Shown: piece after piece, positions 1 to 64,000 of the stretch
Numbering within the stretch: position 1 is the stretch's first letter
How the letters are laid out: each line of letters opens with the position of its first letter
NCBI RefSeq assembly: GCF_901827185.1
Contig: NZ_LR594671.1
Location: 3,720,001 to 3,784,000, forward strand
Origin: Variovorax sp. PBL-E5
GTDB lineage: Bacteria > Pseudomonadota > Gammaproteobacteria > Burkholderiales > Burkholderiaceae_C
DNA length: 64,000 nucleotides
Direction of reading: 5' to 3'
Program-made: the position numbers and the translations under genes
The notes under the pieces: model-generated
Database searches by the model: none
The model's input: only the letters and a program-made list of their open reading frames with translations
What the model was told of the DNA's origin: nothing

Positions 1-441
1 CCGCTCCGTCTCTGCCGCGTCGCCGGCCGCCTTGGTCTTGCCGACCAGGTCCTTGGCCGTCTGGTACTTGGCGCGCAGGTCGACGATCGACTGGAAGGTC
101 GTCTTCTCGACATCGGCCACCAGCAGCGCCTGGACCTTGGCCATGGTCTCGCTGCCTTTCTTCACGCTGTCGGAGATCACGTCGGCGAAGGTGACGGGCA
201 GCGTCTCGTCGGAGGTCTTGGCGATCATCGAGGTGCGCGCGATGGCCGAGTAGGTCAGCACATACCAGTCGGCGATGAGCCGCTCCTTCGCCAGCGGACC
301 CTGCATCATGTGGCGGGTGGCTTCCGCGCTGTTGCGGGCGCTGACGAGCGCGAAGGCGGACGAGAGGATGGTCAGGCCGAGGACGATGGCAAAGCCGGTC
401 GCCAGGCGCGTGCCGATACGGAGGTTGGAAAGAAAGTTCAT
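1..441 (-). CDS. Methyl-accepting chemotaxis protein, N-terminal part (cut by window edge)
   Basis: Reading leftward from an ATG at 441, the protein begins MNFLSNLRIGTRLATGF. A short basic start is followed by a transmembrane helix (about residues 10-32) and then the beginning of a four-helix-bundle ligand-binding domain of the 4HB_MCP type. The remaining sensor, HAMP and signalling parts lie beyond position 1. It follows cheW (479-1000) by 37 nt and would be co-transcribed with it from the sigma-28 promoter at 1128-1154. Its N-terminal layout resembles the receptor at 1170-2708, but the sequences clearly differ. The ligand cannot be predicted. Confidence 0.85.
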   Translation of the reverse strand, partial: MNFLSNLRIGTRLATGFAIVLGLTILSSAFALVSARNSAEATRHMMQGPLAKERLIADWYVLTYSAIARTSMIAKTSDETLPVTFADVISDSVKKGSETMAKVQALLVADVEKTTFQSIVDLRAKYQTAKDLVGKTKAAGDAAETER

Positions 442-478
442 GGCGCGGATCCGGTGTTCGAGGTGATGGCGGGCAACT

Positions 479-1000
479 TCAGGCAATGGCTTCGACGAGG
501 CCCATCTCGTCGCTGGACATGAGGCGGCCGATGTCGACCAGGATCAGCATCCGCTCATCGACCGTGCCGAGGCCGATCAGGTAGTCGGTGTCCAGCACCG
601 AGCCCATCTGCGGCGCCGGTTTGATCTGTTCGGGCGTCAGGGTGATCACGTCCGACACGCTGTCCACCACCATCCCCACCACACGGCCGCCGATGTTCAG
701 CACGATCACCACCGTGAACTGGTCGTAGCTCGGCGTGCCCAGGTTGAACTTCACCCGCATGTCGATGATCGGCACGATGACCCCGCGCAGGTTCACCACC
801 CCCTTGATGTATTCCGGCGCGTTCGCGATCCGCGTCACCGCGTCGTACCCGCGCAGCTCCTGCACCTTCTGGATGTCGATGCCGTATTCCTCCGCGCCCA
901 GCGTGAAGGAAAGGAACTCCAGCGGCTTGTCCGCGCGTGCCGTCGCCGGGGCCGCATGCTCCGCGGCCGGCTTCGATGTGTCTGTGGTCTTCATCAGCAT
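479..1000 (-). CDS. cheW: Chemotaxis coupling protein CheW (copy 1)
   Basis: CheW links chemoreceptors to the histidine kinase CheA in the cytoplasmic signalling array. The 173-residue protein carries the full CheW SH3-like fold, including [15 protein letters not shown] and the [10 protein letters not shown] stretch. I start it at the ATG at 1000 because a GGAGG lies 8 nt upstream; an ATG at 1042 would add 14 unlikely residues. Its DNA is almost identical to the second cheW at 2759-3277 over most of the length, differing mainly at the N-terminus and the last residues. The pair flanks a chemoreceptor gene. Transcription is probably driven by FliA from 1128-1154. Confidence 0.93.
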
Positions 1001-1127
1001 CTCTTGTGCCTCCGGTTTGAATCTGTTGTCCGTTGTCCGCACCGCGCCGCCTGGTGAGGCTCAGGCTCCGGAGGTTCAGGTCGAACAGGGGCCTTTTCTC
1101 TCCAGGGAAACGGGTGCTGCAGAGGGG

Positions 1128-1154
1128 TTATCGGCAGCTGCGGGCCATTCTTGA
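1128..1154 (-). promoter_or_regulatory. Sigma-28 (FliA) promoter for cheW-mcp
   Basis: On the minus strand the -35 element TCAAGAAT (1147-1154) is followed by 11 nt and then a perfect GCCGATAA -10 element (1128-1135). This matches the FliA consensus in both elements and spacing. It lies about 130 bp upstream of the cheW start at 1000 and points toward it, so this cheW and the following receptor gene look like late-class flagellar genes. Confidence 0.75.
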
Positions 1155-1169
1155 AGGTCGACTCGAAAT

Positions 1170-2708
1170 TCAGTCCAATCGGAACTCGCCCACCACCAGC
1201 GACAGACCACCGGCCTGCTCCTGCAGCGAGGCCGCCGCCGCTGCGGCCTCTTCCACCAGCGCCGCGTTCTGCTGCGTGACCTGGTCCATCTGCGTGATCG
1301 CCTGGTTGATCTGCTCGATGCCCGAGGTCTGCTCCTGGCTGGCCGCCGTGATCTCGCCCATGATGTCGGTCACGCGCTTGACGCTGCCGACGATCTCTTG
1401 CATCGTGCGGCCCGCCTCGGCCACCTGCTTGCTGCCTTCCTCGACCTTGTCCACCGAGTCGCCGATCAGGGTCTTGATTTCCTTGGCCGCTGCGGCCGAG
1501 CGTTGCGCGAGGTTGCGCACTTCCGAAGCGACGACGGCAAAGCCCCTGCCCTGTTCGCCGGCACGGGCCGCTTCGACGGCCGCGTTCAATGCCAGGATGT
1601 TGGTCTGGAACGCGATGCCGTCGATGACGCCGATGATGTCCACGATCTTGCGCGAGGACGCATTGATCGAGCCCATGGTGTCGACCACCTGGCTGACGAC
1701 ACTGCCGCCCTTGACTGCGACTTCCGAAGCGGACACGGCGAGCTGGTTGGCCTGGCGCGCGTTGTCGGCGTTCTGCTTGACGGTGGAGGTGAGCTCTTCC
1801 ATCGACGCTGCCGTCTGCTGCAGCGAACTCGCCTGCTCTTCGGTGCGCGAAGAAAGATCCTGGTTGCCCGAGGCAATCTCCCTCGACGCCACCACGATGG
1901 AATCGGTCGATCCCTTGATGCGCCGCACCAGTTCGGTCAGCGTGTCCTCCATCTCGCCCATGCCGTTCAGCAGCCGGCCGAAATCACCGCCGCGTTCGGT
2001 CGCGAATTCCTGGCTCAGATCGCCCGAGGCGACGGTCTCCGCAATGAGGATCGCCTCGTCGATCGGTTGCACGATGCCGCGCGTGAGCCGCCATGCCAGC
2101 AGCGCGCCCAGCGCCAGTGCGAGCGCCGCCAGCACGAGCAGGTTGCGCCGGCCCGAGCGGTGGAGTTCGTCGATGGCCGCGGCCGTCTTGTCGATCTCGG
2201 CCTGCTGGTGGCTCAGCATGCCGCGGATGCTGGCGTCGTAGCTGTCGAGCAGCGGCACCAGCTGGCCATCGGTGAGTTGCGCGGCCTCGGCCTGCCGGCC
2301 CTGCGCCTGCAGCTTGAGGATGTCGTTGCGCAAGCCCACGTACTCGGCGCGGCGCTTGCGGATGTCCTCGGCCAGCGCGAGTTCCTCGGGCGAGGCCAGC
2401 ATCTCCTCGAGCTTCTTCTGCGTCGCCGAGATGGCCGCGCTGGTCGTGCCGATGTTCTTCTGCAGGTAGGCTTGCACCTCGGGGTTGTCGCTCTTGAGCA
2501 GCGCGAAGGTGCGCACGCTGTTGTTGCTGGTGGACTGCAGCCATGCCGCGGCCAGGCGCTCCTTGGCGAGCGAATGCTGCGCCATCTCCTGCGTCGCATC
2601 GCCCACGGCCTGCAGGCGCAGCACGCCGACGGCCGCGATGCCGGCGGCGAGCGCCAGCACCAGCGCGAAGCCCATGCCGAGTTGAGTGCCGATCTTCCAG
2701 TTCTTCAT
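1170..2708 (-). CDS. Methyl-accepting chemotaxis protein
   Basis: A full-length transmembrane chemoreceptor of 512 residues. Order of parts: TM1 (about 10-30), a periplasmic four-helix-bundle sensor (about 32-190), TM2 (about 192-211), a HAMP linker, and the cytoplasmic methyl-accepting domain. The hairpin tip contains the invariant stretch around [20 protein letters not shown], which contacts CheA and CheW. There is no C-terminal NWETF-type CheR tether; it ends GEFRLD. The ATG at 2708 is chosen because GGAGGAGG lies just upstream; a TTG six codons earlier overlaps that site. It follows cheW copy 2 by 50 nt and sits between the two cheW genes. Confidence 0.93.
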
Positions 2709-2758
2709 CCTTGCCTCCTCCTTCAAAAATCCCGCGCCGGCTTCGATCGGCCGGGTCG

Positions 2759-3277
2759 CTAGGCCGCGATCTTCTCGATCAGGCCCATGTCGTCGCTCGA
2801 CATCAGCCGATCGATGTCCACCAGGATCAGCATCCGCTCATCGACCGTGCCGAGGCCGATCAGGTAGTCGGTGTCCAGCACCGAGCCCATCTGCGGCGCC
2901 GGCTTGATCTGTTCGGGCGTCAGCGTGATCACGTCCGACACGCTGTCCACCACCATCCCCACCACACGGCCGCCGATGTTCAGCACGATCACCACCGTGA
3001 ACTGGTCGTAGCTCGGCGTGCCCAGGTTGAACTTCACCCGCATGTCGATGATCGGCACGATGATCCCGCGCAGGTTCACCACCCCCTTGATGTACTCCGG
3101 CGCGTTCGCGATCCGCGTCACCGCGTCGTACCCGCGCAGCTCCTGCACCTTCTGGATGTCGATGCCGTATTCCTCCGCGCCCAGCGTGAAGGTCACGACC
3201 TCCAGCCGCCTTGCGTGGGCATCGCCGCGCGAGGCCGCCGCGTCTGCGGGGCGTTCGAGGCTTTCGATCTGTGGCAT
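2759..3277 (-). CDS. cheW: Chemotaxis coupling protein CheW (copy 2)
   Basis: A 172-residue CheW with the same domain as the copy at 479-1000. Within the shared core only a few residues differ (for example GIIV for GVIV and VDID for VDIG), and the DNA is close to identical. The first 25 or so residues ([19 protein letters not shown]) are unrelated to copy 1. An AAAGGA lies 5 nt before the ATG at 3277. It begins 25 nt after the flgJ stop, so it appears to be the first chemotaxis gene appended to the flgB-J operon, in the place where flgK often lies. Confidence 0.93.
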
Positions 3278-3302
3278 GGGATTCCTTTGTCGGGGTCCGT
3301 TC

Positions 3303-4301
3303 CTAGACGAACTTCTGCATGATGCGAACCAGCTTCTGGCTGTACTGCGGATCGGTCGCGTAGCCGGCGCGCTGCAGGCCGTGTGCGGCCTCGGTCGGAT
3401 CGCCGGTGGTGATCACGTTGGCATAGCGCGGATTGCCGGTCATGAATTTCGCGTAGTCGGTGAAGGCCTCGTCGTACGAGCCGTAGGCGCGGAACTTCGC
3501 GCGCACGCGCTGCGGCACGCCGTCCACGTACTCGGTGGTGGTGGTCTCGACCACCGGGCCCTGCCAGCCGCGGTCGGCCTTGATGCCGAACAGGTTGAAG
3601 CTCTGCGTGCCGTCGTCGCCGCGGATCTCGCGCTTGCCCCAGCCGGACTCGAGCGCGGCCTGCGCGAGGATCAGCGGCGCGGGCACGCCGCTGGCCGCGC
3701 TCGCCGCCTGTGCGGACGTGCCCATGCGGCTGACGAAGCTGTCGACATGGCTTTGCAGCGAGGCCATCGCACCGGATGCGGCGCGGTCGTTGTTGAGCTG
3801 GTAGGCGCTCAGGTCGGCGCGCCCCGTTGCCATCGGCGGCGTCGGCGAGGAGCCGAGCGGAATCCCCGACTGCGGCCGGATCGGCAGCCCCGGCCGCGGC
3901 GCGAGCGACATGCCCGCGCCTCGGGCATCGCCTTCGGCCTCCGGCGTGCCCGATGCCGACGCGCGGCGCAGCTGCACCAGCATCGCCTCGGCCAGCCCGA
4001 GACCTCGGCCCGACAGGTTCTGCGCCAGCTGCTGGTCGAGCATCGAGGTGTAGAGCTTCTGGTTGCTGTCATCGAGCAGGCCGCTCGATGGCGTGGCCTC
4101 GCGCATGCTCTTCAACACCATGTTCATGAACAGCGCCTCGAACTGCCGCGAGACCTGCTTGAGCCCTTCCTCGGGCGAAGTGCGCGCGGTGCGCCGCAGC
4201 GCATCGACGCCCTGCACGTCGAGCGCGAAACGCTGGTCCAGCGCGCCGCTGCGGTTCGCCGCATCGGTGCCGATCGACGCGTTGAGGGACGTCATCGCCA
4301 T
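3303..4301 (-). CDS. flgJ: FlgJ: rod-cap scaffold and peptidoglycan hydrolase
   Basis: FlgJ caps the growing flagellar rod in the periplasm and opens the peptidoglycan for it. The 332-residue protein has the two expected parts: an N-terminal rod-binding domain (about residues 50-115, including [15 protein letters not shown]) and a C-terminal glucosaminidase domain (about 170-325). The likely catalytic glutamate is in [16 protein letters not shown] proline-, glycine- and serine-rich linker joins them. The ATG at 4301 is preceded by GAGG. It lies directly after flgI and is the last flagellar structural gene of the operon before cheW. Confidence 0.95.
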
Positions 4302-4308
4302 GCCGTCC

Positions 4309-5415
4309 TCAGATGACTTCGAGCTCGGCGCGCAGCGCGCCGGCCGTCTTCATGGCCTGCAGGATCGACACCAGGTCCTGCGGATTCGCACCCAGGCTGT
4401 TCAGGCCCTTGACCACGTCGGACAGCGAGGCGCCGCCGCGCACCATCTGCAAGGCGCCGCCGCCCTGGTTGACCGAGATCTGCGAGGTCTGCGCGGCCAC
4501 GGTCGTGCCGCCCGCGAGTGCGTTGGGCTGGCTGACCACCGGCTCGGTGTTGATGACGACCGAGAGATTGCCGTGCGCGATCGCGCAATCGCTCACCCGC
4601 ACCGCCTGGTTCATGACCACCGAGCCGGTGCGCGCATTGATCACCACGCGCGCCCCGGCCTGCACCGGCGTGACCTCGATGTTCTCCAGCCGCGCGAGGA
4701 AGCCGACGTGATCCTGCAGCGCGGGCGCGCGCACGCGGATCTGGCGCGCGTCCATGGCGTTGGCGGTGCCGGCGCCGAACTGGCGGTTGACGGCCTCGAC
4801 CACGCGTTCCGCGGTGCCGAAGTCGGAGCGCGTGAGCTCGAGCGAGATGGCGCCGTCGCTGCCCAAGGCGGACTCGACCGTGCGCTCGACCAGCGCACCG
4901 CCCGGGATGCGGCCGGCGCTCAGCTGGTTGATCTGCACCTTGCTGCCGTTGGCCGAGGCGCCGGCGCCGCCGACCACCAGGTTGCCCTGCGCGATCGCGT
5001 AGGTTGCGCCGTCGACGCCCTTGAGCGGCGTCATCAGCAGCGTGCCGCCGCGCAGGCTCTTGGCATTGCCCATCGAGGACACCGTCACGTCGATGTTCTG
5101 GCCCGGGCGCGCGAACGACGGCAACGTCGCCGTCACCATCACCGCAGCCACGTTCTTCAGCTGCATGTTCACGCCGGCCGGAATCGTGATCCCGAGCTGC
5201 TGCAGCATGTTGTTCAGGCTCTGCGTGGTGAACGGCGTCTGCATCGTCTGATCGCCCGTGCCGTCGAGCCCCACCATCAGCCCGTAGCCGATCAGCGGGT
5301 TGTCGCGCACGCCCTGGATGCTGGCGAGCTCCTTGAGCCGCTCTGCGTGCGCCGGTGCGCTCAACGCGAGCGCGCAGAGCACAGCAACACCGACCAGAGA
5401 AATTAAACGTCGCAT
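4309..5415 (-). CDS. flgI: FlgI: flagellar P-ring protein
   Basis: The P-ring subunit is polymerised around the rod in the periplasm. From the ATG at 5415 the 368-residue protein begins with a Sec signal peptide ([20 protein letters not shown], cleavage after AHA) and continues into the family hallmark [15 protein letters not shown] and [13 protein letters not shown]. An in-frame ATG at 5505 would put the signal peptide 30 residues inside, and that extension would be translated from the dispersed repeat at 5438-5527, so the later start is preferred. The ribosome-binding site is weak (GAAAG). Confidence 0.95.
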
Positions 5416-5437
5416 GAAAAGGATCTTTCTATTCAAG

Positions 5438-5527
5438 AAACACCGCGGATCCGGCTCCACCGGTCCGCCGGTGTTGCCCCCGGCAGGGGGTTGGCGAAGC
5501 GACACGAAGTGCGCGCAGCCTGGGGGG
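5438..5527 (-). repeat. Dispersed intercistronic repeat R1, copy 1 (flgH-flgI gap)
   Basis: About 90 bp that read, in the direction of flgI, from CCCCCAGGCTGCGCGC through CACTTCGTGTCGC to GCGGTGTTTC. It contains a hairpin CCCCCTGCCGGGGGC and the dyad CACCGG-CGGA-CCGGTG. Near-identical copies lie at 38514-38603 and 60127-60217. All three occupy the gap between two genes of an operon and point in the direction of transcription. Confidence 0.85.
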
Positions 5528-5535
5528 AGCCATAT

Positions 5536-6219
5536 CTAGAACGGCATCACATTCAGAAAGAAACGCTGCATCCAGCCCATGGTTTGCGCCTCGTCGATAT
5601 AGCCCTTGGCCGTGTACTCGATGCGCGCATCGGCCACCAGCGTCGAAGGCACCGTGTTGTTGCCCGAGACCGTGCGCGGATTCACCACGCCCGAGAAACG
5701 GATGAACTCCGTGCCCTGGTTGATGCCCATCTGCTTCTCGCCGCTCACCAGCAGGTTGCCGTTGCGCATCACGTCCGTCACCGTGACGGTGATCACGCCG
5801 TTGAAGGTGTTGTTGGCATTCGCGCCGCCCTTGGCATCGAGCACGTTGTTGCCCGACAGCTTGGCGTCCTGTCCGTCGAGCAGGCCGCCCAGCAGCTTCG
5901 GGATCGCGCCGAAGGCTGCACCGACGCTGCCGTTGCGGCTGACGTTCGCGCCCGAGTTCTTGCTCGCGTTGACCTTCTCGCTGATCACGATGGTCAGGAT
6001 GTCGCCGACGTTGCGCGGCCTGCGGTCCTCGAACAGCGCGCTGCCGCCCGGCCCCTCCTGAAAGATCGCCCCGTTCGCCCGCCGCGGCGCCATTGCCGCA
6101 TACGGGTCCGCGCGCGCCGTCATCGGCTGATGCACCAGCGGCTCGCGCGGAAGCTGCGCGCAGCCGGAGGCCAGCGCGACGACCGCCACCGAGATCGCGA
6201 AACGCCCTGCGGTGTGCAT
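5536..6219 (-). CDS. flgH: FlgH: flagellar L-ring lipoprotein
   Basis: FlgH builds the outer-membrane ring around the flagellar rod. The 227-residue precursor has a lipoprotein signal with lipobox LASGC (Cys at about residue 20). The mature part carries family motifs such as GSALFEDRRPRNVGDILTIV and IRFSGVVNPRTVSGNNTV. Its start codon overlaps the flgG stop by one base, so translation is probably coupled. The R1 repeat separates it from flgI. Confidence 0.95.
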   Translation of the reverse strand: MHTAGRFAISVAVVALASGCAQLPREPLVHQPMTARADPYAAMAPRRANGAIFQEGPGGSALFEDRRPRNVGDILTIVISEKVNASKNSGANVSRNGSVGAAFGAIPKLLGGLLDGQDAKLSGNNVLDAKGGANANNTFNGVITVTVTDVMRNGNLLVSGEKQMGINQGTEFIRFSGVVNPRTVSGNNTVPSTLVADARIEYTAKGYIDEAQTMGWMQRFFLNVMPF

Positions 6220-7001
6220 TACAGCTGGCCTAGGCGCTGGAGCATCTGGTCGGACGCCTGCACCGCCTTGCTGTTGATCTCATACGCGCGCTGCGCCGCG
6301 ATCATGTTCACCAGCTCTTCCACCACGTTGGTGTTGGAAGCCTCGATGTAGCCCTGGCTCACGATGCCGGCGCCGTCGAGCCCCGGGTTAACCTGGTTCG
6401 GCGGCCCCGAGGAATCGGTCTCGGTGTAGAGGTTCTCGCCCATGCTCTGCAGCCCGGTCGGGTTGAGGAAGGTGGCGAGCTGCAGCTGCCCGACCTGCAC
6501 GCTGGCGGTGGTGCCGGCCTGCGTGACCGTGACGATGCCGTCGCGGCCGATGGTGATGCCGGTCGAGTTCTGCGGAAGGGTGATCGCCGGCTGCACCGGA
6601 AAGCCGCTGGCCGTGACCAGCTGCCCGTCCTTGTCGGGCGTGAACGAACCGTCGCGCGTGTAGGCGGTCGTGCCGTCGGGCATCAGCACCTGGAAGAAGC
6701 CGTTGCCGTTGATCGCGATGTCGGTCGGGTTGTCGGTCTTGGTCATGTTGCCTTGCGCATGGATGCGCTCGGTCGAGACCACGTGCACGCCGGTGCCGAC
6801 CTGCAGGCCCGAGGGCAGCCGCGTCTGGTCGGAGGTCTGGCCGCCGACCTGGCGCAGGTTCTGGTACATCAGGTCCTCGAACACGGCGCGGCTGCGCTTG
6901 AAGCCGGTGGTGCCGACGTTGGCCAGGTTGTTGGAGACGACGTCGAGCTGGGTCTGCTGGGCTTCGAGGCCGGTCTTGGCGATATAGAGGGAACGCAACA
7001 T
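6219..7001 (-). CDS. flgG: FlgG: distal rod protein
   Basis: FlgG forms the distal part of the flagellar rod and is exported by the flagellar type III system without a signal peptide. Length (260 residues) is typical. The N-terminal rod/hook signature [22 protein letters not shown] and the C-terminal helix [20 protein letters not shown] that packs with it are both present. It lies between flgF and flgH; a 49-nt gap separates it from flgF. Confidence 0.96.
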
Positions 7002-7050
7002 GGGGAATCTCCTGCGGAGCGGGTGAACGGACGGCGGATGGGATTCGGCC

Positions 7051-7794
7051 TCAGCCGTACGCCAGCAATTTGTTGGCCGACTGCGCGTTGGTGTCGGCGG
7101 ACTGGATCGACTTCATCTGCATCTCGAAGCTGCGACCGTTGGCGATCATGGCCACCATGGCCTCGACCGGATTGACGTTGCTGCCCTCGACCACGCCGGA
7201 GACCAGCGTGACCGCTTCGTCGGCCGGCGCCGGCGGCAGGCCGTCGCGCATGCGGAACAGGCCGTCCTCGCCGCGCACCAGGTCGGCGTTCGGCGGGTTG
7301 ACGAGCTTCAGGCGCCCGACCTCGCCGACGCCGACGTTCGGATCGCCGGCGCCGCGTGCGGTGACGAGGCCGTTCTCGGCGACGGTCGCGGTGGAGCCGG
7401 GCGGGATCACCAGCGTGCCGCTCTCGCCCATCACGGGGCGCGCGCCCATGGTCAGGATCTGGCCGTCGGCGCCCACCTGCAGGTTGCCGACACGGGTGTA
7501 GGCCTCGCCGCCGTCGGGCGTCTGCACCACCAGCCAGCCCTCGCCCTTGACCGCGACGTCGAGCGCGCGGCCGGTCTCGGTGAGCGGGCCGTGGGTGAAG
7601 TCGGCGCCGGGCGTGGTGGCGACGACGAAGGAACGCGTGGGCGTCTCCTCGCCGACCACCGGCACCGCGCGGAAGCTGTTGATCTGCGCGCGGAATCCCG
7701 GCGTCGAGACGTTCGCCATGTTGTTGGCGACCGAGGCCTGCTGCTCCATGGCCTGCTTGGCGCCGCTCATCGCGACATACAGCATTCGATCCAT
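7051..7794 (-). CDS. flgF: FlgF: proximal rod protein
   Basis: A 247-residue rod protein. It begins [19 protein letters not shown] and continues [18 protein letters not shown], the FlgF version of the rod N-terminal signature. It ends with a helix containing [20 protein letters not shown]. FlgF is a type III-exported structural rod component. It lies 19 nt after flgE and 49 nt before flgG in the same operon. No anomalies seen. Confidence 0.95.
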
Positions 7795-7813
7795 TGCGTG
7801 GGTCCTGCGGCGG

Positions 7814-9028
7814 TCAGCCGATGTTCATCAAGGTCTGCATGACCTCGTTCTGCGTCTTCACGGTCTGCGCGTTGGCCTGGTAGTTGCGCTGGGCGACGAT
7901 CAGGTTGACGAGTTCGGACGTCAGGTCGACGTTGGAGGATTCGAGCGCGCCGGCCTGCAGCGAGCCCTGCTTGGTGCCTTCGGCGGGCGTGCTGGTCAGC
8001 GCCTGGCCGGAGGCCGCGGTCTCGGCCCAGACGTTGTCGCCCTTGGGCTCCAGGCCGTTCGGGTTGGCGAAGGACGACAGCACGACCTGGCCCAGCAGCT
8101 TGGTCTGCTCGTTGGAGAACTTGCCGGTGATGGTGCCGTCGGGATTGATCGCGAACGAGGTCAGCTCGCCGGAGGTGTAGCCGTCCTGGTTCAGCTTGCT
8201 CATGCCGTTGAGGGTGCCGAACTGCGTGGTGCCGGAGAGGTCGACGCTCATGGTGAGCGGCGCCGAGCCGTTGGTGAAGCTCAGGCCCGCGATGTTCAGC
8301 TTGCCGCCGGCCGGCGCCGTCATGTTGCCGTTGCTGTCGAAGGTCATGCCCGAGAGTGCGGCGCCGCCGTTGAGCGGCGCGCCGTCCGCGGTGCCGTAGG
8401 CGTCCCAGCTGTTGGCGCCGGTCTTCACGAAGTAGACCGCGAGGTCGTGCGAATTGCCCAGCGAGTCGTAGACCGGGCCGATGGCGTTGGAGTAGCTGAA
8501 GGTGTCGTTGTCGGCGGGGTCGAACGGCGTCTTGGTCGGCACCGTGCTGCGCGCGTCGAGGTTGAACTCGGCATTGACGGTGGTGGTCGCGCGCGGCGTC
8601 ATGGCCTGGGTGGGAATCTGGATCGGCGCCGGCGTGCCGCCGCTGATGCCGCCGTTGGCGTTGACGCCGTAGCCGGTCAGCCGAAGTCCGCCCGCGTTGA
8701 CGATGTAGCCGTTGTTGTCCTTGGTGAACTGGCCGTTGCGCGAGTACATGACCTCGCCGCTGGCGCTGCTCAAACGGTAGAAGCCGTCGCCGTTGAGGAT
8801 CGCGACGTCGAGCGGGCGGCTGCTGGTCTGCGTCACGCCCTGGGTGAAGTTCTGCACCACGCCGCCCACCGCGACGCCGAGGCCGACGCGCGAGCCCGCG
8901 TACACGTCCTGGAAGGTGGCGGCCGCCGACTTGAAGCCGATGGTGCCCGAGTTGGCGATGTTGTTGCCGATCACGTCGAGATTCGCTGCGGCCGCGCCGA
9001 GGCCGCTGACGCCCTGGGAGAAACTCAT
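7814..9028 (-). CDS. flgE: FlgE: flagellar hook protein
   Basis: The hook subunit, 404 residues. The conserved N-terminus MSFSQGVSGLGAAAANLDVI and C-terminus SELVNLIVAQRNYQANAQTV form the coiled core. The central variable part carries the FlgE D1/D2-type region (TMSVDLSGTTQFG). Exported by the flagellar type III apparatus and polymerised under the FlgD cap encoded just upstream. A 91-nt gap to flgD contains nothing I recognise. Confidence 0.96.
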   Translation of the reverse strand: MSFSQGVSGLGAAAANLDVIGNNIANSGTIGFKSAAATFQDVYAGSRVGLGVAVGGVVQNFTQGVTQTSSRPLDVAILNGDGFYRLSSASGEVMYSRNGQFTKDNNGYIVNAGGLRLTGYGVNANGGISGGTPAPIQIPTQAMTPRATTTVNAEFNLDARSTVPTKTPFDPADNDTFSYSNAIGPVYDSLGNSHDLAVYFVKTGANSWDAYGTADGAPLNGGAALSGMTFDSNGNMTAPAGGKLNIAGLSFTNGSAPLTMSVDLSGTTQFGTLNGMSKLNQDGYTSGELTSFAINPDGTITGKFSNEQTKLLGQVVLSSFANPNGLEPKGDNVWAETAASGQALTSTPAEGTKQGSLQAGALESSNVDLTSELVNLIVAQRNYQANAQTVKTQNEVMQTLMNIG

Positions 9029-9119
9029 GATTAGTCCTTGTTATTCAATGCAATGGAGAAGCGGCCTGCAGCGCGAGGACTGCCGCCAGGGGAAAGTGGC
9101 TTGCGAGAGCAGAAGGAAT

Positions 9120-9788
9120 TCAGAGGAACATGCGCACGTCGGCCAGGCCGATGCTCCTGCCCGATGCCAGCTCCAGCGTGACGCCGCCCGACGCCTGCTT
9201 GACCGCGGCCACGGTCGAGAACGAGAGCGCGGTCGCATCGACCGCGGTGCCGCCGTTGGTCGCCGCCACGGCGTACTGGTAGGTGCCGGCCGCCACAGCG
9301 TTGCCGGCGTCGTCGAGGCCGTCCCAGCTCGCGCCGGCGACGCCCTGCGGCTGGGTGCCGAGGTCGAGCGTGCGCACCGTCCTGCCGGATGCATCGGTGA
9401 TCGTCACCTTGACGTCGGAGGCCGAGCCGGCCATATCGACGGCGAAGGGCGTGGCCTTGTCGGCCGTCACGTTCAGCTCGCTGCTTGGCGACAGCACCGA
9501 GTAGCCGATCAGCGAGGCCGACTGCAGCACCTGGTTCGAGCCGGTCTGGCTCACCAGGCCGGAGAGCGTGCTGTTGAGCTGCTGGATGCCGCTCACGGTG
9601 CTCATCTGCGCGAGCTGCGAGGTCAGCTCGGCGTTCTCCATCGGGTTGAGCGGATCCTGGTTGTTGAGCTGCGTCACCAGCAGCTTGAGAAAGCGCTGCT
9701 CGGTGTCGTCGTTCGAGACGGTGGTGGCGCTCGCCGCCGCGCTGGCGGCGTTCAGTCCGGTGATCGAGGAGGTGTCGGAGATGGCCAT
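9120..9788 (-). CDS. flgD: FlgD: hook-capping protein
   Basis: FlgD forms the scaffold cap for hook assembly. From the ATG at 9788 the 222-residue protein contains the classic N-terminal FlgD motif FLKLLVTQLNNQDPLNPMEN, then TSQLAQMSTVSGIQQLN. The C-terminal half is the FlgD Ig-like/Tudor region (SWDGLDDAGNAVAAGTYQY). The reading frame stays open far upstream through flgC, but that is a high-GC shadow; homology begins at MAISDTSSITG. Spacing to flgC is 29 nt. Confidence 0.94.
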   Translation of the reverse strand: MAISDTSSITGLNAASAAASATTVSNDDTEQRFLKLLVTQLNNQDPLNPMENAELTSQLAQMSTVSGIQQLNSTLSGLVSQTGSNQVLQSASLIGYSVLSPSSELNVTADKATPFAVDMAGSASDVKVTITDASGRTVRTLDLGTQPQGVAGASWDGLDDAGNAVAAGTYQYAVAATNGGTAVDATALSFSTVAAVKQASGGVTLELASGRSIGLADVRMFL

Positions 9789-9817
9789 GGGGTTTTGCTC
9801 TTTGTCTGGGGTTGGGC

Positions 9818-10231
9818 TTACTGGCCGATGCTGAGCGTCTTGACCATCAGCGTCTTGGCGGTGTTGAGCACCTCGACGTTGGCCTGGTAGCTGCGCGAGG
9901 CGGAAATCATGTTGGTCATTTCCTCGACCACGTTGACGTTGGGCATGGCGACGTAGCCCTTGCCGTCGGCCTGCGGGTTCTTGGGGTCGTAGACCATCTT
10001 GAAGGGCGACGGGTCCTCGACCACGCGTGCGACCTTCACGCCGCCGACCTCCTGCGAGCCGGCGGCATCGACCTCGAAGACCACCTGCTTGGCGCGGTAG
10101 GGCTGGCCGTCGGGGCCGGCCACGCTGTCGGCATTGGCCAGGTTGCTGGCCGTGACGTTCATGCGCTGCGACTGCGCGGTCATCGCAGAGCCCGCGACGC
10201 TGAAGATGTTCATGGCACCGGGAGAAGGCAT
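9818..10231 (-). CDS. flgC: FlgC: proximal rod protein
   Basis: A 137-residue rod subunit with the FlgC signature [20 protein letters not shown] and the C-terminal [19 protein letters not shown] keep the ATG at 10231 (six extra residues, MPSPGA) because GGAG lies 6 nt upstream; the internal ATG at 10213 has no such site. It follows flgB by 15 nt and is the second gene of the operon. Confidence 0.94.
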
Positions 10232-10246
10232 GTGCGGCTCCGGCGC

Positions 10247-10654
10247 TTACTGCTGCACCGCCGACAGCAGCGACTTGATCTTGGCGCTGATGACGGTGAG
10301 GTTCGATTCGTAGCGCAACGCGTTGTCGGCGAAGTTGACGCGCTCGACGTCCATGTCGACGGTGTTGCCGTCGATGCTCGATTGGGTCGGCACGCGGTAC
10401 TGCAGCTCCTCGTCGGGCGCGGCCTGCGCCTGGCCGGCCAGGTGGCGCGCGGAGGTGGTGGCCATCTGCACCGACTGCGACGTGCGTCCCTGTTCGACGG
10501 CCTGGCTCAGCCGGCTGCTGAAATCGAAATCGCGTGCCTTGTAGTTCGGCGTGTCCGCATGCGCGATGTTGGAGGCCAGCACGTTCTGGCGCTCCACCCG
10601 CAGATTGAGGGCTTCGCGGTTGAAGCGAAGCGCCGCATCGAGCTTGTCGATCAT
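10247..10654 (-). CDS. flgB: FlgB: proximal rod protein
   Basis: The first gene of the flgBCDEFGHIJ operon, 135 residues. It starts MIDKLDAALRFNREALNLR and contains the FlgB motif ASNIAHADTPNYKARDFDF. GGTGG lies 7 nt before the ATG at 10654. The frame is open further upstream into the flgA-flgB divergent region, but that part shows no family similarity. FlgB is the most proximal rod subunit and has no cleaved signal peptide. Confidence 0.94.
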   Translation of the reverse strand: MIDKLDAALRFNREALNLRVERQNVLASNIAHADTPNYKARDFDFSSRLSQAVEQGRTSQSVQMATTSARHLAGQAQAAPDEELQYRVPTQSSIDGNTVDMDVERVNFADNALRYESNLTVISAKIKSLLSAVQQ

Positions 10655-10874
10655 TGTGTTTCCACCATTTGAGGCATCGCTTTTGCACAAGGCATGGCGA
10701 CTGATGGAAAGCGAGTCTATGCATGCATCGCTTTGGCAATGGCTCGAACAAAGGGGGTTTTCGCCCACACTTCGCAACTTCGATCGGCGCCGCGGCTTCC
10801 TAGAATGACCCAGCCCCGGTGTCTCTGCACTTGCCTGGAGAAGCACCGGCTTCGCAACCCCTCACCGATCGAAG
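10655..10874. promoter_or_regulatory. Divergent flgB/flgA control region with direct repeat
   Basis: This 220-bp gap must hold the promoters of both flgB (minus) and flgA (plus). I see a direct repeat GCATCGCTTT-T/G-GCA at 10674-10687 and 10725-10738, 51 bp apart (about five helical turns), which could be paired activator sites. I could not identify a sigma-54 promoter, and the sites do not match the FlhDC consensus well. The activator is therefore unassigned. Confidence 0.35.
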
Positions 10875-11579
10875 ATGGACATGTCCCTGCCCTGGTCCCG
10901 CCTCGTCTGCCTCGCCCTGCCGGCGCTCGTGGCGGGCCTCGGCACGGTCTCTGCGGCCGAGCCGCTCGCCGGCCCGGCGCGCGCCGCCGTCGACGAGTTT
11001 CTCAAGGTCCAGACCGCCGGCCTGCCGGGCAAGGTCCGCATCACGGTCGATGCGCCGGGCTCGGGGCCGTTGCCGGCCTGCGATGCGCTCGAGCCTTTCG
11101 TGCCACCGGGCGCGGCGATCTGGGGACGGGTGTCGATCGGGCTGCGCTGCCCGGGCGACAGGCCCTGGACGCGCTTCGTGCCCGCGCATGTCGCGGTCGA
11201 GGGACGCTACTTCGTCGCCACGCGAGCGATCGACAGCGGCAGGCCGCTGGGCCCGGGCGACGTCGCCGAGCGCAGCGGCGATCTCACCCGCCTGCCGCGC
11301 TCGGTCGTCACCGACGCCGCCGCGCTGACCGGCGTGGTGGCGGCCAACCGCATCGCCTCGGGCGCGCCGCTGCGCCGGGAACTCCTGCGCGGCGCGACCG
11401 TGATCCAGCAGGGCCAGACGGTCCAGGTGGTCGCCGAGGGCCCGGGTTTCGTCGTCAGCACCGAGGCGCGCGCGATGACGCATGCCGAGGTCGGCGCGAT
11501 GGTGCAGGCCAAGACGCGCGACGGCCGCATGGTCAGCGGGCTGGCGGATGCCGAGGGGCAGATCCGGCTGACGCAGTAG
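10875..11579 (+). CDS. flgA: FlgA: P-ring assembly chaperone
   Basis: FlgA is a periplasmic chaperone needed for P-ring assembly. The 234-residue precursor has a Sec signal peptide (hydrophobic LVCLALPALVAGLGTVSA, then AEPLAG). The C-terminal half is the SAF/FlgA domain, with EGRYFVATRAIDSGRPLGPGDV and RREL followed by QQGQTVQVVAEGPGF. An in-frame ATG at 10881 is an equally possible start. It is transcribed divergently from flgB and precedes flgM by 81 bp. Confidence 0.93.
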   Translation: MDMSLPWSRLVCLALPALVAGLGTVSAAEPLAGPARAAVDEFLKVQTAGLPGKVRITVDAPGSGPLPACDALEPFVPPGAAIWGRVSIGLRCPGDRPWTRFVPAHVAVEGRYFVATRAIDSGRPLGPGDVAERSGDLTRLPRSVVTDAAALTGVVAANRIASGAPLRRELLRGATVIQQGQTVQVVAEGPGFVVSTEARAMTHAEVGAMVQAKTRDGRMVSGLADAEGQIRLTQ

Positions 11580-11607
11580 GCCACTCGAATTTCCTGGACA
11601 ACTCGCC

Positions 11608-11634
11608 TAAAGTTCCGGCACAAGCCGCCGATAT
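11608..11634 (+). promoter_or_regulatory. Sigma-28 (FliA) promoter of flgM
   Basis: TAAAGTTC (11608-11615), exactly 11 nt, then GCCGATAT (11627-11634). This is one base from the FliA consensus in each element, with ideal spacing. It lies 26 bp upstream of the flgM start and supports late-class expression of the anti-sigma factor in addition to read-through from flgA. Confidence 0.85.
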
Positions 11635-11660
11635 AGAGGTCAGCCCTTTGAGGAACCACC

Positions 11661-11954
11661 GTGAAAATTGATCAATCCGCCACTTCGGCCACGCCCCCCG
11701 CCCGCCCGGCCAAGGCGGGTTCCGCACCCGCAGCAGGGACCGACGCCGCTGGCAGCACCAAGGATGCAGCGCAGATGTCCGCGCAAGTTCACTCCCTGCC
11801 CAGCGCGCCCGGCGGCGACTTCGATGCCGCGCGCGTCGCTGCGATCCGCGATGACATCCGCGCCGGCCGCTACCAGGTCCATCCCGAGCGCATCGCGGAC
11901 GGCCTGATCGACAGCGTGCGCGACCTGCTCGGGTCGAAGAAGAAGGACGCATGA
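11661..11954 (+). CDS. flgM: FlgM: anti-sigma-28 factor
   Basis: FlgM binds and inhibits FliA until the hook is complete and then is secreted. The 97-residue protein begins with MKID (GTG start at 11661, GAGGA 8 nt upstream), has a low-complexity, disordered N-terminal half rich in Ala, Pro and Thr, and a C-terminal helical part (FDAARVAAIRDDIRAGRYQ, then HPERIADGLIDSVRDLL) typical of the FliA-binding region. The IS110 element begins within a few bases of its stop codon, leaving the gene intact but cut off from flgN. Confidence 0.92.
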   Translation: MKIDQSATSATPPARPAKAGSAPAAGTDAAGSTKDAAQMSAQVHSLPSAPGGDFDAARVAAIRDDIRAGRYQVHPERIADGLIDSVRDLLGSKKKDA

Positions 11955-11965
11955 GACATCCGGTG

Positions 11966-13174
11966 TCAACCCTCTTGAGAGATTTCGATGCGACAAGCGC
12001 TGGAATGGATGGCCGGGTCGTAGAGAGTGCCGTTGGTCCAGATGCGCCAGAGCACACGGGTCCAGGCGCGAGCCAATATGCGCACTGCGTGCGGATGATC
12101 GCAACCGCGCTTGCGCGCGGCGTTGTAGACGCTGGCAGCCCATGGGCTGGCATGACGAGAGTTGTCTGCAAGGCAGGTAATGGCTCGACGCAGGCGATGG
12201 TTGCAAGCCCATCGGAAGGTGACGGCGCGACTCTTGCCGGACTCGTAGGTGACCGGTACGACGCCTGCCTCGGAGCACAGCTGCTGGGCGCTGGCAAAGC
12301 GCTCAGGTACGTCACCCAATTCGGCCAGGATCTGGGCGGCGCAGATGCAACCGGCGCGCGGCAGCGACATCACCGAGATGGCCTGCGGCAGCGCGGTCAT
12401 GGCTTGGGCAATGTGTGCATCCAGGGCCTTGATCTGGACGCTCAGGGGCTTGAGCACGGCCACCAAGGCCAAGGCGGCCGTAGCGTGGGCCTGGGCGAGC
12501 GTGGGTTCGCACAGGCTTGGCGCGGCAGCCTGAAGGCGCTCGAGCAAGACACCGGCCGAACGCCGGCCGCTGTAGCCATGGCGCTTGCAAAAGGCGGCGA
12601 TCTGGCGGGCGGTGAGTTTGCGCGCGGTAGGCCACTGCTCGATGAAGGCCAGTGCAATGGGCGAATCGACGGCGGCAAAGATGCAGGCGGCGCCAGGCCA
12701 ATAGGCATCAAGCAGTGCGGTGAGCTGGTTGGCCAGGCGAACGCGCGTGGTCACCAAATCGTCGCGTGTGCGCACCAGGGCGCGCAAGCCGCGGATAGCC
12801 GCCGACTGGGGCTGCAAAGCGTGCCAGCGATGACCGTCGGTACGCAGCAAGTCAGCCAGCATGAAGGCATCTCCCGCATCGCTCTTGGCGTTGGTGCTGC
12901 GGTAGCGTGGGCGGCTGGCCTTGACGGGGTTGGGGTGGATTGCAAAGACCTGATGGCCGGCTTCAACCAGGGCATCGACGATCAGGCCCGAAGGCCGTTC
13001 AATGGCGATGGGCAAGGCCTTGCCGAAGGCAGCGAGCGCGTGCCGCAGCTCGCCCAGTCCTTGGGCGTCGTGGCTGATGGTCAAGTGCTTGAGCACGCTG
13101 CCCTGAGCATCGATCACGCACACCGCGTGCGAGCGGTAGGCCCAATCCAGGCCGACAAAGACACTACGAGTCAT
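11966..13174 (-). CDS. IS110-family transposase (DEDD recombinase)
   Basis: A 402-residue IS110-type recombinase. The N-terminal RuvC-like DEDD domain is visible: FVGLDWAYR (first Asp), AIERPSG (Glu) and NAKSDAGDAFMLADLLR (paired Asp). The C-terminal Transposase_20 domain (from about residue 270) has SLPRAGCICAAQILAELGD and the serine region SEAGVVPVTYESGKSR. The ATG at 13174 has GGAGG 6 nt upstream; the 16-residue upstream extension is unlikely. It appears intact, so the element may be active. IS110 enzymes act with an element-encoded bridge RNA, which would be expected in the long upstream non-coding end here. Confidence 0.93.
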   Translation of the reverse strand: MTRSVFVGLDWAYRSHAVCVIDAQGSVLKHLTISHDAQGLGELRHALAAFGKALPIAIERPSGLIVDALVEAGHQVFAIHPNPVKASRPRYRSTNAKSDAGDAFMLADLLRTDGHRWHALQPQSAAIRGLRALVRTRDDLVTTRVRLANQLTALLDAYWPGAACIFAAVDSPIALAFIEQWPTARKLTARQIAAFCKRHGYSGRRSAGVLLERLQAAAPSLCEPTLAQAHATAALALVAVLKPLSVQIKALDAHIAQAMTALPQAISVMSLPRAGCICAAQILAELGDVPERFASAQQLCSEAGVVPVTYESGKSRAVTFRWACNHRLRRAITCLADNSRHASPWAASVYNAARKRGCDHPHAVRILARAWTRVLWRIWTNGTLYDPAIHSSACRIEISQEG

Positions 13175-13440
13175 GGACAACCTCCATCGGTTTGGGTTAA
13201 GACTGTCCGTGTCGGAAGGCATGGCGGGACGCTCATAAATTGGCGCTCTGGCTGGGTAGGCGTAGCGCTACATCCGGTGGCCCGTCGTGGCCTTCCGGCA
13301 CCTCGGGTGCTGCAGGTCTCATGCGGGCTGTCGAACAGCCAGCGCCGCGGGCAGTCACCACGAGGGCACGGAAGTCGGATCGCCACCTCAGCACCTGTCC
13401 AAGGCAGCGTCAAGCAGGAGGTTGCCTTATGAGCGCCGCG
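13175..13440 (-). ncRNA. Candidate bridge-RNA region of the IS110 element
   Basis: The transposase has almost no 3' flank but a long non-coding 5' flank, the arrangement of IS110-group elements whose bridge RNA is transcribed upstream of the recombinase gene. This stretch can form compact hairpins, including GGCTGT-CGA-ACAGCC at 13326-13340 and GCACC-TCG-GGTGC at 13298-13310. I could not derive the guide loops or the transcript ends by eye. This is an inference from architecture, not a recognised RNA sequence. Confidence 0.35.
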
Positions 13441-13505
13441 CCGGACCGCTCCAAGCAAGCTCGCTCCCGCCTGGCGGGAAGGCGCGAAGCGCCAAGGGTG
13501 CACCA

Positions 13506-13961
13506 ATGAATACCCTGCTGTCGCACCTGCAGGCCGAATGCACCTGCGCGGAGGAACTGCTGGAAGCCATGGACCGGGAACAGGAGGCCATGACCGAAGG
13601 CCGCTTCGCCGAGCTCGAATCGATCAGCGCGCGCAAGGCCGAGCTGCTGGACCGCATGGCCGAACTGGACCTGCAGCGCGAGGCCACGCAGATGGCGCTG
13701 GGCTTCGGGCCGGGACGCGCGGGCGCCGATGCGGCCGCGGCCGCGAGCGGCGACGCCTCGCTGGCTGCATGGGCCGGGCTGCTGGTGCTGGCCGAAAGAG
13801 CCAGGGCACGCAATCGCCGCAATGGCTCGATGGTGAACAGCCATCTCGACTTCACCCGCAAGGCACTGCACTTCCTGCATGCGGGGCGGCAGCCTTTCTA
13901 TGGGCCGGACGGCACGGCCCGCGCTGCGAGCGGGGCGGGGACGCGGCTGGCCTTGGGTTAG
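13506..13961 (+). CDS. flgN: FlgN-type flagellar export chaperone
   Basis: FlgN is the cytosolic chaperone for the hook-associated proteins FlgK and FlgL. The 151-residue protein is almost entirely helical (LLSHLQAECTCAEELLEAM, FAELESISARKAELLDRMAE), with an ARNRRNGSMVNSHL segment and C-terminal ALHFLHAGRQPFYGPDG, as in FlgN relatives. It would normally follow flgM directly; here the IS110 element intervenes. The frame is open upstream to 13287 but family similarity starts at MNTLLSHL. Confidence 0.85.
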   Translation: MNTLLSHLQAECTCAEELLEAMDREQEAMTEGRFAELESISARKAELLDRMAELDLQREATQMALGFGPGRAGADAAAAASGDASLAAWAGLLVLAERARARNRRNGSMVNSHLDFTRKALHFLHAGRQPFYGPDGTARAASGAGTRLALG

Positions 13962-14025
13962 GCGCTCGCATCGGCGTGCCGCGTGGCGCGCTGGCTGCTT
14001 ATGATCGCCGGCAAGGAGCCCGCTC

Positions 14026-14991
14026 ATGAACGCAGCAATGATCGAACAGGCCGGCGCGACGCCGGTCTACGGACAGCTCGCCGATGCTCGCGCAGCGGAG
14101 GGCTGCCGGTTGATCCAGGTCAGGGCAGCGGCCTTGAGCCACGTGACGAAAAGCCGCGCCTCCGGAAAACACTACAGCGCTGCAGGCGGACAGAATTTCG
14201 TCCCGGGCATCGACGGCACGGGCATTCTCGAAGACGGCCGCCGTGTCTACTTCCTCCTGCCCGAGTCGCCGCATGGCAGCATGGCCGAGTTGTCGGTGGT
14301 CGACCCGGCGCATTGCATCGAGCTTCCCGACAAGCTGAGCGACATCGCGGCGGCGGCGATCGCGATCCCCGGCATGTCCTCGTGGGTCGCGCTCAAGGAA
14401 CGCGCCCGATTCGCTGCGGGCGGCACCGTGCTCGTCAACGGGGCCACGGGCACGTCGGGGGGTCTGGCGGTGCAGGTGGCCAAGCGCCTGGGCGCACGAA
14501 GAGTGATCGCCACCGGCCGCAACGCCGAGGCGCTCGCGCGATTGGCATCCCTGGGCGCCGACCTCACGATTTCGCTCAACCAGGAGGCCGGCGCGCTCGA
14601 CAAGGCGCTCAAGGCCTCGTTCCGGAACGGCGTGGATGTCGTCCTGGACTATCTCTGGGGACCGAGCGCCGAGGCCATTCTGGTCGCTGCCGCCCAGGCC
14701 GCGCCGGAGGCGGTGCCGATTCGCTACATCCAGATCGGCTCGGCCAGCGGGCCCGACATCACGCTACCGAGTCCCGTGCTGCGCTCGTCGTCGATCGAGC
14801 TGCTCGGCAGCGGCATCAACAGCGTCCCGCTGCCGCGGATCAAGGACGCGATTCGCGACCTCTTCGCGTCAGCCGCCGCCGGCGAATTCGAAGTGCCGGT
14901 GCAGGCGGTTGCGTTGCAGAGGGCGGGCGAATTCTGGGACAGGCCCGACGGCCATCCCCGCATCGTGTTCACGATGGACCGCCAGGTCTGA
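14026..14991 (+). CDS. Zinc-less quinone oxidoreductase / MDR-family dehydrogenase
   Basis: A 321-residue medium-chain dehydrogenase/reductase, presumably cytosolic and NADPH-dependent. The N-terminal GroES-like domain includes VPGIDGTGIL. The Rossmann domain has VLVNGATGTSGGLAVQVAKR followed by VIATGRN. No catalytic or structural zinc cysteines are evident, so it belongs with quinone reductase-like members. Substrate unknown. It begins 64 bp after flgN, the first gene of an accessory stretch unrelated to motility. Confidence 0.85.
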   Translation: MNAAMIEQAGATPVYGQLADARAAEGCRLIQVRAAALSHVTKSRASGKHYSAAGGQNFVPGIDGTGILEDGRRVYFLLPESPHGSMAELSVVDPAHCIELPDKLSDIAAAAIAIPGMSSWVALKERARFAAGGTVLVNGATGTSGGLAVQVAKRLGARRVIATGRNAEALARLASLGADLTISLNQEAGALDKALKASFRNGVDVVLDYLWGPSAEAILVAAAQAAPEAVPIRYIQIGSASGPDITLPSPVLRSSSIELLGSGINSVPLPRIKDAIRDLFASAAAGEFEVPVQAVALQRAGEFWDRPDGHPRIVFTMDRQV

Positions 14992-15175
14992 GCCGCTGCG
15001 ACTGTGGGTAGGCAAGGTTGTCGACCTTGCCACTCTCACTTCATCGAGGTCGACATGGCCGGCATGCTGAATGCCTGCACATCGCCCTGACGGCAGGATG
15101 CGGCGTCGCGTCTCTCAGGCTTGCAAACGCTCCGGTCCAGCGGGCGAACCGCTGCAACCAGTTGCCGGGCCGCTC

Positions 15176-15808
15176 TCACTGGCGCACATATCGCAAGTGG
15201 GTGGCGGCTGAACCATCCAGAACGCTGTCGATGCGAAACTGCGGCACGGACTCTTGCAGGTTCTCGAAGAGACGCCGCCCGCCGCCGAACAACACGGGTG
15301 CCAAGGCAATCTCCAGTTCGTCGACGACACCCAGACTCAGGTACTGCTGGATCACATCCGCCCCGCCCGCGATGCGAATGTCGCGACTGCCTGCGGATTC
15401 TCGAGCCAGCGCCAGGGCACGCTCCGGCCCGTCGTTGACGAAGTAGAAGGTCGTCCCGCCGGGGCGCACCCAAGGGTCGCGTTTTTCATGGGTCAGAACG
15501 TAGACCGGCGTGTGAAACGGCGCGTCCTCCGGCCAGGCGATCTCGCCCTGGTCGAACATTCGCTTGCCCATGATGTTGGCGCCGATGCGCTCGACGGTGC
15601 TGCGAACCAGGTCATTGACCGGTCCGGTCTCTCCCCCTGGTTCGAGCTTGAGGACGTTCTCGCGAAAGTACTGTTGCTTGAGGATCCAGGCCATCATCGC
15701 ACCCCACTTCGCGCCCCAGTTCTTGTACTCAGGTTTGCCCATGGTCATTCCTTCCGGGGCCATGTAGCCATCGAGGCTGAGTCCGATGTTGACGAATACC
15801 TTGCTCAT
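15176..15808 (-). CDS. Dihydrofolate reductase-family protein (RibD C-terminal type)
   Basis: A 210-residue protein of the DHFR/RibD reductase-like family, beginning MSKVFVNIGLSLDGYMAPEG. Further family marks are GANIMGKRMFDQGE (nucleotide-binding region) and IRIAGGADVIQQYLSLGVVD. These standalone proteins are presumed NAD(P)H-dependent reductases; real substrates are mostly unknown. AAAGGA lies 5 nt before the ATG at 15808, which argues against a start 27 codons upstream. The upstream gap contains an operator-like dyad (15927-15947). Confidence 0.85.
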   Translation of the reverse strand: MSKVFVNIGLSLDGYMAPEGMTMGKPEYKNWGAKWGAMMAWILKQQYFRENVLKLEPGGETGPVNDLVRSTVERIGANIMGKRMFDQGEIAWPEDAPFHTPVYVLTHEKRDPWVRPGGTTFYFVNDGPERALALARESAGSRDIRIAGGADVIQQYLSLGVVDELEIALAPVLFGGGRRLFENLQESVPQFRIDSVLDGSAATHLRYVRQ

Positions 15809-15926
15809 GATTGTCCTTTGCGTGTTCGAGCGTCGGCCTGACGCAGGCGCCGAGCTTTCCATGGCCTCACCGGTGTGGCCATCGAGCAAGCCTCAGGGCC
15901 AGAATGACTTCTGGCCGGCATCCTCT

Positions 15927-15975
15927 GTTGTGTACGCCGTCCACAACTATATCCGGAAAGTGAACGCCGTCCACA
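15927..15975. promoter_or_regulatory. Operator-like dyad and tandem repeat upstream of the DHFR-like gene
   Basis: A perfect dyad GTTGTG-N9-CACAAC (15927-15932 and 15942-15947), followed by a direct repeat of ACGCCGTCCACA (15934-15945 and 15964-15975) exactly 30 bp apart, three helical turns. The arrangement suggests a repressor site. No regulator gene is adjacent. The rest of the gap 15809-16024 shows nothing else I recognise. Confidence 0.4.
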
Positions 15976-16024
15976 GGACTTTCAGGCAGGAGACGCGGGA
16001 AGACCGCAAGTTGATCGGCGGAGC

Positions 16025-16225
16025 CTAGAAGTTCGCCGTCGTGGTGGTGTGGTATCCGGTAAGCCTGCCGCCCTGCGTCGCCTCGGCGCCGCGTGCCTTG
16101 CGGGTTGAGAAGAGCAGTGTTGCGGCCATCGCCCCGAACAGCGCGAGCAGCGTCCAAGCGCCGAAAGCGTAGACCAATCCAATCGGCAGGAGAACGGCAA
16201 AGAGGAGAAAGAGTGCCCTGAACAT
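16025..16225 (-). CDS. Small two-helix membrane protein, hypothetical
   Basis: A 66-residue open frame from an ATG at 16225. The first 45 residues are strongly hydrophobic (ALFLLFAVLLPIGLVYAFGA, then WTLLALFGAMAATLLF), fitting two transmembrane helices, followed by a polar tail ending HTTTTANF. No family recognised. It is supported only by its hydrophobic profile and an otherwise empty interval; a chance frame is possible. Confidence 0.4.
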   Translation of the reverse strand: MFRALFLLFAVLLPIGLVYAFGAWTLLALFGAMAATLLFSTRKARGAEATQGGRLTGYHTTTTANF

Positions 16226-16354
16226 CGCATCAGTGTGCCTCCCCGAGGCCGCCTTGTACCGTGAAGAAGTGGACGCACGGCATGGAAGTTGGCCGAACGC
16301 GATGGAGGCGGGGAACCTGGGCACGAAGATCCTGCAGGGATTTCCTAGGAGACG

Positions 16355-16966
16355 TCACTCTGCTGCGCACTCCAGAGAGAACAGTGGCAACTCGGCCTGC
16401 CGGCTCAGCCACACGCCGCCGCCCACCTCCCGAAAGTGCCGAGACAGCCCGGCTCGGTACACCTCGGCGCTGTGGCGAAAGATGTGCGGGTCGGTCAAGT
16501 CCTCATCCACGATGTCGCGCGCATAGTCCTCGCGCGTCACGGCCTCCACATACAGGGCGCCCTGACTCAGCAAGTTCAGATTGCGCAGAGCGCGCTTCAC
16601 ATCCGGCGGGCTGAGATAGGGCAGCACGCCCTGGCAGATGACGAAGTCAAAGGGCTTCCTGGCCTGGTAGTCCACCACCGAGCCGCGCTCCCACCCGTAG
16701 CGCCCGCACAGATATTCGCTGAACTCGACGCCGTGGTAACTGGCCAAGGGGAATTGCCGCGCCACGATGTCGCGCCAGAGGCCGATGCCGCAACCCACGT
16801 CGAGCACTCGCCGTACGGGCACGCGCAGGTATCGCAGGTAGGCGCAGACAAACGCGCCCAACCGTTCGACATGTTGGGGGTCCACCACTTTGGTCTTCTT
16901 GTCGAAGTAGTAGCGCCGGTAATAGGCTTCGTCGAAAGTCGCGGCGACGGCTGATTCCATATTCAC
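16355..16966 (-). CDS. SAM-dependent methyltransferase, class I
   Basis: A 203-residue Rossmann-fold methyltransferase. Motif I is VLDVGCGIGLWRDI (about residue 56), the acidic post-II residue is in YHGVEFSEYLC, and motif IV is FDFVICQGVLPYL. The N-terminus (FDEAYYRRYYFDKKTK) resembles uncharacterised Methyltransf_11/23 proteins, so the acceptor is unknown. Neighbours give no clue: a short membrane ORF downstream and a divergent winged-helix gene upstream. Confidence 0.85.
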   Translation of the reverse strand: MNMESAVAATFDEAYYRRYYFDKKTKVVDPQHVERLGAFVCAYLRYLRVPVRRVLDVGCGIGLWRDIVARQFPLASYHGVEFSEYLCGRYGWERGSVVDYQARKPFDFVICQGVLPYLSPPDVKRALRNLNLLSQGALYVEAVTREDYARDIVDEDLTDPHIFRHSAEVYRAGLSRHFREVGGGVWLSRQAELPLFSLECAAE

Positions 16967-17102
16967 ACTCCTCGTCGGGCGCTGAAATGTTGCTGGGCAG
17001 AGGCAGCCGTGATGCCCTCTGTGTTAGAAATGCCGCTGACCTCCCTGCGTTCGCATGGGGCAAGGGCCGGTCGTCACAGGGTAGCAGTTGTTTGAAACCA
17101 GA

Positions 17103-17744
17103 ATGAGTGCCGCAGATTTTCTCCTCGCGCCAGAAGTCCAGAAGTTGCTGAAGGTCGTTTTCGCAGCACCGACCCACAGGTTCTCCGTCGCGGAGCTCGC
17201 CAAGAAGGCCAGATTGGATGCAGACGAAGTCGAGCGGACACAAGAGCATCTCATCCAGAGCGGCATCCTGACCAGGCACAAGTCGGAGGCCGACGAACCT
17301 GAAACGGTCGAGACGAACATGTCGTTCGTTTTCTACAGCGAGCTTCGGTCTCTCGCGCTCAAGTCGTTCGCTGCCGCCGAACCCCTGCGTACGATGCTGC
17401 GTTCAAAGTTCAGGGATTCTGTTCTGCGCGCCTACATCCTCGGAGAAGGCAAGGACGCCACGATTGAACTGCTCGTTGTGCACGGCCGGCAGGTCCCCGA
17501 TGAAGCGGCGATGTCAGCGGCCTGCCGGAAGGTCTCGGCAGCTATCGGCCGGCACCTCCAGGTCCACGTCATTTCCAGCAAGCGTCACGCCGCACTCGCC
17601 CAACGCGACGACCTTGGCCGGAAACTGGCTGCGCCCACTGCGTTCGAAATCATTGCAGAAGGTGAGACCAAGGCAAAGCGTGGCATCGAGCGCGGAGGCT
17701 TCCTGCAAAGTGCCAAGGAAAAGCTGGTGGCCCTGGCCAGGTAG
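17103..17744 (+). CDS. Winged-helix protein with degenerate nucleotidyltransferase-like domain
   Basis: A 213-residue protein with two parts. The N-terminal domain (about 1-70) is a winged helix of ArsR/MarR type (HRFSVAELAKKARLDADEVE, then HLIQSGILTRH). The C-terminal part (about 100-200) resembles the MNT-like nucleotidyltransferase fold, but where an active enzyme has GSxxxG...DxD it reads ILGEGKDATIELLVV, so catalysis is doubtful. This layout is seen in putative transcriptional regulators. The start is the first ATG, at 17103, with no clear Shine-Dalgarno; a TTG lies at 17088. Function unknown. Confidence 0.65.
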   Translation: MSAADFLLAPEVQKLLKVVFAAPTHRFSVAELAKKARLDADEVERTQEHLIQSGILTRHKSEADEPETVETNMSFVFYSELRSLALKSFAAAEPLRTMLRSKFRDSVLRAYILGEGKDATIELLVVHGRQVPDEAAMSAACRKVSAAIGRHLQVHVISSKRHAALAQRDDLGRKLAAPTAFEIIAEGETKAKRGIERGGFLQSAKEKLVALAR

Positions 17745-17797
17745 CAACGGTCTTATTGGGCGGTGTTCGCGCGCTCGGTCTACGACACACTTCTCGC

Positions 17798-18682
17798 ATG
17801 AACGACAAACTGCTGGCGCTGCGACTTTTCGTGCGCGTCGCCCGAACGGGAAGCTTCTCGGCTGCGGCGCGAGAGCTTGACCTTTCACAGCCGTCGGTAT
17901 CGCGCATCATCGCGGCGCTGGAAAAAGACGTTGGCGGGGCTTTGATTGCCCGCACGACGCGGGCTGTCACGCTGACTGACGTCGGCAACGAATATCTGGC
18001 GCGTGTCGAAGCGATCCTGGCTTCCCTTGAGGAAGCCGATCACGAGGCACGTGGATCGAGGGAGCTGCGTGGGTCACTGCGTGTGGCCATGCCTGCAAGC
18101 TTTGGCGTGCGCGAAATCATCCCCGTGATGCCGGGCTTTCTGGCGCGCCATCCTTCGCTGAACGTCAGCTTGTTGATGAGCGATCAACGGCAAGACACCA
18201 TCAAGGAAGGTGTCGATGTCGCACTTCGCCTCGGCGAGTTGGCCGATTCGAGTGCCACCGCGCGCCTGATCGGCCGAACCCAGCGAATGCTCGTGGCGTC
18301 GCCGACTTATCTGAAGGCGAGGGGCACACCCAAGACGCCCGCAGACCTGGCTGCGCACGCGGGCATCGTCGGGCCTGCTGGAACGAGCGCCGGCACATGG
18401 TCCTTTCAGAAGGATGGCCAAAGCGTGGTGGTCCGCATCAACAGCCATCTGACCGTATCCGTCAACGAAGCGGCGGTCGCTGCCGCCGTGGCGGGAATCG
18501 GTGTCGTGACCACAGCTCTGTGGGGATGTCGCGCCGAACTCGCGCGCGGCTCGTTGATTCAACTGCTTCCCGATTGGAAGATGGGCGAGGTCGAAGTCCA
18601 TGGCATGTTCACGCCAGGTCGACAACCGAAGCCCTCGGCACGCGCGCTCGTCGAGTACCTGATCGCAGAACTTCGCCGCTAG
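17798..18682 (+). CDS. LysR-family transcriptional regulator
   Basis: A 294-residue LysR regulator. The N-terminal winged helix (LRLFVRVARTGSFSAAAREL, then SQPSVSRIIAALE) and a C-terminal periplasmic-binding-like effector domain (VDVALRLGELADSSATARLI) are complete. It belongs to the subgroup that often controls an adjacent short-chain dehydrogenase, and one follows 148 bp downstream in the same direction (18831-19580). The intervening gap is a plausible control region, but I found no clear T-N11-A dyad in it. Confidence 0.9.
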   Translation: MNDKLLALRLFVRVARTGSFSAAARELDLSQPSVSRIIAALEKDVGGALIARTTRAVTLTDVGNEYLARVEAILASLEEADHEARGSRELRGSLRVAMPASFGVREIIPVMPGFLARHPSLNVSLLMSDQRQDTIKEGVDVALRLGELADSSATARLIGRTQRMLVASPTYLKARGTPKTPADLAAHAGIVGPAGTSAGTWSFQKDGQSVVVRINSHLTVSVNEAAVAAAVAGIGVVTTALWGCRAELARGSLIQLLPDWKMGEVEVHGMFTPGRQPKPSARALVEYLIAELRR

Positions 18683-18830
18683 CAGATCGATCGGCTCAAT
18701 GTTCGGTGGGGTGAGCGATCCATTTGGCGAATAAGTCTTAGTTGTCGGCGCACCTACTCATGCGTTCATCGATCGACGACAGTCCATCCAGACGCCGACG
18801 TGGCGCCGTCAATCGATAGGACATCAATTC

Positions 18831-19580
18831 ATGACCACACTGACCGGCAAGGTTGCCATCGTCACCGGCGCCTCCAAAGGGATCGGTGCCGGAATTGCCA
18901 AGCTTTTCGCCAGTTCCGGCGCCTGCGTCGTCGTGAACTACGCGACCAGCAAGGAAGCAGCGAATGCCCTGGTCGCCGAGATCAAGCGTTCCGGCGGCAA
19001 GGCCGTGGCCATTCAGGCCGACTTCTCGAAGACCGCCGATATCCAGCGACTGTTCGAAGAGTCGAAGCGCGCCTTCGGCGCTCTCGACATCCTGGTGAAC
19101 AATGCGGGCGTCTACGCCTTCGCACCCCTACAGGATTCCACGGAGCAAGAATTCCATCGCGAGTTCAGCACGAACGTGCTCGGCGTGATCACTGCAACGC
19201 AAGAAGCGGCGAAGTACATCGGCCCGAACGGCGGCAGCATCATCAACATCAGTTCCATCGCCAGTGTCGGCTACATGCCCAACTCGGTGATCTACGCGGC
19301 ATCCAAGAGCGCTGTCGACTCCGTCACGCGCGTGACCTCGATCGAACTCGCTCCGAAGAAGATCCGCGTCAACAGCATCGCACCAGGCGCCACCTTCACT
19401 GAAGGCATCGCAGCTCTGGCTTGGCCGCAGGAGGCCGTCGACGCCATGGTCGCGACGATCCCGTTCGGTCGTCCTGGCATGCCGGACGACATCGCTCGCG
19501 TGGCGCTGTTCCTGGCCTCCGATGATTCGGCCTGGGTGACCGGCGAACGGATCACGGCCTCTGGTGGCCAGCGCGCCTGA
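18831..19580 (+). CDS. Short-chain dehydrogenase/reductase (3-oxoacyl-ACP reductase-like)
   Basis: A classical 249-residue SDR. The cofactor motif is VTGASKGIGAGIA, the NNAG motif is ILVNNAGVY, the catalytic Ser is in INISSIAS, and the YxxxK pair is in YAASKSAVDS. The C-terminus (SDDSAWVTGERITASGGQ) is typical. It is probably an NADP-dependent oxidoreductase of a small carbonyl substrate. It lies downstream of the LysR gene and is likely its target. Confidence 0.92.
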   Translation: MTTLTGKVAIVTGASKGIGAGIAKLFASSGACVVVNYATSKEAANALVAEIKRSGGKAVAIQADFSKTADIQRLFEESKRAFGALDILVNNAGVYAFAPLQDSTEQEFHREFSTNVLGVITATQEAAKYIGPNGGSIINISSIASVGYMPNSVIYAASKSAVDSVTRVTSIELAPKKIRVNSIAPGATFTEGIAALAWPQEAVDAMVATIPFGRPGMPDDIARVALFLASDDSAWVTGERITASGGQRA

Positions 19581-19671
19581 TCGGCACGGTATGGCCAGAC
19601 GACGTCAAAACAACGGCGTCAACCTTTGACCTGACAATGCTTCACCCATTGCCCCGCGGGCGCCCTTCTGC

Positions 19672-20880
19672 TCAGTCGAAGGTCATGTTTGCCAACCCCC
19701 ACTTGCCTTGCGGTTCTCCCAAGTCCGCGGCCTTCTTCAGCCACTCCCGAGCGGCGGCCTTTTCCGCATCTTTGTTGCCACCGGAATCGGCGTGGAACAG
19801 ATCGTAATGGGCCAGTGCCACTTTGAGAGCGGCCCAGGAGTTGCCTGCAGCCGCGGCCTTCTCGGCGGCGCTTATCGCGTCGCGGGTGAGCTTGACGTAG
19901 CGCGCATTGTCGTTGTCGTATTCGAAATACCTGTACGTGTCAGCGAATCCGAACATCGCAATAAAGTCGCCGTCCTCGGCTTGTCGGCGATACCCTTCTC
20001 TTGACCTGCGCGCCCACTCTTGACTCTTGGCTGATTGTCCGGCGGCACTGCCAATGACATACATGAAGTGCTGGCTTTGCGGGTCGCCTCCTTCTGCGCC
20101 GCGCTGATAAAGGGAGATTGCTTCCGGTGCGAAGTCGTTGCCACGCATGGGGTACCCGTTGAGCGCCCACAGCCCCAAGCCGCGTGGGTCGTTGAGATCG
20201 GCTGCTTTCTTGATGTACGTCAGCGCCGTGGGCTTGTCGCTCCGAACGCCAGACCCGGCCAGGTACATGTACCCCAGTTGGGATGCAGCGCGGCCATCAC
20301 CTGCATCCGCAGCCTTGCCGTACCAGGCCGCGGCCTGCGCATAGTCGATGGGCAGGCCGTGGCCCAGTTCGAAGCGCCGGCCGAGTGCATACATGGCTGA
20401 GGCGTCGCCGCCTTCGGCGGCTTTGATGGCGGCCGCCAGGGCATCGGCCTTGCGTTGCTGCGCCTCTTTGGCGCGCTGCGCTTCACGCTGTTGCGCGTCG
20501 GCGGTGAGTTGTACGGGGCCCAGGACCACGTCGATGCGTTTGCCTGTGCCCCCGACGACTGAAAAGCCTTGCTCGAACGTCCTCTCTCGCGAGTCGTCCA
20601 CCTGCTTGACGGCTCGCAGTTGAATGCGGCCCTCCAGCACCGTGATGTCGACCGGGCATTCGCCTTTGAACTGGCCGTTGAGGGTGATTGCGGCGCCCAC
20701 GTTGTCGCCTTCACAGGCCACGCGCAAAACAGCGCGTTCCGCGGCTGTCGCAGCGCCAGGTCCGCCGGCCGTGGCGGCCCCTTTGGCCGGCCGGGTTTGC
20801 GCGGCCAGGTCGAGCGGCAAGACCAGTACGGCTTGCACCAGTGCCAGGCCAACAAGGTGATGACGGAGACGGATTGTCAT
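19672..20880 (-). CDS. Secreted Sel1-repeat (TPR-like) protein
   Basis: A 402-residue protein. Signal peptide: RLRHHLVGLALVQAVLVLPL ending at about LAAQ. A short beta-type domain follows (VACEGDNVGAAITLNGQFKG, PEGA-like), then a charged coiled stretch (QQREAQRAKEAQQRKA), then several Sel1 repeats (for example AMYALGRRFELGHGLPIDYA and ASQLGYMYLAGSGV). Such proteins act as periplasmic scaffolds. The ATG at 20880 directly abuts the broken end of the MFS gene on the other strand, and no good ribosome-binding site is visible, so its own leader may have been lost in the same rearrangement. Confidence 0.8.
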   Translation of the reverse strand: MTIRLRHHLVGLALVQAVLVLPLDLAAQTRPAKGAATAGGPGAATAAERAVLRVACEGDNVGAAITLNGQFKGECPVDITVLEGRIQLRAVKQVDDSRERTFEQGFSVVGGTGKRIDVVLGPVQLTADAQQREAQRAKEAQQRKADALAAAIKAAEGGDASAMYALGRRFELGHGLPIDYAQAAAWYGKAADAGDGRAASQLGYMYLAGSGVRSDKPTALTYIKKAADLNDPRGLGLWALNGYPMRGNDFAPEAISLYQRGAEGGDPQSQHFMYVIGSAAGQSAKSQEWARRSREGYRRQAEDGDFIAMFGFADTYRYFEYDNDNARYVKLTRDAISAAEKAAAAGNSWAALKVALAHYDLFHADSGGNKDAEKAAAREWLKKAADLGEPQGKWGLANMTFD

Positions 20881-22053
20881 TTGAAGCAGACGCTGACCTT
20901 CAGCGATGCGACCTACGGCTTCGGCGCCGGCATCTTCTTCATCGGCTACTTCCTGTTCGAGGTGCCGAGCAACCTGCTGCTGGCGAAGATCGGCGCGCGC
21001 AAGACGCTGCTTCGCATCATGCTGATCTGGGGCATCGTCGCGACGGCGATGGCCTTCGTCGAGACGCCGATGCAGTTCTATGTCGCGCGCTTCCTGCTCG
21101 GCGTCTTCGAGGCGGGGTTCTTTCCCGGCATCATCCTGTACTTCACGTACTGGTATCCGTCGGCGCGGCGCGGCCAGATGATCGCGCTGTTCATGACCGC
21201 CACCGCCATCTCGAGCGTCGTCGCCGGCCCGCTGTGCGGCGCCATCATGAAGTACGCCAACGGCGCAGGGGGCCTGCACGGCTGGCAGTGGCTGTTCATC
21301 GTCGAGGGGCTGCCCGCCGCGGTGCTGGGCATCGTGGCCTACCTCTACCTGCAGGACAAGCCGGAGGACGCGAAATGGCTGTCGCAGGACGAGAAGAAGA
21401 CCCTGCGCTGGCAGCTCGATCACGACGAGAAGGATGTCGAGTCCGCGTCGCACACCGGGCTCGGCCAGCTGTTCGCCGACCCCAAGGTCTATGCGCTCGC
21501 GCTCGCCTACTTCCTGCTCCTGGGTGCGACCTACACGATGGTGTTCTGGATCCCGAGCCTGATCAAGAGCTGGGGCGTGGCCGACCTGCTGATGGTGGGC
21601 CTGTGCGCCGCCGTGCCGCAGCTGTGCGGCATCTTCGCGACCGTGTGGATCGGCCGCCATTCCGACAAGCATCGCGAGCGGCGCTGGCACTACATGGCCT
21701 GCGTGGCGGCCGCGGCAACGGGCATGGGGATCATCGCGCTGTCGCAAGGGAACCTGGCCGCGTCGATGGCCGGCCTGACGCTGGCCGGCATCGGCTGGAT
21801 CGCGGCCACGCCGCTGTTCTTCACGACCACGACCGAGTACCTGTCGAAGGCGAGCGCAGCCGGCGGCATCGCGCTCATCAGCAGCCTGGGCAACCTCGGT
21901 CCCGCCGCCGGCCCGTCGGTCACCGGATGGCTCAGCGCGCGCACCGGCAGCCCGGTCTACAGCATGCTGCTGGTGATCGCCTTCTACGCGCTCTCGGGGA
22001 TCATCCTGCTGCTGTGCGTGCGGCCTGCGAAGGCGCACGCGCGGCCTGCCTGA
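20881..22053 (+). pseudogene. MFS transporter (ACS family) lacking its N-terminal end
   Basis: From 20881 the frame encodes 390 residues of an anion:cation symporter-type MFS permease: SDATYGFGAGIFFIGYFLFE, EVPSNLLLAKIGARK, and so on to a normal C-terminus. Family members have about 55-60 more residues including TM1; that part is absent, and upstream DNA in this frame is antisense of the Sel1 gene. An in-frame ATG at 20860 could still give a chimeric product (MTETDCH...), but without TM1 it is unlikely to transport. The breakpoint lies at about 20880. Confidence 0.75.
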
Positions 22054-22063
22054 AGCAGCGGCT

Positions 22064-22579
22064 TCACATCGAGCGCACGTCGAGCTGGTTGTCGACCGAA
22101 CTCACGCCGGTCTGGGCCTTGGCGATCTCGCTCGCGCGCGCCTTCGCGGCGGCGCTGGGTGCCGGGCCGCGCAGGCTCACCGCGCCGCCCTTGGTGTTGA
22201 CGTCGATGCGCACGGCGCTGAGTTCCGGATCCTTGGCGAGCGCGGTGGACACCGAGGCGGTGATGGCCGCATCGTCGACCGTCGCGACCATCGCGTTGCC
22301 CGCGTTCTTCAGCGCCTGGCCCGCAGCCACCGCGTCGCGCTGCACGCCGGGCGACTTGATGAAGGCCTCGGTCTTGTCGCGCGCGGTCTCCGCCAGCTCG
22401 GCCGCCTTGCTGGCGCCGGCAGCCACCGCGTTCTCGGCCTTTTGCACGTCGGGGTCGGCGCTGCGCGATGCCGTGTCCTTGCCGGCACGGTCGTCGCAGG
22501 CGCCGAGCGCGAGTGCGGCGCATGCGATCACCAGTGCGCAGGAGGTGCGTGACTTCGGTCTCAAAGCTTGGATCGTCAT
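22064..22579 (-). CDS. BON-domain lipoprotein
   Basis: A 171-residue envelope protein. It has a lipoprotein signal (ALVIACAALALGACDD, lipobox LGAC), an alanine- and lysine-rich helical middle, and one C-terminal BON domain (DDAAITASVSTALAKDPELS to VSSVDNQLDVRSM). BON domains bind membranes or glycans in osmotic-stress and secretion proteins. It is convergent with the broken MFS gene, 11 nt apart. The 105-bp gap to soeC shows nothing I recognise. Confidence 0.85.
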   Translation of the reverse strand: MTIQALRPKSRTSCALVIACAALALGACDDRAGKDTASRSADPDVQKAENAVAAGASKAAELAETARDKTEAFIKSPGVQRDAVAAGQALKNAGNAMVATVDDAAITASVSTALAKDPELSAVRIDVNTKGGAVSLRGPAPSAAAKARASEIAKAQTGVSSVDNQLDVRSM

Positions 22580-22684
22580 GAGGTCCCTTTCGCCTGTCTC
22601 AGGCTGTTGCGACCTCAGCCTAGGCGGCCTGGCCCGTCCTCGCGCGCCGCCGAAGCCGCAACCGGCTGTAGGACGATGGTCAGC

Positions 22685-23608
22685 TCAGGAGACGAACTGG
22701 TAGTACAGGTTCTGCGGATGCTTCGCCTGCGCGAAGAAGAACCAGCGTTCGGCCACCAGGCCCGGTATCTGCACCGCCAGCGCCAGCACGAAGACGAGGG
22801 TCGACTGCGAACTCATCGCCCACAGCAGCAGCACGCAGGGCAGCGCGAAGCCCAGCACGATGAAGGCCAGCTTGACCTGCTTCAACGCCGTACGGCTGGC
22901 GCCGTGGAAGAACTCGCGCGTGTTGAACGAACCGGCCGACATGCCCATCGATTTCTGCATCAGCTTCGGCGCCCGGATGCCGGTGGCCGACTGCAGCGTG
23001 GAGCGCGGCGTCAGCGCGGCATTACGGCGCAAGGCCAGCGTGCGCGTGAACCACGCGATCGCCGTGACCGCGAACGCGCACGGTGCCGTGAGCTGCAGCA
23101 GCGCGTGCTCGCCCATCAGCGCCGCCAGCGCGCTCGCGAGGATCAGGCCCGACGAGAGACCGATGAGCGCGAAGTTGACCAGCGTCAGCGGCTGCGCCCA
23201 CTCCTGGATGAAGCGCAGGCAGGCATAGATCATCGCGGTGCAGTACCAGAGCAAGGCACCCACGACGAGCGCGGCCAGCGGCAGCGCCATGCTGTCGATG
23301 CCGTTGCGCAGCGCCAGCCACCACAGCGCGACCACCGCGATGAAGGCCGGCAGCACGATCACCTCGCGCGACAGCCACGAGGTACGCCACATCATCGCGG
23401 CGCGCCAGGCGCGCTCGGGCCGGCCCAGGTGGCCGAATGACGCACCGAGCCCGACCAGCAGCATGACCTCGGCGACGATCAGCGCAGTGCTCGCGAAGGC
23501 CGGCGCGAGCGACAGGCCTGCCAGCACGGCCAATGCGAGCGTGACGACCAGCCCCTGCGCGGCACCGGCAATCGTGGTGAAGATGACGACCGAGAATGCC
23601 GGGTTCAT
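22685..23608 (-). CDS. soeC: SoeC/DmsC-type membrane anchor of a molybdenum oxidoreductase
   Basis: A 307-residue polytopic membrane protein of the DmsC family with about eight or nine transmembrane helices (for example MNPAFSVVIFTTIAGAAQGL and LPLAALVVGALLWYCTAMIY). It would pass electrons from the FeS subunit to quinone. Its ATG at 23608 overlaps the soeB stop by 4 bases. A DMSO-reductase anchor is the alternative; the neighbourhood (xsc-pta, which releases sulfite) favours the sulfite-oxidising Soe complex. Confidence 0.75.
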   Translation of the reverse strand: MNPAFSVVIFTTIAGAAQGLVVTLALAVLAGLSLAPAFASTALIVAEVMLLVGLGASFGHLGRPERAWRAAMMWRTSWLSREVIVLPAFIAVVALWWLALRNGIDSMALPLAALVVGALLWYCTAMIYACLRFIQEWAQPLTLVNFALIGLSSGLILASALAALMGEHALLQLTAPCAFAVTAIAWFTRTLALRRNAALTPRSTLQSATGIRAPKLMQKSMGMSAGSFNTREFFHGASRTALKQVKLAFIVLGFALPCVLLLWAMSSQSTLVFVLALAVQIPGLVAERWFFFAQAKHPQNLYYQFVS

Positions 23609-24459
23609 GACAGCCCACCCAGCTTCGGGTCGATCTTGCTCGCGCCGCCCGCGATGTCGGTGACGCGCCGCGGCAGGTACTGGTTGGCCGGGCTGGTTTC
23701 CCATTCGGGCATCAGCGAATAGCCGCCGCGTTCGCGGATCGCGATCGAGACTTCCGAATTCGGATCCTTGACGTCGCCGAACAGCCGCGCGCCGGTCGGG
23801 CAGGCCTTCACGCAGGCGGGCTTGCGGTCTTCCTTGGGCAGCTTCTCGTCGTAGATGCGGTCCACGCACAGCGTGCACTTGGTCATCACCTGGCGCTCTT
23901 CGTCGAGCTCGCGCGCGCCGTAGGGACAGGCCCAGGCGCAGTACTTGCAGCCGATGCACTTGTCGTAGTCGACCAGCACGATGCCGTCTTCCTTGCGCTT
24001 GTAGCTGGCACCGGTCGGACAGACGGGCACGCACGGCGGGTCTTCGCAGTGCAGACAGCTCTTCGGGAAGTGGATGGTGTCGGTGCCCGGGAAGGCGCCG
24101 GCCTCGTAGGTCTGCACGCGGTTGAAGAAGGTGCCGGTCGGGTTGGCGCCATAGGGTTGCTCGTCGGCCAGGGGGCCGGCGCTGCCCGATGTGTTCCATT
24201 GCTTGCACGAGGTCACGCAGGCATGGCAGCCGACGCAGACGTTGAGGTCGATCACGAGGGCGAGCTGCTTGGCGAGCGTCTCGCCCTGCTCCGCGCGCAC
24301 GCTGGCATGACTCCCTCTCCCTCTGGGAGAGGGCTGGGGTGAGGGCACCCCAGCCTTCATGGCGATCGCACCCGATCCCCCGCCGCCGCCCTCACCCCAG
24401 CCCTCTCCCGCAGGGAGAGGGAGCGAAGCACCCATCAGGTCTTTGAGCCATTGAATCAT
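23605..24459 (-). CDS. soeB: SoeB-type four-cluster ferredoxin subunit with an in-frame repeat insertion
   Basis: A 284-residue FeS subunit with four cysteine groups for [4Fe-4S] clusters: CVGCHACVTSC (about residue 73), CLHCEDPPCVPVC, CIGCKYCAWAC and CTLC with a late KPACVKACP. It relays electrons from the molybdenum subunit to the anchor. Residues about 12-50 (Gly-, Pro- and Arg-rich) are encoded by a palindromic repeat pair at 24311-24424. Without them the length is about 246, closer to the family norm. Start ATG at 24459 overlaps the soeA stop by 4 bases. Confidence 0.85.
   Translation of the reverse strand: MIQWLKDLMGASLPLPAGEGWGEGGGGGSGAIAMKAGVPSPQPSPRGRGSHASVRAEQGETLAKQLALVIDLNVCVGCHACVTSCKQWNTSGSAGPLADEQPYGANPTGTFFNRVQTYEAGAFPGTDTIHFPKSCLHCEDPPCVPVCPTGASYKRKEDGIVLVDYDKCIGCKYCAWACPYGARELDEERQVMTKCTLCVDRIYDEKLPKEDRKPACVKACPTGARLFGDVKDPNSEVSIAIRERGGYSLMPEWETSPANQYLPRRVTDIAGGASKIDPKLGGLS
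24311..24424. repeat. Palindromic repeat R2, two inverted copies inside soeB
   Basis: Two facing copies of a REP-like sequence, CTCCCTCTCCCTCTGGGAGAG with GGCTGGGGTGAGGGC and its inverse GCCCTCACCCCAGCCCTCTC. They are separated by about 40 bp and inserted in frame near the 5' end of soeB. Related copies lie at about 42430-42466 and 43212-43252. Confidence 0.85.
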
Positions 24460-27395
24460 TTCCTGCGTCCCGCAAAGTAGGTCAACACGCTCGCCGCCTT
24501 GCCCAGCACGCCGGGCACGACCGGCATACTGGCGAATTGCGGAAAGCTCTCGGCCGGTTCCTCCGGCTCGGCCGGCCGGATGCGCACGCGCACGTCGTAC
24601 CAGCCGGCCTGCCCGGTGACGGGGTCCGAGTTGCTGATGGTCTTGCCGCCCTTCGGCCCGTCGAAGGGCAACTCCTCCGAGATCAGGTGGTTGAGCAGGA
24701 AGCCCTTGCGCGCTTCGTCCGCGCCGGGCGCGAGCTGCCAGGCGCCGTCGGCCTTGCCGATCGCGTTCCAGGTCCACACCGTGCCGGGCTCGACGGCCTC
24801 GCTGTAGCGCAGCATGCAGCGCACCTGGCCCCACTGGCTCTCGACCCAGCACCAGCCGCCGTCGGCGATGCCGGCCGCCTTGGCGGTGAGCGGGTTCACA
24901 TGCAGGTAGTTGTGGCTGTGGATCTGCCGCAGCCACGCGTTCTGCGAATCCCAGGAGTGGTACATCGCCATCGGCCGCTGCGTGATGGCATTCAGCGGGT
25001 AGGCGGCGAGATCGGTCGCATCTTCCTCGAGCGGCGGATACCAGAAGGGCAGCGGATCGAAGTAGGTGTCGATGCGCGCGCGCAGCTCGTCGGGCGGCTG
25101 GCGGCCCGCGCTCTTGCCCTGCGCCGCGAGGCGGAAGCTCTGCAAGGTGTCGGAGTACAGCGCGAGCTGGACCACGTCGTTCTTCTGGCGCCAGCCCTTG
25201 TCCTTGGCGAAGTCCAGGTACTCGCGGTTCCAGTTGCGCATGTAGTGCATCGTCTCCGGCATGTGGTACTGGAAGACGCAGTTGTTCTTCGCGTAGGCCT
25301 CCCACTGTTTCGGATTGGGCGCGCCGCGCAGGTGCTCGGTGCCGTCCTTGCCGCGCCAGCCCATCAGGAAGCCGATGCCGGGTGCGGGCTGGAAGTTGAC
25401 GACGAAGTCGGGATAGTCGGCGAACTTGCGGCCGCCCTCGGGCGTGGTGAAGGCCGGAAACTTGAGTCGCGATGCGAGCTCGATCAGCACTTCCTGGAAG
25501 GGCTTGCACTGCCCGGTCGGCGGCAGCACCGGGATGCGCACCGAATCGACCGGCCCGTCGAACTCGGAGATCGGCCGGTCGAGCATGCTCATCACGTCGT
25601 GGCGCTCGAGGTAGGTCGTGTCGGGCAGCACGAGGTCGGCGAAGGCCACGGTCTCGCTCTGGAAGGCATCGCACACCACGATGAAGGGGATCAGGTGTTC
25701 GCCCTTCTCGTCCTTGCGGTTGAGCATCTCGCGCACCGCCGAGGTGTTCATGCTCGAGTTCCAGGCCATGTTGGCCATGAAGATCAGGAGCGTGTCGATG
25801 CGGTAGGGATCGCCCTTCACCGCGTTGGTGATGACGTTGTGCATCAGCCCGTGCGCCGACAGCGGATGCTCCCACGAGAACGCATGGTCGATGCGGATCG
25901 GCGAGCCATCGGGATTGATCGCCAGCTCCTCCGGACTGGCCGGGAAGCCCAGCGGCGCCGCGTTGAGCGGCGTGTTGGGCTGGATCATCTCGGGCGAGTT
26001 GAAGGCGCGGTAGTTCGGCACGATGTGGCGCGGGTACGGCGCCTTGTGGCGGAAACCGCCGGGCGCGTCGATGGTGCCGAGCACGCTCATCAGCACCGCC
26101 AGCGCGCGGATCGTCTGGAAGCCGTTGGAGTGCGCCGCGAGCCCACGCATCGCATGGAAGGCGACCGGGCGCCCCTGCGTCGTCGGATGTACCTTGCCCC
26201 AGGCATCGGTCCAGGGAATCGGCAGCTCGAAGGCCTGTTTCAGCGCGGTCTCGCCCATCTCGCGCGCGAGCTTGCGGATGCGATCGGCATGGATGCCGGT
26301 GATGGCCTGCGCCCACTCGGGCGTGCAGCTGGCGACACGGTCGCGCAGCAGCTGGAACGAAGGCGCGACGCGCGTGCCGTCGGCCAGCGTGTAGTGGCCT
26401 TCGAGCGCGGGATCGCAGCCGTCCGCGATGCCTTCGGGATAGGCCGGCTTCACCGTGCCATCGGCCTTGTCCCAGATCAGCTTGTTGTGCGGCTCGCGGC
26501 CATCGCCCGGCGGCCCGCGATCGGGGTCGAAGGCGAACAGGCCCTGGCGCTCGCAATCGTCGAGCACCACCAGCTGGGGCGCGTTGGTGAAGCGCTTGAG
26601 GAAGGCATGGTCGACCAGGTCGCTCGCGATCAGCTCGTGCAGCAGCGCCATGAAGAGCGCGCCGTCGGTGCCCGGCTTGATGGGGATCCATTCGTCGGCG
26701 ATGGCCGAGTAGCCGGTGCGCACCGGGTTGATCGAGATGAAGCGCCCGCCCTGGCGCTTGAACTTGCTGAGCGCGATCTTCAGCGGGTTGCTGTGGTGGT
26801 CTTCGGCGGTGCCTATCATCACGAACAGCTTGGCGTGATCGAGGTCGGGGCCGCCGAATTCCCAGAAGCTGCCGCCGATGGTGTAGATCATTCCCGCGGC
26901 CATGTTGACCGAGCAGAAGCCGCCATGCGCCGCATAGTTGGGCGTGCCGAACTGGCGCGCGAAGAGGCCCGTGAGCGCCTGCATCTGGTCGCGGCCGGTG
27001 AAGAGCGCGAACTTCTTCGGATCGGTTGCGCGCAGCTTGCCCAGGCGCTCGGCGAGCATGTCGAAGGCGCGCTCCCAGCTGATGGGCTCGAACTCGCCGG
27101 CGCCGCGCTCGGTGCCCGGCTTGCGCAGCAGCGGCTGCGTGAGCCGCGCGGGCGAGATCTGCTTCATGATCCCCGACGAACCCTTGGCGCAGATCACGCC
27201 CTTGTTCAGCGGATGGTCGGGATTGCCGTCGATGTAGCGCACCTCGGGGCCGTTGTCGCCCTCGCGCAGGTGCACGCGGATGCCGCAGCGGCAGGCGCAC
27301 ATGTAGCAGGTGGTGGTCTTGACCTCGGTGCCCGCGGTCGGCGTGGGCGAAGCCAGCGGATCGTGGACGGGCTCGCGCGAAAGAAAATCGAACAC
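24456..27395 (-). CDS. soeA: SoeA-type molybdopterin oxidoreductase (probable sulfite dehydrogenase)
   Basis: A 979-residue catalytic subunit of the DMSO-reductase family. The N-terminal [4Fe-4S] site is C30-x2-C33-x3-C37 (TTTCYMCACRCGI) with a later Cys in GVICAKG. The Mo-bis-MGD domains follow, and the dinucleotide-binding domain is C-terminal. No twin-arginine signal is present, as expected for the cytoplasmic SoeABC complex that oxidises sulfite to sulfate. I prefer the GTG at 27395, with AAGGG 7 nt upstream; a GTG at 27428 is possible. Thiosulfate, polysulfide or DMSO reduction cannot be excluded from sequence alone; linkage to xsc-pta is the main argument. Confidence 0.8.
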   Translation of the reverse strand: MFDFLSREPVHDPLASPTPTAGTEVKTTTCYMCACRCGIRVHLREGDNGPEVRYIDGNPDHPLNKGVICAKGSSGIMKQISPARLTQPLLRKPGTERGAGEFEPISWERAFDMLAERLGKLRATDPKKFALFTGRDQMQALTGLFARQFGTPNYAAHGGFCSVNMAAGMIYTIGGSFWEFGGPDLDHAKLFVMIGTAEDHHSNPLKIALSKFKRQGGRFISINPVRTGYSAIADEWIPIKPGTDGALFMALLHELIASDLVDHAFLKRFTNAPQLVVLDDCERQGLFAFDPDRGPPGDGREPHNKLIWDKADGTVKPAYPEGIADGCDPALEGHYTLADGTRVAPSFQLLRDRVASCTPEWAQAITGIHADRIRKLAREMGETALKQAFELPIPWTDAWGKVHPTTQGRPVAFHAMRGLAAHSNGFQTIRALAVLMSVLGTIDAPGGFRHKAPYPRHIVPNYRAFNSPEMIQPNTPLNAAPLGFPASPEELAINPDGSPIRIDHAFSWEHPLSAHGLMHNVITNAVKGDPYRIDTLLIFMANMAWNSSMNTSAVREMLNRKDEKGEHLIPFIVVCDAFQSETVAFADLVLPDTTYLERHDVMSMLDRPISEFDGPVDSVRIPVLPPTGQCKPFQEVLIELASRLKFPAFTTPEGGRKFADYPDFVVNFQPAPGIGFLMGWRGKDGTEHLRGAPNPKQWEAYAKNNCVFQYHMPETMHYMRNWNREYLDFAKDKGWRQKNDVVQLALYSDTLQSFRLAAQGKSAGRQPPDELRARIDTYFDPLPFWYPPLEEDATDLAAYPLNAITQRPMAMYHSWDSQNAWLRQIHSHNYLHVNPLTAKAAGIADGGWCWVESQWGQVRCMLRYSEAVEPGTVWTWNAIGKADGAWQLAPGADEARKGFLLNHLISEELPFDGPKGGKTISNSDPVTGQAGWYDVRVRIRPAEPEEPAESFPQFASMPVVPGVLGKAASVLTYFAGRRK

Positions 27396-27510
27396 TGGGC
27401 AACCCTTGTTGGCGCGTGCGTGAGGCACGCCGGCCAGGGATCAAAGCCCCGGTCTTCGCGCGATCTTAGACAAGAGTGCTCAAAGGAAAAAGCGGAGAAT
27501 ACCGGTCAGA

Positions 27511-28434
27511 ATGATCGACAAAACCAATCAGTGGATTCCGCCGAGGCTGCGTCTGAATCTGCGCCACCTGGAAGTGTTCGTCGCCACGGCGCGTGGCGGC
27601 AGCACGCGCGCCGCGGCCGACCGCATCGCGCGCTCGCAGTCGGCCGCCAGCACCGCGCTGGCCGATCTCGAAGGCTCGCTCGGCGTCGAGCTGTTCGACC
27701 GCATCGGGCGCCGGCTGCAGCTCAACGAGAACGGGCGCGCGCTGCTGCCCCGCGCCCAGGCCCTGGTCGAGCAGGCGGCCGAGCTGCAGGCCCTCTTCAG
27801 CGAGGAGCATGCGGCGCCGCTGCGGGTCGCGGCCAGCTTCACGATCGGCGAATACCTCCTGCCCGAACTGATCTCGGAATGGACGCTGCGCCATCCGCAG
27901 AGCCAGGTCCAGCTGCGCATCGGCAACACCAGCGAGGTGATCGAGGCGGTGGCCGGCTTCGACGTCGACGTCGGCTTCATCGAAGGCCCGCAGACGCATC
28001 CGGAAGTCACCGTGCGCCCCTGGCTCGACGACGAGCTCATCGTCGTCGCCGCGCCAGGCCATCCGCTGGCCGGCCGCACCGCCACGCTGCGCCAGTTGGC
28101 CGAGCTCACCTGGGTGATGCGAGAGCACGGCTCCGGCACGCGCCAAGTCGCCGACGCCTGGCTGATCCGCAACCTCGCCCACGTGCGCGTGGGCTTCGAG
28201 CTCGGCAGCACCGAGGCGATCAAGCGCGTGGTGGCGGCGGGGGGCGGATTGAGCTGCCTGTCACGTCACGCGGTGGCGCAGAGCATCGACGACGGACGGC
28301 TGGTCGAGCTGCGCACCCGGCTGCCGCGGGCGGTGCGCACGCTGGCGATCGTGTTGCATACCGAGAAGCGGCTGGGGCGGGCGACCACGGATTTTCTGAA
28401 GCATTGCAATGACGCGGTGCCGTCCGGTGCGTAG
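27511..28434 (+). CDS. LysR-family regulator, divergent from soeABC
   Basis: A 307-residue LysR protein with the helix-turn-helix in LRHLEVFVATARGGSTRAAA and a full effector domain (LRVAASFTIGEYLLPELIS, the CysB/CbbR-like subgroup style). It is transcribed away from soeA; the 115-bp gap (27396-27510) must contain both promoters. By position it is the likely regulator of the sulfite-oxidising operon, perhaps responding to sulfite or a sulfonate intermediate (inference). Confidence 0.88.
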   Translation: MIDKTNQWIPPRLRLNLRHLEVFVATARGGSTRAAADRIARSQSAASTALADLEGSLGVELFDRIGRRLQLNENGRALLPRAQALVEQAAELQALFSEEHAAPLRVAASFTIGEYLLPELISEWTLRHPQSQVQLRIGNTSEVIEAVAGFDVDVGFIEGPQTHPEVTVRPWLDDELIVVAAPGHPLAGRTATLRQLAELTWVMREHGSGTRQVADAWLIRNLAHVRVGFELGSTEAIKRVVAAGGGLSCLSRHAVAQSIDDGRLVELRTRLPRAVRTLAIVLHTEKRLGRATTDFLKHCNDAVPSGA

Positions 28435-28473
28435 AGACTGCCCAGTATGCCGCCTTGTATTTTCGACCGGCGA

Positions 28474-29076
28474 CTACGGCGCCGGATAGGACGTCGGCAC
28501 GAGCCGCCATACATCCTGATTCCCGCACGCTCCCACAACAATGAACGCGACGGGATTGCCGCCCTGATAACCCAGGCACATGCCTGTCGCCACGTTCGTG
28601 ATCATCCCTTCGAACTGGGTGTTGACGAGTGTCTGGGTACCACCGGTCCGCAACAGTCTCCACGTCGCGCGCGCCCCGCCGGGGGGAAATGGGACGTTCG
28701 TTTGAGACAGATCGCTCCACACCGGAGAGCCCCATGCGCTGTCGGAACCCAGATTGAGCCATTGCCTGGGTGAACTGTCGTACCCGGTTGCTGCGAGGAT
28801 TCGAAACGGCGCGGAGCCGTCGACTTGGGGGATATAGGCTTTGTCTTCGACGGCGTGACGAACATAGAACTTCTGAAGAATGTCCGAATCGTTGCACGTC
28901 GCGGTGCGATAGGTCGAGACGCGAGGGCCCGTCTGCATGCGGACGCACAGGCCATTGAGCTTGTTGACGATATGGAATGGCGTGGTGTTCAGATCGGGTG
29001 CCGCCAACGCCAGGAGCGGGGTCGACAGGCTCATCACCATGAAGGCCAGCCGATTCAAAAGGGATCCGAGTTTCAT
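28474..29076 (-). CDS. Secreted beta-trefoil-like protein (paralogue 1)
   Basis: A 200-residue exported protein with signal peptide MKLGSLLNRLAFMVMSLSTP and cleavage near LALA. The mature part has ricin-like features: PFHIVNKLNGLCVRMQTG, TYRTATCNDSDILQKFYV, SPRQWLNLG and a closing NQDVWRLVPT, with paired cysteines. GGAGG lies 9 nt before the ATG. It is the second gene of a tandem pair with 29091-29918, 14 nt apart. No known binding partner; a carbohydrate-binding or secreted-lectin role is only a guess. Confidence 0.7.
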   Translation of the reverse strand: MKLGSLLNRLAFMVMSLSTPLLALAAPDLNTTPFHIVNKLNGLCVRMQTGPRVSTYRTATCNDSDILQKFYVRHAVEDKAYIPQVDGSAPFRILAATGYDSSPRQWLNLGSDSAWGSPVWSDLSQTNVPFPPGGARATWRLLRTGGTQTLVNTQFEGMITNVATGMCLGYQGGNPVAFIVVGACGNQDVWRLVPTSYPAP

Positions 29077-29090
29077 GACGATGCGCCTCC

Positions 29091-29918
29091 TTATTGCTGC
29101 GACGAAGGCGTGAAGTAGGTCGTCGGCTCGAGCCGCCATACGTCCTCGTTCTGGCATGTACCCGAGACAATCTGAGTTCCCATTGCCGGGTTGTGATCTT
29201 GATAACTCAGGCAATTGTGCGTGGACGCATTGAAGATCAGTCCCTCGAATTGCGTATTGACCAGGTTTTGCGTGTCCAGTTTTCGCGTGAGGTACCAGTA
29301 TGCGTTTCCACCCTCACCTCCAAGGGCAGGAAACTGAATATCCGTGTGGAGGTTGTAAACGAAAGAACCCGGTGAGGCATCCGCATTCAAGTTGTACCAC
29401 TGCCGTGGCGTGAACTCGATGCTTCCTGCCTCGAGGATGCGAACGGGCTCGCTTCTGCCTTCCAATTGAGGAACATAGGGCGTGTCTGCGGCGTGGTCGA
29501 AGAAGTAGAACTTCTGAAAAAAATCAGTGTCGCTGCACGTCGCGGTCCGAAACAGCAGGGCATCCGTGCCCTTGTATCCGTCTTCGTATTGCTGGATGCA
29601 AAAGCCGCGCAGCTTGTTGACGATGCGAAACGGCGTTGTATGGAGATCGGGCCGGAACTGCGCTGAAGCGAAGGCAGGAACGGCTGCGGCGATGACGCAA
29701 AGCAGGAGTCGACCCAAGTCCCGCTGGGTCAGCGCTGCGCGGGCTGCTCGAACGCAACGGCCTGATGCGCGACACACCGCCTCCATGAACCTGCCCGCCT
29801 GCGCCCTGCGGCGCGGTCGAAGAGGCGGATGGTGTTGGGATGCGGTGTGCGGATCGATGCTGCGCGGAACGCGCGCAGCCCATGCTCGCAGCGATGCGAG
29901 CCGCGATGGACTTCTCAT
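29091..29918 (-). CDS. Secreted beta-trefoil-like protein (paralogue 2)
   Basis: The homologous partner of 28474-29076: TTPFRIVNKLRGFCIQQYED, FRTATCSDTDFFQKFYFF, TPRQWYNLNAD and NEDVWRLEPTTY align directly. The start is ambiguous. The ATG at 29918 has GGGAG 9 nt upstream but gives 275 residues with the hydrophobic signal (LLLCVIAAAVPAFASA) beginning only after about residue 65. The ATG at 29786 gives 231 residues with a more normal signal but a poor ribosome-binding site. Function unknown. Confidence 0.65.
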   Translation of the reverse strand: MRSPSRLASLRAWAARVPRSIDPHTASQHHPPLRPRRRAQAGRFMEAVCRASGRCVRAARAALTQRDLGRLLLCVIAAAVPAFASAQFRPDLHTTPFRIVNKLRGFCIQQYEDGYKGTDALLFRTATCSDTDFFQKFYFFDHAADTPYVPQLEGRSEPVRILEAGSIEFTPRQWYNLNADASPGSFVYNLHTDIQFPALGGEGGNAYWYLTRKLDTQNLVNTQFEGLIFNASTHNCLSYQDHNPAMGTQIVSGTCQNEDVWRLEPTTYFTPSSQQ

Positions 29919-30119
29919 AGGTGATAGCTCCCTGTTGTGGCCTGTTTTTTTTGTGGACAGCGCAATTGCATTGCATGCGAATCCGGCGCCAATATAGGTG
30001 GACCGGACTCTGACTACAAGCAGGGAGAAAGTTCTCAAAGGATCCGCAGATGCGCGGACCTCGCCGTCCCATTCAACGGCCGCGGATGCGGGCTTGCAAG
30101 CCGTCGACCGCGTGCAACG

Positions 30120-31034
30120 TCAAGCCGCCGCGAGCACCGCCAGCGCCACCGACGCAATGCGCGACACCAGCGAATCCGCACGCGAGGTCAGCACGACCGG
30201 AACGCGCGTGCCGAGCACGAGTCCCGCGCATTCACCGCCGCCGATGTAGACGAAGCTCTTGTAGAGCATGTTGCCGGCATTGAGGTCCGGCATCAGCAGC
30301 AGGTCGGCATCGCCGCTGACTTGCGAGTCGATCTTCTTGATGCGCGCGGCCTCGGCCGAGATCGCATTGTCGAAGCCGAAGGGGCCTTCGACCAGCGCCC
30401 CGGGCCACGCCCCCTGCCGCGCCATCTCGACCAGGGCCTGGGCATCGACGGTCGCCGGTATCGCGGGGTTGACCGATTCCACGGCCGCGACGATGCCGAC
30501 CTTCGGCTGCGCGATGCCGAGCTTGTTCAGCAGCGCGATCGCATTGCCGAGGATGTCGCGCTTGGTGGCCAGCGTCGGTGCGATGTTGACCACGCAGTCG
30601 GCCAGGCCGAGCAGCTTCGGATAGCGCGGCAGGTCGAACAGGAAGACGTGGCTGATGCGCGTCTCGCCGCGCAGGCCGGTATGACGCTCGACCACGGCCG
30701 ACATCAGTTCGTCCGTGTGCAGCGAGCCCTTCATCAGCGCGCCGACCGCGCCTTCGCGCGCCAGCGCGACAGCGCGCCGCGCGGCATCGGGCGCTTCGCT
30801 GCCGGTGTCGATGATCTCGAAGCCGGACGCATCGACCCCGGCCGCCTCGGCGGCGCGCGCGATGCCGTCGCGTGGTCCGACCAGCACGGGCTGCGCGAGC
30901 CGCGCATCGGCAATGCGCGCAGCCGCGTCCATCGCCGTCGCATCGCAGGGATACACCAGCGCGATGCGCGCGCCCTTCGCCCCCTGCTGCGCGCGCTGCA
31001 CCAGCGCCGCGAGCCGGGGGTGCGCTTCAGACAT
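30120..31034 (-). CDS. pta: Phosphate acetyltransferase of the Xsc pathway
   Basis: A 304-residue phosphotransacetylase-family protein (PTA/PTB fold): ALVYPCDATAMDAAARIADA at the N-terminus, GALMKGSLHTDELMSAVV, VFLFDLPRYPKLLGLADCVV, and VLGTRVPVVLTSRADS at the end. It would convert acetyl phosphate from Xsc into acetyl-CoA in the cytosol. Its ATG (31034) overlaps the xsc stop by 8 nt (ATGTCTGA), so the two are translationally coupled, the usual xsc-pta arrangement. Confidence 0.9.
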   Translation of the reverse strand: MSEAHPRLAALVQRAQQGAKGARIALVYPCDATAMDAAARIADARLAQPVLVGPRDGIARAAEAAGVDASGFEIIDTGSEAPDAARRAVALAREGAVGALMKGSLHTDELMSAVVERHTGLRGETRISHVFLFDLPRYPKLLGLADCVVNIAPTLATKRDILGNAIALLNKLGIAQPKVGIVAAVESVNPAIPATVDAQALVEMARQGAWPGALVEGPFGFDNAISAEAARIKKIDSQVSGDADLLLMPDLNAGNMLYKSFVYIGGGECAGLVLGTRVPVVLTSRADSLVSRIASVALAVLAAA

Positions 31035-32838
31035 AGTCTTTGTACTTGTCCAGGAAGCGAACCGGCTTGGACAAGGCATCGCGGCGGAACGGATCGCCCA
31101 GTTCGCGCGTGCACATGATCTCGATGACCGTGGTCTTGCCCTGGTTCATCTGCATGTCGATCGCCTTCTTCAGCGCCGGACCCACGTCCTCGAGCTTGTC
31201 GACCACGATGCCTTCGGCGCCCATTGCCTTCGCGATGCCGGCAAAGCTTTCGCTCTCGAGTTCACCGGCGACGAAGCGGCGGTTGTAGAAGTCGACCTGG
31301 TTTTTCTTCTCCGCGCCCCACTGGCGGTTGTGGAACACCACGGCCGTGACCGGGATGTCGTGGCGCACGGCGGTCATGATCTCGACCATGCTCATGCCCC
31401 AGGCGCCGTCGCCCGCATAGGCGATGGCCGGGCGGTCCGGCGCGGCGCACTTGGCGCCGATGATGGTCGGCAGCGCATAGCCGCAGTTGCCGAAGCTCAT
31501 CGGTGCAAAGAAGCTGCGCGGCTCGTCGAAGCGCAGATAGCTGTTGGCGATGGCGTTGATGTTGCCGATGTCGGTCGAGACCATCGCGCGCGGCGGCATC
31601 GCCTTCTCGAGTTCGCGCAGCACCTGGCGCGGGTGCAGCCAGTTGCCCTTTTCCTTTTCGGCTTCGGCGATGGCGTCGAGGCTGAAGGGATCGCGCTCAT
31701 GGGTCCACTCGGTGAGTTCTTTTTCCCAGGCGTCCTTCTCGGCCTTGATCTTGGCGGCGCGCTCGGCCTTGGTGGCGTCGCAGGCGAGTTTCTTGCCTTC
31801 GAGGCGCTTGAGCAGCGCGACCGCGGCGGCCTTGGCATCGCCGTGGATGCCGACGGTGATCTTCTTCACCAGGCCGAGGTTGGTGTGGTCGGCTTCGACC
31901 TGGATGATCTTGGCATCCTTCGGCCAGTAGTCCATGCCGTGCTGCGGCAGCGTGCCGAAGGGGCCCATGCGCGAACCGAGCGCGATGACCACGTCGGCCT
32001 GCGAGATCAGCTTCATCGCCGCCTTCGAGCCCTGGTAGCCCAGCGGGCCGGCCCACAGCGGATGGCTGGCCGGGAACGAGTCGTTGCGCAGATAGCCATT
32101 GGCCACCGGCGCGCCCAGGCGCTCGGCCAGCGCCTTGCATTCCTCGACCGCATCGCCCATCACCACGCCGCCGCCCGACAGGATGACCGGGAACTTGGCG
32201 TTGGCCAGCAGCTCGGCCGCGGCATCGAGGCTCTTCTCGCCGCCGGCGCCGCGTTCCACGCGCATCGGCTTCGGGATCTCGGTCGTGATCTCGCCATAGA
32301 AGTAGTCGCGCGGGATGTTGAGCTGCGTCGGGCCCATCTCGGAGATCGCGCGGTCGAAGCAGCGCGCGGTGAACTCGGCCATGCGCTTCGGATTGACGAC
32401 GTGGCCCTGGTACTTGGTGAACTCCTGGAACATCGGCAGCTGGTTGGCTTCCTGGAAGCCGCCGAGGCCCATGCCCATGGTGCCGGTCTCGGGCGTGATC
32501 ATCACCACCGGGCTGTGCGCCCAGTAGGCCGCCGCGATGGCCGTCACGCAGTTGCTGATGCCGGGGCCGTTCTGGCCGATCACCACGCCGTGGCGGCCGG
32601 AGACGCGCGCATAGCCGTCGGCCATGTGGGCGCCGCCCTGCTCGTGCACCACCGGGATCAGGCGGATGCCGGCCGGCGCGAAGATGTCCATCGCGTCCAT
32701 GAAGGCCGAGCCCATGATGCCGAACATGTCGGTCACGCCGTTGGCGACCATCGTTTCGACGAAGGCTTCGGAGGGCGTCATCTTCTGCACGCCGGTCACG
32801 GCGGCCCGGGCTGCGGCGGCGGGGGGTTGCTTGCTCAT
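31027..32838 (-). CDS. xsc: Sulfoacetaldehyde acetyltransferase (Xsc)
   Basis: A 603-residue thiamine-diphosphate enzyme that cleaves sulfoacetaldehyde with phosphate to acetyl phosphate and sulfite. N-terminal TPP-binding PYR domain with MFGIMGSAFMDAMDIFAPAG and the activating Glu in VVHEQGGAHMADGYAR; central domain; C-terminal PP domain with GDGAWGMSMVEI...HNRQWGAEKKNQVDF (GDG metal site). The length matches the family. AAGGAG lies 6 nt before the ATG at 32838. It is divergent from the IclR gene at 33007, and the gap carries two strong dyads. It is the hub of the sulfonate genes in this window. Confidence 0.95.
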   Translation of the reverse strand: MSKQPPAAAARAAVTGVQKMTPSEAFVETMVANGVTDMFGIMGSAFMDAMDIFAPAGIRLIPVVHEQGGAHMADGYARVSGRHGVVIGQNGPGISNCVTAIAAAYWAHSPVVMITPETGTMGMGLGGFQEANQLPMFQEFTKYQGHVVNPKRMAEFTARCFDRAISEMGPTQLNIPRDYFYGEITTEIPKPMRVERGAGGEKSLDAAAELLANAKFPVILSGGGVVMGDAVEECKALAERLGAPVANGYLRNDSFPASHPLWAGPLGYQGSKAAMKLISQADVVIALGSRMGPFGTLPQHGMDYWPKDAKIIQVEADHTNLGLVKKITVGIHGDAKAAAVALLKRLEGKKLACDATKAERAAKIKAEKDAWEKELTEWTHERDPFSLDAIAEAEKEKGNWLHPRQVLRELEKAMPPRAMVSTDIGNINAIANSYLRFDEPRSFFAPMSFGNCGYALPTIIGAKCAAPDRPAIAYAGDGAWGMSMVEIMTAVRHDIPVTAVVFHNRQWGAEKKNQVDFYNRRFVAGELESESFAGIAKAMGAEGIVVDKLEDVGPALKKAIDMQMNQGKTTVIEIMCTRELGDPFRRDALSKPVRFLDKYKDYV

Positions 32839-32884
32839 GGAGGTCTCCTTGGGGTCAGGGGTGGTCGCGGATCTATCAAAAGTT

Positions 32885-32899
32885 GGAACCGATGGTTCC
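32885..32899. promoter_or_regulatory. IclR-type operator dyad GGAAC-N5-GTTCC at xsc/iclR
   Basis: GGAACCGATGGTTCC, a perfect 15-bp dyad 47 bp upstream of the xsc start in the xsc/iclR divergent gap. The same dyad with the same spacing occurs at 55250-55264 in front of another iclR gene and a GMC oxidoreductase. IclR regulators typically bind dyads of this size, so this is a likely operator for the adjacent regulator. Confidence 0.6.
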
Positions 32900-32949
32900 G
32901 GAATTCGTACCGGCGAAATATAGGCGCGCAAAGCCTTGTCGTCAACAAA

Positions 32950-32986
32950 TTACAAAAAATGGGACGATACGTCTTGTTTTTTGTAA
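32950..32986. promoter_or_regulatory. Long A/T inverted repeat in the xsc/iclR divergent promoter
   Basis: TTACAAAAAA (32950-32959) and its exact inverse TTTTTTGTAA (32977-32986), 17 nt apart, immediately upstream of the IclR start at 33007. In a GC-rich genome a 10-bp A/T dyad is conspicuous. It could be a second regulator site overlapping the iclR promoter, or a cruciform/early terminator. Confidence 0.55.
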
Positions 32987-33006
32987 AAACAACTATGATC
33001 CATCCC

Positions 33007-33834
33007 ATGAAAGTCGTCAAGGGTCTGAAAGCCGAAGCGCCGGAACCGGGCGGCGACACGCCCGCGCTGCGGCTCTTCGCGCTGCTCGAAACCATCGCCG
33101 CCAAGGACCAGCGGCATGCGCTGCAGGACCTGGTCGAAGAGACCGGCCTGCCCAAGCCCACCCTGCACCGCATGCTGCAGCAGCTCGAAACCGCGGGCCT
33201 CTTGCAGCGCGAAGGCGACGGCCGGCACTACGGCATCGGCACGCGGCTGCGGCGGCTGGCCGAGAACCTGCTGCTCAACGACAGCCTGCACGGCGCGCGG
33301 CACACGGTGCTGCGCCAGTTGGTCGAGGAAGTGGGCGAGAGCTGCAACATCACCTCGCTCTCCGGCAGCGAGGTCGTCTACCTGGACCGCGTGGAGACCG
33401 CGGCGCCGCTGCGCTTCTACCTGCATTCCGGCTCGCGCGTGCCGGTGCATTGCTCGGCCAGCGGCAAGATCTTCCTGACACAGATGAGCCCGGCCCAGCG
33501 CCGGCGCCTCCTGGCCAACGCGCCGCTCGATGCCTACACGCCGCAGACATTGACCGATCTCGCGCAGATCGAGCGCGAGGTCCAGCGCGTGCGCAAGGAC
33601 GGCTTCGCGCTCGATCAGGAAGAGTTCCTGCCCGGCCTGCTCTGCATCGCGACGCTGGTGCCGTCCCCGGATGGGCCTTCGAACCTCTGCGTCGCGGTGC
33701 AGGCGCCGGTGATGCGGCTCGATGCCGCGAAGGCGAAGCTGCTGCTGCCCGCGCTGCAGCGTGCCGCGCTGGCGCTGAGCCGCATCGATGCCGATGCCGG
33801 CGGGCCCCGTGTCCTGCGTTCGATGGAGAGATGA
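33007..33834 (+). CDS. IclR-family regulator divergent from xsc
   Basis: A 275-residue IclR regulator. Winged helix at about residues 20-80 (LRLFALLETIAAKDQRHALQ, then GLPKPTLHRMLQQLETAGLL); effector domain from about 95, with VYLDRVETAAPLRFYLHSG and PVHCSASGKIFL. Its effector domain is closely similar to the IclR at 54418-55230. It ends 1 nt before the CobS-like gene, so it is co-transcribed with the AAA+/VWA pair. It is likely to control xsc-pta through the dyads in the shared gap; the effector is unknown (sulfoacetaldehyde or a sulfonate is plausible). Confidence 0.9.
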   Translation: MKVVKGLKAEAPEPGGDTPALRLFALLETIAAKDQRHALQDLVEETGLPKPTLHRMLQQLETAGLLQREGDGRHYGIGTRLRRLAENLLLNDSLHGARHTVLRQLVEEVGESCNITSLSGSEVVYLDRVETAAPLRFYLHSGSRVPVHCSASGKIFLTQMSPAQRRRLLANAPLDAYTPQTLTDLAQIEREVQRVRKDGFALDQEEFLPGLLCIATLVPSPDGPSNLCVAVQAPVMRLDAAKAKLLLPALQRAALALSRIDADAGGPRVLRSMER

Positions 33835-33835
33835 A

Positions 33836-34816
33836 ATGACCGACACCGCCGCGCTGAAACCCGACCGGATGCTTGCCGTGCGCGAGGTGTTCGGCATCGA
33901 CAGCGAGCTGAAGGTGCCGGCCTTCGGCGAACGCGACGAGCACGTGCCCGAGATCGACGCGGTCTACCGCTTCAACCCCGACGTCACGCTCGCCATCCTG
34001 GCCGGCTTCACGCGCGACCGGCGCGTGATGGTGCAGGGCCTGCACGGCACCGGCAAGTCGACCCACATCGAACAGGTCGCGGCGCGCCTGAACTGGCCCT
34101 GCGTGCGGCTCAACCTCGATGGCCACATCAGCCGGCTCGACCTGGTCGGCAAGGACGCCGTCGTGCTGCGCGACGGCCAGCAGGTGACCGAGTTCCAGGA
34201 AGGCATCGTGCCCTGGGCGTTGCAGCGGCCCGTGGCGCTGATCTTCGACGAGTACGACGCCGGCCGGCCCGACGTGATGTTCGTGATCCAGCGCATCCTC
34301 GAGCGCGACGGCAAGTTCACGCTGATGGACCAGAACAAGGTGCTGACGCCGCATCCCTTCTTCCGCCTGTTCGCGACCGCCAACACGGTGGGCCTGGGCA
34401 ACCTCAACGGGCTCTACCACGGTGCGCAGCGGCTCAACCATGCGCAGATCGACCGCTGGAACATCGTCGCCTCGCTGAACTACCTGCCGCGCGACGAGGA
34501 AGTGGCGATCGTGCAGGCCCGCGTGCCTTCGCTGGCCGACGATGCCGGCCGCGCGCTGGTCCGGTCGATGGTCGCAGTGGCCGATCTCACGCGCCGCGGC
34601 TTCGCGGCCGGCGACCTGTCGACGCTGATGTCGCCGCGCACCGTCATCACCTGGGCCGAGAACATCGAGATCTTCCGCGACCCCGCGCTCGCGTTCCGCC
34701 TGTCCTTCGTCAACAAGTGCGACGACGCCGAACGGCCGCTGGTGGCCGAATACTTCCAGCGCTGCTTCGACCTCGAGTTGAAGGAGTCGCACCAGCTGAC
34801 GAGCCCGCAAGGCTGA
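33836..34816 (+). CDS. AAA+ ATPase, CobS/MoxR-like
   Basis: A 326-residue AAA+ protein annotated in relatives as cobaltochelatase CobS. The N-terminus (REVFGIDSELKVPAFGERDE) and Walker A (GLHGTGKST, about residue 70), Walker B (VALIFDEYDAG) and sensor region (RLFATANTVGLG) are intact. With the VWA protein that follows 7 nt later it forms a CobS-CobT/MoxR-VWA pair. No CobN chelatase subunit is present in the window. Such pairs also serve as metal-insertion or activation chaperones (NorQ-NorD, CbbQ-CbbO). A role here in activating an enzyme of the sulfonate pathway is inference. Confidence 0.85.
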   Translation: MTDTAALKPDRMLAVREVFGIDSELKVPAFGERDEHVPEIDAVYRFNPDVTLAILAGFTRDRRVMVQGLHGTGKSTHIEQVAARLNWPCVRLNLDGHISRLDLVGKDAVVLRDGQQVTEFQEGIVPWALQRPVALIFDEYDAGRPDVMFVIQRILERDGKFTLMDQNKVLTPHPFFRLFATANTVGLGNLNGLYHGAQRLNHAQIDRWNIVASLNYLPRDEEVAIVQARVPSLADDAGRALVRSMVAVADLTRRGFAAGDLSTLMSPRTVITWAENIEIFRDPALAFRLSFVNKCDDAERPLVAEYFQRCFDLELKESHQLTSPQG

Positions 34817-34823
34817 GCCCGCC

Positions 34824-36545
34824 ATGACCGAGGCGCAGCGCCGCGTTCGGCAAGAGGAGCAAGTTGCCGAGCTCTGCGCCGGCGTCGTGCGCGCCTTCAG
34901 CGGCGAGGCCGACCTGCACTTCCGCGGCCAGCGCCTGCACCGTGGCCGCACGCCGCTGCCCTGGTTCGCGCCGCACCTGCATCCCTCGCCCGACACCGAC
35001 GACTTCGCCTCCTTCCGCGGCGCGGCCGACGGGCTCGCGCTGCGCCTGACCGCCTGCGACGCGGACCTGCATGCGCGCCTGCGCCCCGAAGAGCCGGTGG
35101 CGCGCATGGTGTTCGAGATGCTGGAGCAGTTCCGCGTCGAGGCGCTGGCACCGCAGGACCTGCCCGGCATGCAGCGCAACCTGCGGCACCGGCACGAGCA
35201 ATGGTCGCTGGGCTTCCATCACGCCGGCATGACCGACAGCGCGCGCGGGCTGCTGCTCTATGCCGTGGCGCAGATCTGCCGCGCGCGCGTCAGCGGCCAG
35301 CAGGTGGTGGAAGAAACCGAAGACATGCTGGAGGCCACGCGCTTCGCGCTCTCGCCGCTGATCGGCCACGCACTGGCCGCGCTGCGCCGCGCGCGCTTCG
35401 ACCAGGCCGCGTATGCGGTCCATGCGCTGTCGATCGCGCACACCGTCTCGGGCATGCTGCACGCGGCCCACGACGAGGCCGAGGATGCGCACGACGATGC
35501 CGATTCGGACAACAAGCGCAGCGTCTTCAGCCTGGTGGCCGACATGGACCAGGAGATCATCGAGCGCTTCACGACCGCGGTCTCGGGCCGCAGCGCGGTG
35601 CTCGACGATGCCGACGGCGCCTACCGGATCTTCACCGAGGCCTACGACCGCGAGCACGCAGCCGCATCGCTGGTACGCCGGGACCTGCTGGGGGAATTGC
35701 GGGACAAGCTCGACCGGCGCGTCGCCGCGCAGGGCGTGAACGTCGCGCGCCTGGCGCGCGCGCTGCGCGCACTGCTCGCCGAGCCCGCGCGCGACGGATG
35801 GGACGGCGGCCAGGAAGAAGGCCACATCGACGGCCGGCGGCTCGCGCAGCTGGTCGCCTCGCCGACCGAACGGCGCCTGTTCCGCACCGAGCGCCAGGAG
35901 CCGGCAGCCGACTGCGTGCTGAGCTTCCTGATCGACTGCTCCGGCTCGATGAAGGAGCATGCCGAATCGGTCGCGATGCTGGTCGACGTGATGGCACGCG
36001 CGCTCGAACAGGCGGGCGTGGCGAGCGAGATCCTGGGCTTCACGACCGGTGCCTGGAACGGCGGCCGCGCGCAGCGCGCCTGGCTGCGCGCCGGCAAGCC
36101 CGCGCACCCGGGCCGCCTCAACGAACGCTGCCACATCGTGTTCAAGGATGCCGACACGCCGTGGCGGCGCGCGCGGCCGGCCATCGCGGCGCTGCTCAAG
36201 GCCGACCTGTTTCGCGAGGGGCTCGACGGCGAAGCGGTGGACTGGGCCTGCGCCCGCCTGCTCGCGCGCACCGAGGAACGCCGGCTGCTGCTGGTGATCT
36301 CCGACGGCTCGCCGATGGACAGCGCGACCAACCTTGCGAACGACGCGCACTATCTCGATCACCACCTCAAGGACGTCGTCGCGCGGCGCGAGCAGGCCGG
36401 CGGCGTGGCGATCGCGGGCGTCGGCGTCGGGCTCGACCTGAGCCCGTACTACAGTCGCAGCCACGTGCTCGACCTCGCGGCTTCCACCGGCAACACGATC
36501 TTCCGCGAGATCACCGAACTCATCGCCGGACAGCACCGGCGTTGA
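34824..36545 (+). CDS. VWA-domain protein, CobT-like
   Basis: A 573-residue CobT-type protein. N-terminal helical region; an acidic stretch (HDEAEDAHDDADSDNK, about residue 220); C-terminal von Willebrand A domain with a MIDAS DxSxS (FLIDCSGSMKE, about residue 370) and LLLVISDGSPMDS. It partners the AAA+ ATPase encoded 7 nt upstream. In cobalamin synthesis CobS-CobT plus CobN insert cobalt, but the cobN gene is absent here and the genomic setting is sulfonate catabolism, so another client is likely. Confidence 0.85.
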   Translation: MTEAQRRVRQEEQVAELCAGVVRAFSGEADLHFRGQRLHRGRTPLPWFAPHLHPSPDTDDFASFRGAADGLALRLTACDADLHARLRPEEPVARMVFEMLEQFRVEALAPQDLPGMQRNLRHRHEQWSLGFHHAGMTDSARGLLLYAVAQICRARVSGQQVVEETEDMLEATRFALSPLIGHALAALRRARFDQAAYAVHALSIAHTVSGMLHAAHDEAEDAHDDADSDNKRSVFSLVADMDQEIIERFTTAVSGRSAVLDDADGAYRIFTEAYDREHAAASLVRRDLLGELRDKLDRRVAAQGVNVARLARALRALLAEPARDGWDGGQEEGHIDGRRLAQLVASPTERRLFRTERQEPAADCVLSFLIDCSGSMKEHAESVAMLVDVMARALEQAGVASEILGFTTGAWNGGRAQRAWLRAGKPAHPGRLNERCHIVFKDADTPWRRARPAIAALLKADLFREGLDGEAVDWACARLLARTEERRLLLVISDGSPMDSATNLANDAHYLDHHLKDVVARREQAGGVAIAGVGVGLDLSPYYSRSHVLDLAASTGNTIFREITELIAGQHRR

Positions 36546-36664
36546 CGGCCCGCCCGCCGGCGGCTCGCCTGCCCCGGGTTGACAGCATCCTCCGCGCAGC
36601 CTAGAGTTGTTCCAAATCTTCGGACAGAGTTCTATTATTCAGGACAGCCGAAGCACAGGATTCC

Positions 36665-37477
36665 ATGGACTCCACCCTCGCCAAGGGCCTCACCGTGATC
36701 GAATGGATGGCCCGCCAGCAGCGCGATTGCCGCGTGACCGACCTGGCCCAGGCCTTCGGCCTGGGGCGCAGCAATGCGCATCGCACGCTGCAGACGCTGG
36801 TCGAGTGCGGCTGGGCGACACAGGATGCGGCCACCAGCACCTACCGGCCGAGCCTGCGCCTGTTCGAGCTCGGCGCGCTGGTGGCCGAGGTCGCCGACAT
36901 CACCGGGCTGCTGCGGCCGCATCTGGCGGCGCTGGCACGCGCCACCGGCGAAACCATCCATCTCGCGACGCTCGACGGTGCGGAGATCGTCTACCTCGAC
37001 AAGTTCGACAGCCCGCTGCCGGTGGCCGCGTACTCGCGCATCGGCGGCCGGGCGGCGGCCTACTGCGTGGCCTCGGGCAAGGCGCTGCTCGCGGCCGCCG
37101 GGCTGGACGCGGCGGCGCTGCACGAGCGCCTCGGCAGCCGGCTGATCGCGCACACGCCCCACAGCATCGTCGACTTCGGCGCCCTGCAGGCCGAGCTCGA
37201 GCGCACCCGCGCGCGCGGCTATGCCGAGAATCGCGAAGAATGGCGCCTCGGCGTCTGCGGCCTCGGGACGCCGGTTTTCAACGCGCGCGGAGAAGCGGTC
37301 GCGGCACTCGGCATGAGCGTGCCGTCGATCCGCTTCACGCGCACCCAGGCCCGCGGGCTCGCCGAACAGGTCATGGCCTGCGCACGCGATGCCAGCATCA
37401 CGCTGGGCTACCGGTGCGAACCGGTGCTCGCGACGCGTCTGCCGACGCCCACCACCAAGAGAAGGAGACTGGAATGA
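36665..37477 (+). CDS. IclR-family regulator of the sulfoacetate-type operon
   Basis: A 270-residue IclR regulator: LTVIEWMARQQRDCRVTDLA and GRSNAHRTLQTLVECGW form the winged helix; the effector domain has IVYLDKFDSPLPVAAYSRIG and CVASGKALLAA. It heads an operon with a TctC-type protein, an acylating aldehyde dehydrogenase, a CoA ligase and a TauE-like exporter, the arrangement of the Cupriavidus sau genes, where SauR is also IclR-type. The gap 36546-36664 has an imperfect dyad TGTTCC-N7-CGGACA near 36610 and a TATTAT -10-like element. Its stop overlaps the next start (ATGA). Confidence 0.85.
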   Translation: MDSTLAKGLTVIEWMARQQRDCRVTDLAQAFGLGRSNAHRTLQTLVECGWATQDAATSTYRPSLRLFELGALVAEVADITGLLRPHLAALARATGETIHLATLDGAEIVYLDKFDSPLPVAAYSRIGGRAAAYCVASGKALLAAAGLDAAALHERLGSRLIAHTPHSIVDFGALQAELERTRARGYAENREEWRLGVCGLGTPVFNARGEAVAALGMSVPSIRFTRTQARGLAEQVMACARDASITLGYRCEPVLATRLPTPTTKRRRLE

Positions 37478-38469
37478 ATCGATTTGCACCGTGGCTGCGT
37501 GCCGTGCTGCTGGCCTGCGCGGCGATGTCCGCCATGGCGATGCCCTTCGCCGCACAGGCCGAGGGCGCCGGCGACTATCCCACCAAACCGATCCGGCTGA
37601 TCGTTCCGTATCCGCCCGGCGGCGGCACCGACGTGATCGCGCGCATCATCCAGGAACGCAGCGCGGCGCTGCTGGGGCAACCCTTCGTGATCGACAACCG
37701 CGGCGGCGCGGCCGGCTCGATCGGCACCGACATCGTGGCCAAGTCGGCGCCCGACGGCTACACCGTGCTCTTCACGCTGTCCTCGCACACGATCAACCCC
37801 AACATCTATCCGAAGCTGCCTTTCGACACCGAGAAGGACTTCGCGCCGGTGGTGATGGTGGCTTCGCTGCCGCAGATCCTGGTGTCGAACACCGACTTCC
37901 CGCCGCACAACGTGGCCGAGCTGATCGCGCTGGCCAAGGCCAAGCCCGGCAGCCTCTCCTTCGCCTCGGTGGGCAACGGCTCGCCCGGCCATCTCGCCGG
38001 CGAGATGTTCAAGCTGCGCACCGGCACGCAGATGACGCACGTGCCCTACCGCGGCGGCGGCCCCGCCGTGACCGACGTGATGGGCGGCCAGGTGCCGCTG
38101 CTGTGGGTGTCGATCCCGGCTGCCGCATCGTTCGTGAAGTCCGGCAGGCTCAAGGCCTTCGCGGTATCGACCAAGAAGCGCAGCGCGGCCTTCCCCGACG
38201 TGCCGACCATGCAGGAAGCGGGCATCCCCGACTTCGAGGTCGACTCCTGGTACGCGATGTTCGTGCCGGCCAAGACGCCGCGCGCGATCATCGACAAGCT
38301 CAACAAGGTGATGAACACCGTGGTGCACGAGCCCGCGGTGCAGGAGAAGCTGCTGGCCCAGGGCGCTGAAGGCGTCGGCGGCACGCCCGAGCAGCTCGGC
38401 AAGGTCGTGACGAAGGAACTCGCCGGCTGGGCCAAGCTCACCAAAGAAGCCAACATCAAAGTGGACTAG
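37474..38469 (+). CDS. TctC/Bug-type periplasmic solute-binding protein
   Basis: A 331-residue precursor of the tripartite tricarboxylate transporter receptor family. Sec signal peptide (AVLLACAAMSAMAMPFAAQA), then YPTKPIRLIVPYPPGGGTDV, VIDNRGGAAGSIGTDIVAKS and DGYTVLFT, all family marks. AAGGAG precedes the ATG at 37474. No TctA or TctB membrane subunits are nearby, so it is an orphan receptor, as is common in Burkholderiales. By position it may bind sulfoacetate (inference). It stands where sau clusters have an MFS permease. Confidence 0.9.
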   Translation: MNRFAPWLRAVLLACAAMSAMAMPFAAQAEGAGDYPTKPIRLIVPYPPGGGTDVIARIIQERSAALLGQPFVIDNRGGAAGSIGTDIVAKSAPDGYTVLFTLSSHTINPNIYPKLPFDTEKDFAPVVMVASLPQILVSNTDFPPHNVAELIALAKAKPGSLSFASVGNGSPGHLAGEMFKLRTGTQMTHVPYRGGGPAVTDVMGGQVPLLWVSIPAAASFVKSGRLKAFAVSTKKRSAAFPDVPTMQEAGIPDFEVDSWYAMFVPAKTPRAIIDKLNKVMNTVVHEPAVQEKLLAQGAEGVGGTPEQLGKVVTKELAGWAKLTKEANIKVD

Positions 38470-38474
38470 AGCTC

Positions 38475-38603
38475 GCCCCCAGGCTGCGCGCACTTCGTGG
38501 TGAATCACGCTCGCCCCCAGGCTGCGCGCACTTCGTGTCGCTTCGCCAACCCCCTACCGGGGGCAACACCGGCGGCCCGGCGGAGCCGGTTCCGCGGTGT
38601 TTC
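38475..38603 (+). repeat. Dispersed intercistronic repeat R1, copy 2 (tctC-sauS gap)
   Basis: Complete copy at 38514-38603 in the direction of sauS, with the hairpin CCCCCTACCGGGGGC, preceded by a partial tandem copy of its first 25 bp (38475-38499). Same element as at 5438-5527 and 60127-60217. It fills the 156-bp gap between the binding-protein gene and the dehydrogenase gene. Confidence 0.85.
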
Positions 38604-38625
38604 CCGACTAGAGAGTCCCCTAACT

Positions 38626-40077
38626 ATGACGACCATGGAAACTTCAACACCTTCTCCTGCAGGCCCGATCGCCGAACTCGTCGCGCGCGCGCGTGCGGCG
38701 CAACGCATCTATGAAACCTGGTCGCAGGAACAGGTCGACATGGCGGTCACGGCCGCCGGCTGGGCCATCATCGAGCCGACGCGCAACCGCGAGCTGGCCG
38801 AGCTGGCGGTGGCCGACACCGGTGTCGGCAACGTCGAGGACAAGGTCGCCAAGAACCACCGCAAGACCTTCGGCCTCTTGCGCGACCTCAAGGGCGCGCG
38901 CTCGGTCGGCGTGATCGTCGAAGACCCCGCGCGCGGCATCATCGAGATCGCGCGGCCGGTCGGCGTGGTGTGCGCCATCACGCCCTCGACCAACCCGGGC
39001 GCGACGCCGGCCAACAAGATCATCAATGCGCTCAAGGGCCGCAACGCGGTGATCGTCGCGCCCTCGCCCAAGGGCTGGTCCACGGCCGCGCGGCTGATCG
39101 AATTCATTCATGCGCAGTTCGACCGCATCGGCGCGCCGCGCGACCTGGTGCAGCTCTTGCCCTCGCCGGTCAACAAGCAGTCGACCGCCGAGCTGATGCG
39201 CCTGTGCGACCTGGTGGTGGCGACGGGCTCGCAGGCCAACGTGCGCGCGGCCTACGCCAGCGGCACGCCGGCCTTCGGCGTCGGCGCGGGCAACGTGGCC
39301 GGCATCGTGGACGAGACGGCCGACGCGGCGCTGGCGGCCGACCGCATCGTGCGCTCCAAGACCTTCGACAACGCGACCAGCTGCTCGTCGGAGAACAGCC
39401 TGGTGGTGATCGATGCGGCGCGGCCCGCGCTGATCGCCGCGCTCGAGGCGCGCGGCGCGGTCATGCTCGACGGCCCGCAGAAGGCCGCGCTGCAGGCGCT
39501 GATGTGGCCCGAAGGCAAGCTGTCGCCCGCGGTGATCGGCAAGTCGGCCACGCAGATCGCCGAACGCGCGGCCGAGCAGGACGCGGCCGGACGCGACGCC
39601 TGGCGCGCGATCGCCGCGCGCCAGCCGCGCATCCTGATGGTGGCCGAGGACGGCGTGGGCCATGAACATCCCTACTCCGGCGAGAAGCTCAGCCCGGTGC
39701 TCGCGATCTATGCGGCGCGCGACTTCGAGGACGCGGCATCGATCGTCGCGCGCATCTACGCCTACGAGGGCGCGGGCCATTCGGTGGGACTGCACAGCGC
39801 GAAGCCGGAACGCGCGCTGACGCTCGGCCTGACGCTGCCGGTGTCGCGCGTGATCGTCGACCAGGCGCACTGCATCGCCACCGGCGGCAGCTTCGACAAC
39901 GGGCTGCCGTTCTCGCTGTCGATGGGCTGCGGCACCTGGGGCAAGAACAACTTCTCCGACAACATGAACTACCGCCACTACCTCAACATCACGCGCGTGT
40001 CGCGGCCGATCCCGGAGCAGATGCCGGGCGAGGAGGAGATCTTCGGCGCCTTCTTCGCGCAGCATGGTGCGGCGTGA
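38626..40077 (+). CDS. sauS: Acylating sulfoacetaldehyde dehydrogenase (SauS-like)
   Basis: A 483-residue CoA-acylating aldehyde dehydrogenase related to EutE/AdhE. It would reduce sulfoacetyl-CoA to sulfoacetaldehyde with NADPH. Visible marks: CAITPSTNPGATPANKIINA, GAGNVAGIVDETAD and the catalytic Cys253 in NATSCSSENSLVV. Neighbouring CoA ligase (GTGA overlap) and IclR regulator match the sau operon of Cupriavidus necator, and xsc nearby would use the product. Start ATG at 38626, directly after the R1 repeat; an ATG three codons later is possible. A different aldehyde substrate cannot be excluded. Confidence 0.8.
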   Translation: MTTMETSTPSPAGPIAELVARARAAQRIYETWSQEQVDMAVTAAGWAIIEPTRNRELAELAVADTGVGNVEDKVAKNHRKTFGLLRDLKGARSVGVIVEDPARGIIEIARPVGVVCAITPSTNPGATPANKIINALKGRNAVIVAPSPKGWSTAARLIEFIHAQFDRIGAPRDLVQLLPSPVNKQSTAELMRLCDLVVATGSQANVRAAYASGTPAFGVGAGNVAGIVDETADAALAADRIVRSKTFDNATSCSSENSLVVIDAARPALIAALEARGAVMLDGPQKAALQALMWPEGKLSPAVIGKSATQIAERAAEQDAAGRDAWRAIAARQPRILMVAEDGVGHEHPYSGEKLSPVLAIYAARDFEDAASIVARIYAYEGAGHSVGLHSAKPERALTLGLTLPVSRVIVDQAHCIATGGSFDNGLPFSLSMGCGTWGKNNFSDNMNYRHYLNITRVSRPIPEQMPGEEEIFGAFFAQHGAA

Positions 40078-41594
40078 GGCAGGCGCCTGCCACCGTCCAT
40101 GAGCTGATCGAGCGGCAGGCGGCCGCGCGGCCGCAGGCGACCTATGCGGTCGCCACGCAGGACGATCGGCAGCTCGGCTACGGCGAACTGGTGCGCGGCT
40201 GCCGCAGCGTCGCGGCGCTGCTGCGCAGCCGTGGCGCGCAGCCGGGCGACACGGTCTCGGTGGTGATGCCCAACGGCCTGCAGACATTGCGCGTGCTGCT
40301 CGGCGCGATGCACGGCGGACTGTGCGTGAACCCGGTCAACCTGCTGTCGCAGCCCGAGCAGATGCGCTACGTGCTCGCGCATTCCGATTGCCGCGTGGTC
40401 TGCGTCGCACCCGAATGGGAAGAGCGCGTGCGCGGCATGCTGGCCGGGCTCGACCGCACGGTGGACGTGATCGTGGTCGACCCCGATGCGGCCGCACTGC
40501 CGGGCGAGGCGCAAGTGCCTGCGCTCGCCGATGCATCGCCGCCCGCGCCCGGCGACCTCGCGCTGCTGATGTACACCTCCGGCACCACCGGCATGCCCAA
40601 GGGCGTGATGCTGAGCCAGCGCAACCTCGCGGCCAATGCGCAGGCCATCAGTACCGAGCACGAACTCGGCGCCGCCGACCGCGTGCTGGCCGTGCTGCCG
40701 CTCTATCACATCAATGCCTTCGCCGTGACCATGCTGGCGCCGCTCGTGCAGGGCGGCAGCCTCGCGATGGCGCCGAGGTTCTCGGCCGGCCGCTTCTGGG
40801 AACAGGCCGCGCACACGCAGTGCACCTGGATCAACGTGGTGCCGACCATGATCTCCTACCTGCTCGAAGGCGAGCGGCCGCCGGCGGCGCAGACGGCGCG
40901 CATCCGCTTGTGCCGCTCCGCATCGGCCGCGCTGCCGCCCGAGCACCATCGCGCATTCGAGCAGCTGTTCGGCATCGGCATCGTCGAGACCATGGGCCTG
41001 ACCGAGACCGCGGCGCCCGCCTTCTCGAATCCGCTCGCCCCGGCCGCGCGCAAGCTCGGCTCGGTGGGCCGCGCCTCGGGCTGCGAGGCGCGCGTGATCG
41101 ATGCGGCGCTGGCCGAGGTGCCCGACGGCACGACCGGCGAGCTGGCGATCCGCGGCCCCAACGTGATGCTCGGCTACTACAAGAACGAGGAAGCGACGCG
41201 CGCGAGCTTCACGCCCGACGGCTGGCTGCGCACCGGCGACCTCGGGCACCGCGACGCCGACGGCTTCTTCTTCGTCACCGGCCGCATCAAGGAGCTGATC
41301 ATCAAGGGCGGTGAGAACATCGCGCCGCGCGAGATCGACGAGGCCCTGCTGCAGCATCCCGCGGTGCTGGAGGCCGCCGCGGTCGGCGTGCCGCATCCGC
41401 ACTACGGCCAGGAGATCGGCGTGTGCATCGTGCTGCGCGAAGGCCTGGCCTGCACCGAGGACGAACTGCGCGCCTTCTGCGACACGGCGCTCGGCCGCTA
41501 CAAGACGCCGGGCCACTTCCGCTTCGTCACCGACCTGCCGCGCGGGCCGTCCGGAAAGGTGCAGCGCCTGAAGCTGCTGCCGCTCTTCGAATGA
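40074..41594 (+). CDS. sauT: AMP-forming acyl-CoA ligase (SauT-like sulfoacetate-CoA ligase)
   Basis: A 506-residue ANL-superfamily ligase. The ATP-binding loop is LLMYTSGTTGMPKGVML (about residue 165), the hinge region is ELAIRGPNVMLGYYKNEEAT, then GWLRTGDLGH, and the C-terminal catalytic lysine is in RGPSGKVQRLKL. It begins with GTG overlapping the sauS stop (GTGA). In context it would activate sulfoacetate to sulfoacetyl-CoA. The assignment depends on the operon, since the fold covers many acids. Confidence 0.78.
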   Translation: MRQAPATVHELIERQAAARPQATYAVATQDDRQLGYGELVRGCRSVAALLRSRGAQPGDTVSVVMPNGLQTLRVLLGAMHGGLCVNPVNLLSQPEQMRYVLAHSDCRVVCVAPEWEERVRGMLAGLDRTVDVIVVDPDAAALPGEAQVPALADASPPAPGDLALLMYTSGTTGMPKGVMLSQRNLAANAQAISTEHELGAADRVLAVLPLYHINAFAVTMLAPLVQGGSLAMAPRFSAGRFWEQAAHTQCTWINVVPTMISYLLEGERPPAAQTARIRLCRSASAALPPEHHRAFEQLFGIGIVETMGLTETAAPAFSNPLAPAARKLGSVGRASGCEARVIDAALAEVPDGTTGELAIRGPNVMLGYYKNEEATRASFTPDGWLRTGDLGHRDADGFFFVTGRIKELIIKGGENIAPREIDEALLQHPAVLEAAAVGVPHPHYGQEIGVCIVLREGLACTEDELRAFCDTALGRYKTPGHFRFVTDLPRGPSGKVQRLKLLPLFE

Positions 41595-42385
41595 GCCCCG
41601 AGCTGCTGACGCCGCCGCTGGCGCCAGCCCTGCTCGTCTACAGCCTCGGCGTGGTGTTCGCGGCCGGCATCGTGCGCGGCTTCGCCGGCTTCGGCTTCTC
41701 GGCCATCACGGTGGCGGGCATCTCGGTCGTGATCTCGCCGGCGCTGGTGGTGCCGGCGATCTTCATGCTCGAGGTGCTGGCCAGCCTGAGCCAGCTGCGC
41801 GGCATCGCGCGCGACATCGACGGCCCCTGGCTGAGCTGGCTCGCGCTCGGCAATCTGCTGTGCATCCCGATCGGCGTTGCGCTGCTGGCGTGGCTTCCCG
41901 AGACGCCGCTGCGCCTTCTGATCGGGGCGCTGCTGATGGCGGCGGCCCTGTTGCTGCGCAGCGGGCGCAAGGCGACGCTGCGGCCGACGCGCAGCGTGCG
42001 GCTGGCGGCCGGCATGGTGTCGGGCTTCATCAACGGCGTGGCCGCGATCGGCGGCATCGCCATCGCGGTGCTGCTGAGCACGGCGCAGATGGCGCCGGCC
42101 ACCTTGCGTGCGACGCTGATCGCGCTGTTCCTGTTCACCGACGTGGTGTCGCTCGTGAGCGCGGCGCTCATGCCTTCGGGTGCGCGCATGGCCGGTGGGC
42201 TGCTGGGTGTCGGCACGTTGACGTGGGCGCTGTGGCTGGCGCCGGCGATGCTGGTCGGCATCTGGGTCGGGCAGCGCTCGTTCGCCGGTGTGTCCGAGGC
42301 GCAGTTTCGGCGGCATGTGTTGAATCTGCTGATTGCGTTGGCGGGGGTGAGTGTGGTGCGGTCGGTGGTGGGGTTGTTTGGGTGA
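41591..42385 (+). CDS. TauE/SafE-family anion exporter
   Basis: A 264-residue membrane protein with about eight transmembrane helices in two TauE-type halves (VVFAAGIVRGFAGFGFSAIT; LAAGMVSGFINGVAAIGGIA). The family exports sulfite, sulfate or sulfoacetate from sulfonate degraders. It overlaps the ligase stop by 4 nt (ATGA), so it is the last gene of the operon. A role in removing sulfite or sulfate formed by Xsc/Soe fits; uptake of sulfoacetate is an alternative. Confidence 0.82.
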   Translation: MSPELLTPPLAPALLVYSLGVVFAAGIVRGFAGFGFSAITVAGISVVISPALVVPAIFMLEVLASLSQLRGIARDIDGPWLSWLALGNLLCIPIGVALLAWLPETPLRLLIGALLMAAALLLRSGRKATLRPTRSVRLAAGMVSGFINGVAAIGGIAIAVLLSTAQMAPATLRATLIALFLFTDVVSLVSAALMPSGARMAGGLLGVGTLTWALWLAPAMLVGIWVGQRSFAGVSEAQFRRHVLNLLIALAGVSVVRSVVGLFG

Positions 42386-42540
42386 GGCTGGGGATCGATG
42401 GGGCGGAGTAAGACGATCATCGACTCTCTGTCTTTCTCCCTCCCCCTCCGGGAGAGGGTTGGGGTGAGGGCGCCGGGCGGTTGATTTGTATGTTGCGTTT
42501 CTTGTTGAGTCCTGAGGCCGGGACTCGCCCCGGCAGGCGA

Positions 42541-42574
42541 CTTACTTTCTTTTGCTTCGCCAAAAGAAAGTAAG
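42541..42574 (+). terminator. Strong hairpin after the sau-type operon
   Basis: CTTACTTTCTTTTG, loop CTTCGC, CAAAAGAAAGTAAG: a perfect 14-bp stem, about 155 bp downstream of the tauE-like stop. It belongs to the left arm of the inverted-repeat region. The A-rich tract after it on the plus strand is not a U-run, so the intrinsic-terminator role is an inference. Confidence 0.5.
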
Positions 42575-43113
42575 CAAAGAAAAGGCGACCCCACTGCGCG
42601 TGTCCCTCCGCTTCGCTGCGGGCAACCTGCGGTGCTCGCTTCAGGCGGGGTCCGCGCAAACTCGCTGCGCTCAAACAGTGCGCGGCCCTTATCCGCCTGA
42701 AGCTGCGCTCCTCGGCACGCGCAGAGGGGGTTAGGGTCAACGCGCCATGGCGCGTACTTGTGTGGGGCGGTGCGAGTGCGGAGATTGCGTGGATGGATCG
42801 GGTCGAGATGATCATCGGCCGTTGACTCCGATGATCGACGAGTTGCAATTAGCAATTAGCGGCCTCGATACTCGACCGCAGTCGGCTGTTCAAAGGCCGA
42901 GCGAAGCGACGGCCCGAGAAACACAAATACGCGCCATGGCGCGTTGAATTCCATCCCCTCTGCGCGCGCCGAGGAGCGCAGCTTTTCGCGGATCAGGGCC
43001 GCGCACTGTTTGAGCGAAGCGAGTTTGCGCGGACCCCGCGAAAAGCGAGCACCGCAGGTTGCCCGTAGCGAAGCGGAGGGTCGCGCGCAGTGGGGTCGCC
43101 TTTTCTTTGGTTA

Positions 43114-43141
43114 CTTTCTTTTGGCGAAGCAAAAGAAAGTG
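43114..43141 (-). terminator. Hairpin in the right arm, facing gntR
   Basis: ACTTTCTTTTG, loop GCGAAG, CAAAAGAAAGT: an 11-bp perfect stem, the mirror copy of the hairpin at 42541-42574. It lies about 75 bp beyond the gntR stop on that gene's transcript. Confidence 0.45.
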
Positions 43142-43216
43142 ACTCGCCCGCCGGGGCGAATTCCCGGCCGACGGCCTCACATCAAGCGCAACGCACAGAG
43201 CAAAGGCCCGGTGCCC

Positions 43217-44038
43217 TCACCCCCGCCTTCTCCCGGAGGAAGAGGGAGCAAGAGAGGGATCAGCGACTGCGCGCCGCACCGCCCGTCGCGACGACCCAGC
43301 AGCACGCCCCCCCGGCTCATGCCCCGACCCGGCAGCCTTGTCCGAAGCAGCCTGCAAACTGTCACGCACCAGCTTCGCCGTGCTCGCCAGATGGTCGAGC
43401 AGCAGTTGCACCGCCTCCTCGGTCTTGCGCTCGATCGCCGCTTCCATCAGCGCCTTGTGCTCGTCGCGCACGCGCACCACCTCGCGCGCGTTCGACAGCC
43501 GGCTCAGGTGGCGGTAGCGGTCCGCCGCATCGAAGAGCTGTCCGCAATAGCCGAGCAGCCAGCTCGAACCGCAGGCCGCCAGCAGGCTCGCATGAAAGGC
43601 CCGGTGCGCGTCTTCCCATGGCGCGTTGATCTGCGGCTCGGCACCGCCCGGCGCCACGCGGTGCAGGCGCGAGAGCCGGTGGTAGGACAGCAGCACGTGC
43701 TCTTCCCACGCGCGGTCGCCGTGCGCGATCGACTGCCGCAGCGCCAGCTCGTCGAGCCAACCGCGGGTCTTCGTGAGTTCGTCGAGATGCGCCTCGCTGA
43801 CCGGCGTGACGTGGAAGCCGCGCTGGTCGCTGTGGCTCACGAGGCCGTCGCGCGCCAGCCGGTGCAGCGCCTCGCGCATCGGGCTCAGGCCGATGTCGTA
43901 GCGCGCGCAGAGCTGTGCGATGTGGAGCTTGCGGCCCGGCAGCAGCAACGCGTGAATGATCTCCTGGCGCAGGCGTTCATACGCCACGGAAGACAGCGTG
44001 CCCGTCGCGCTGCTCGGGGGTTCGGATGGGTTGTTCAT
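43217..44038 (-). CDS. GntR-family regulator (FCD subfamily)
   Basis: A 273-residue regulator. The N-terminal winged helix (YERLRQEIIHALLLPGRKLH, then GLSPMREALHRLARDGLVS) is followed by the FCD helical effector domain (DAHRAFHASLLAACGSSWLL; VVRVRDEHKALMEAAIERKT). Family members usually end at about 235-240; here a basic, low-complexity tail of about 35 residues follows, whose last dozen codons lie in the R2 repeat. It is divergent from the catabolic operon starting at 44168 and probably regulates it. The 129-bp gap has A/T-rich ATCGAT-type motifs near 44096-44135. Confidence 0.88.
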   Translation of the reverse strand: MNNPSEPPSSATGTLSSVAYERLRQEIIHALLLPGRKLHIAQLCARYDIGLSPMREALHRLARDGLVSHSDQRGFHVTPVSEAHLDELTKTRGWLDELALRQSIAHGDRAWEEHVLLSYHRLSRLHRVAPGGAEPQINAPWEDAHRAFHASLLAACGSSWLLGYCGQLFDAADRYRHLSRLSNAREVVRVRDEHKALMEAAIERKTEEAVQLLLDHLASTAKLVRDSLQAASDKAAGSGHEPGGRAAGSSRRAVRRAVADPSLAPSSSGRRRG

Positions 44039-44167
44039 GAGGCCTGGGTTCCCTGCGGGTTGCCGGGATTCTGTCATTGCGACTCTGGAAATAAAATCGA
44101 TTTCCCGTTGACCATAAAAATAATATCGATTATCTTGCGGCCCACGCAAATTCTTGGAGACAGCCCG

Positions 44168-45064
44168 ATGCAGCATTCCCTGGACATTCACGCCGGCGCC
44201 ACGGAGATCCGGACTCCGGCCGATTTCCGCTGGCCCGGCGGCAAGCGGATCGCGGTGTTCCCGCGCGTTTCGTTCGAATGGTGGTCCGATGGCAAGTGGC
44301 CCGGCATCGGCCCGATGGGCAACCCGCTGCGCCAGGGCTTTCCCGATCTCAACGCGATGAGCTGGGCCGAGTACGGGCACCGGCGCGGCATCTTCCGCAT
44401 CCTCGACGTGCTGGAGCGCAACCAGGTGCGCGCCACCTTCAACGTCAGCGGCATCCTGGCCGAACACTATCCGCAGGTGATCCGCCGCATGGCCGACGCC
44501 GGCCATGACGTGGTCGCGCATTCCTACACCATGGACGTGATCCCGGTGTACCTCGACGAAGCCGAGGAGCGCGCCAACATCGAACGCACCACCGCGCTGC
44601 TGGAGAAGGCGATGGGCCGCCGCCCGCGCGGCTGGATCAGCCCGCGCAGCACGCCCGGCCTGCGCACGCCGCGCATGCTGCTGGAGGCCGGCTACGACTG
44701 GCACGGCGACACGCTGAACGACGACCTGCCCTACGTGATGCGCTATGGCGACCGTTCCATCGTCGCCTTCCCGAACAACACCGAGGTGAACGACCTGCCG
44801 CATTACATGCGCTACGGCAACTCGCCGCGCGACATGGTCGCGCTGTTCGAGGACTGGCTCGACTGCGCGCGCAACCACGAGACCGGCGCGGCGCGCATCG
44901 ACCCCGCGATCCATGCGCACGTCTCGGGCCGGCCGCTCGCGATGGCGGCCTACGAAAAGATCATCCGGCTGGCGAAGAATGCGCCCGACGTCTGGATGGG
45001 CACGCGCTCGGAAGCCGTCGACCACCTGCGCGCGGTGGTCGGCGCCCCGGGACCGAAGGCATGA
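44168..45064 (+). CDS. Polysaccharide deacetylase-family hydrolase (PuuE-like)
   Basis: A 298-residue NodB-fold protein of the group that includes the cofactor-free allantoinase PuuE. It has a shared N-terminal strand (WPGGKRIAVFPRVSFEWWSD), the RATFNVSGILAEHYP segment and GHDVVAHSYTMD, which corresponds to the HxxSH metal region in altered form. No signal peptide, so cytosolic. It probably hydrolyses an amide or cyclic amide. It overlaps the next gene by 4 nt (ATGA). Confidence 0.8.
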   Translation: MQHSLDIHAGATEIRTPADFRWPGGKRIAVFPRVSFEWWSDGKWPGIGPMGNPLRQGFPDLNAMSWAEYGHRRGIFRILDVLERNQVRATFNVSGILAEHYPQVIRRMADAGHDVVAHSYTMDVIPVYLDEAEERANIERTTALLEKAMGRRPRGWISPRSTPGLRTPRMLLEAGYDWHGDTLNDDLPYVMRYGDRSIVAFPNNTEVNDLPHYMRYGNSPRDMVALFEDWLDCARNHETGAARIDPAIHAHVSGRPLAMAAYEKIIRLAKNAPDVWMGTRSEAVDHLRAVVGAPGPKA

Positions 45065-45840
45065 AGCTCGGGCTGGAGGGCCGCACGGCCGTGGTCTGCG
45101 CCTCGTCCGACGGCCTCGGCAAGGCCTGCGCGATGTCGCTGGCGCGTGAGGGTTGCGCCGTGCTCATCAATGGCCGCGATGCCGACCGCCTGCAGGCCGC
45201 CGCCGACGAGATCCGCAGCGCCACCGGCGCCACCGTCAAGCCGGTGCGCGCCGACCTCAATACCGAGGCCGGCCGCAGCGTGCTGGCCGCCGCGGGCGCC
45301 GGCGCGAGCATCCTGGTCAACAACAATGCCGGGCCCGAGCCCGGGCCCTTCCTCGGCTTCGAGCGCGAGGACTGGGAAGGCGCGATGGAGGCCAACTTCT
45401 ATGCGCCGATGTTCATGATCAAGGCGCTCCTGCCCGGCATGCGCGCGCGCAGGTTCGGCCGCATCGTCAACATCACCTCGGCGCGCGTGAAGTCGCCGAC
45501 GCCGACGATGGCCTTGTCGACCGCGCCGCGCACCGCACTGACGGCGCTGACCCGTTCGCTCGCGCTGGACGTCGCGGTCGACAACGTCACCATCAACAAC
45601 CTGCTGCCCGAACGCTTCGGCACCCACCGTCAGGTGGAGATGGCCGATCGCATGATGAAGGAACGCGGCATCGGCCGCGACGAGGCGATGGCGGTGATCG
45701 CCGAGACCATTGCAGCCAAACGCCTGGGCAAGCCCGAGGAATTCGGCGACACCTGCGCCTTCCTGTGCAGCGTGCAGGCCGGCTACATCTCGGGCCAGAA
45801 CCTGCAGCTCGACGGCGGTTCCTATCGCGGCCTGATCTGA
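45061..45840 (+). CDS. SDR-family protein with altered active site
   Basis: A 259-residue SDR fold. The cofactor loop reads CASSDGLGKACA, the NNAG motif is expanded to NNNAG, and the region that should hold YxxxK reads ALSTAPRTALTALT, so the catalytic Tyr and Lys appear replaced (Ser and Arg at the aligned sites). The Ser in NITSARV is kept. It may still bind NAD(P) and catalyse something else. Coupled to the genes before (ATGA overlap) and 43 nt before a fumarylacetoacetate hydrolase-type gene. Confidence 0.82.
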   Translation: MKLGLEGRTAVVCASSDGLGKACAMSLAREGCAVLINGRDADRLQAAADEIRSATGATVKPVRADLNTEAGRSVLAAAGAGASILVNNNAGPEPGPFLGFEREDWEGAMEANFYAPMFMIKALLPGMRARRFGRIVNITSARVKSPTPTMALSTAPRTALTALTRSLALDVAVDNVTINNLLPERFGTHRQVEMADRMMKERGIGRDEAMAVIAETIAAKRLGKPEEFGDTCAFLCSVQAGYISGQNLQLDGGSYRGLI

Positions 45841-45883
45841 CCCATCCCTCCACCTCTTCCCATCTCTTCTCTTTTCTTCTCCC

Positions 45884-46783
45884 ATGAAATTCGTCAGCTT
45901 TGCATCGAGCGCCCAGGAGGCGCCGCGCCCCGGCGTCGTCGTCGACGAGCGCTTCGTGATCGACCTCGCCGCCCTTCCCGATGCACCCTTCGACAACAGT
46001 TCCCTGCTCGGCCTGATCGAGGCCGGCGACGCCGGCCTCGCCTGGGTGCGCGCCGTGCTCGCGCAGCCGCACGAGCGCATCGCGCTCGACCACGTCCATC
46101 TCTTCGCGCCGATCCCGAAGCCGCGCAAGAACGTGTTCTGCGTCGGCTGGAACTACCTCGCGCACTTCGAGGAAGGCGACAAGACGCGTGCCGCCAAGGT
46201 CGACCTGCCCGATCGCCCGACCTTCTTCACCAAGGCCAGCACCGCGGTCGGCGGCCCCTACGACCCGATCCCGATCGACGACACGATCACGCTGAAACTG
46301 GACTGGGAGGCCGAGCTTGGCGTCATCATCGGCAAGCGCGGCAAGAACATCGCGCAGGCCGCGGCGATGGACCACGTGTGGGGCTACACCGTGCTCAACG
46401 ACGTCACCGGCCGCGACATCCAGCGCCAGCACGGCAACCAGTGGTTCAAGGGCAAGAGCCTGGACGGCAGCTGCCCGATGGGGCCGTGGATCGTCACCGC
46501 CGATGCGCTCGATCCGGCAGACCTGAAGATCGCCTGCAGGGTCAACGGCGTGGTCAAGCAGTCGTCGAGCACCTCGCATATGTACTTCCGCATCCCGCGC
46601 ATCCTCGAGGAGCTCTCGCACGGGCTGACGCTGGAGCCGGGCGACATCATCGCCAGCGGCACGCCGGAAGGCGTCGGCCATGCGCGCGTGCCGCCCGAGT
46701 TCATGCAGCAGGGCGACGTGATGGAAACCGAGGTGATCGGCATCGGCACGCTGCGCAACGTCATCGGGCCGGCCCGCGGCTGA
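45884..46783 (+). CDS. Fumarylacetoacetate hydrolase-family protein
   Basis: A 299-residue FAH-superfamily enzyme (hydrolase, hydratase or decarboxylase acting on 2-oxo or 1,3-dicarbonyl acids). N-terminal domain about 1-75; catalytic domain with NVFCVGWNYLAHFEEGDKTR, metal-binding acidic residues in DWEAELGVIIGKRGKNI and YTVLNDVTGRDIQRQH, and the closing GDIIASGTPEGVGHARVPP. Typical of the last step of an aromatic or cyclic degradation route; the substrate is unknown. Confidence 0.9.
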   Translation: MKFVSFASSAQEAPRPGVVVDERFVIDLAALPDAPFDNSSLLGLIEAGDAGLAWVRAVLAQPHERIALDHVHLFAPIPKPRKNVFCVGWNYLAHFEEGDKTRAAKVDLPDRPTFFTKASTAVGGPYDPIPIDDTITLKLDWEAELGVIIGKRGKNIAQAAAMDHVWGYTVLNDVTGRDIQRQHGNQWFKGKSLDGSCPMGPWIVTADALDPADLKIACRVNGVVKQSSSTSHMYFRIPRILEELSHGLTLEPGDIIASGTPEGVGHARVPPEFMQQGDVMETEVIGIGTLRNVIGPARG

Positions 46784-46824
46784 CCCGCCCGCGCGCGAAA
46801 AAAAGAACGACAGGAGACAAAGAC

Positions 46825-47814
46825 ATGATCAAGTTCCGACTGCCGCGCCTGCACGGATTGCGGCCCGCGCGCTGCCTGGCCGCGCTGGCGTTCGCGGCGC
46901 TGGGCACGGCGGCGCTCGCCGCCTACCCCGATCGTCCGATCCGGCTGGTCGTGCCCTTCCCGCCCGGCGGTCCCAACGACATCATCGCGCGCCTGCTGAG
47001 CGAGAAACTCACCGGCGCGCTCGGCAAGCCGGTGGTGATCGACAACGTGCCGGGCGGCAGCACGATCATCGGCACGCGCCAGGTGGCCGAAGCGCCGGCC
47101 GACGGCTACACCGTGCTGATGGTGTCGCCGAGCCACGTCATCAATCCCGGGCTGCGGTCCGACATGCCTTACGACCTGCTGCGCGACTTCGCGCCGGTGA
47201 TCGAGGTCGCGGTGTCCCCCAACGTGCTGGCCGTCAATTCGGCGACGCCGGCGAAGAACGTGGCCGAGCTGATCGCGCTGGCCAAGGCGCATCCCGGCGA
47301 GATCAACTACGGCTCCGGCGGCACCGGCACCGCGACGCACCTGGCCGGCGAGCTGCTGTGTTCGATGGCCGGTGTGAAGATGAACCACATCCCCTACAAG
47401 GGCGACGCCCAGGCGACCGTCGATCTGCTGGGCAACCAGATCAGTTGGAAGTTCGGCACCATCCTGTCGATCAAGCAGCATGTCGACGCGGGCCGCCTGC
47501 GCGCGCTGGCGGTGAGCGGTCCGCGGCGCGTGCCCGCGATGCCGAACGTGCCGACCGTCGCCGAAACCATTCCGGGCTTCGACGCCACCTCGCTCTACGG
47601 CGTGATGGTGCCGATCCGCACGCCGGCGCCGATCGTCGAGCGATTGAACAAGGAGATCGGCAAGATCGTGGCCTCGGAATCGTTCCGCAAGATCCTCTCG
47701 GAAGACGGCGCGGAGGTGGTCGGCGGCACGCCGCAGCAGTTCGGGCAGAACCTCGCGCAGGCGATCGACAAGTGGAAGACCGTGATCCGCAACGCCGGCA
47801 TCAAGCTGCAGTGA
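46825..47814 (+). CDS. TctC/Bug-type periplasmic solute-binding protein
   Basis: A 329-residue precursor with a Sec signal peptide (CLAALAFAALGTAALAAYPD) and family marks RPIRLVVPFPPGGPNDIIAR, VIDNVPGGSTIIGTRQVAEA and NYGSGGTGTATHLAGELL. CAGGAG lies 8 nt before the ATG. It closes the operon begun at 44168 and presumably captures that pathway's substrate. No TctAB subunits are nearby. It is clearly different from the Bug protein at 37474. Confidence 0.9.
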   Translation: MIKFRLPRLHGLRPARCLAALAFAALGTAALAAYPDRPIRLVVPFPPGGPNDIIARLLSEKLTGALGKPVVIDNVPGGSTIIGTRQVAEAPADGYTVLMVSPSHVINPGLRSDMPYDLLRDFAPVIEVAVSPNVLAVNSATPAKNVAELIALAKAHPGEINYGSGGTGTATHLAGELLCSMAGVKMNHIPYKGDAQATVDLLGNQISWKFGTILSIKQHVDAGRLRALAVSGPRRVPAMPNVPTVAETIPGFDATSLYGVMVPIRTPAPIVERLNKEIGKIVASESFRKILSEDGAEVVGGTPQQFGQNLAQAIDKWKTVIRNAGIKLQ

Positions 47815-47934
47815 CTGCGACGGTGCACTGCTGACCGAGAACGGACGCGAGCCGCAAAGCTTCAAGACCGAGTATGGCGACGAGGGCGACGAAGCCTCGT
47901 CGGCCGTGGATTCTTGCGTAGCGCCAAACAGCGC

Positions 47935-47962
47935 TTGATCTTTCGAGCTTCGTCGATATGAT
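47935..47962 (+). promoter_or_regulatory. Sigma-70-like promoter of the Rhs gene
   Basis: TTGATC (47935-47940), 16 nt, TATGAT (47957-47962), 41 bp upstream of the rhs start. The rest of the 189-bp gap holds a GACGA...TCGTC-type hairpin near 47888-47900 that could end the preceding operon. Confidence 0.5.
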
Positions 47963-48003
47963 CCGCCCGCAATAACAGCCCCCAAGGGGCAAGGGACGGG
48001 ATC

Positions 48004-51000
48004 ATGACAAGCTCATCGGCTGCGGCCATGGTGCGGCCGCGCCATGCGCGGGGCCTCCTCACTCACTCTCTCTGTGTCTTGTGCCGCTGGGCTGTGTCCG
48101 GCGCGCTGCTCCTGCTTGCCGCCGTGTCGCACGCCGGCGCGGGCCCGCTGCGGATCGTCCCGGGTCTGGAGGAACCGCTGGTCGCGATGGGCCCGGCTTC
48201 CCGGTCCGAGGACGTGGCACTCGAAGCCGCACTGGCGCGGTTCGCGCAGCCGCCAAGCCCGCCAAGCGCGCCCAGCGATTTCGCCGATGCGGCCAGGCCA
48301 TTGACCGCCTTCCTTGCCGACCATCCGCGCTCCGCCTGGCGCATGGCACTCCTGACCGACCTGGGAATCGGCTACTACCACGCGGGCTATTTCTCGAAGG
48401 CCATGACGGCATGGGCGCAGGCCTGGCAGCTCGGGCGCGGCGCGACGCAGCCACCGGCAAAGGCCCTGGCCGATCGCGCAGCCGGCGAACTGGCACGCAT
48501 GCACGCCCGCCTGGGGCACGCAGCCGAGCTCGATGCCCTGTTCTCCGACATGGGCGATCGTGCAGTCGGCGGTCCCGCGACGGAGATGATCGCCGGCGCA
48601 CGCGAGGGGCTGTGGTCCTTTCGAAACGACTACGGCACCGCCTACCTGTGCGGCCCGATGGCGCTACGCAATCTGCTCACTTCGATGAATGCGCAGCCGG
48701 CCAGGATCGCGCTCATGAACGCCCAGCGCTCCGGACCGCAGGGCTTCGACCTGGACCAGCTATCGCAGCTTGCCGCCAAGGTCGGCCTTGCGCATCGGGT
48801 CGTTCTCAGGACGCCGCGGCAAGCGATCCCCGTCCCCTCCGTCGCGCACTGGAAGCTGCACCACTACGCCGCCATCGTCGAAGAGAAGAACGGCCGCTAC
48901 CACGTGCAGGACCCCACCTTCGCGAGCGGCGACGCATGGCTGACGCGGGCCGCGATCGACGAGGAATCCAGCGGCTATTTCCTGGTGCCGCACGCGGCGA
49001 GCGCGGATGCGGGCTGGCGCAGCGCGAGCGTCGACGAAGCCCGGCGGGTCCATGGCATGGGCCAGACGGCGAACAACGAACCGGGCAACACCTTGCCTGC
49101 GTCGAAGGGGCTGTATCCGATCAGCTGCGACCGCATGTGCGAAGTCAATGCCAAGACCATGCTCGTGAGCCTGAACCTCAACGACACGCCCGTCGGCTAC
49201 ACCCAGCCCAAGGGTCCGCCGGTGCAGATCCGGCTGAGCTACAACCAGCGGGAATCGAGCCAGCCGGCGGTCTTCGGCTTCTTCAACGTCAGCCCCAAAT
49301 GGTCCCTGAACGTGCTCTCGTGGATCGAGGACGATCCGGCGCAGCCGGGCATCGGCGTCGTTCGCCATGTGGCCGGCGGCGGCTCGGTCGGGCCGCTGGA
49401 CTACCTGCCTGGCGCCTACACGCGGGCCACGGGAACCTTCGGCCTCGAGCGTGAGAGCCGATCGATCCTGGCGCGCATTCCGGGCACGGGCGCGGCGTCA
49501 TCGTACGAGCTGCGCATGCCCGACGGCAGCAAGCAGGTGTTCGGCCATGCGGATGGCGCGACGGTCCGGCCGCGCCGCATGTTCCTCACGCAGATCGTCG
49601 ATCCGGCCGGCAATGCGTTGAGCTTCAACTACGACGCGCAGCTTCGCCTGACCTCGATCACCGATGCGGTCGGCAGGAACACGGTGTTCGCCTACGAAGC
49701 CCCATCGTCGCCGCTGCTCGTGACCCGGATCACCGACCCGTTCGGCCGGCATGCCGACCTCGGCTACGACGGCCAGGGCCGCCTCACCTCCATCACCGAC
49801 GTGATCGGCATCACCTCGTCCTTCACCTACGACGCAGGCGGGCTCGTCAACGCGATGACGACGCCGTACGGCACCAGCCACTTCCGCTACGGCCAGGACA
49901 TGACGGTCAACAGCCGCTACCTGGAGATGACCGATCCGCTCGGTTTCACGGAGCGCGTGGAGTTTCGCCATTCCGCGCCGGGCATCGGCGGCAGCGAGTC
50001 CCCTGTGCCGGTCATGCATGGATCGCTTCAGAACATCTACCTGCAATACCGCAATAGCTTCCACTGGGACCCGCATGCCTATGCGGTCGCCGCGGGAAAC
50101 TATGCGGCGGCGCGGCTCACGCATTGGCTGCATGACCCCAGCGGCCTGACCTCGCCCATCGCCGAGAGCACGAAGGCGCCGCTGGAGGGGCGCGTGTGGA
50201 ATCTCTATCCGGGGCAGAGCGCGTCGTATTACGAGGGCTCCTCGGGCATGCCGAATCAGGTCGCGCGCGTGCTGGATGGCGGCGCGACGCAACTGACGAG
50301 CTTCGATCGCAACGCGTTCGGCAAGCCGGTCTCGGTCACCGATCCGGCGGGGCGCACATCGTTGTTCTCGTACGCCGATGGCGGCATTGATCTGCTCGCC
50401 GTGCAGCAGCGCACCGCCGGTGCGGGATCGGCGACGCTGGCCACGTTCACTTACAACGGCCAGCATCTGCCGCTCTCCCGCACCGATGCCGCGGGTCAGG
50501 TCACGCACTACGCCTACAACGCGGCGGGCCAACCCGTCAGCGTGACCGATCCGCTGGGCAACACCACGCGCTACGTCTACGACGAGGCCGGACGGCTCCT
50601 CACCGTGCTCGACGCCAAGGGCGCCGCGCGCCTGAACCTGAGCTACGACGCCTTCGATCGCGTCGCCAGCAGCACCGGCTCCAAGGGGTACACGCAGACT
50701 TACCAGTACGACGCGCTCGACCGCCTCACGCAGATCGGCTACCCCGACGGCACGACCACGCAGCACACCTATGACAAGCTCGATCGCGTCGCCTCCAAGG
50801 ACCGGCTTGGGCGCATCACGCGCTACGCCTACGACGCGAATCGGCAGCTCATCTCCATCACCGATCCGCTCGGGCAGACGACCGCCTTCGGCTACCACGA
50901 GAACGGTACCTTGCGCAGCATCACCGATGCCAAGGGCAACGTGACCTCCTGGGACATCGACGTGCAGGGCCGCCCCGTTGCCAAACACCATGCGGATGGC

Positions 51001-53226
51001 AGCACCGAGACCTACGGCTACGAACCCCTGAGCGGGCGGCTGAAATCGGTGACCGATGCGCAGGGGCAGACGCGGGCGATGACCTACACCGTGGACGACA
51101 GGCCAGCCTCGCTCGGGTACCTTGGCGCGCGCACGTCGACGGCCGGCGTCACCTATGTCTACGACGCCGTCTACCCGCGGCTCGTGTCGATGACGGATGC
51201 GAACGGCGTCACCGCCTATGCCTACAACCTGGCGGGCAGCCCCGGTGCGAACCAGCTCGCCATGATCACCAGCCCCGTGGCCGGGCAGCCAGGACTGACC
51301 GATACGGTGGCCTATGCCTACGACGCACTGGGCCGCGTGATCGAGCGAAATGTTGATGGCGCGACCGACAAGCGCAGCTTCGACGCCATCGATCGCCTGG
51401 CGTCGGTCGAGAGTGCGCTGGGCCGCTTCGACTATCGCTATGTCGGCGCGTCGGATCGGGTCTCGGCCATCGTGGGCGCCGACGGCCTGCAGACGGCGAT
51501 GCGCTACTACGGACCCCAGGGTGACGAGATGCTCAAGCAGATCGCTTACACCAGCGCGACCGGCGCGCCGCTGGCGAGCTACGCGTACACCTACGACGCC
51601 AACCACAACGTTCTGAGCTTTGCCGATGCGCTGCCCGGCGAGAAGCTGTCGGCCCTGTCGCCGATGGGCGCAGGCGATCCCGGCGACAGCGGCGTGCCGC
51701 TTGCGGCCGTGCGATGGCTGGCCTCGATCGCCGCGCCGGGTGCCTTCGCGGCGCTCTTCATCGCACTGGCCCTCGCGATCGCGACATGGCGCACGACGAA
51801 CCGGCACTCGGTGCATATCGGGGTGCCGCTAGTGGCCCTTGCGCTGATGGTCAGTTGCGGAGGGGGCGGCAACGGTGGCTCCACGGGCGGCGTGAACTGG
51901 GGCAGCGGAGCGAGCGGCAGCGATGGGGCGAGCAACAGTTCGGGCACGAACAATGGCGCTGCCACGGCCAACAGCGCCGACGCGGAAGCCGGGCCCGGCA
52001 CGACAAGTGGTGCTGGTGCGAACGGTGGTACGAGCGGCATCACGCCTGCGCCGAACCCGAACGCGCGCCTGACCCGGTATCGCTACGACGACACGGATCG
52101 ATTGATCGCCGCAAGCAGCGCATTGAACATACCCGGCGCGCCGATCCTTGCCTCGTATGCATATGGCTACGACAAGGCGTCGAATCTGGTGTCGATGAAC
52201 GGCAATGGCATCGTCCGAGATCTGGATGTCACCGCGACCAATGCCCTGAGCGCAGGAACCTACGATGCCGGCGGCAACCCGCTGAAGGTCGGAGCCGCGA
52301 CATACGGATGGGACGCCGCGAACCGGCTGGTCAGCCACACCGTCAACAACACCGACAGCAGCTTTGTCTATGACGGGCAGAGCCGGCTCGTGCGCATCAT
52401 CGATCGGCAAGAGGGTGTCGTGGTGGCCGACAGGTCCTATCTATGGTGCGGGCTCGAACGCTGCCTGGAGCGCGACAACATGAAGGCAGGGGCGCCGGTG
52501 AGCAAACGGTATTTTGCCCAGGGGGTGGTGCAGGATGGCGTTCCCTTTCGCTATATCTCCGACTCGCTGGGCAGCGTGCGGCAATTGGTTGATGCGGACG
52601 GCAGGACGAGAGCACGATACGACTTCGAACCGTATGGAAGCCGGAACACCGTGAACGGTGATATCGATGCGGACTTCGCATTCGGCGGATTGTTCAGGCA
52701 TGGGTCGAGCGGCTTGGCTTTTGCCGTGTACCGGGGCTATGACCCACGGCGGGGGAGATGGTTGAATCGCGATCCCATAGGAGAAACAGGAGGACTCAAT
52801 CTATTCGCATATGTAGAAGGCAATCCCCTGGTCTCTACGGATCCGCTCGGACTGATCCACTACAACCGCCCTCCTCCCGCGACAGTACCGGTCACCGGTC
52901 CGGTGGCAACGCAACTCCAGTGTGTGGAGCTGTGCTTGCGAAGAAAAACAGGCAACTCATCGTTGGATTTGCTCATCACCGGCGGCGCGGAGAAGACCGG
53001 CCATAGTCCTCGTAGCTTTCACTACAAAGGAGAGGCTTGTGACATTGCTGGCCCACGAGCCAACAATGCTGGGAGCGATGCAGATGTAAAGGAGTGCGCT
53101 ACTGCATGCGGCTTTGGCGCAGGTCAGTTCGAGAGCTTTCCAAATACCCCCAATCGAGATCATTGGCATCTGCAGCTGACCCCTGGCAATGGCGTGCCGT
53201 CACTAGGCGCCAATGAATCGCCTTGA
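48004..53226 (+). CDS. Sec-exported Rhs polymorphic toxin with C39-like and M15-type peptidase domains
   Basis: A 1740-residue protein. Parts in order: Sec signal (WAVSGALLLLAAVSHAGAGP); a helical TPR-like region; a C39-like papain fold with likely triad Cys216 (YLCGPMALRNLL), His286/287 (LHHYAAIV) and Asp303 (HVQDPTF); a long YD/RHS repeat array (about 480-1230); an unusual insert (about 1236-1355) with two hydrophobic segments, a lipobox-like ALMVSC (Cys1285) and a Gly/Ser/Asn-rich linker; the RHS core ending at NPLVSTDPLGL (about 1616); then a variable C-terminal domain with SxHxxGxAxD (His1673, Asp1680) and HWH (1720-1722), the zinc signature of D-Ala-D-Ala carboxypeptidase/M15 enzymes. 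A peptidoglycan-cleaving toxin is inferred. Confidence 0.88.
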   Translation: MTSSSAAAMVRPRHARGLLTHSLCVLCRWAVSGALLLLAAVSHAGAGPLRIVPGLEEPLVAMGPASRSEDVALEAALARFAQPPSPPSAPSDFADAARPLTAFLADHPRSAWRMALLTDLGIGYYHAGYFSKAMTAWAQAWQLGRGATQPPAKALADRAAGELARMHARLGHAAELDALFSDMGDRAVGGPATEMIAGAREGLWSFRNDYGTAYLCGPMALRNLLTSMNAQPARIALMNAQRSGPQGFDLDQLSQLAAKVGLAHRVVLRTPRQAIPVPSVAHWKLHHYAAIVEEKNGRYHVQDPTFASGDAWLTRAAIDEESSGYFLVPHAASADAGWRSASVDEARRVHGMGQTANNEPGNTLPASKGLYPISCDRMCEVNAKTMLVSLNLNDTPVGYTQPKGPPVQIRLSYNQRESSQPAVFGFFNVSPKWSLNVLSWIEDDPAQPGIGVVRHVAGGGSVGPLDYLPGAYTRATGTFGLERESRSILARIPGTGAASSYELRMPDGSKQVFGHADGATVRPRRMFLTQIVDPAGNALSFNYDAQLRLTSITDAVGRNTVFAYEAPSSPLLVTRITDPFGRHADLGYDGQGRLTSITDVIGITSSFTYDAGGLVNAMTTPYGTSHFRYGQDMTVNSRYLEMTDPLGFTERVEFRHSAPGIGGSESPVPVMHGSLQNIYLQYRNSFHWDPHAYAVAAGNYAAARLTHWLHDPSGLTSPIAESTKAPLEGRVWNLYPGQSASYYEGSSGMPNQVARVLDGGATQLTSFDRNAFGKPVSVTDPAGRTSLFSYADGGIDLLAVQQRTAGAGSATLATFTYNGQHLPLSRTDAAGQVTHYAYNAAGQPVSVTDPLGNTTRYVYDEAGRLLTVLDAKGAARLNLSYDAFDRVASSTGSKGYTQTYQYDALDRLTQIGYPDGTTTQHTYDKLDRVASKDRLGRITRYAYDANRQLISITDPLGQTTAFGYHENGTLRSITDAKGNVTSWDIDVQGRPVAKHHADGSTETYGYEPLSGRLKSVTDAQGQTRAMTYTVDDRPASLGYLGARTSTAGVTYVYDAVYPRLVSMTDANGVTAYAYNLAGSPGANQLAMITSPVAGQPGLTDTVAYAYDALGRVIERNVDGATDKRSFDAIDRLASVESALGRFDYRYVGASDRVSAIVGADGLQTAMRYYGPQGDEMLKQIAYTSATGAPLASYAYTYDANHNVLSFADALPGEKLSALSPMGAGDPGDSGVPLAAVRWLASIAAPGAFAALFIALALAIATWRTTNRHSVHIGVPLVALALMVSCGGGGNGGSTGGVNWGSGASGSDGASNSSGTNNGAATANSADAEAGPGTTSGAGANGGTSGITPAPNPNARLTRYRYDDTDRLIAASSALNIPGAPILASYAYGYDKASNLVSMNGNGIVRDLDVTATNALSAGTYDAGGNPLKVGAATYGWDAANRLVSHTVNNTDSSFVYDGQSRLVRIIDRQEGVVVADRSYLWCGLERCLERDNMKAGAPVSKRYFAQGVVQDGVPFRYISDSLGSVRQLVDADGRTRARYDFEPYGSRNTVNGDIDADFAFGGLFRHGSSGLAFAVYRGYDPRRGRWLNRDPIGETGGLNLFAYVEGNPLVSTDPLGLIHYNRPPPATVPVTGPVATQLQCVELCLRRKTGNSSLDLLITGGAEKTGHSPRSFHYKGEACDIAGPRANNAGSDADVKECATACGFGAGQFESFPNTPNRDHWHLQLTPGNGVPSLGANESP

Positions 53227-53252
53227 CCGAGTATGGAGAAAAATTGATCAAA

Positions 53253-53892
53253 ATGAAAACCCTTGGCTACGCGCTCACGCTCCTGGTGTGTTGTGAATTT
53301 TTTTCTTGCTATGCCCAGGCGCGGCAGGACGGCCTGAGTGAATCATTGCAGCAACTCTCGAAACAATTTCCCCAAATGATTCATAGCAGCAACAAATCTC
53401 GAAATTATATTGAATTTTGCCCAGATAACACATGCCAAGCATTTCAGTCCAACAGAGAGATAAAGCCGGATGCAATTGCGGATTTTGCCTATCTGTATTT
53501 ATATTTTTTTCCGACTATTATTTGCTTTCAAAATGGCGGAAACAAGCGCAAGCATTCGAGTTTTCAATGAAAATACTATCGAAGAAGGACTACGTCAATT
53601 GCTCAACAGGACAACCCGGCGATCGCGCTCGCTGCGTTATAAAAAGACTTGAGAAATCAGATAAAATAAAAGTTTTTGACGTTAGATTCGATGAAAAACA
53701 TCGATATATGCATCAGAAGAGCACCAAGGAAACGGCAAGTTATGACAGGAAATCTTTGAAGTAAATATACCGGTTGACTTGCAAATATGCATTGACGACG
53801 AGAGCCATCGCGGCTTTCGTCATTTGCGGCCATGGCCGTGGCTGGCTGGGTCGCAGTTCATTCTGAAATATCAACGCGAATGCAAATTTTGA
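53253..53892 (+). pseudogene. Candidate periplasmic immunity protein, interrupted by two homopolymer frameshifts
   Basis: A low-GC gene directly after rhs. It starts ATG at 53253 (GGAGA upstream) with a signal peptide (TLGYALTLLVCCEFFSCYAQ) and continues NYIEFCPDNTCQAF. The frame breaks at a T7 run (53504-53510). One extra T would join it to SDYYLLSKWRKQAQAFEFSM and onward. A second break at the A-run 53750-53752 would, with one extra A, continue as DRKIFEVNIPVDLQICIDDE to ECKF and a stop at 53892, giving about 213 residues. The signal peptide fits protection against a periplasm-acting toxin. It may be decayed, or the two breaks may be sequencing errors; the T7 site is also in phase for -1 slippage. 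Confidence 0.55.
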
Positions 53893-53946
53893 TGAACAGA
53901 TCACGGCGATCTACGGCGACGATCAATTTCGCAAAGGAGGGGGGCA

Positions 53947-54262
53947 ATGCCTTCTGAAAAACGTCATCGAATCGAGTGGTGTGTCGGCGCGGTTGTTTTC
54001 ATTTTCTTTTTTGGCGCCACCTTCTGTTTGGCGCAAAGGCAGCTGTCAGGGTTGCCGGTGTGGCCTGTATAGCAACCGGGATCCTATGGATATTCCGCCG
54101 GTCTGTGCCTGTTGGATTGAAGGGCGCGCTCCGTCGTCTTCTCTCAATGGCTGGGTTGCCATCCTTGCAGGACTGGTCATCGCGGCACTTGGTGTCGGCT
54201 TGCTGGCGTATTCGATGCTTGCCGCATGTCTGCTTGGTTGGGCTCCTACCGACCAATGCTAG
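53947..54262 (+). pseudogene. Small two-helix membrane protein, apparently frameshifted
   Basis: An ATG at 53947 with a strong AAAGGAGG site begins MPSEKRHRIEWCVGAVVFIF but stops at 54072 after 41 residues. A second hydrophobic stretch (NGWVAILAGLVIAALGVGLL) lies in another frame to the stop at 54262, and can also be read separately from an ATG at 54086. Together they would form a two-helix membrane protein of about 105 residues. Possibly a remnant of a second immunity gene. The gap 53893-53946 and 54263-54417 show nothing else I recognise. Confidence 0.35.
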
Positions 54263-54417
54263 GGATGTCTATGGAACACGATCTCCAATCACAGCAGAAG
54301 GGAATAGGGTGAGACCAAGCCGTCCACGCGACTGACAGCCGCGTGGACGAGCTGCTGACGCATCGCGCGTCTTATCCGATACAGCTACGCAATTGCGCCC
54401 ATCAAGGGCCAATCAGG

Positions 54418-55230
54418 CTAGAGCAACCCACCCATGCGCGCAGCCGCACTACGCAGCGCATCGATACGCTCCACCGCATCATCCAATGTCATGCGCGCCG
54501 TCGGCGCATGCACCGCGATCGCGGCGCGGACCTCACCCGACGCGGCGGCCACCGGCACCGCCACCGCGATCAGCCCGGCGATGAACTCCTCGCGGTCGCA
54601 CGAATAGCCCTGCTTCGCGATCGCATCGCACTCGGCGCGCAGCTTGGCGGCCGAGGTGATGGTGTTGGCCGTCATGCGCGTGAGCGTGATGCGCTCGATC
54701 AACGCATCGCGCTCGGCAGGCGGCAGCCGCGCCAGAAAGAGCTTGCCGCTGGCCGTGCAATGCAGCGGCACGTGCGAGCCGACATCGAGCGTGAGCCGCA
54801 GGGGCCATTGCGCCTCGACGCGGTCGAGGTAGAGCACCTGCACGCCGTCGATGGTGGTGAAGTTGCAGGTCTCGCCGACCTGCCGCACGAGCTCGGCCAG
54901 CACCTCGTGCCGCAGCCCGCGCACCACGCCATGGTTCAGCGTGTCGAAGGCCAGCTGCCGCAGCGCCGGCCCGACGCTGAACGAACGCTCGTCCACGTCG
55001 CGCGCCAGGAAGCCGCCGGCCAGCAGCTGCGCGCAGATGCGATGCGCGGTGCCCTTGGGCAGCGACAGCCGCGCGGCCAGATCGGCCAGTGACAGCGCGC
55101 GGCCCTCGTTGGCCAGGAGCGCCAGCAGGCGCAGGCTGCGCTCGGCCGACGAGCCCGAAGCGGACTCTTCGGGCGGCGACGTGGGCGCCTGGGAAAGCAC
55201 GGCGGCAGCGGAGCGCGCGGAACGCGTCAT
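54418..55230 (-). CDS. IclR-family regulator divergent from a GMC oxidoreductase (IseR candidate)
   Basis: A 270-residue IclR protein: winged helix SLRLLALLANEGRALSLADL with LPKGTAHRICAQLL; effector domain with VLYLDRVEAQWPLRLTLDVG and PLHCTASGKLFLARL. Its effector domain is a close relative of the xsc-linked IclR at 33007-33834. It is divergent from the GMC gene at 55337, and the 106-bp gap carries the dyad GGAACATTGTGTTCC. An isethionate-responsive role is inferred from the neighbours. Confidence 0.88.
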   Translation of the reverse strand: MTRSARSAAAVLSQAPTSPPEESASGSSAERSLRLLALLANEGRALSLADLAARLSLPKGTAHRICAQLLAGGFLARDVDERSFSVGPALRQLAFDTLNHGVVRGLRHEVLAELVRQVGETCNFTTIDGVQVLYLDRVEAQWPLRLTLDVGSHVPLHCTASGKLFLARLPPAERDALIERITLTRMTANTITSAAKLRAECDAIAKQGYSCDREEFIAGLIAVAVPVAAASGEVRAAIAVHAPTARMTLDDAVERIDALRSAAARMGGLL

Positions 55231-55249
55231 ACGGGTAAACCTCTAAAGT

Positions 55250-55264
55250 GGAACATTGTGTTCC
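55250..55264. promoter_or_regulatory. IclR-type operator dyad GGAAC-N5-GTTCC at iclR/GMC
   Basis: GGAACATTGTGTTCC, 20 bp upstream of the iclR start and 73 bp from the GMC start. It has the same half-sites and the same 5-bp spacing as 32885-32899 in front of xsc. A further GTTCC half-site lies near 55314-55318. Confidence 0.6.
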
Positions 55265-55336
55265 GAAAATACATGACCTACGATGCGGCCACTCGATCCA
55301 ACGACAGCGATTGTTCCATTGCCGGGGTTCTTCTGA

Positions 55337-56962
55337 ATGAGTGAAGCGTTCGACTACATCGTCGTGGGTGCCGGTTCCGCCGGCTGCGTGCTGGCCGGCC
55401 GGCTGAGCGAAGACCCGGGCACGCGCGTGTTGTTGCTGGAGGCCGGGCCGGCCGACCGCTCGCTGTGGATCCACCTGCCGATCGGCTATGGCAAGACGAT
55501 GTGGAGCGCCACCTACAACTGGCGCTTCGAGACCGACCCCGATCCGAACATGAACGGCCGCCGCATCTACTGGCCGCGCGGCAAGACGCTGGGCGGCTCG
55601 AGCGCGATCAATGGCCTGATCTACATCCGCGGCCAGCGCGAGGACTACGACCACTGGGCCGCGCTCGGCAATGCGGGCTGGGGCTATGACGACGTGCTGC
55701 CCTACTTCGTCAAGTCCGAAGGCAACCAGCGCGGCAGCGATGCCTTCCATGGCGGCGCCGGCCCGCTGAAGGTCTCGGACATCAGCGCGAAGCACGAGCT
55801 GATCGAGGCCTTCATCGACGGCGCGCAGCAGATCGGCGTGCCACGCACCGGCGATTTCAACGGCGCCGCGCAGGAAGGCGCCGGCTACTACCAGCTCACC
55901 ACCTTCAAGGGCTGGCGCTGCAGCACGGCCAAGGCCTACCTCGTGCCGGCGCGGCACCGGCCCAACCTGCGCATCGAGACCGATGCCTTCGCGGCCGGCC
56001 TCGTGTTCGAGGGCCGGCGCGCGGTCGGCGTGCGCTATCGACAGGGCGGCGAGATGAAGACCGCACGCTGCAATGCCGAGGTGCTGCTCGCGGCCGGTTC
56101 GATCCAGTCGCCGCAGTTGCTGCAGCTCTCGGGCATCGGGCCGCGTGCACTGCTCGAGGCGCGCGGCGTCGCGGTGCTGCACGACCTGCCGGGCGTCGGC
56201 GAGAACCTGCAGGACCATCTGCAGATCCGGCTCGGCTACGAGTGCACCAAGCCGATCACCACCAACGACCAGCTCAATTCGTGGGTCGGCCAGGCGAAGC
56301 TCGGCATCGAGTGGCTGCTGCACCGCACCGGCGCGCTGGCGGTCGGCATCAACCAGGGCGGCTGCTTCATGCGCGCACTCAAGGATGCCGAGGGGCGACC
56401 CGTGGCCGCGACGCCCGACATCCAGTTCCATGTCGCCACGCTGTCGGCCGACATGGCCGGCGGCAAGGTGCATCCGTACTCGGGCTTCACCTTCTCGGTC
56501 TGCCAGCTCAGGCCGGAGTCGCGCGGCCACATACGCATCCGCTCGCTCGACCCTTTCGAGCCGCCCGAGATGCAGCCCAACTACCTGTCGACCGAGCTCG
56601 ACCGCGCGACCGCCGTCGCGGGTATGAAAGCCGCACGCGCCATCGCCGAGTCGCCGGCCATGCGGCCCTATGTGAAGCGCGAGGTCAAGCCCGGCCCGGG
56701 CGCGGCCAGCGATGCCGAGCTGCTCGCCTTCTGCCGCGACAACGGCGCCACGATCTTCCATCCCACCGGCACCTGCCGCATGGGCAGCGACCCCCTGGCC
56801 GTGGTCGACGCGCGGCTGCGCGTGCACGGCATCGGCGGCCTGCGCGTGATCGACTGCTCGGCGATGCCGACGCTGGTCTCGGGCAACACCAACGCGCCGG
56901 CCGTGATGATGGCCGAGAAGGCCGTCGACATGATTCGCGAGGACGCCGCCAGACCGCACTGA
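55337..56962 (+). CDS. GMC-family FAD oxidoreductase (isethionate dehydrogenase candidate, IseJ-like)
   Basis: A 541-residue choline dehydrogenase-like flavoprotein. The FAD-binding loop is DYIVVGAGSAGCVLAGRL, then VLLLEAGP; GMC signature 1 is in RGKTLGGSSAINGLIYIRG and signature 2 in GSIQSPQLLQLSGIGP; the C-terminal catalytic part has HPTGTCRMG and VSGNTNAPAVM. It oxidises an alcohol to an aldehyde. The trio IclR, GMC and MFS next to taurine and near xsc genes recalls the isethionate genes of Cupriavidus, which would yield sulfoacetaldehyde; choline or another alcohol remains possible. Confidence 0.85.
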   Translation: MSEAFDYIVVGAGSAGCVLAGRLSEDPGTRVLLLEAGPADRSLWIHLPIGYGKTMWSATYNWRFETDPDPNMNGRRIYWPRGKTLGGSSAINGLIYIRGQREDYDHWAALGNAGWGYDDVLPYFVKSEGNQRGSDAFHGGAGPLKVSDISAKHELIEAFIDGAQQIGVPRTGDFNGAAQEGAGYYQLTTFKGWRCSTAKAYLVPARHRPNLRIETDAFAAGLVFEGRRAVGVRYRQGGEMKTARCNAEVLLAAGSIQSPQLLQLSGIGPRALLEARGVAVLHDLPGVGENLQDHLQIRLGYECTKPITTNDQLNSWVGQAKLGIEWLLHRTGALAVGINQGGCFMRALKDAEGRPVAATPDIQFHVATLSADMAGGKVHPYSGFTFSVCQLRPESRGHIRIRSLDPFEPPEMQPNYLSTELDRATAVAGMKAARAIAESPAMRPYVKREVKPGPGAASDAELLAFCRDNGATIFHPTGTCRMGSDPLAVVDARLRVHGIGGLRVIDCSAMPTLVSGNTNAPAVMMAEKAVDMIREDAARPH

Positions 56963-57022
56963 TTTTGCGAGAGATCCGGGCCCGCACGGGCATTCACTAA
57001 GACACTTCAATGGAGACAACAC

Positions 57023-58357
57023 ATGAGTGCAATTGACGAGAAGGTGATTCGCAGGGTCGTCATGTCGGCGATCGTGGGCGCCACCATCGAGTGGTACGAC
57101 TTCTTCCTCTACGGGGTGGTCGCGGGCATCGTCTTCAACAAGCTCTACTTTCCGGGCAGCGACCCGGTGGTGTCGACGCTGCTGGCCTACACCACCTTCG
57201 CGGTCGGCTTCGTGACGCGGCCGCTGGGCGGCGTGATCTTCGGCCACTTCGGCGACCGCATCGGCCGCAAGAGCATGCTGATCATCACGCTGATGATCAT
57301 GGGCATCTCGACCTTGCTGATCGGCCTGCTGCCGACCTATGCGCAGATCGGCGTCGCGGCGCCGCTTCTGCTTTTGCTGCTGCGCGTCGCGCAGGGCATC
57401 GGCCTGGGCGGCGAATGGGGCGGCGCGGTGCTGATGGCCTACGAGTACGCGCCGAAAGGCAAGCGCGGCTTCTACGCCTCACTGCCGCAGATCGGCCTGG
57501 CCGTCGGGCTGTGCATGGCCTCCGGCGTGGTGGCGCTGCTGTCCTCGCTGCTGACCGACGCGCAGTTCCTGGCCTGGGGCTGGCGCATCGCCTTCCTGCT
57601 GTCGGGCGTGATGGTGGTGGTCGGCATGTACATCCGCCTGCGCGTGCAGGAGACGCCGGAGTTCTCGGCGCTGAAGGCGCGCAACGCCGAATCGCGCATT
57701 CCATTCATGGACATGCTGCGGCGCTACCCCGGCAACATCCTGAAGGGCATGGGCGCGCGCTACATCGACGGTGTCTTCTTCAACGTGTTCGCGGTGTTCT
57801 CGATCAACTACCTCACCAGCACGCTCAAGATCAGCCGCACCGATTCGCTGCTGGGCGTGATGGCGGCGGCGGTGGTGATGTGCTTTGCCATTCCCTACTT
57901 CGGCCGCATGTCGGACCGGCATGGTCGCCCGAAGGTCTATATGTGGGGCTCGATCATCACCGCGCTGTCGGCCTTCCCCGGCTTCTGGCTGATGACCCAC
58001 AGCGGCGGCAACGTGCTCCTGATCTGGCTGGCGATCGTCGTGCCCTTCGGCATCCTGTACGCGGCGGTCTATGCGCCGGAGGCCGCGCTCTTCTGCGATC
58101 TCTTCGATGCCAAGGTGCGCTACACCGGCATCTCCTTCGTCTACCAGTTCTCGGGCATCTTCGCCTCGGGCATCACGCCGATCATCGCGACCGCACTGCT
58201 CAAGTCGGGCGGCGGCGATCCGTGGCTGATCTGCTGGTACGTGGTGTTCGCGGGCGCGGTGTCGGCGGTGTGCGCGTGGTGGATCGGGCGTTCGCCCGAA
58301 CCCGACGAGATCGGCCTTGCGGCGCCTTCGCTGCAGGCGGGCCGCGGCGGCCGGTAG
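57023..58357 (+). CDS. MFS metabolite:H+ symporter (isethionate uptake candidate, IseU-like)
   Basis: A 444-residue, 12-helix permease of the MHS group. Marks: ATIEWYDFFLYGVVAGIVF at TM1, RPLGGVIFGHFGDRIGRKS between TM2 and TM3, and QGIGLGGEWGGAVLMAYEYA. It follows the GMC gene by 60 bp and is likely co-transcribed. Family members import organic acids and zwitterions such as shikimate or betaines; a sulfonate substrate is inferred from the locus. The gap to tauC (46 bp, convergent) is unremarkable. Confidence 0.87.
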   Translation: MSAIDEKVIRRVVMSAIVGATIEWYDFFLYGVVAGIVFNKLYFPGSDPVVSTLLAYTTFAVGFVTRPLGGVIFGHFGDRIGRKSMLIITLMIMGISTLLIGLLPTYAQIGVAAPLLLLLLRVAQGIGLGGEWGGAVLMAYEYAPKGKRGFYASLPQIGLAVGLCMASGVVALLSSLLTDAQFLAWGWRIAFLLSGVMVVVGMYIRLRVQETPEFSALKARNAESRIPFMDMLRRYPGNILKGMGARYIDGVFFNVFAVFSINYLTSTLKISRTDSLLGVMAAAVVMCFAIPYFGRMSDRHGRPKVYMWGSIITALSAFPGFWLMTHSGGNVLLIWLAIVVPFGILYAAVYAPEAALFCDLFDAKVRYTGISFVYQFSGIFASGITPIIATALLKSGGGDPWLICWYVVFAGAVSAVCAWWIGRSPEPDEIGLAAPSLQAGRGGR

Positions 58358-58403
58358 AGGCCGGCCGCGGGCCGCGCCGGCAGCGGATGTCCCGGCGTCG
58401 GCC

Positions 58404-59261
58404 TTACATCCGACCCTTCCACGGCACCAGCCGCCGCTCGACCCAGCGCATGAGCAGGTCGAACATGTAGGCCACGACACCGATCACGATGATGCCCATG
58501 ATGACGATGTCGGTGCGCAGGAAGTTCGATGCATTGAGCACCATCTGCCCGAGGCCGACATTGGCCGCCACCATCTCGGCGGCGACCAGCGTGGTCCAGC
58601 CGAAGCCGATGGCGATGCGCATGCCGATCAGGATGTCGGGCAGCGCCGAGGGCAGGATCACGTGGCGGATCACCTGCATGTAGCTCGCGCCCATCGAGTA
58701 GGCCGCGTTGATCTGCTCCTGCGAGGCGCTGCGCATGCCCGCGCGCGCGGCCAGCGCCAGCGGCGCGAAGCAGCTCAGGAAGATCAGCAGCACCTTGGGC
58801 ACTTCGTCGATGCCGAACCAGATGATGATCAGCGGCAGGTAGGCCAATGGCGGCAGCGGGCGGTAGAACTCCAGCGGCGGATCGAAGATGCCGCGCACCA
58901 CGCGGCTCATGCCCATCGCGATGCCCAGCGGGATCGCCGTCAGGCAGGCCAGGATAAAGGCCGAGAACACGCGCAGCATGCTGGCCGTGAAGTGCTGCGC
59001 CAGCGGCTTGTCGTTGGCCTGGCCGGTCAGGTAGTCGTAGAACTGCTGGAACACCGCCTGCGGCGAGGGCAGGAAGAGCGGCTTGACCAGGCCCAGGTTG
59101 GTGACCAGGAACCACAGCACCAGCAGCGCGATCACCGTGACGACGCTGATCGTGGCGCTGTTGCCGGCGCCCGGCACCTTGAACGAGCTGGTCTTGAGCT
59201 GCGCGGGAGCGCCTGCGGCCGGCGGGACCGCGATGACGGCGGGTTGTGCGACCTCAGACAT
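58404..59261 (-). CDS. tauC: Taurine ABC transporter permease
   Basis: A 285-residue inner-membrane permease of the SsuC/TauC family with about six helices and the EAA loop ([20 protein letters not shown]). The conserved [20 protein letters not shown] segment is typical of taurine and sulfonate permeases. Its ATG overlaps the tauB stop by 8 nt (ATGTCTGA). With TauA and TauB it would import taurine. Confidence 0.88.
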
Positions 59262-60066
59262 GATCGGCCTCCGCAGTGGCGCGAGCCGCAGGCTCGCGGT
59301 GGTGGATGATGGAAAGCACTTCTTCGCGCATGCGGATGAACTCCGGCTCCGATTTGACGCGGCGCGCGTCGCCGTGCGAGAGGAACTGGCGCGAGAACGG
59401 CACGTTGTCGTAGACGTGCGAGATGCGTCCGGGGCTGGGGCTCATCACGATCAGGCGTGTCGCGAGGAACAGGGCCTCTTCGACCGAGTGGGTGATGAAG
59501 AACACCATCTTGTGGGTCGCCGACCAGGCGCGCAGCAGGATCTCCTGCACGGTCTCGCGGGTGAACGCATCGAGCGCGCCCATCGGCTCGTCCATCAGCA
59601 GCACCGCCGGATCGGAGGCGAGCGCGCGCGCAATGCCCACGCGCTGCTGCATGCCGCCGGAGAGCTCGTAGACGGCGTTGTCGCCGTACTTCTCGAGGCC
59701 CACCAGCGCCAGCTTCTCGGCCGCGACGCGGTCGCGCCGGGCCCTGTCCACGCCCGTCAGGCGCAGGCCGAGCGCAACGTTGTCGCGCACGTTGAGCCAG
59801 GGCATCAGCGCGTGCTTCTGGAACACGACCCCGCGGTCCGCGCCCGGGCCGACCACTGGCTTGCCGTCGAGCAGGATGTCGCCGGTCGAGGCCGGCAGAA
59901 AGCCGGCGATGCAATTGAGCAGCGTCGTCTTGCCGCAGCCCGAGGCGCCGAGCGCGACGACGAAATCGCCGTCGCGCATCGTCAGGTTCACCGGCGCGAG
60001 CGCTTGCAGCGTGCCGCCCTTCACCGCGTAGTTGACCGTCAATTCACGGATGTCCAATGTTGGCAT
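59254..60066 (-). CDS. tauB: Taurine ABC transporter ATP-binding protein
   Basis: A 270-residue ATPase: Walker [10 protein letters not shown] (about residue 40), Q-loop in [20 protein letters not shown], signature LSGGMQQRV, Walker [14 protein letters not shown]-loop FITHSVEEA. The ATG at 60066 ([11 protein letters not shown]) has GGAG 7 nt upstream; an earlier in-frame start would read from the R1 repeat side. It lies between tauA and tauC; the tauA-tauB gap of 158 bp is filled by R1. Confidence 0.9.
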
Positions 60067-60126
60067 CTCAGCGCTCCATGCAGAAAACCAGTGACCCATA
60101 CCCTGCGAAACGTCGCGCCCCTTCGC

Positions 60127-60217
60127 GAAACACCGCGGAACCGGCTTTGCCGGGCCGCTGGTGTTGCCCCCGGTGAGGGAGTTGGCGAAGCGACACGAAG
60201 TGCGCGCAGCCTGGGGG
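60127..60217 (-). repeat. Dispersed intercistronic repeat R1, copy 3 (tauA-tauB gap)
   Basis: Reads toward tauB from CCCCCAGGCTGCGCGC to GCGGTGTTTC, as in the other two copies. It starts 8 bp after the tauA stop and ends about 60 bp before tauB. Its central hairpin is slightly degenerate (CTCCCTCACCGGGGGC). Confidence 0.85.
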
Positions 60218-60224
60218 AGTACGT

Positions 60225-61226
60225 TTATTTGCCCATTGCCTTCTGCACGTAGGTCGTGGTCACGAAGTCCGCGTAGCTCGGCTTGACTTCCTGGATCCGG
60301 TTCTGTTCCTTGAGGAACGCCGCGGTGTTGGTCATCGCCTTCGCGGCGCCGCCGCCCAGCCAGGCGGGCGAAGCCTGCTCGGCCAGCGTCGGGAAGCGGT
60401 AGAGCGCCATCGCCGCGGGCACGTTGGCGGCATCCGCCTTGGTCCACTTGGCGACCGCCTTGACCTGCGGCGAATCGGCCGTCCACTTCGCGGTGTTGCT
60501 GCGGTATTCCTCGTCGGCCTTGGCCAGCGCCTTGACCAGCGCAACCATGAAACCTTCGTTGGCCGCGGCCCATTTCGAGCTGACGACCATGCCGTCGAAG
60601 GTCGGATAGCCCTTCTTGCCGATCGAGCCCGAGGTCGCGATGACCTTGCCGTTGGCCTTGATCTTGGTCAGCACCGGATCCCAGATGAATGCGGCATCGA
60701 TATCGCCGCGCTCCCATGCGGCCGCGACTTCCGGCGGACGCAGGTTCATCACGTTCACGGTCTTGGCATCGACGCCCTCGGCCTTCATGTCGACCATCAG
60801 CTGGTAGTGCGAGGTCGAGACGAAGGGCGTGGCGACCTTCTTGCCCGTGAGGTCCTTGACGCTGTTGATGTTCGAGCCGTTGCGCGCAACCAGCGCCTCG
60901 GCGTCGGCGATGTCGTCCAGGATCCAGAACAGCTTGATGTCCTGGCCCTGGGTCGCCGCCGCGGTGATGCCGGCCGAGCCGACCTCGCCGATCTGGACGT
61001 CGCCCGAGGCCATCGCGCGGATCACGTCGCCGCCGCCGCCGAACATGCGCCAGTTGATCTTGTAGCCGGTCGCCTTCTCGAGTTCGCCCGATTCCATGAC
61101 GATGCGGTACGGGTCCAGCATGTCCTGGTGGGCGATCGTGACCTCCTTGGTCTGGGCGAATGCGGCACCGCAGAACATCGCGGCGGCCAGGGCGGCGTAT
61201 CGAAGCATGAGACGAGGCACGTTCAT
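60225..61226 (-). CDS. tauA: Taurine-binding periplasmic protein
   Basis: A 333-residue precursor of the SsuA/TauA/NMT1 family. Signal peptide [20 protein letters not shown]; mature part [59 protein letters not shown] and [19 protein letters not shown], which resemble TauA rather than SsuA. AAGGAG lies 6 nt before the ATG at 61226. First gene of tauABC; its promoter must lie in 61227-61386, where I see CTGG-containing motifs but no certain operator. Confidence 0.9.
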
Positions 61227-61386
61227 CTGTTTCTCCTTGAGGTGAACTGGAAGCGACTTTGCACCCAAGCGGCGCGGGTCGGAAGGGCCAGCCTGCGCGT
61301 TGGCATGGAGCCAGGGGGCTGGGATTTACCCTTGTTGTGGTGCGCTGGCGCTGGGCGCCGCACGGTGGCGGTGCATTGCGGGCCGG

Positions 61387-62922
61387 TCAATGCGGCCGGC
61401 TGGCAGGCGCCCGCTTCTCGCCGCGCGCCTGCGCCAGTTCCTCCACCGCCAGTCCCAGCGCCCGGATCCCCGCCGGAATCTGCGCCGAAGCGATGGACGA
61501 CAGGCGCAGCCGGAAGAAGGGACACGGATACGGCGGCTTGGCGAAGAACACATCCCCCGCCTCGATCAGCACCCCGTGGCTGCGCGCCATCAGCGACAGC
61601 TCCGCCGCATCGACCCAGGTCGGCGCCTGCACCCACAGCGAGGCGCCGCCCTGCGGCATCGTGAATTCGAAATCGGGCAGGTGATCGCGCAGCGCCTGCG
61701 CGGCCAGCGCGAGGCGCTCCTGCATCGCATGGTTGACGCGCCGCGCATGCGACTCGTGATGGCCGAGCGACAGGAAGAGCGCATAGGCATGCTGCAGGAA
61801 GGCGCTCGGATGCCGCACCATCGCATGCCGGATCACGCGCAGTTCCTTGATCAGCGCGCGCGGCGCCACGATGAAGCCCAGCCGCAGCGCCGGCGACAGG
61901 CTCTTGGACACCGAGCCGACGTAGATCACGCGGCCGGTCTTGTCCAGGCTCTTCAACGCCGGCATGGGCGCGCCTTCATAAAGATTCTCGGCCTCGTAGT
62001 CGTCCTCGATGATCACGAAGTCCTGCAGCTCGGCCTTGCGCAGCAGCCACTGGCGGCGCTCGAGGCTCAGCGTGGCGGTGGTCGGGCTCTGGTGCGAGGG
62101 CGTGACGAACAGATAGTCGGCGGCCGGCAGCGCATCGACCACCAGGCCCTCCTCGTCGACGTCGATCTCGACCCACTTGGGCTTGCGCAGCGCGAAGCTG
62201 TTGCGCGCATGCGGATGGCCGGGCTCTTCCAGCCCGACACGGGTGTTCTCGTCGAACAGCGCATCGGCCAGCAGGTAGCAGGCATGCTGCGCGCCGAGGG
62301 TGACGAGGATCTCTTCCTTGAGCGCGAACACGCCGCGCTTGGGCAGGAGGCGCGTGCGGATCTGCTCGATGAGGTCGGGCACGTCGTCGGTCTCGAAGTC
62401 GGGCGTCCAGTGCGGCAGCTGCGAGCGCGCGAGGCTGCGCGCGCAGCATTCGCGGAAGTCCTCGGTGGGGAAAAGCTGCGGATCGTAGGTGCCGTAGACG
62501 AAGGGATAGGGATAGTCGCGCCAGCGCTCGGGCTTGGACAGCGTGGGCCGATCGAGCAGCGAGCGCCGCACGCGCGCCGACCAGTCCGGCGGCAGGCCCG
62601 ACTGGCCGCTGCGGCCCACCAGCGGCTCGGCCAGCGCGGCCGACAGCGGCCGCGCATTGGCCGCCACGAACACGCCGCTGCGCGGGCGCGCTTCGAGAAA
62701 GCCTTCGTCCATCAGCTGCAGGTAGGCGGAGGTCACGGTATTGCGGCTCAGGCCGAGCAGCGCCGCGAGTTCGCGCGACGAAGGCAGCGGCGCACCGGAG
62801 GTCAGGCGGTCTTCGAGGATGGCCTGGACCACCGCGGCGCGCAGGCGGCCCTGCAGCGGCAGGCCGGGTTGGTCGGGCAGCGCGAAGAGCTGGGCCCATT
62901 GGGTCGATCGCGGATTCGGCAT
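61387..62922 (-). CDS. tauR: MocR-type regulator of taurine genes (TauR-like)
   Basis: A 511-residue fusion of a GntR winged helix (about 20-90: LQGRLRAAVVQAILEDRLTS, then LGLSRNTVTSAYLQLMDEGF) with an aminotransferase-like PLP domain (about 150-490). The PLP lysine is in YVGSVSKSLSPALRLGF. TauR regulators of taurine degradation have this architecture. It is upstream of tauABC on the same strand and divergent from tauXY. The 118-bp gap 62923-63040 has the inverted pair CCAGT/ACTGG near 62940-62958 and CTGGCCCTA downstream, possible binding sites. Confidence 0.87.
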   Translation of the reverse strand: MPNPRSTQWAQLFALPDQPGLPLQGRLRAAVVQAILEDRLTSGAPLPSSRELAALLGLSRNTVTSAYLQLMDEGFLEARPRSGVFVAANARPLSAALAEPLVGRSGQSGLPPDWSARVRRSLLDRPTLSKPERWRDYPYPFVYGTYDPQLFPTEDFRECCARSLARSQLPHWTPDFETDDVPDLIEQIRTRLLPKRGVFALKEEILVTLGAQHACYLLADALFDENTRVGLEEPGHPHARNSFALRKPKWVEIDVDEEGLVVDALPAADYLFVTPSHQSPTTATLSLERRQWLLRKAELQDFVIIEDDYEAENLYEGAPMPALKSLDKTGRVIYVGSVSKSLSPALRLGFIVAPRALIKELRVIRHAMVRHPSAFLQHAYALFLSLGHHESHARRVNHAMQERLALAAQALRDHLPDFEFTMPQGGASLWVQAPTWVDAAELSLMARSHGVLIEAGDVFFAKPPYPCPFFRLRLSSIASAQIPAGIRALGLAVEELAQARGEKRAPASRPH

Positions 62923-63040
62923 GGTGCGGGAAGTTTAGAACCAGTCGGGGCCACTGGCTCGGTCGAATCCCCGCATCTGGCCCTACCGCTCCACGCGACG
63001 GCTCCCTACCCTTGACCCCATTCATCTGAGGAGTTTCCGC

Positions 63041-63445
63041 GTGACCGCATCCACCACCGCCCCCGTGACCACCGCCACCCTGGCCGCCTTCAGCGACGCC
63101 TGGAACCGCCACGACATCGACGCGCTGATGAGCTTCATGAGCGAGGACTGCGTGTTCCAGACCGCCGGCGGCGCCGAGGCCTGCGGCGCGCGGATCACCG
63201 GCACCGCCGCCGTGCGCCGCGCCTTCGCCGCCGCCTGGGAAGCCGTGCCCGATGCGCAATGGCGCAACGGCCAGCACTTCGTTCACGGCGACTTCGGCAC
63301 CTCGCAGTGGACCTTCACCGGCACCGCCGCGGACGGCAGCCGCATCGAGACCGACGGCATCGACGTCTTCACCTTCAAGGACGGCAAGATCCAGCTCAAG
63401 AACGTGTTCCGCAAGGCACGCCCCAACCTGCCCGCCGCCAAGTAG
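63041..63445 (+). CDS. tauX: NTF2/SnoaL-fold protein, probable taurine dehydrogenase small subunit
   Basis: A 134-residue NTF2-like protein (FSDAWNRHDIDALMSFMSED, FGTSQWTFTGTAADGSRIET). It starts with GTG at 63041, with GAGGAG 7 nt upstream. TauX of taurine dehydrogenase is a small protein of this fold encoded before the flavoprotein TauY. Here a DAO-family flavoprotein gene follows 18 nt later and tauR-tauABC are divergent, so the assignment is mainly contextual. Confidence 0.78.
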   Translation: MTASTTAPVTTATLAAFSDAWNRHDIDALMSFMSEDCVFQTAGGAEACGARITGTAAVRRAFAAAWEAVPDAQWRNGQHFVHGDFGTSQWTFTGTAADGSRIETDGIDVFTFKDGKIQLKNVFRKARPNLPAAK

Positions 63446-63463
63446 TCCATTCCGGGAGCGTTC

Positions 63464-64000
63464 ATGACCACGACCGGCACCGCGCAGTTCGCCAGCGGAC
63501 CCGCCTCGCCCGCGCGCAAGCCCTACGACCCGCGCTACGACCCGCTGGTGGCGCCCGACCCCGGCGCCGGACGCGCCTACGCGCCCACCTGGTGGGTGGC
63601 CAGCGCCGGCGCGCCGCCGGAAGACGACGGCCCGGTGATGCGCGACATCGATGTCGACGTGGCCATCATCGGCTCGGGCGCGACCGGCATGTCGACCGCG
63701 CTCTACCTCGCGCAGGAGCACGGCATCGCCGCGACGGTGCTGGAGGCCAACCAGGCCTCCTGGGGCTGCTCCAGCCGCAGCGGCGGCCAGGGCCAGAACG
63801 CGAGCGGGCGCCTCAAGCGCTCGCAGTGGATCGCGCGCTGGGGCATCGACGTCGCGCGCCGGCTCGATGCCGAGATCCGCGGCGGCTTCGAGAACTTCAG
63901 GCACCTGACGACACAGATCGATTGCGACGCCTACGACGGCGGCCACCTCTTCCTTGCGCACCGGCCCGAGAAGCTCGCGGGCCTGGAGAGCGAAGCGCGC
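63464..64000 (+). CDS. tauY: DAO-family FAD oxidoreductase, probable taurine dehydrogenase large subunit (cut by window edge)
   Basis: The first 179 residues. A flexible N-terminus with WWVASAGAPPEDDGPVMRDI leads to the FAD-binding Rossmann motif VAIIGSGATGMSTALYLAQE and the second motif SRSGGQGQNASGRLKRSQWI, typical of DAO-family amine oxidoreductases. With TauX it would deaminate taurine to sulfoacetaldehyde, feeding electrons to the respiratory chain. The start ATG at 63464 has GGGAG 8 nt upstream. The rest lies beyond the window. Confidence 0.8.
   Translation, partial: MTTTGTAQFASGPASPARKPYDPRYDPLVAPDPGAGRAYAPTWWVASAGAPPEDDGPVMRDIDVDVAIIGSGATGMSTALYLAQEHGIAATVLEANQASWGCSSRSGGQGQNASGRLKRSQWIARWGIDVARRLDAEIRGGFENFRHLTTQIDCDAYDGGHLFLAHRPEKLAGLESEAR

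Follow-up and report, generated by a model that had tools for sequence, protein, structure and literature searches.

A probable C2-sulfonate catabolic island in Variovorax sp. PBL-E5, and a CobS/CobT-like gene pair that may act on its central enzyme, Xsc

Introduction

Xsc is a central C-S-cleaving enzyme of sulfonate turnover. In Variovorax sp. PBL-E5 the xsc gene lies among genes for the uptake and oxidation of several C2 sulfonates, and close to two genes that resemble the cobaltochelatase genes cobS and cobT. Which substrates are brought to Xsc at this locus, and what is a CobS/CobT-like pair doing beside it? The window examined here is a 64,000 nt stretch of contig NZ_LR594671.1 (positions 3,720,001 to 3,784,000). 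The original prediction placed a single island, with three branches converging on Xsc, at nt 22685–64000. Pfam and NCBIfam profile searches bore out the gene families and the gene order described, but the inventory was incomplete, as the CobS/CobT-like pair (nt 33836–36545) had been overlooked. We consider it probable that the locus is a C2-sulfonate catabolic island converging on Xsc and that it also carries a CobS/CobT-like remodelling machine, of which Xsc is the likeliest client.

Gene content of the island

From the left, the genes are a DmsC/Fer4/molybdopterin trio, a LysR regulator, pta, xsc, an IclR regulator and the CobS/CobT-like pair. The order continues with a second IclR regulator, a Bug (TctC) protein, SauS, an AMP-binding ligase and TauE, and on the right-hand side with a third IclR regulator, a GMC flavoprotein, an MHS-type MFS transporter, TauC, TauB and TauA, followed by a MocR regulator, TauX (NTF2-like) and the first part of TauY (DAO-type). 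The intervening block at 43.2–53.2 kb encodes GntR, polysaccharide deacetylase, SDR, FAH, Bug and RHS/C39 proteins, and is judged to be an unrelated insertion; it was not seen between TauE and the third IclR gene in three other loci (G290, G303 and G335).

Xsc (31027–32838, minus strand) passes the TIGR03457 equivalog test, with 1076 bits against a cut-off of 676. A second Xsc-like gene of this genome was set aside as a distant paralogue (46% identity, 665.7 bits against the TIGR03457 cut-off of 676.4). Xsc would convert sulfoacetaldehyde to sulfite and acetyl phosphate, from which the phosphate acetyltransferase encoded by pta (30120–31034, minus strand; PF01515) would then yield acetyl-CoA. 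The sulfite would either be exported via the TauE-type exporter (41591–42385, plus strand; PF01925, 90.8 bits) or be oxidised by a SoeABC-type enzyme, all three subunits of which are on the minus strand: a DmsC-family membrane anchor (SoeC, 22685–23608; PF04976, 64 bits), a 4Fe-4S subunit (SoeB, 23605–24300; PF13247) and a molybdopterin oxidoreductase (SoeA, 24456–27395; PF00384/PF04879/PF01568). The matches listed for SoeABC (the best 25 for SoeA) include no NCBIfam model above its cut-off and none named for SoeABC, but the subunit families fit, and by family and neighbourhood this is probably a SoeABC-type sulfite dehydrogenase. A LysR regulator gene (27511–28434, plus strand; PF03466/PF00126) is divergent from soeA, and IclR1 is encoded at 32995–33834 (plus strand). 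Like the other two IclR proteins it matches PF01614/PF09339.

The sulfoacetate branch, entirely on the plus strand, begins with its regulator IclR2 (36665–37477) and a Bug/TctC solute-binding protein (37504–38469; PF03401). Profile assignment of SauS had been proposed as a check by the original prediction, and the acylating sulfoacetaldehyde dehydrogenase at 38497–40077 passed the NF047625 equivalog test (735.7 bits, cut-off 600), its start being uncertain, with 38740 also possible. The adjoining CoA ligase (40074–41594; PF00501) is SauT-like by family and neighbourhood, and sulfoacetate is its presumed substrate. No SauT model was among the best 25 of its 108 NCBIfam matches, and a similar ligase gene adjoins SauS at further xsc loci, L026, L034 and L042 among them. 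Together, the Bug protein, the ligase and SauS would lead from sulfoacetate to sulfoacetaldehyde.

Taurine would be taken up by TauABC and oxidised to sulfoacetaldehyde by TauXY. TauA (60225–61226, minus strand) passes the TIGR01729 equivalog test (354 bits, cut-off 304). The TauB-like ATPase (59254–60066, minus strand) and TauC-like permease (58404–59261, minus strand) fail the cut-offs of the E. coli-type equivalogs, yet PRK11248 (322.7 bits, cut-off 357) and PRK10160 (296.6 bits, cut-off 342) are their best family matches. TauXY is defined as an NTF2-like small subunit and a DAO-type large subunit encoded beside tauABC. This is the arrangement found here by Pfam and gene order, with a TauX-like NTF2/SnoaL protein (63041–63445, plus strand; PF12680, 86 bits) followed by a TauY-like DAO flavoprotein (63464–64906, plus strand; PF01266, 204 bits for the full frame). 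The taurine module had been placed wholly within the 41 kb; TauABC and TauX are indeed there, but TauY runs past the window end at 64000. The MocR-type regulator (61387–62922, minus strand; PF00155 and PF00392) has PdxR as its best curated name (336 over 320 bits) and is TauR by context. The Rhodobacter TauR motif CTGGACYTAA had no match, at up to one mismatch, in the window or the downstream locus. Downstream of TauXY, beyond the window, are oppABCDF-type genes, an amidohydrolase gene and a CobW-type GTPase gene, and the TauR regulon described for Comamonadaceae in part of PMC5320631 lists such genes (oppABCDF, COG1574 and COG0523). CobST is not named in that part of the paper, and its main text contains no word that begins with 'cob'.

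The probable third branch would lead from isethionate to sulfoacetaldehyde via an MFS transporter and a GMC dehydrogenase. It comprises the regulator IclR3 (54418–55230, minus strand), the GMC flavoprotein (55337–56962, plus strand; PF00732/PF05199) and an IseU-like transporter of MHS type (57023–58357, plus strand; TIGR00883, 418 bits, cut-off 443).

Convergence on Xsc, as originally claimed, has good support from the matches to curated models in the case of taurine and sulfoacetate; for isethionate it is supported by gene context and by a palindrome common to xsc and the GMC gene (see below), the substrate of the GMC protein being predicted. The enzyme families and the route are those of known C2-sulfonate dissimilation via Xsc with tau, sau and ise modules, as set out in parts of PMC5320631 and PMC6453916. 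What sets the present system apart is that a single island holds all three branches together with three IclR regulator genes, and that one and the same palindrome adjoins two of these genes. Judging by the locus tags given in part of PMC9870897, iseJ (SPO2359) of Ruegeria pomeroyi is far from xsc (SPO3561).

A palindrome before xsc and the GMC gene

The window contains exactly two copies of the perfect palindrome GGAAC-N5-GTTCC, one before xsc (32885–32899), where it is a candidate IclR operator common to xsc and iclR1-cobS-cobT, and one between iclR3 and the GMC gene (55250–55264). Four copies with one mismatch are found elsewhere in the window (at 25217, 32073, 44247 and 49676). A version with a spacer of six was considered and dropped, as it has no copy in the window; the spacer is five. 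Allowing up to one mismatch, the palindrome precedes 14 of 15 GMC genes of at least 70% identity and 34 of 58 xsc genes of at least 76% identity, as against 0/20 for SauS and 2/31 for TauX. At the same tolerance, it was absent before all 15 of the more distant GMC homologues (53–70%), which counts against the GMC assignment. Across the loci 38 copies were tallied, one place being counted twice (L086/L145). In Burkholderia arboris, xsc and CobST are 3.7 kb apart and each is preceded by the palindrome. These positions suggest a candidate IclR operator common to the xsc and GMC modules, and the island predicts growth on three sulfonates with one such operator common to branches.

Linkage of the branches in related genomes

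The original prediction held that such modules are usually in separate places, and proposed a comparison of the region in related genomes. Linkage recurs in most xsc-carrying genomes of the genus, so that the claim of separation is contradicted in this clade. Among 50 such genomes, the host's own included, SauS is within 35 kb of xsc in 44, the GMC gene is within 50 kb in 40, and both are within 50 kb on one side of xsc in 39. The spacing between SauS and the GMC gene in these 39 cases is 3.3 to 16.3 kb (median 7.4 kb), and since it reaches 16.3 kb, other genomes of the genus hold inserts too. An orthologue of SoeA is present in 47 of the 50. TauY is more variable in position: 21 genomes have it within 50 kb of xsc and nine at a greater distance, and in 20 it is on a different contig. 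Outside the genus, the linkage was found in whole or in part in Caballeronia sp. NK8 (plasmid pNK83, with all three branches within about 25 kb), B. arboris and Cupriavidus campinensis. The three-branch island itself is not unusual in this group.

These data also bear on the GMC protein, which is probably an IseJ-like isethionate dehydrogenase by family, neighbourhood and palindrome. No model named IseJ was among the matches listed. Its best NCBIfam name is the choline dehydrogenase subfamily PRK02106 (653 over 605 bits), but a different alcohol as substrate, whether choline-like or a polyol, is unlikely. Its score is under the betA equivalog cut-off (552.7 against 732), it shares its upstream palindrome with xsc, it is near xsc in the 40 genomes mentioned, and on Sinorhizobium meliloti pSymA the genes for IclR, GMC, MFS and xsc are consecutive.

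Identity of the CobS/CobT-like pair

The most novel component of the island is the CobST-like pair. It consists of a CobS-like AAA+ ATPase (33836–34816, plus strand), a conserved partner of xsc, and a CobT-like VWA protein with a DxSxS MIDAS motif (34824–36545, plus strand). The former scores 522.7 bits with TIGR01650, under the cut-off of 558.55, and the latter 318.6 bits with TIGR01651 (cut-off 759), the match being confined to the C-terminal part while the N-terminal part has diverged. These cut-offs separate the groups among the proteins scanned: six of six CobS-like and five of five CobT-like proteins fall under them, and four of four true CobS and four of four true CobT exceed them. The CobS-like proteins are about 65–71% identical to true CobS, and alignments show that the Walker A residues (CobS-like) and MIDAS residues (CobT-like) are retained. 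In PDB profile searches the solved CobS and CobT structures were the top matches of the pair, with 548 bits for CobS against 37 for CbbQ and 25 for NorQ.

The pair resembles CobNST in that homologues of the AAA+ protein CobS and the VWA protein CobT are encoded side by side, but differs from it in scoring under both cut-offs, in being linked to xsc, and in that CobN (PF02514) has no match in this genome. Counting this genome, CobN was not found in 9 of 23 carriers of the pair and, in another sample that includes several drafts, in 12 of 30; it is present in 4 of 10 tested congeners without xsc. In Caballeronia sp. NK8, one gene of the pair is annotated 'cobalt chelatase'.

A Walker-type ATPase gene and a MIDAS VWA gene here adjoin the gene of the proposed client, as in MoxR/VWA pairs, and the best reading is that the pair is a remodelling machine of this type and not part of a cobaltochelatase. 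The likeness extends to the Rubisco activase CbbQO and to NorQD, in which, from parts of PMC4660213 and PMC9976466, an AAA+ motor and a VWA adaptor with MIDAS are encoded beside the client gene. Unlike in those systems, the motor here is of CobS type and the client, as proposed, depends on thiamine diphosphate. If the proposal is true, CobS-type motors take their place with CbbQO and NorQD among the enzyme activases that can be re-targeted, apparent cobalamin-synthesis genes in these bacteria are sulfonate genes, and studies of Xsc in a large CobST-bearing clade have left out a dedicated AAA+/VWA partner. We know of no such machine for any thiamine diphosphate enzyme. No link between CobST and Xsc was among the matches listed for open-access PMC papers, which does not prove that none has been described.

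Linkage of the pair to xsc across genomes

A CobS-like gene is present in 59 of 61 xsc-carrying genomes and in none of 19 congeners without xsc, and in 57 of the 59 it is within 5 kb of xsc. Xsc was encoded inside the retrieved flank at 29 of 35 named CobS-like loci, a rate conditional on CobS as these loci were picked by CobS, compared with 0 of 45 others (mostly alphaproteobacterial true CobS); for the remaining six, Xsc is elsewhere in the genome in five. Separate samples were selected by Xsc. The counts are non-independent owing to relatedness. In 33 loci, spanning Burkholderiales, Rhodocyclales, Pseudomonas, Oceanimonas, Photobacterium and others, xsc and CobST are divergent in 16, convergent in 12 and co-directional in five, with gaps of 70 bases to 8.8 kb. 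Comamonas testosteroni ATCC 11996 carries the pair (L093), and strain KF-1 of that species grows on taurine (PMC3746432).

One CobS-like group (compared with L092 and L115 omitted for internal stops) pairs with one Xsc clade. Outside this clade are 24 Xsc rows without CobST, one of them the host's second Xsc-like gene, absence being scored by the retrieved locus; presence was scored by contig or genome for L015, L146 and L148–L151. G089 and G097 contribute two rows each to this comparison, and rows with stops or less than 90% coverage were omitted, as were the duplicates L145 and L147. Xsc thus works elsewhere without CobST, which counts against Xsc as the client. Inside the clade, Xsc without CobST was found in G366 and G133 (whole genome searched) and in Rhodococcus (plasmid records only). 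Four acidic positions of Xsc mark the CobST-bearing clade but persist in these three proteins, so no client-side signature is inferred, and the motif KYKDYV at the C-terminus of Xsc likewise lacks specificity.

Possible function of the pair

From this linkage, the most likely client of the pair appears to be Xsc. The CobS-like protein would be the motor and the CobT-like protein an adaptor gripping Xsc via its MIDAS site, as in CbbQO with Rubisco.

It is unlikely that the pair instead serves the maturation of TauXY (taurine dehydrogenase). TauY is present in all 59 genomes with the CobS-like gene, and in L075 CobST adjoins TauXY, Xsc being about 20 kb away. Against this, 8 of 30 named carriers of the pair have no TauY (E ≤ 1e-80), half of these being metagenome bins or uncultured, while all eight have Xsc; in addition, the congeners G255, G262, G275, G284 and G285 have TauY but neither xsc nor a CobS-like gene.

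Quite unlikely, too, is an adjacency of Xsc and CobST that reflects common descent of one cluster with no functional coupling. The largely constant order within the genus and the pairing of a single CobS-like group with a single Xsc clade would fit, but the three orientations and variable gaps over many taxa argue otherwise, as do the joint presence and absence of the two genes inside the genus and the palindromes before both in B. arboris. That the pair still makes cobalamin and is merely parked beside xsc is very improbable, its closeness to CobS in identity and PDB ranking notwithstanding, given the sub-threshold scores, the many carriers in which CobN was not found (some of them drafts), the absence of the gene from xsc-less congeners even though some have CobN, and an xsc linkage that persists in different orientations.

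Taking Xsc as the client, our preferred guess for the action upon it is the swapping out of inactivated thiamine diphosphate. The sulfite freed by Xsc would arise next to the enzyme's thiamine diphosphate, and thiamine is cleaved by sulfite (from part of PMC8839250). In its full form the proposal is speculative and rather doubtful: the CobST-like machine would be an Xsc repairase that opens inactivated Xsc, ejects the broken cofactor and lets fresh cofactor load. With a CobS-type motor, it would do for a thiamine diphosphate enzyme what Rubisco activase does for Rubisco.

Thiazole-synthesis genes near some xsc genes suggest such repair of sulfite-damaged cofactor. In Aromatoleum and Pseudomonas the thiS-thiG genes lie within groups of tau/xsc genes, on a Rhodococcus plasmid they are 11 kb from xsc, and thiG belongs to actinobacterial TauR regulons as described in part of PMC5320631; all of these could represent the supply side of cofactor damage. 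In L048, L049 and L111, the thiG gene close to xsc has ThiS- or ThiO-like neighbours, and because of these may belong to a normal thiamine operon.

Gene content and recurrence of the sulfonate island

The genome of Variovorax sp. PBL-E5 (7.09 Mb, four contigs) is rated 100% complete, and gene calls, Pfam and NCBIfam bore out the gene list of the original prediction for this region. Xsc (TIGR03457, 1076 bits against a cut-off of 676), SauS (NF047625, 736 against 600) and TauA (TIGR01729, 354 against 304) all passed their NCBIfam equivalog cut-offs. The ligase, GMC and MFS proteins, the Soe subunits, TauB, TauC, TauX and TauY are putative assignments from family and position only. With 336 bits against 320, the MocR protein exceeds the cut-off of the PdxR model; its naming as TauR follows from context. 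TauY runs on to 64906, beyond the end of the window.

At E ≤ 1e-150, Xsc was found in 30 of 250 genomes of the order. It was present in 59 of 198 relatives, 50 of which belong to the same genus (PBL-E5 included). Of these 50 genomes, 44 encode SauS no more than 35 kb from xsc, 40 have a GMC gene no more than 50 kb from it, and 47 contain SoeA. TauY was within 50 kb of xsc in 21, farther away in nine and on a different contig in 20. SauS and GMC lay within 50 kb on the same side of xsc in 39 genomes, and all three (SauS, GMC and TauY) in 19. By these distances, linkage to xsc is firm for the sulfoacetate and GMC modules and looser for the taurine module. Outside the genus, about 25 kb of the Caballeronia sp. 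NK8 plasmid pNK83 carries genes for SauT/SauS-like proteins, TauX/TauY, xsc-pta, GMC-MFS and a TauR-like gene. Burkholderia arboris has TauX, TauY, GMC-MFS, SoeABC and xsc together, with no SauS within the stretch read, and S. meliloti pSymA carries consecutive IclR, GMC (annotated in two pieces), MFS and xsc genes. Going by the genus counts and these three cases, the integrated island is an arrangement that recurs rather than one of a kind; its interpretation as one island with three branches entering at Xsc was largely right, but it is less unusual than had been proposed. The genes for TauE (putative sulfite exporter) and IclR3 (the regulator beside GMC) almost adjoin in three genomes (G290, G303 and G335), so that 43.2–53.2 kb of the window looks like an unrelated insertion.

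A CobST-like gene pair is linked to xsc

The gene families originally listed were correct, but the list missed a pair of genes between xsc and the sulfoacetate genes (33836–36545), encoding a CobS-like AAA+ ATPase and a CobT-like VWA protein. The best named match of the CobS-like protein is from an uncultured Variovorax (90%). The search covered 80 genomes: of 61 with xsc, 59 have the CobS-like gene, and none of 19 congeners lacking xsc does. In 57 of these 59 carriers no more than 5 kb separates the CobS-like gene from xsc; the exceptions are G149 (29 kb) and G261 (different contig). A scan of named genomes with a CobS alignment matched more than 580 loci. Among the best 80, 35 were CobS-like, 29 of them with Xsc in the fetched flank. 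For five of the other six, Xsc is encoded in another part of the genome (at a distance of about 20 kb in Modicisalibacter and apparently 12 kb in Oceanisphaera); the sixth, a Janthinobacterium bin, has none. The remaining 45 of the best 80, mostly alphaproteobacterial CobS, showed no Xsc in the fetched locus. Ten plasmid records carry Xsc of about 80% identity or more; seven place a CobS-like gene no more than 6 kb away, and the other three are Rhodococcus records that lack one. The orientation of the pair relative to xsc varies over 33 loci: 16 are divergent, 12 convergent and five co-directional, and the gaps range from 70 bases to 8.8 kb.

In the Xsc tree, all 55 rows with CobST fall into a single fully supported clade of 58, along with three that lack it; none of the 24 rows outside that clade has CobST in its locus. 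In the CobS tree, 43 rows that lack Xsc group together with support, apart from the CobS-like rows, among which the deep forks are weak. All CobS-like (6/6) and CobT-like (5/5) proteins scanned fell below curated cut-offs that true CobS (4/4) and CobT (4/4) exceeded. CobN was not found in PBL-E5, in 9 of 23 CobST-like carriers of a first set (PBL-E5 included) or in 12 of 30 of a second; it was present in 5 of 12 genomes without a CobS-like gene. Judged from sequence, the pair is predicted not to be part of a cobaltochelatase here. The motor is conserved, at about 65–71% identity to true CobS, and the adaptor is not: it matches CobT at 31–37% for most of the true loci and at no more than 44% in partial alignments. 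Such a pattern would be expected of a motor that retained its function and an adaptor that switched client. The aligned rows show little or no variation in the Walker A stretch and the MIDAS DxSxS motif.

A Betaproteobacteria-like xsc-IclR-cobST cluster on a Streptomyces diacarni contig (L097), within an actinobacterial assembly, may represent contamination or transfer. At three loci where xsc is not adjacent (L071, L082 and L090), TRAP-transporter-like frames, read by eye, follow the CobST-like genes.

Possible client and function of the pair

The working model follows CbbQO (PMC4660213) and NorQD (PMC9976466, PMC13036017): a hexameric motor would act with a VWA adaptor that binds a carboxylate of the client, and ATP hydrolysis would drive the remodelling. 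Xsc accompanies every CobST-like carrier examined except the Janthinobacterium bin. TauXY was absent at E ≤ 1e-80 from 8 of 30 named carriers, all eight of which have Xsc, and five congeners with TauY and without xsc had no CobS-like gene. Of the nine carriers that lie outside the genus, eight yielded no SoeA match.

Xsc is a thiamine diphosphate enzyme that releases sulfite. Thiamine is cleaved by sulfite (PMC8839250), and thiG is listed in actinobacterial TauR regulons (PMC5320631, section 14). Of 61 loci whose Xsc is at least 76% identical, six encode the thiazole synthase ThiG; none of 91 other loci does. The Aromatoleum locus has thiG-thiS, together with a YeiH-type exporter gene, between tauX and xsc. 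Upstream of cobST in P. fluorescens PS833, thiS-thiG is flanked by two aminotransferase-type genes, and on a Rhodococcus plasmid the distance from thiG-thiS to xsc is 11 kb. The thiS-thiG pairs among or near tau/xsc genes are at L067:5571–6629, L089:7080–8124 and L155:115–1108. For the other three loci, two from a single genus and one from Castellaniella, ThiG may belong to an ordinary thiamine operon. Given the cofactor and sulfite chemistry of Xsc, and thiG near xsc, cofactor repair by the pair is a reasonable guess, no more.

A palindrome shared by the regions upstream of xsc and GMC

The palindrome GGAAC-N5-GTTCC is invariant in an alignment of the xsc/iclR1 intergenic region from ten loci. 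Exactly two perfect copies occur in the 64-kb window, at 32885 (xsc/iclR1 intergenic) and 55250 (iclR3/GMC intergenic); allowing one mismatch, six were observed against 1.4 expected. In 2.83 Mb of fetched sequence, a set enriched for xsc-type loci, 35 of 38 perfect copies were less than 400 bases upstream of an Xsc, GMC, IclR or CobS gene. With at most one mismatch, the palindrome preceded 34 of 58 Xsc genes (at least 76% identity) and 14 of 15 GMC genes (at least 70%). Corresponding counts were 0/15 for more distant GMC, 2/24 for outlying Xsc, 2/31 for TauX, 0/20 for SauS, 0/9 for SoeA and 0/13 for TauA, with 0–2% in shuffled sequence. The distribution of this candidate operator ties the close GMC branch to regulation of Xsc and gives the isethionate reading of that branch its strongest new support.

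Possible additional feeders and neighbouring genes

Directly 3′ of tauXY are oppABCDF-type genes, an amidohydrolase and a CobW-type GTPase (L004:5101–13386, genome positions 3785101–3793386), kinds listed for predicted Comamonadaceae TauR regulons (PMC5320631). Amidohydrolase and CobW genes are also near xsc in Burkholderia OK233, Paraburkholderia BL9I2N2 and Caballeronia. The genes behind tauXY may form a fourth feeder, in which taurine would be released from an N-acyl form. In genomes without TauXY, similar-looking proteins adjoin xsc-cobST (L087:5088–6215 and L089:8304–9437); the latter has a remote likeness to PhnW-type aminotransferases (95 bits), and the two are candidates for a new taurine aminotransferase.

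PBL-E5 also encodes a second, distant Xsc-like protein (46%) at 3925341–3927056 of the same contig (L063:10342–12057), just below the TIGR03457 cut-off (665.7 against 676.4), with a 42% GMC and sulfonate-type ABC genes nearby. In the pta/LysR gap (28440–30040, minus strand) are two short, related-looking reading frames; a Pfam scan of three frames in this gap gave no match. An RHS-repeat protein with a peptidase C39 domain is encoded at 48004–53226, and a 250-base part of its gene is 80% alike to sequence at genome position 3913101.
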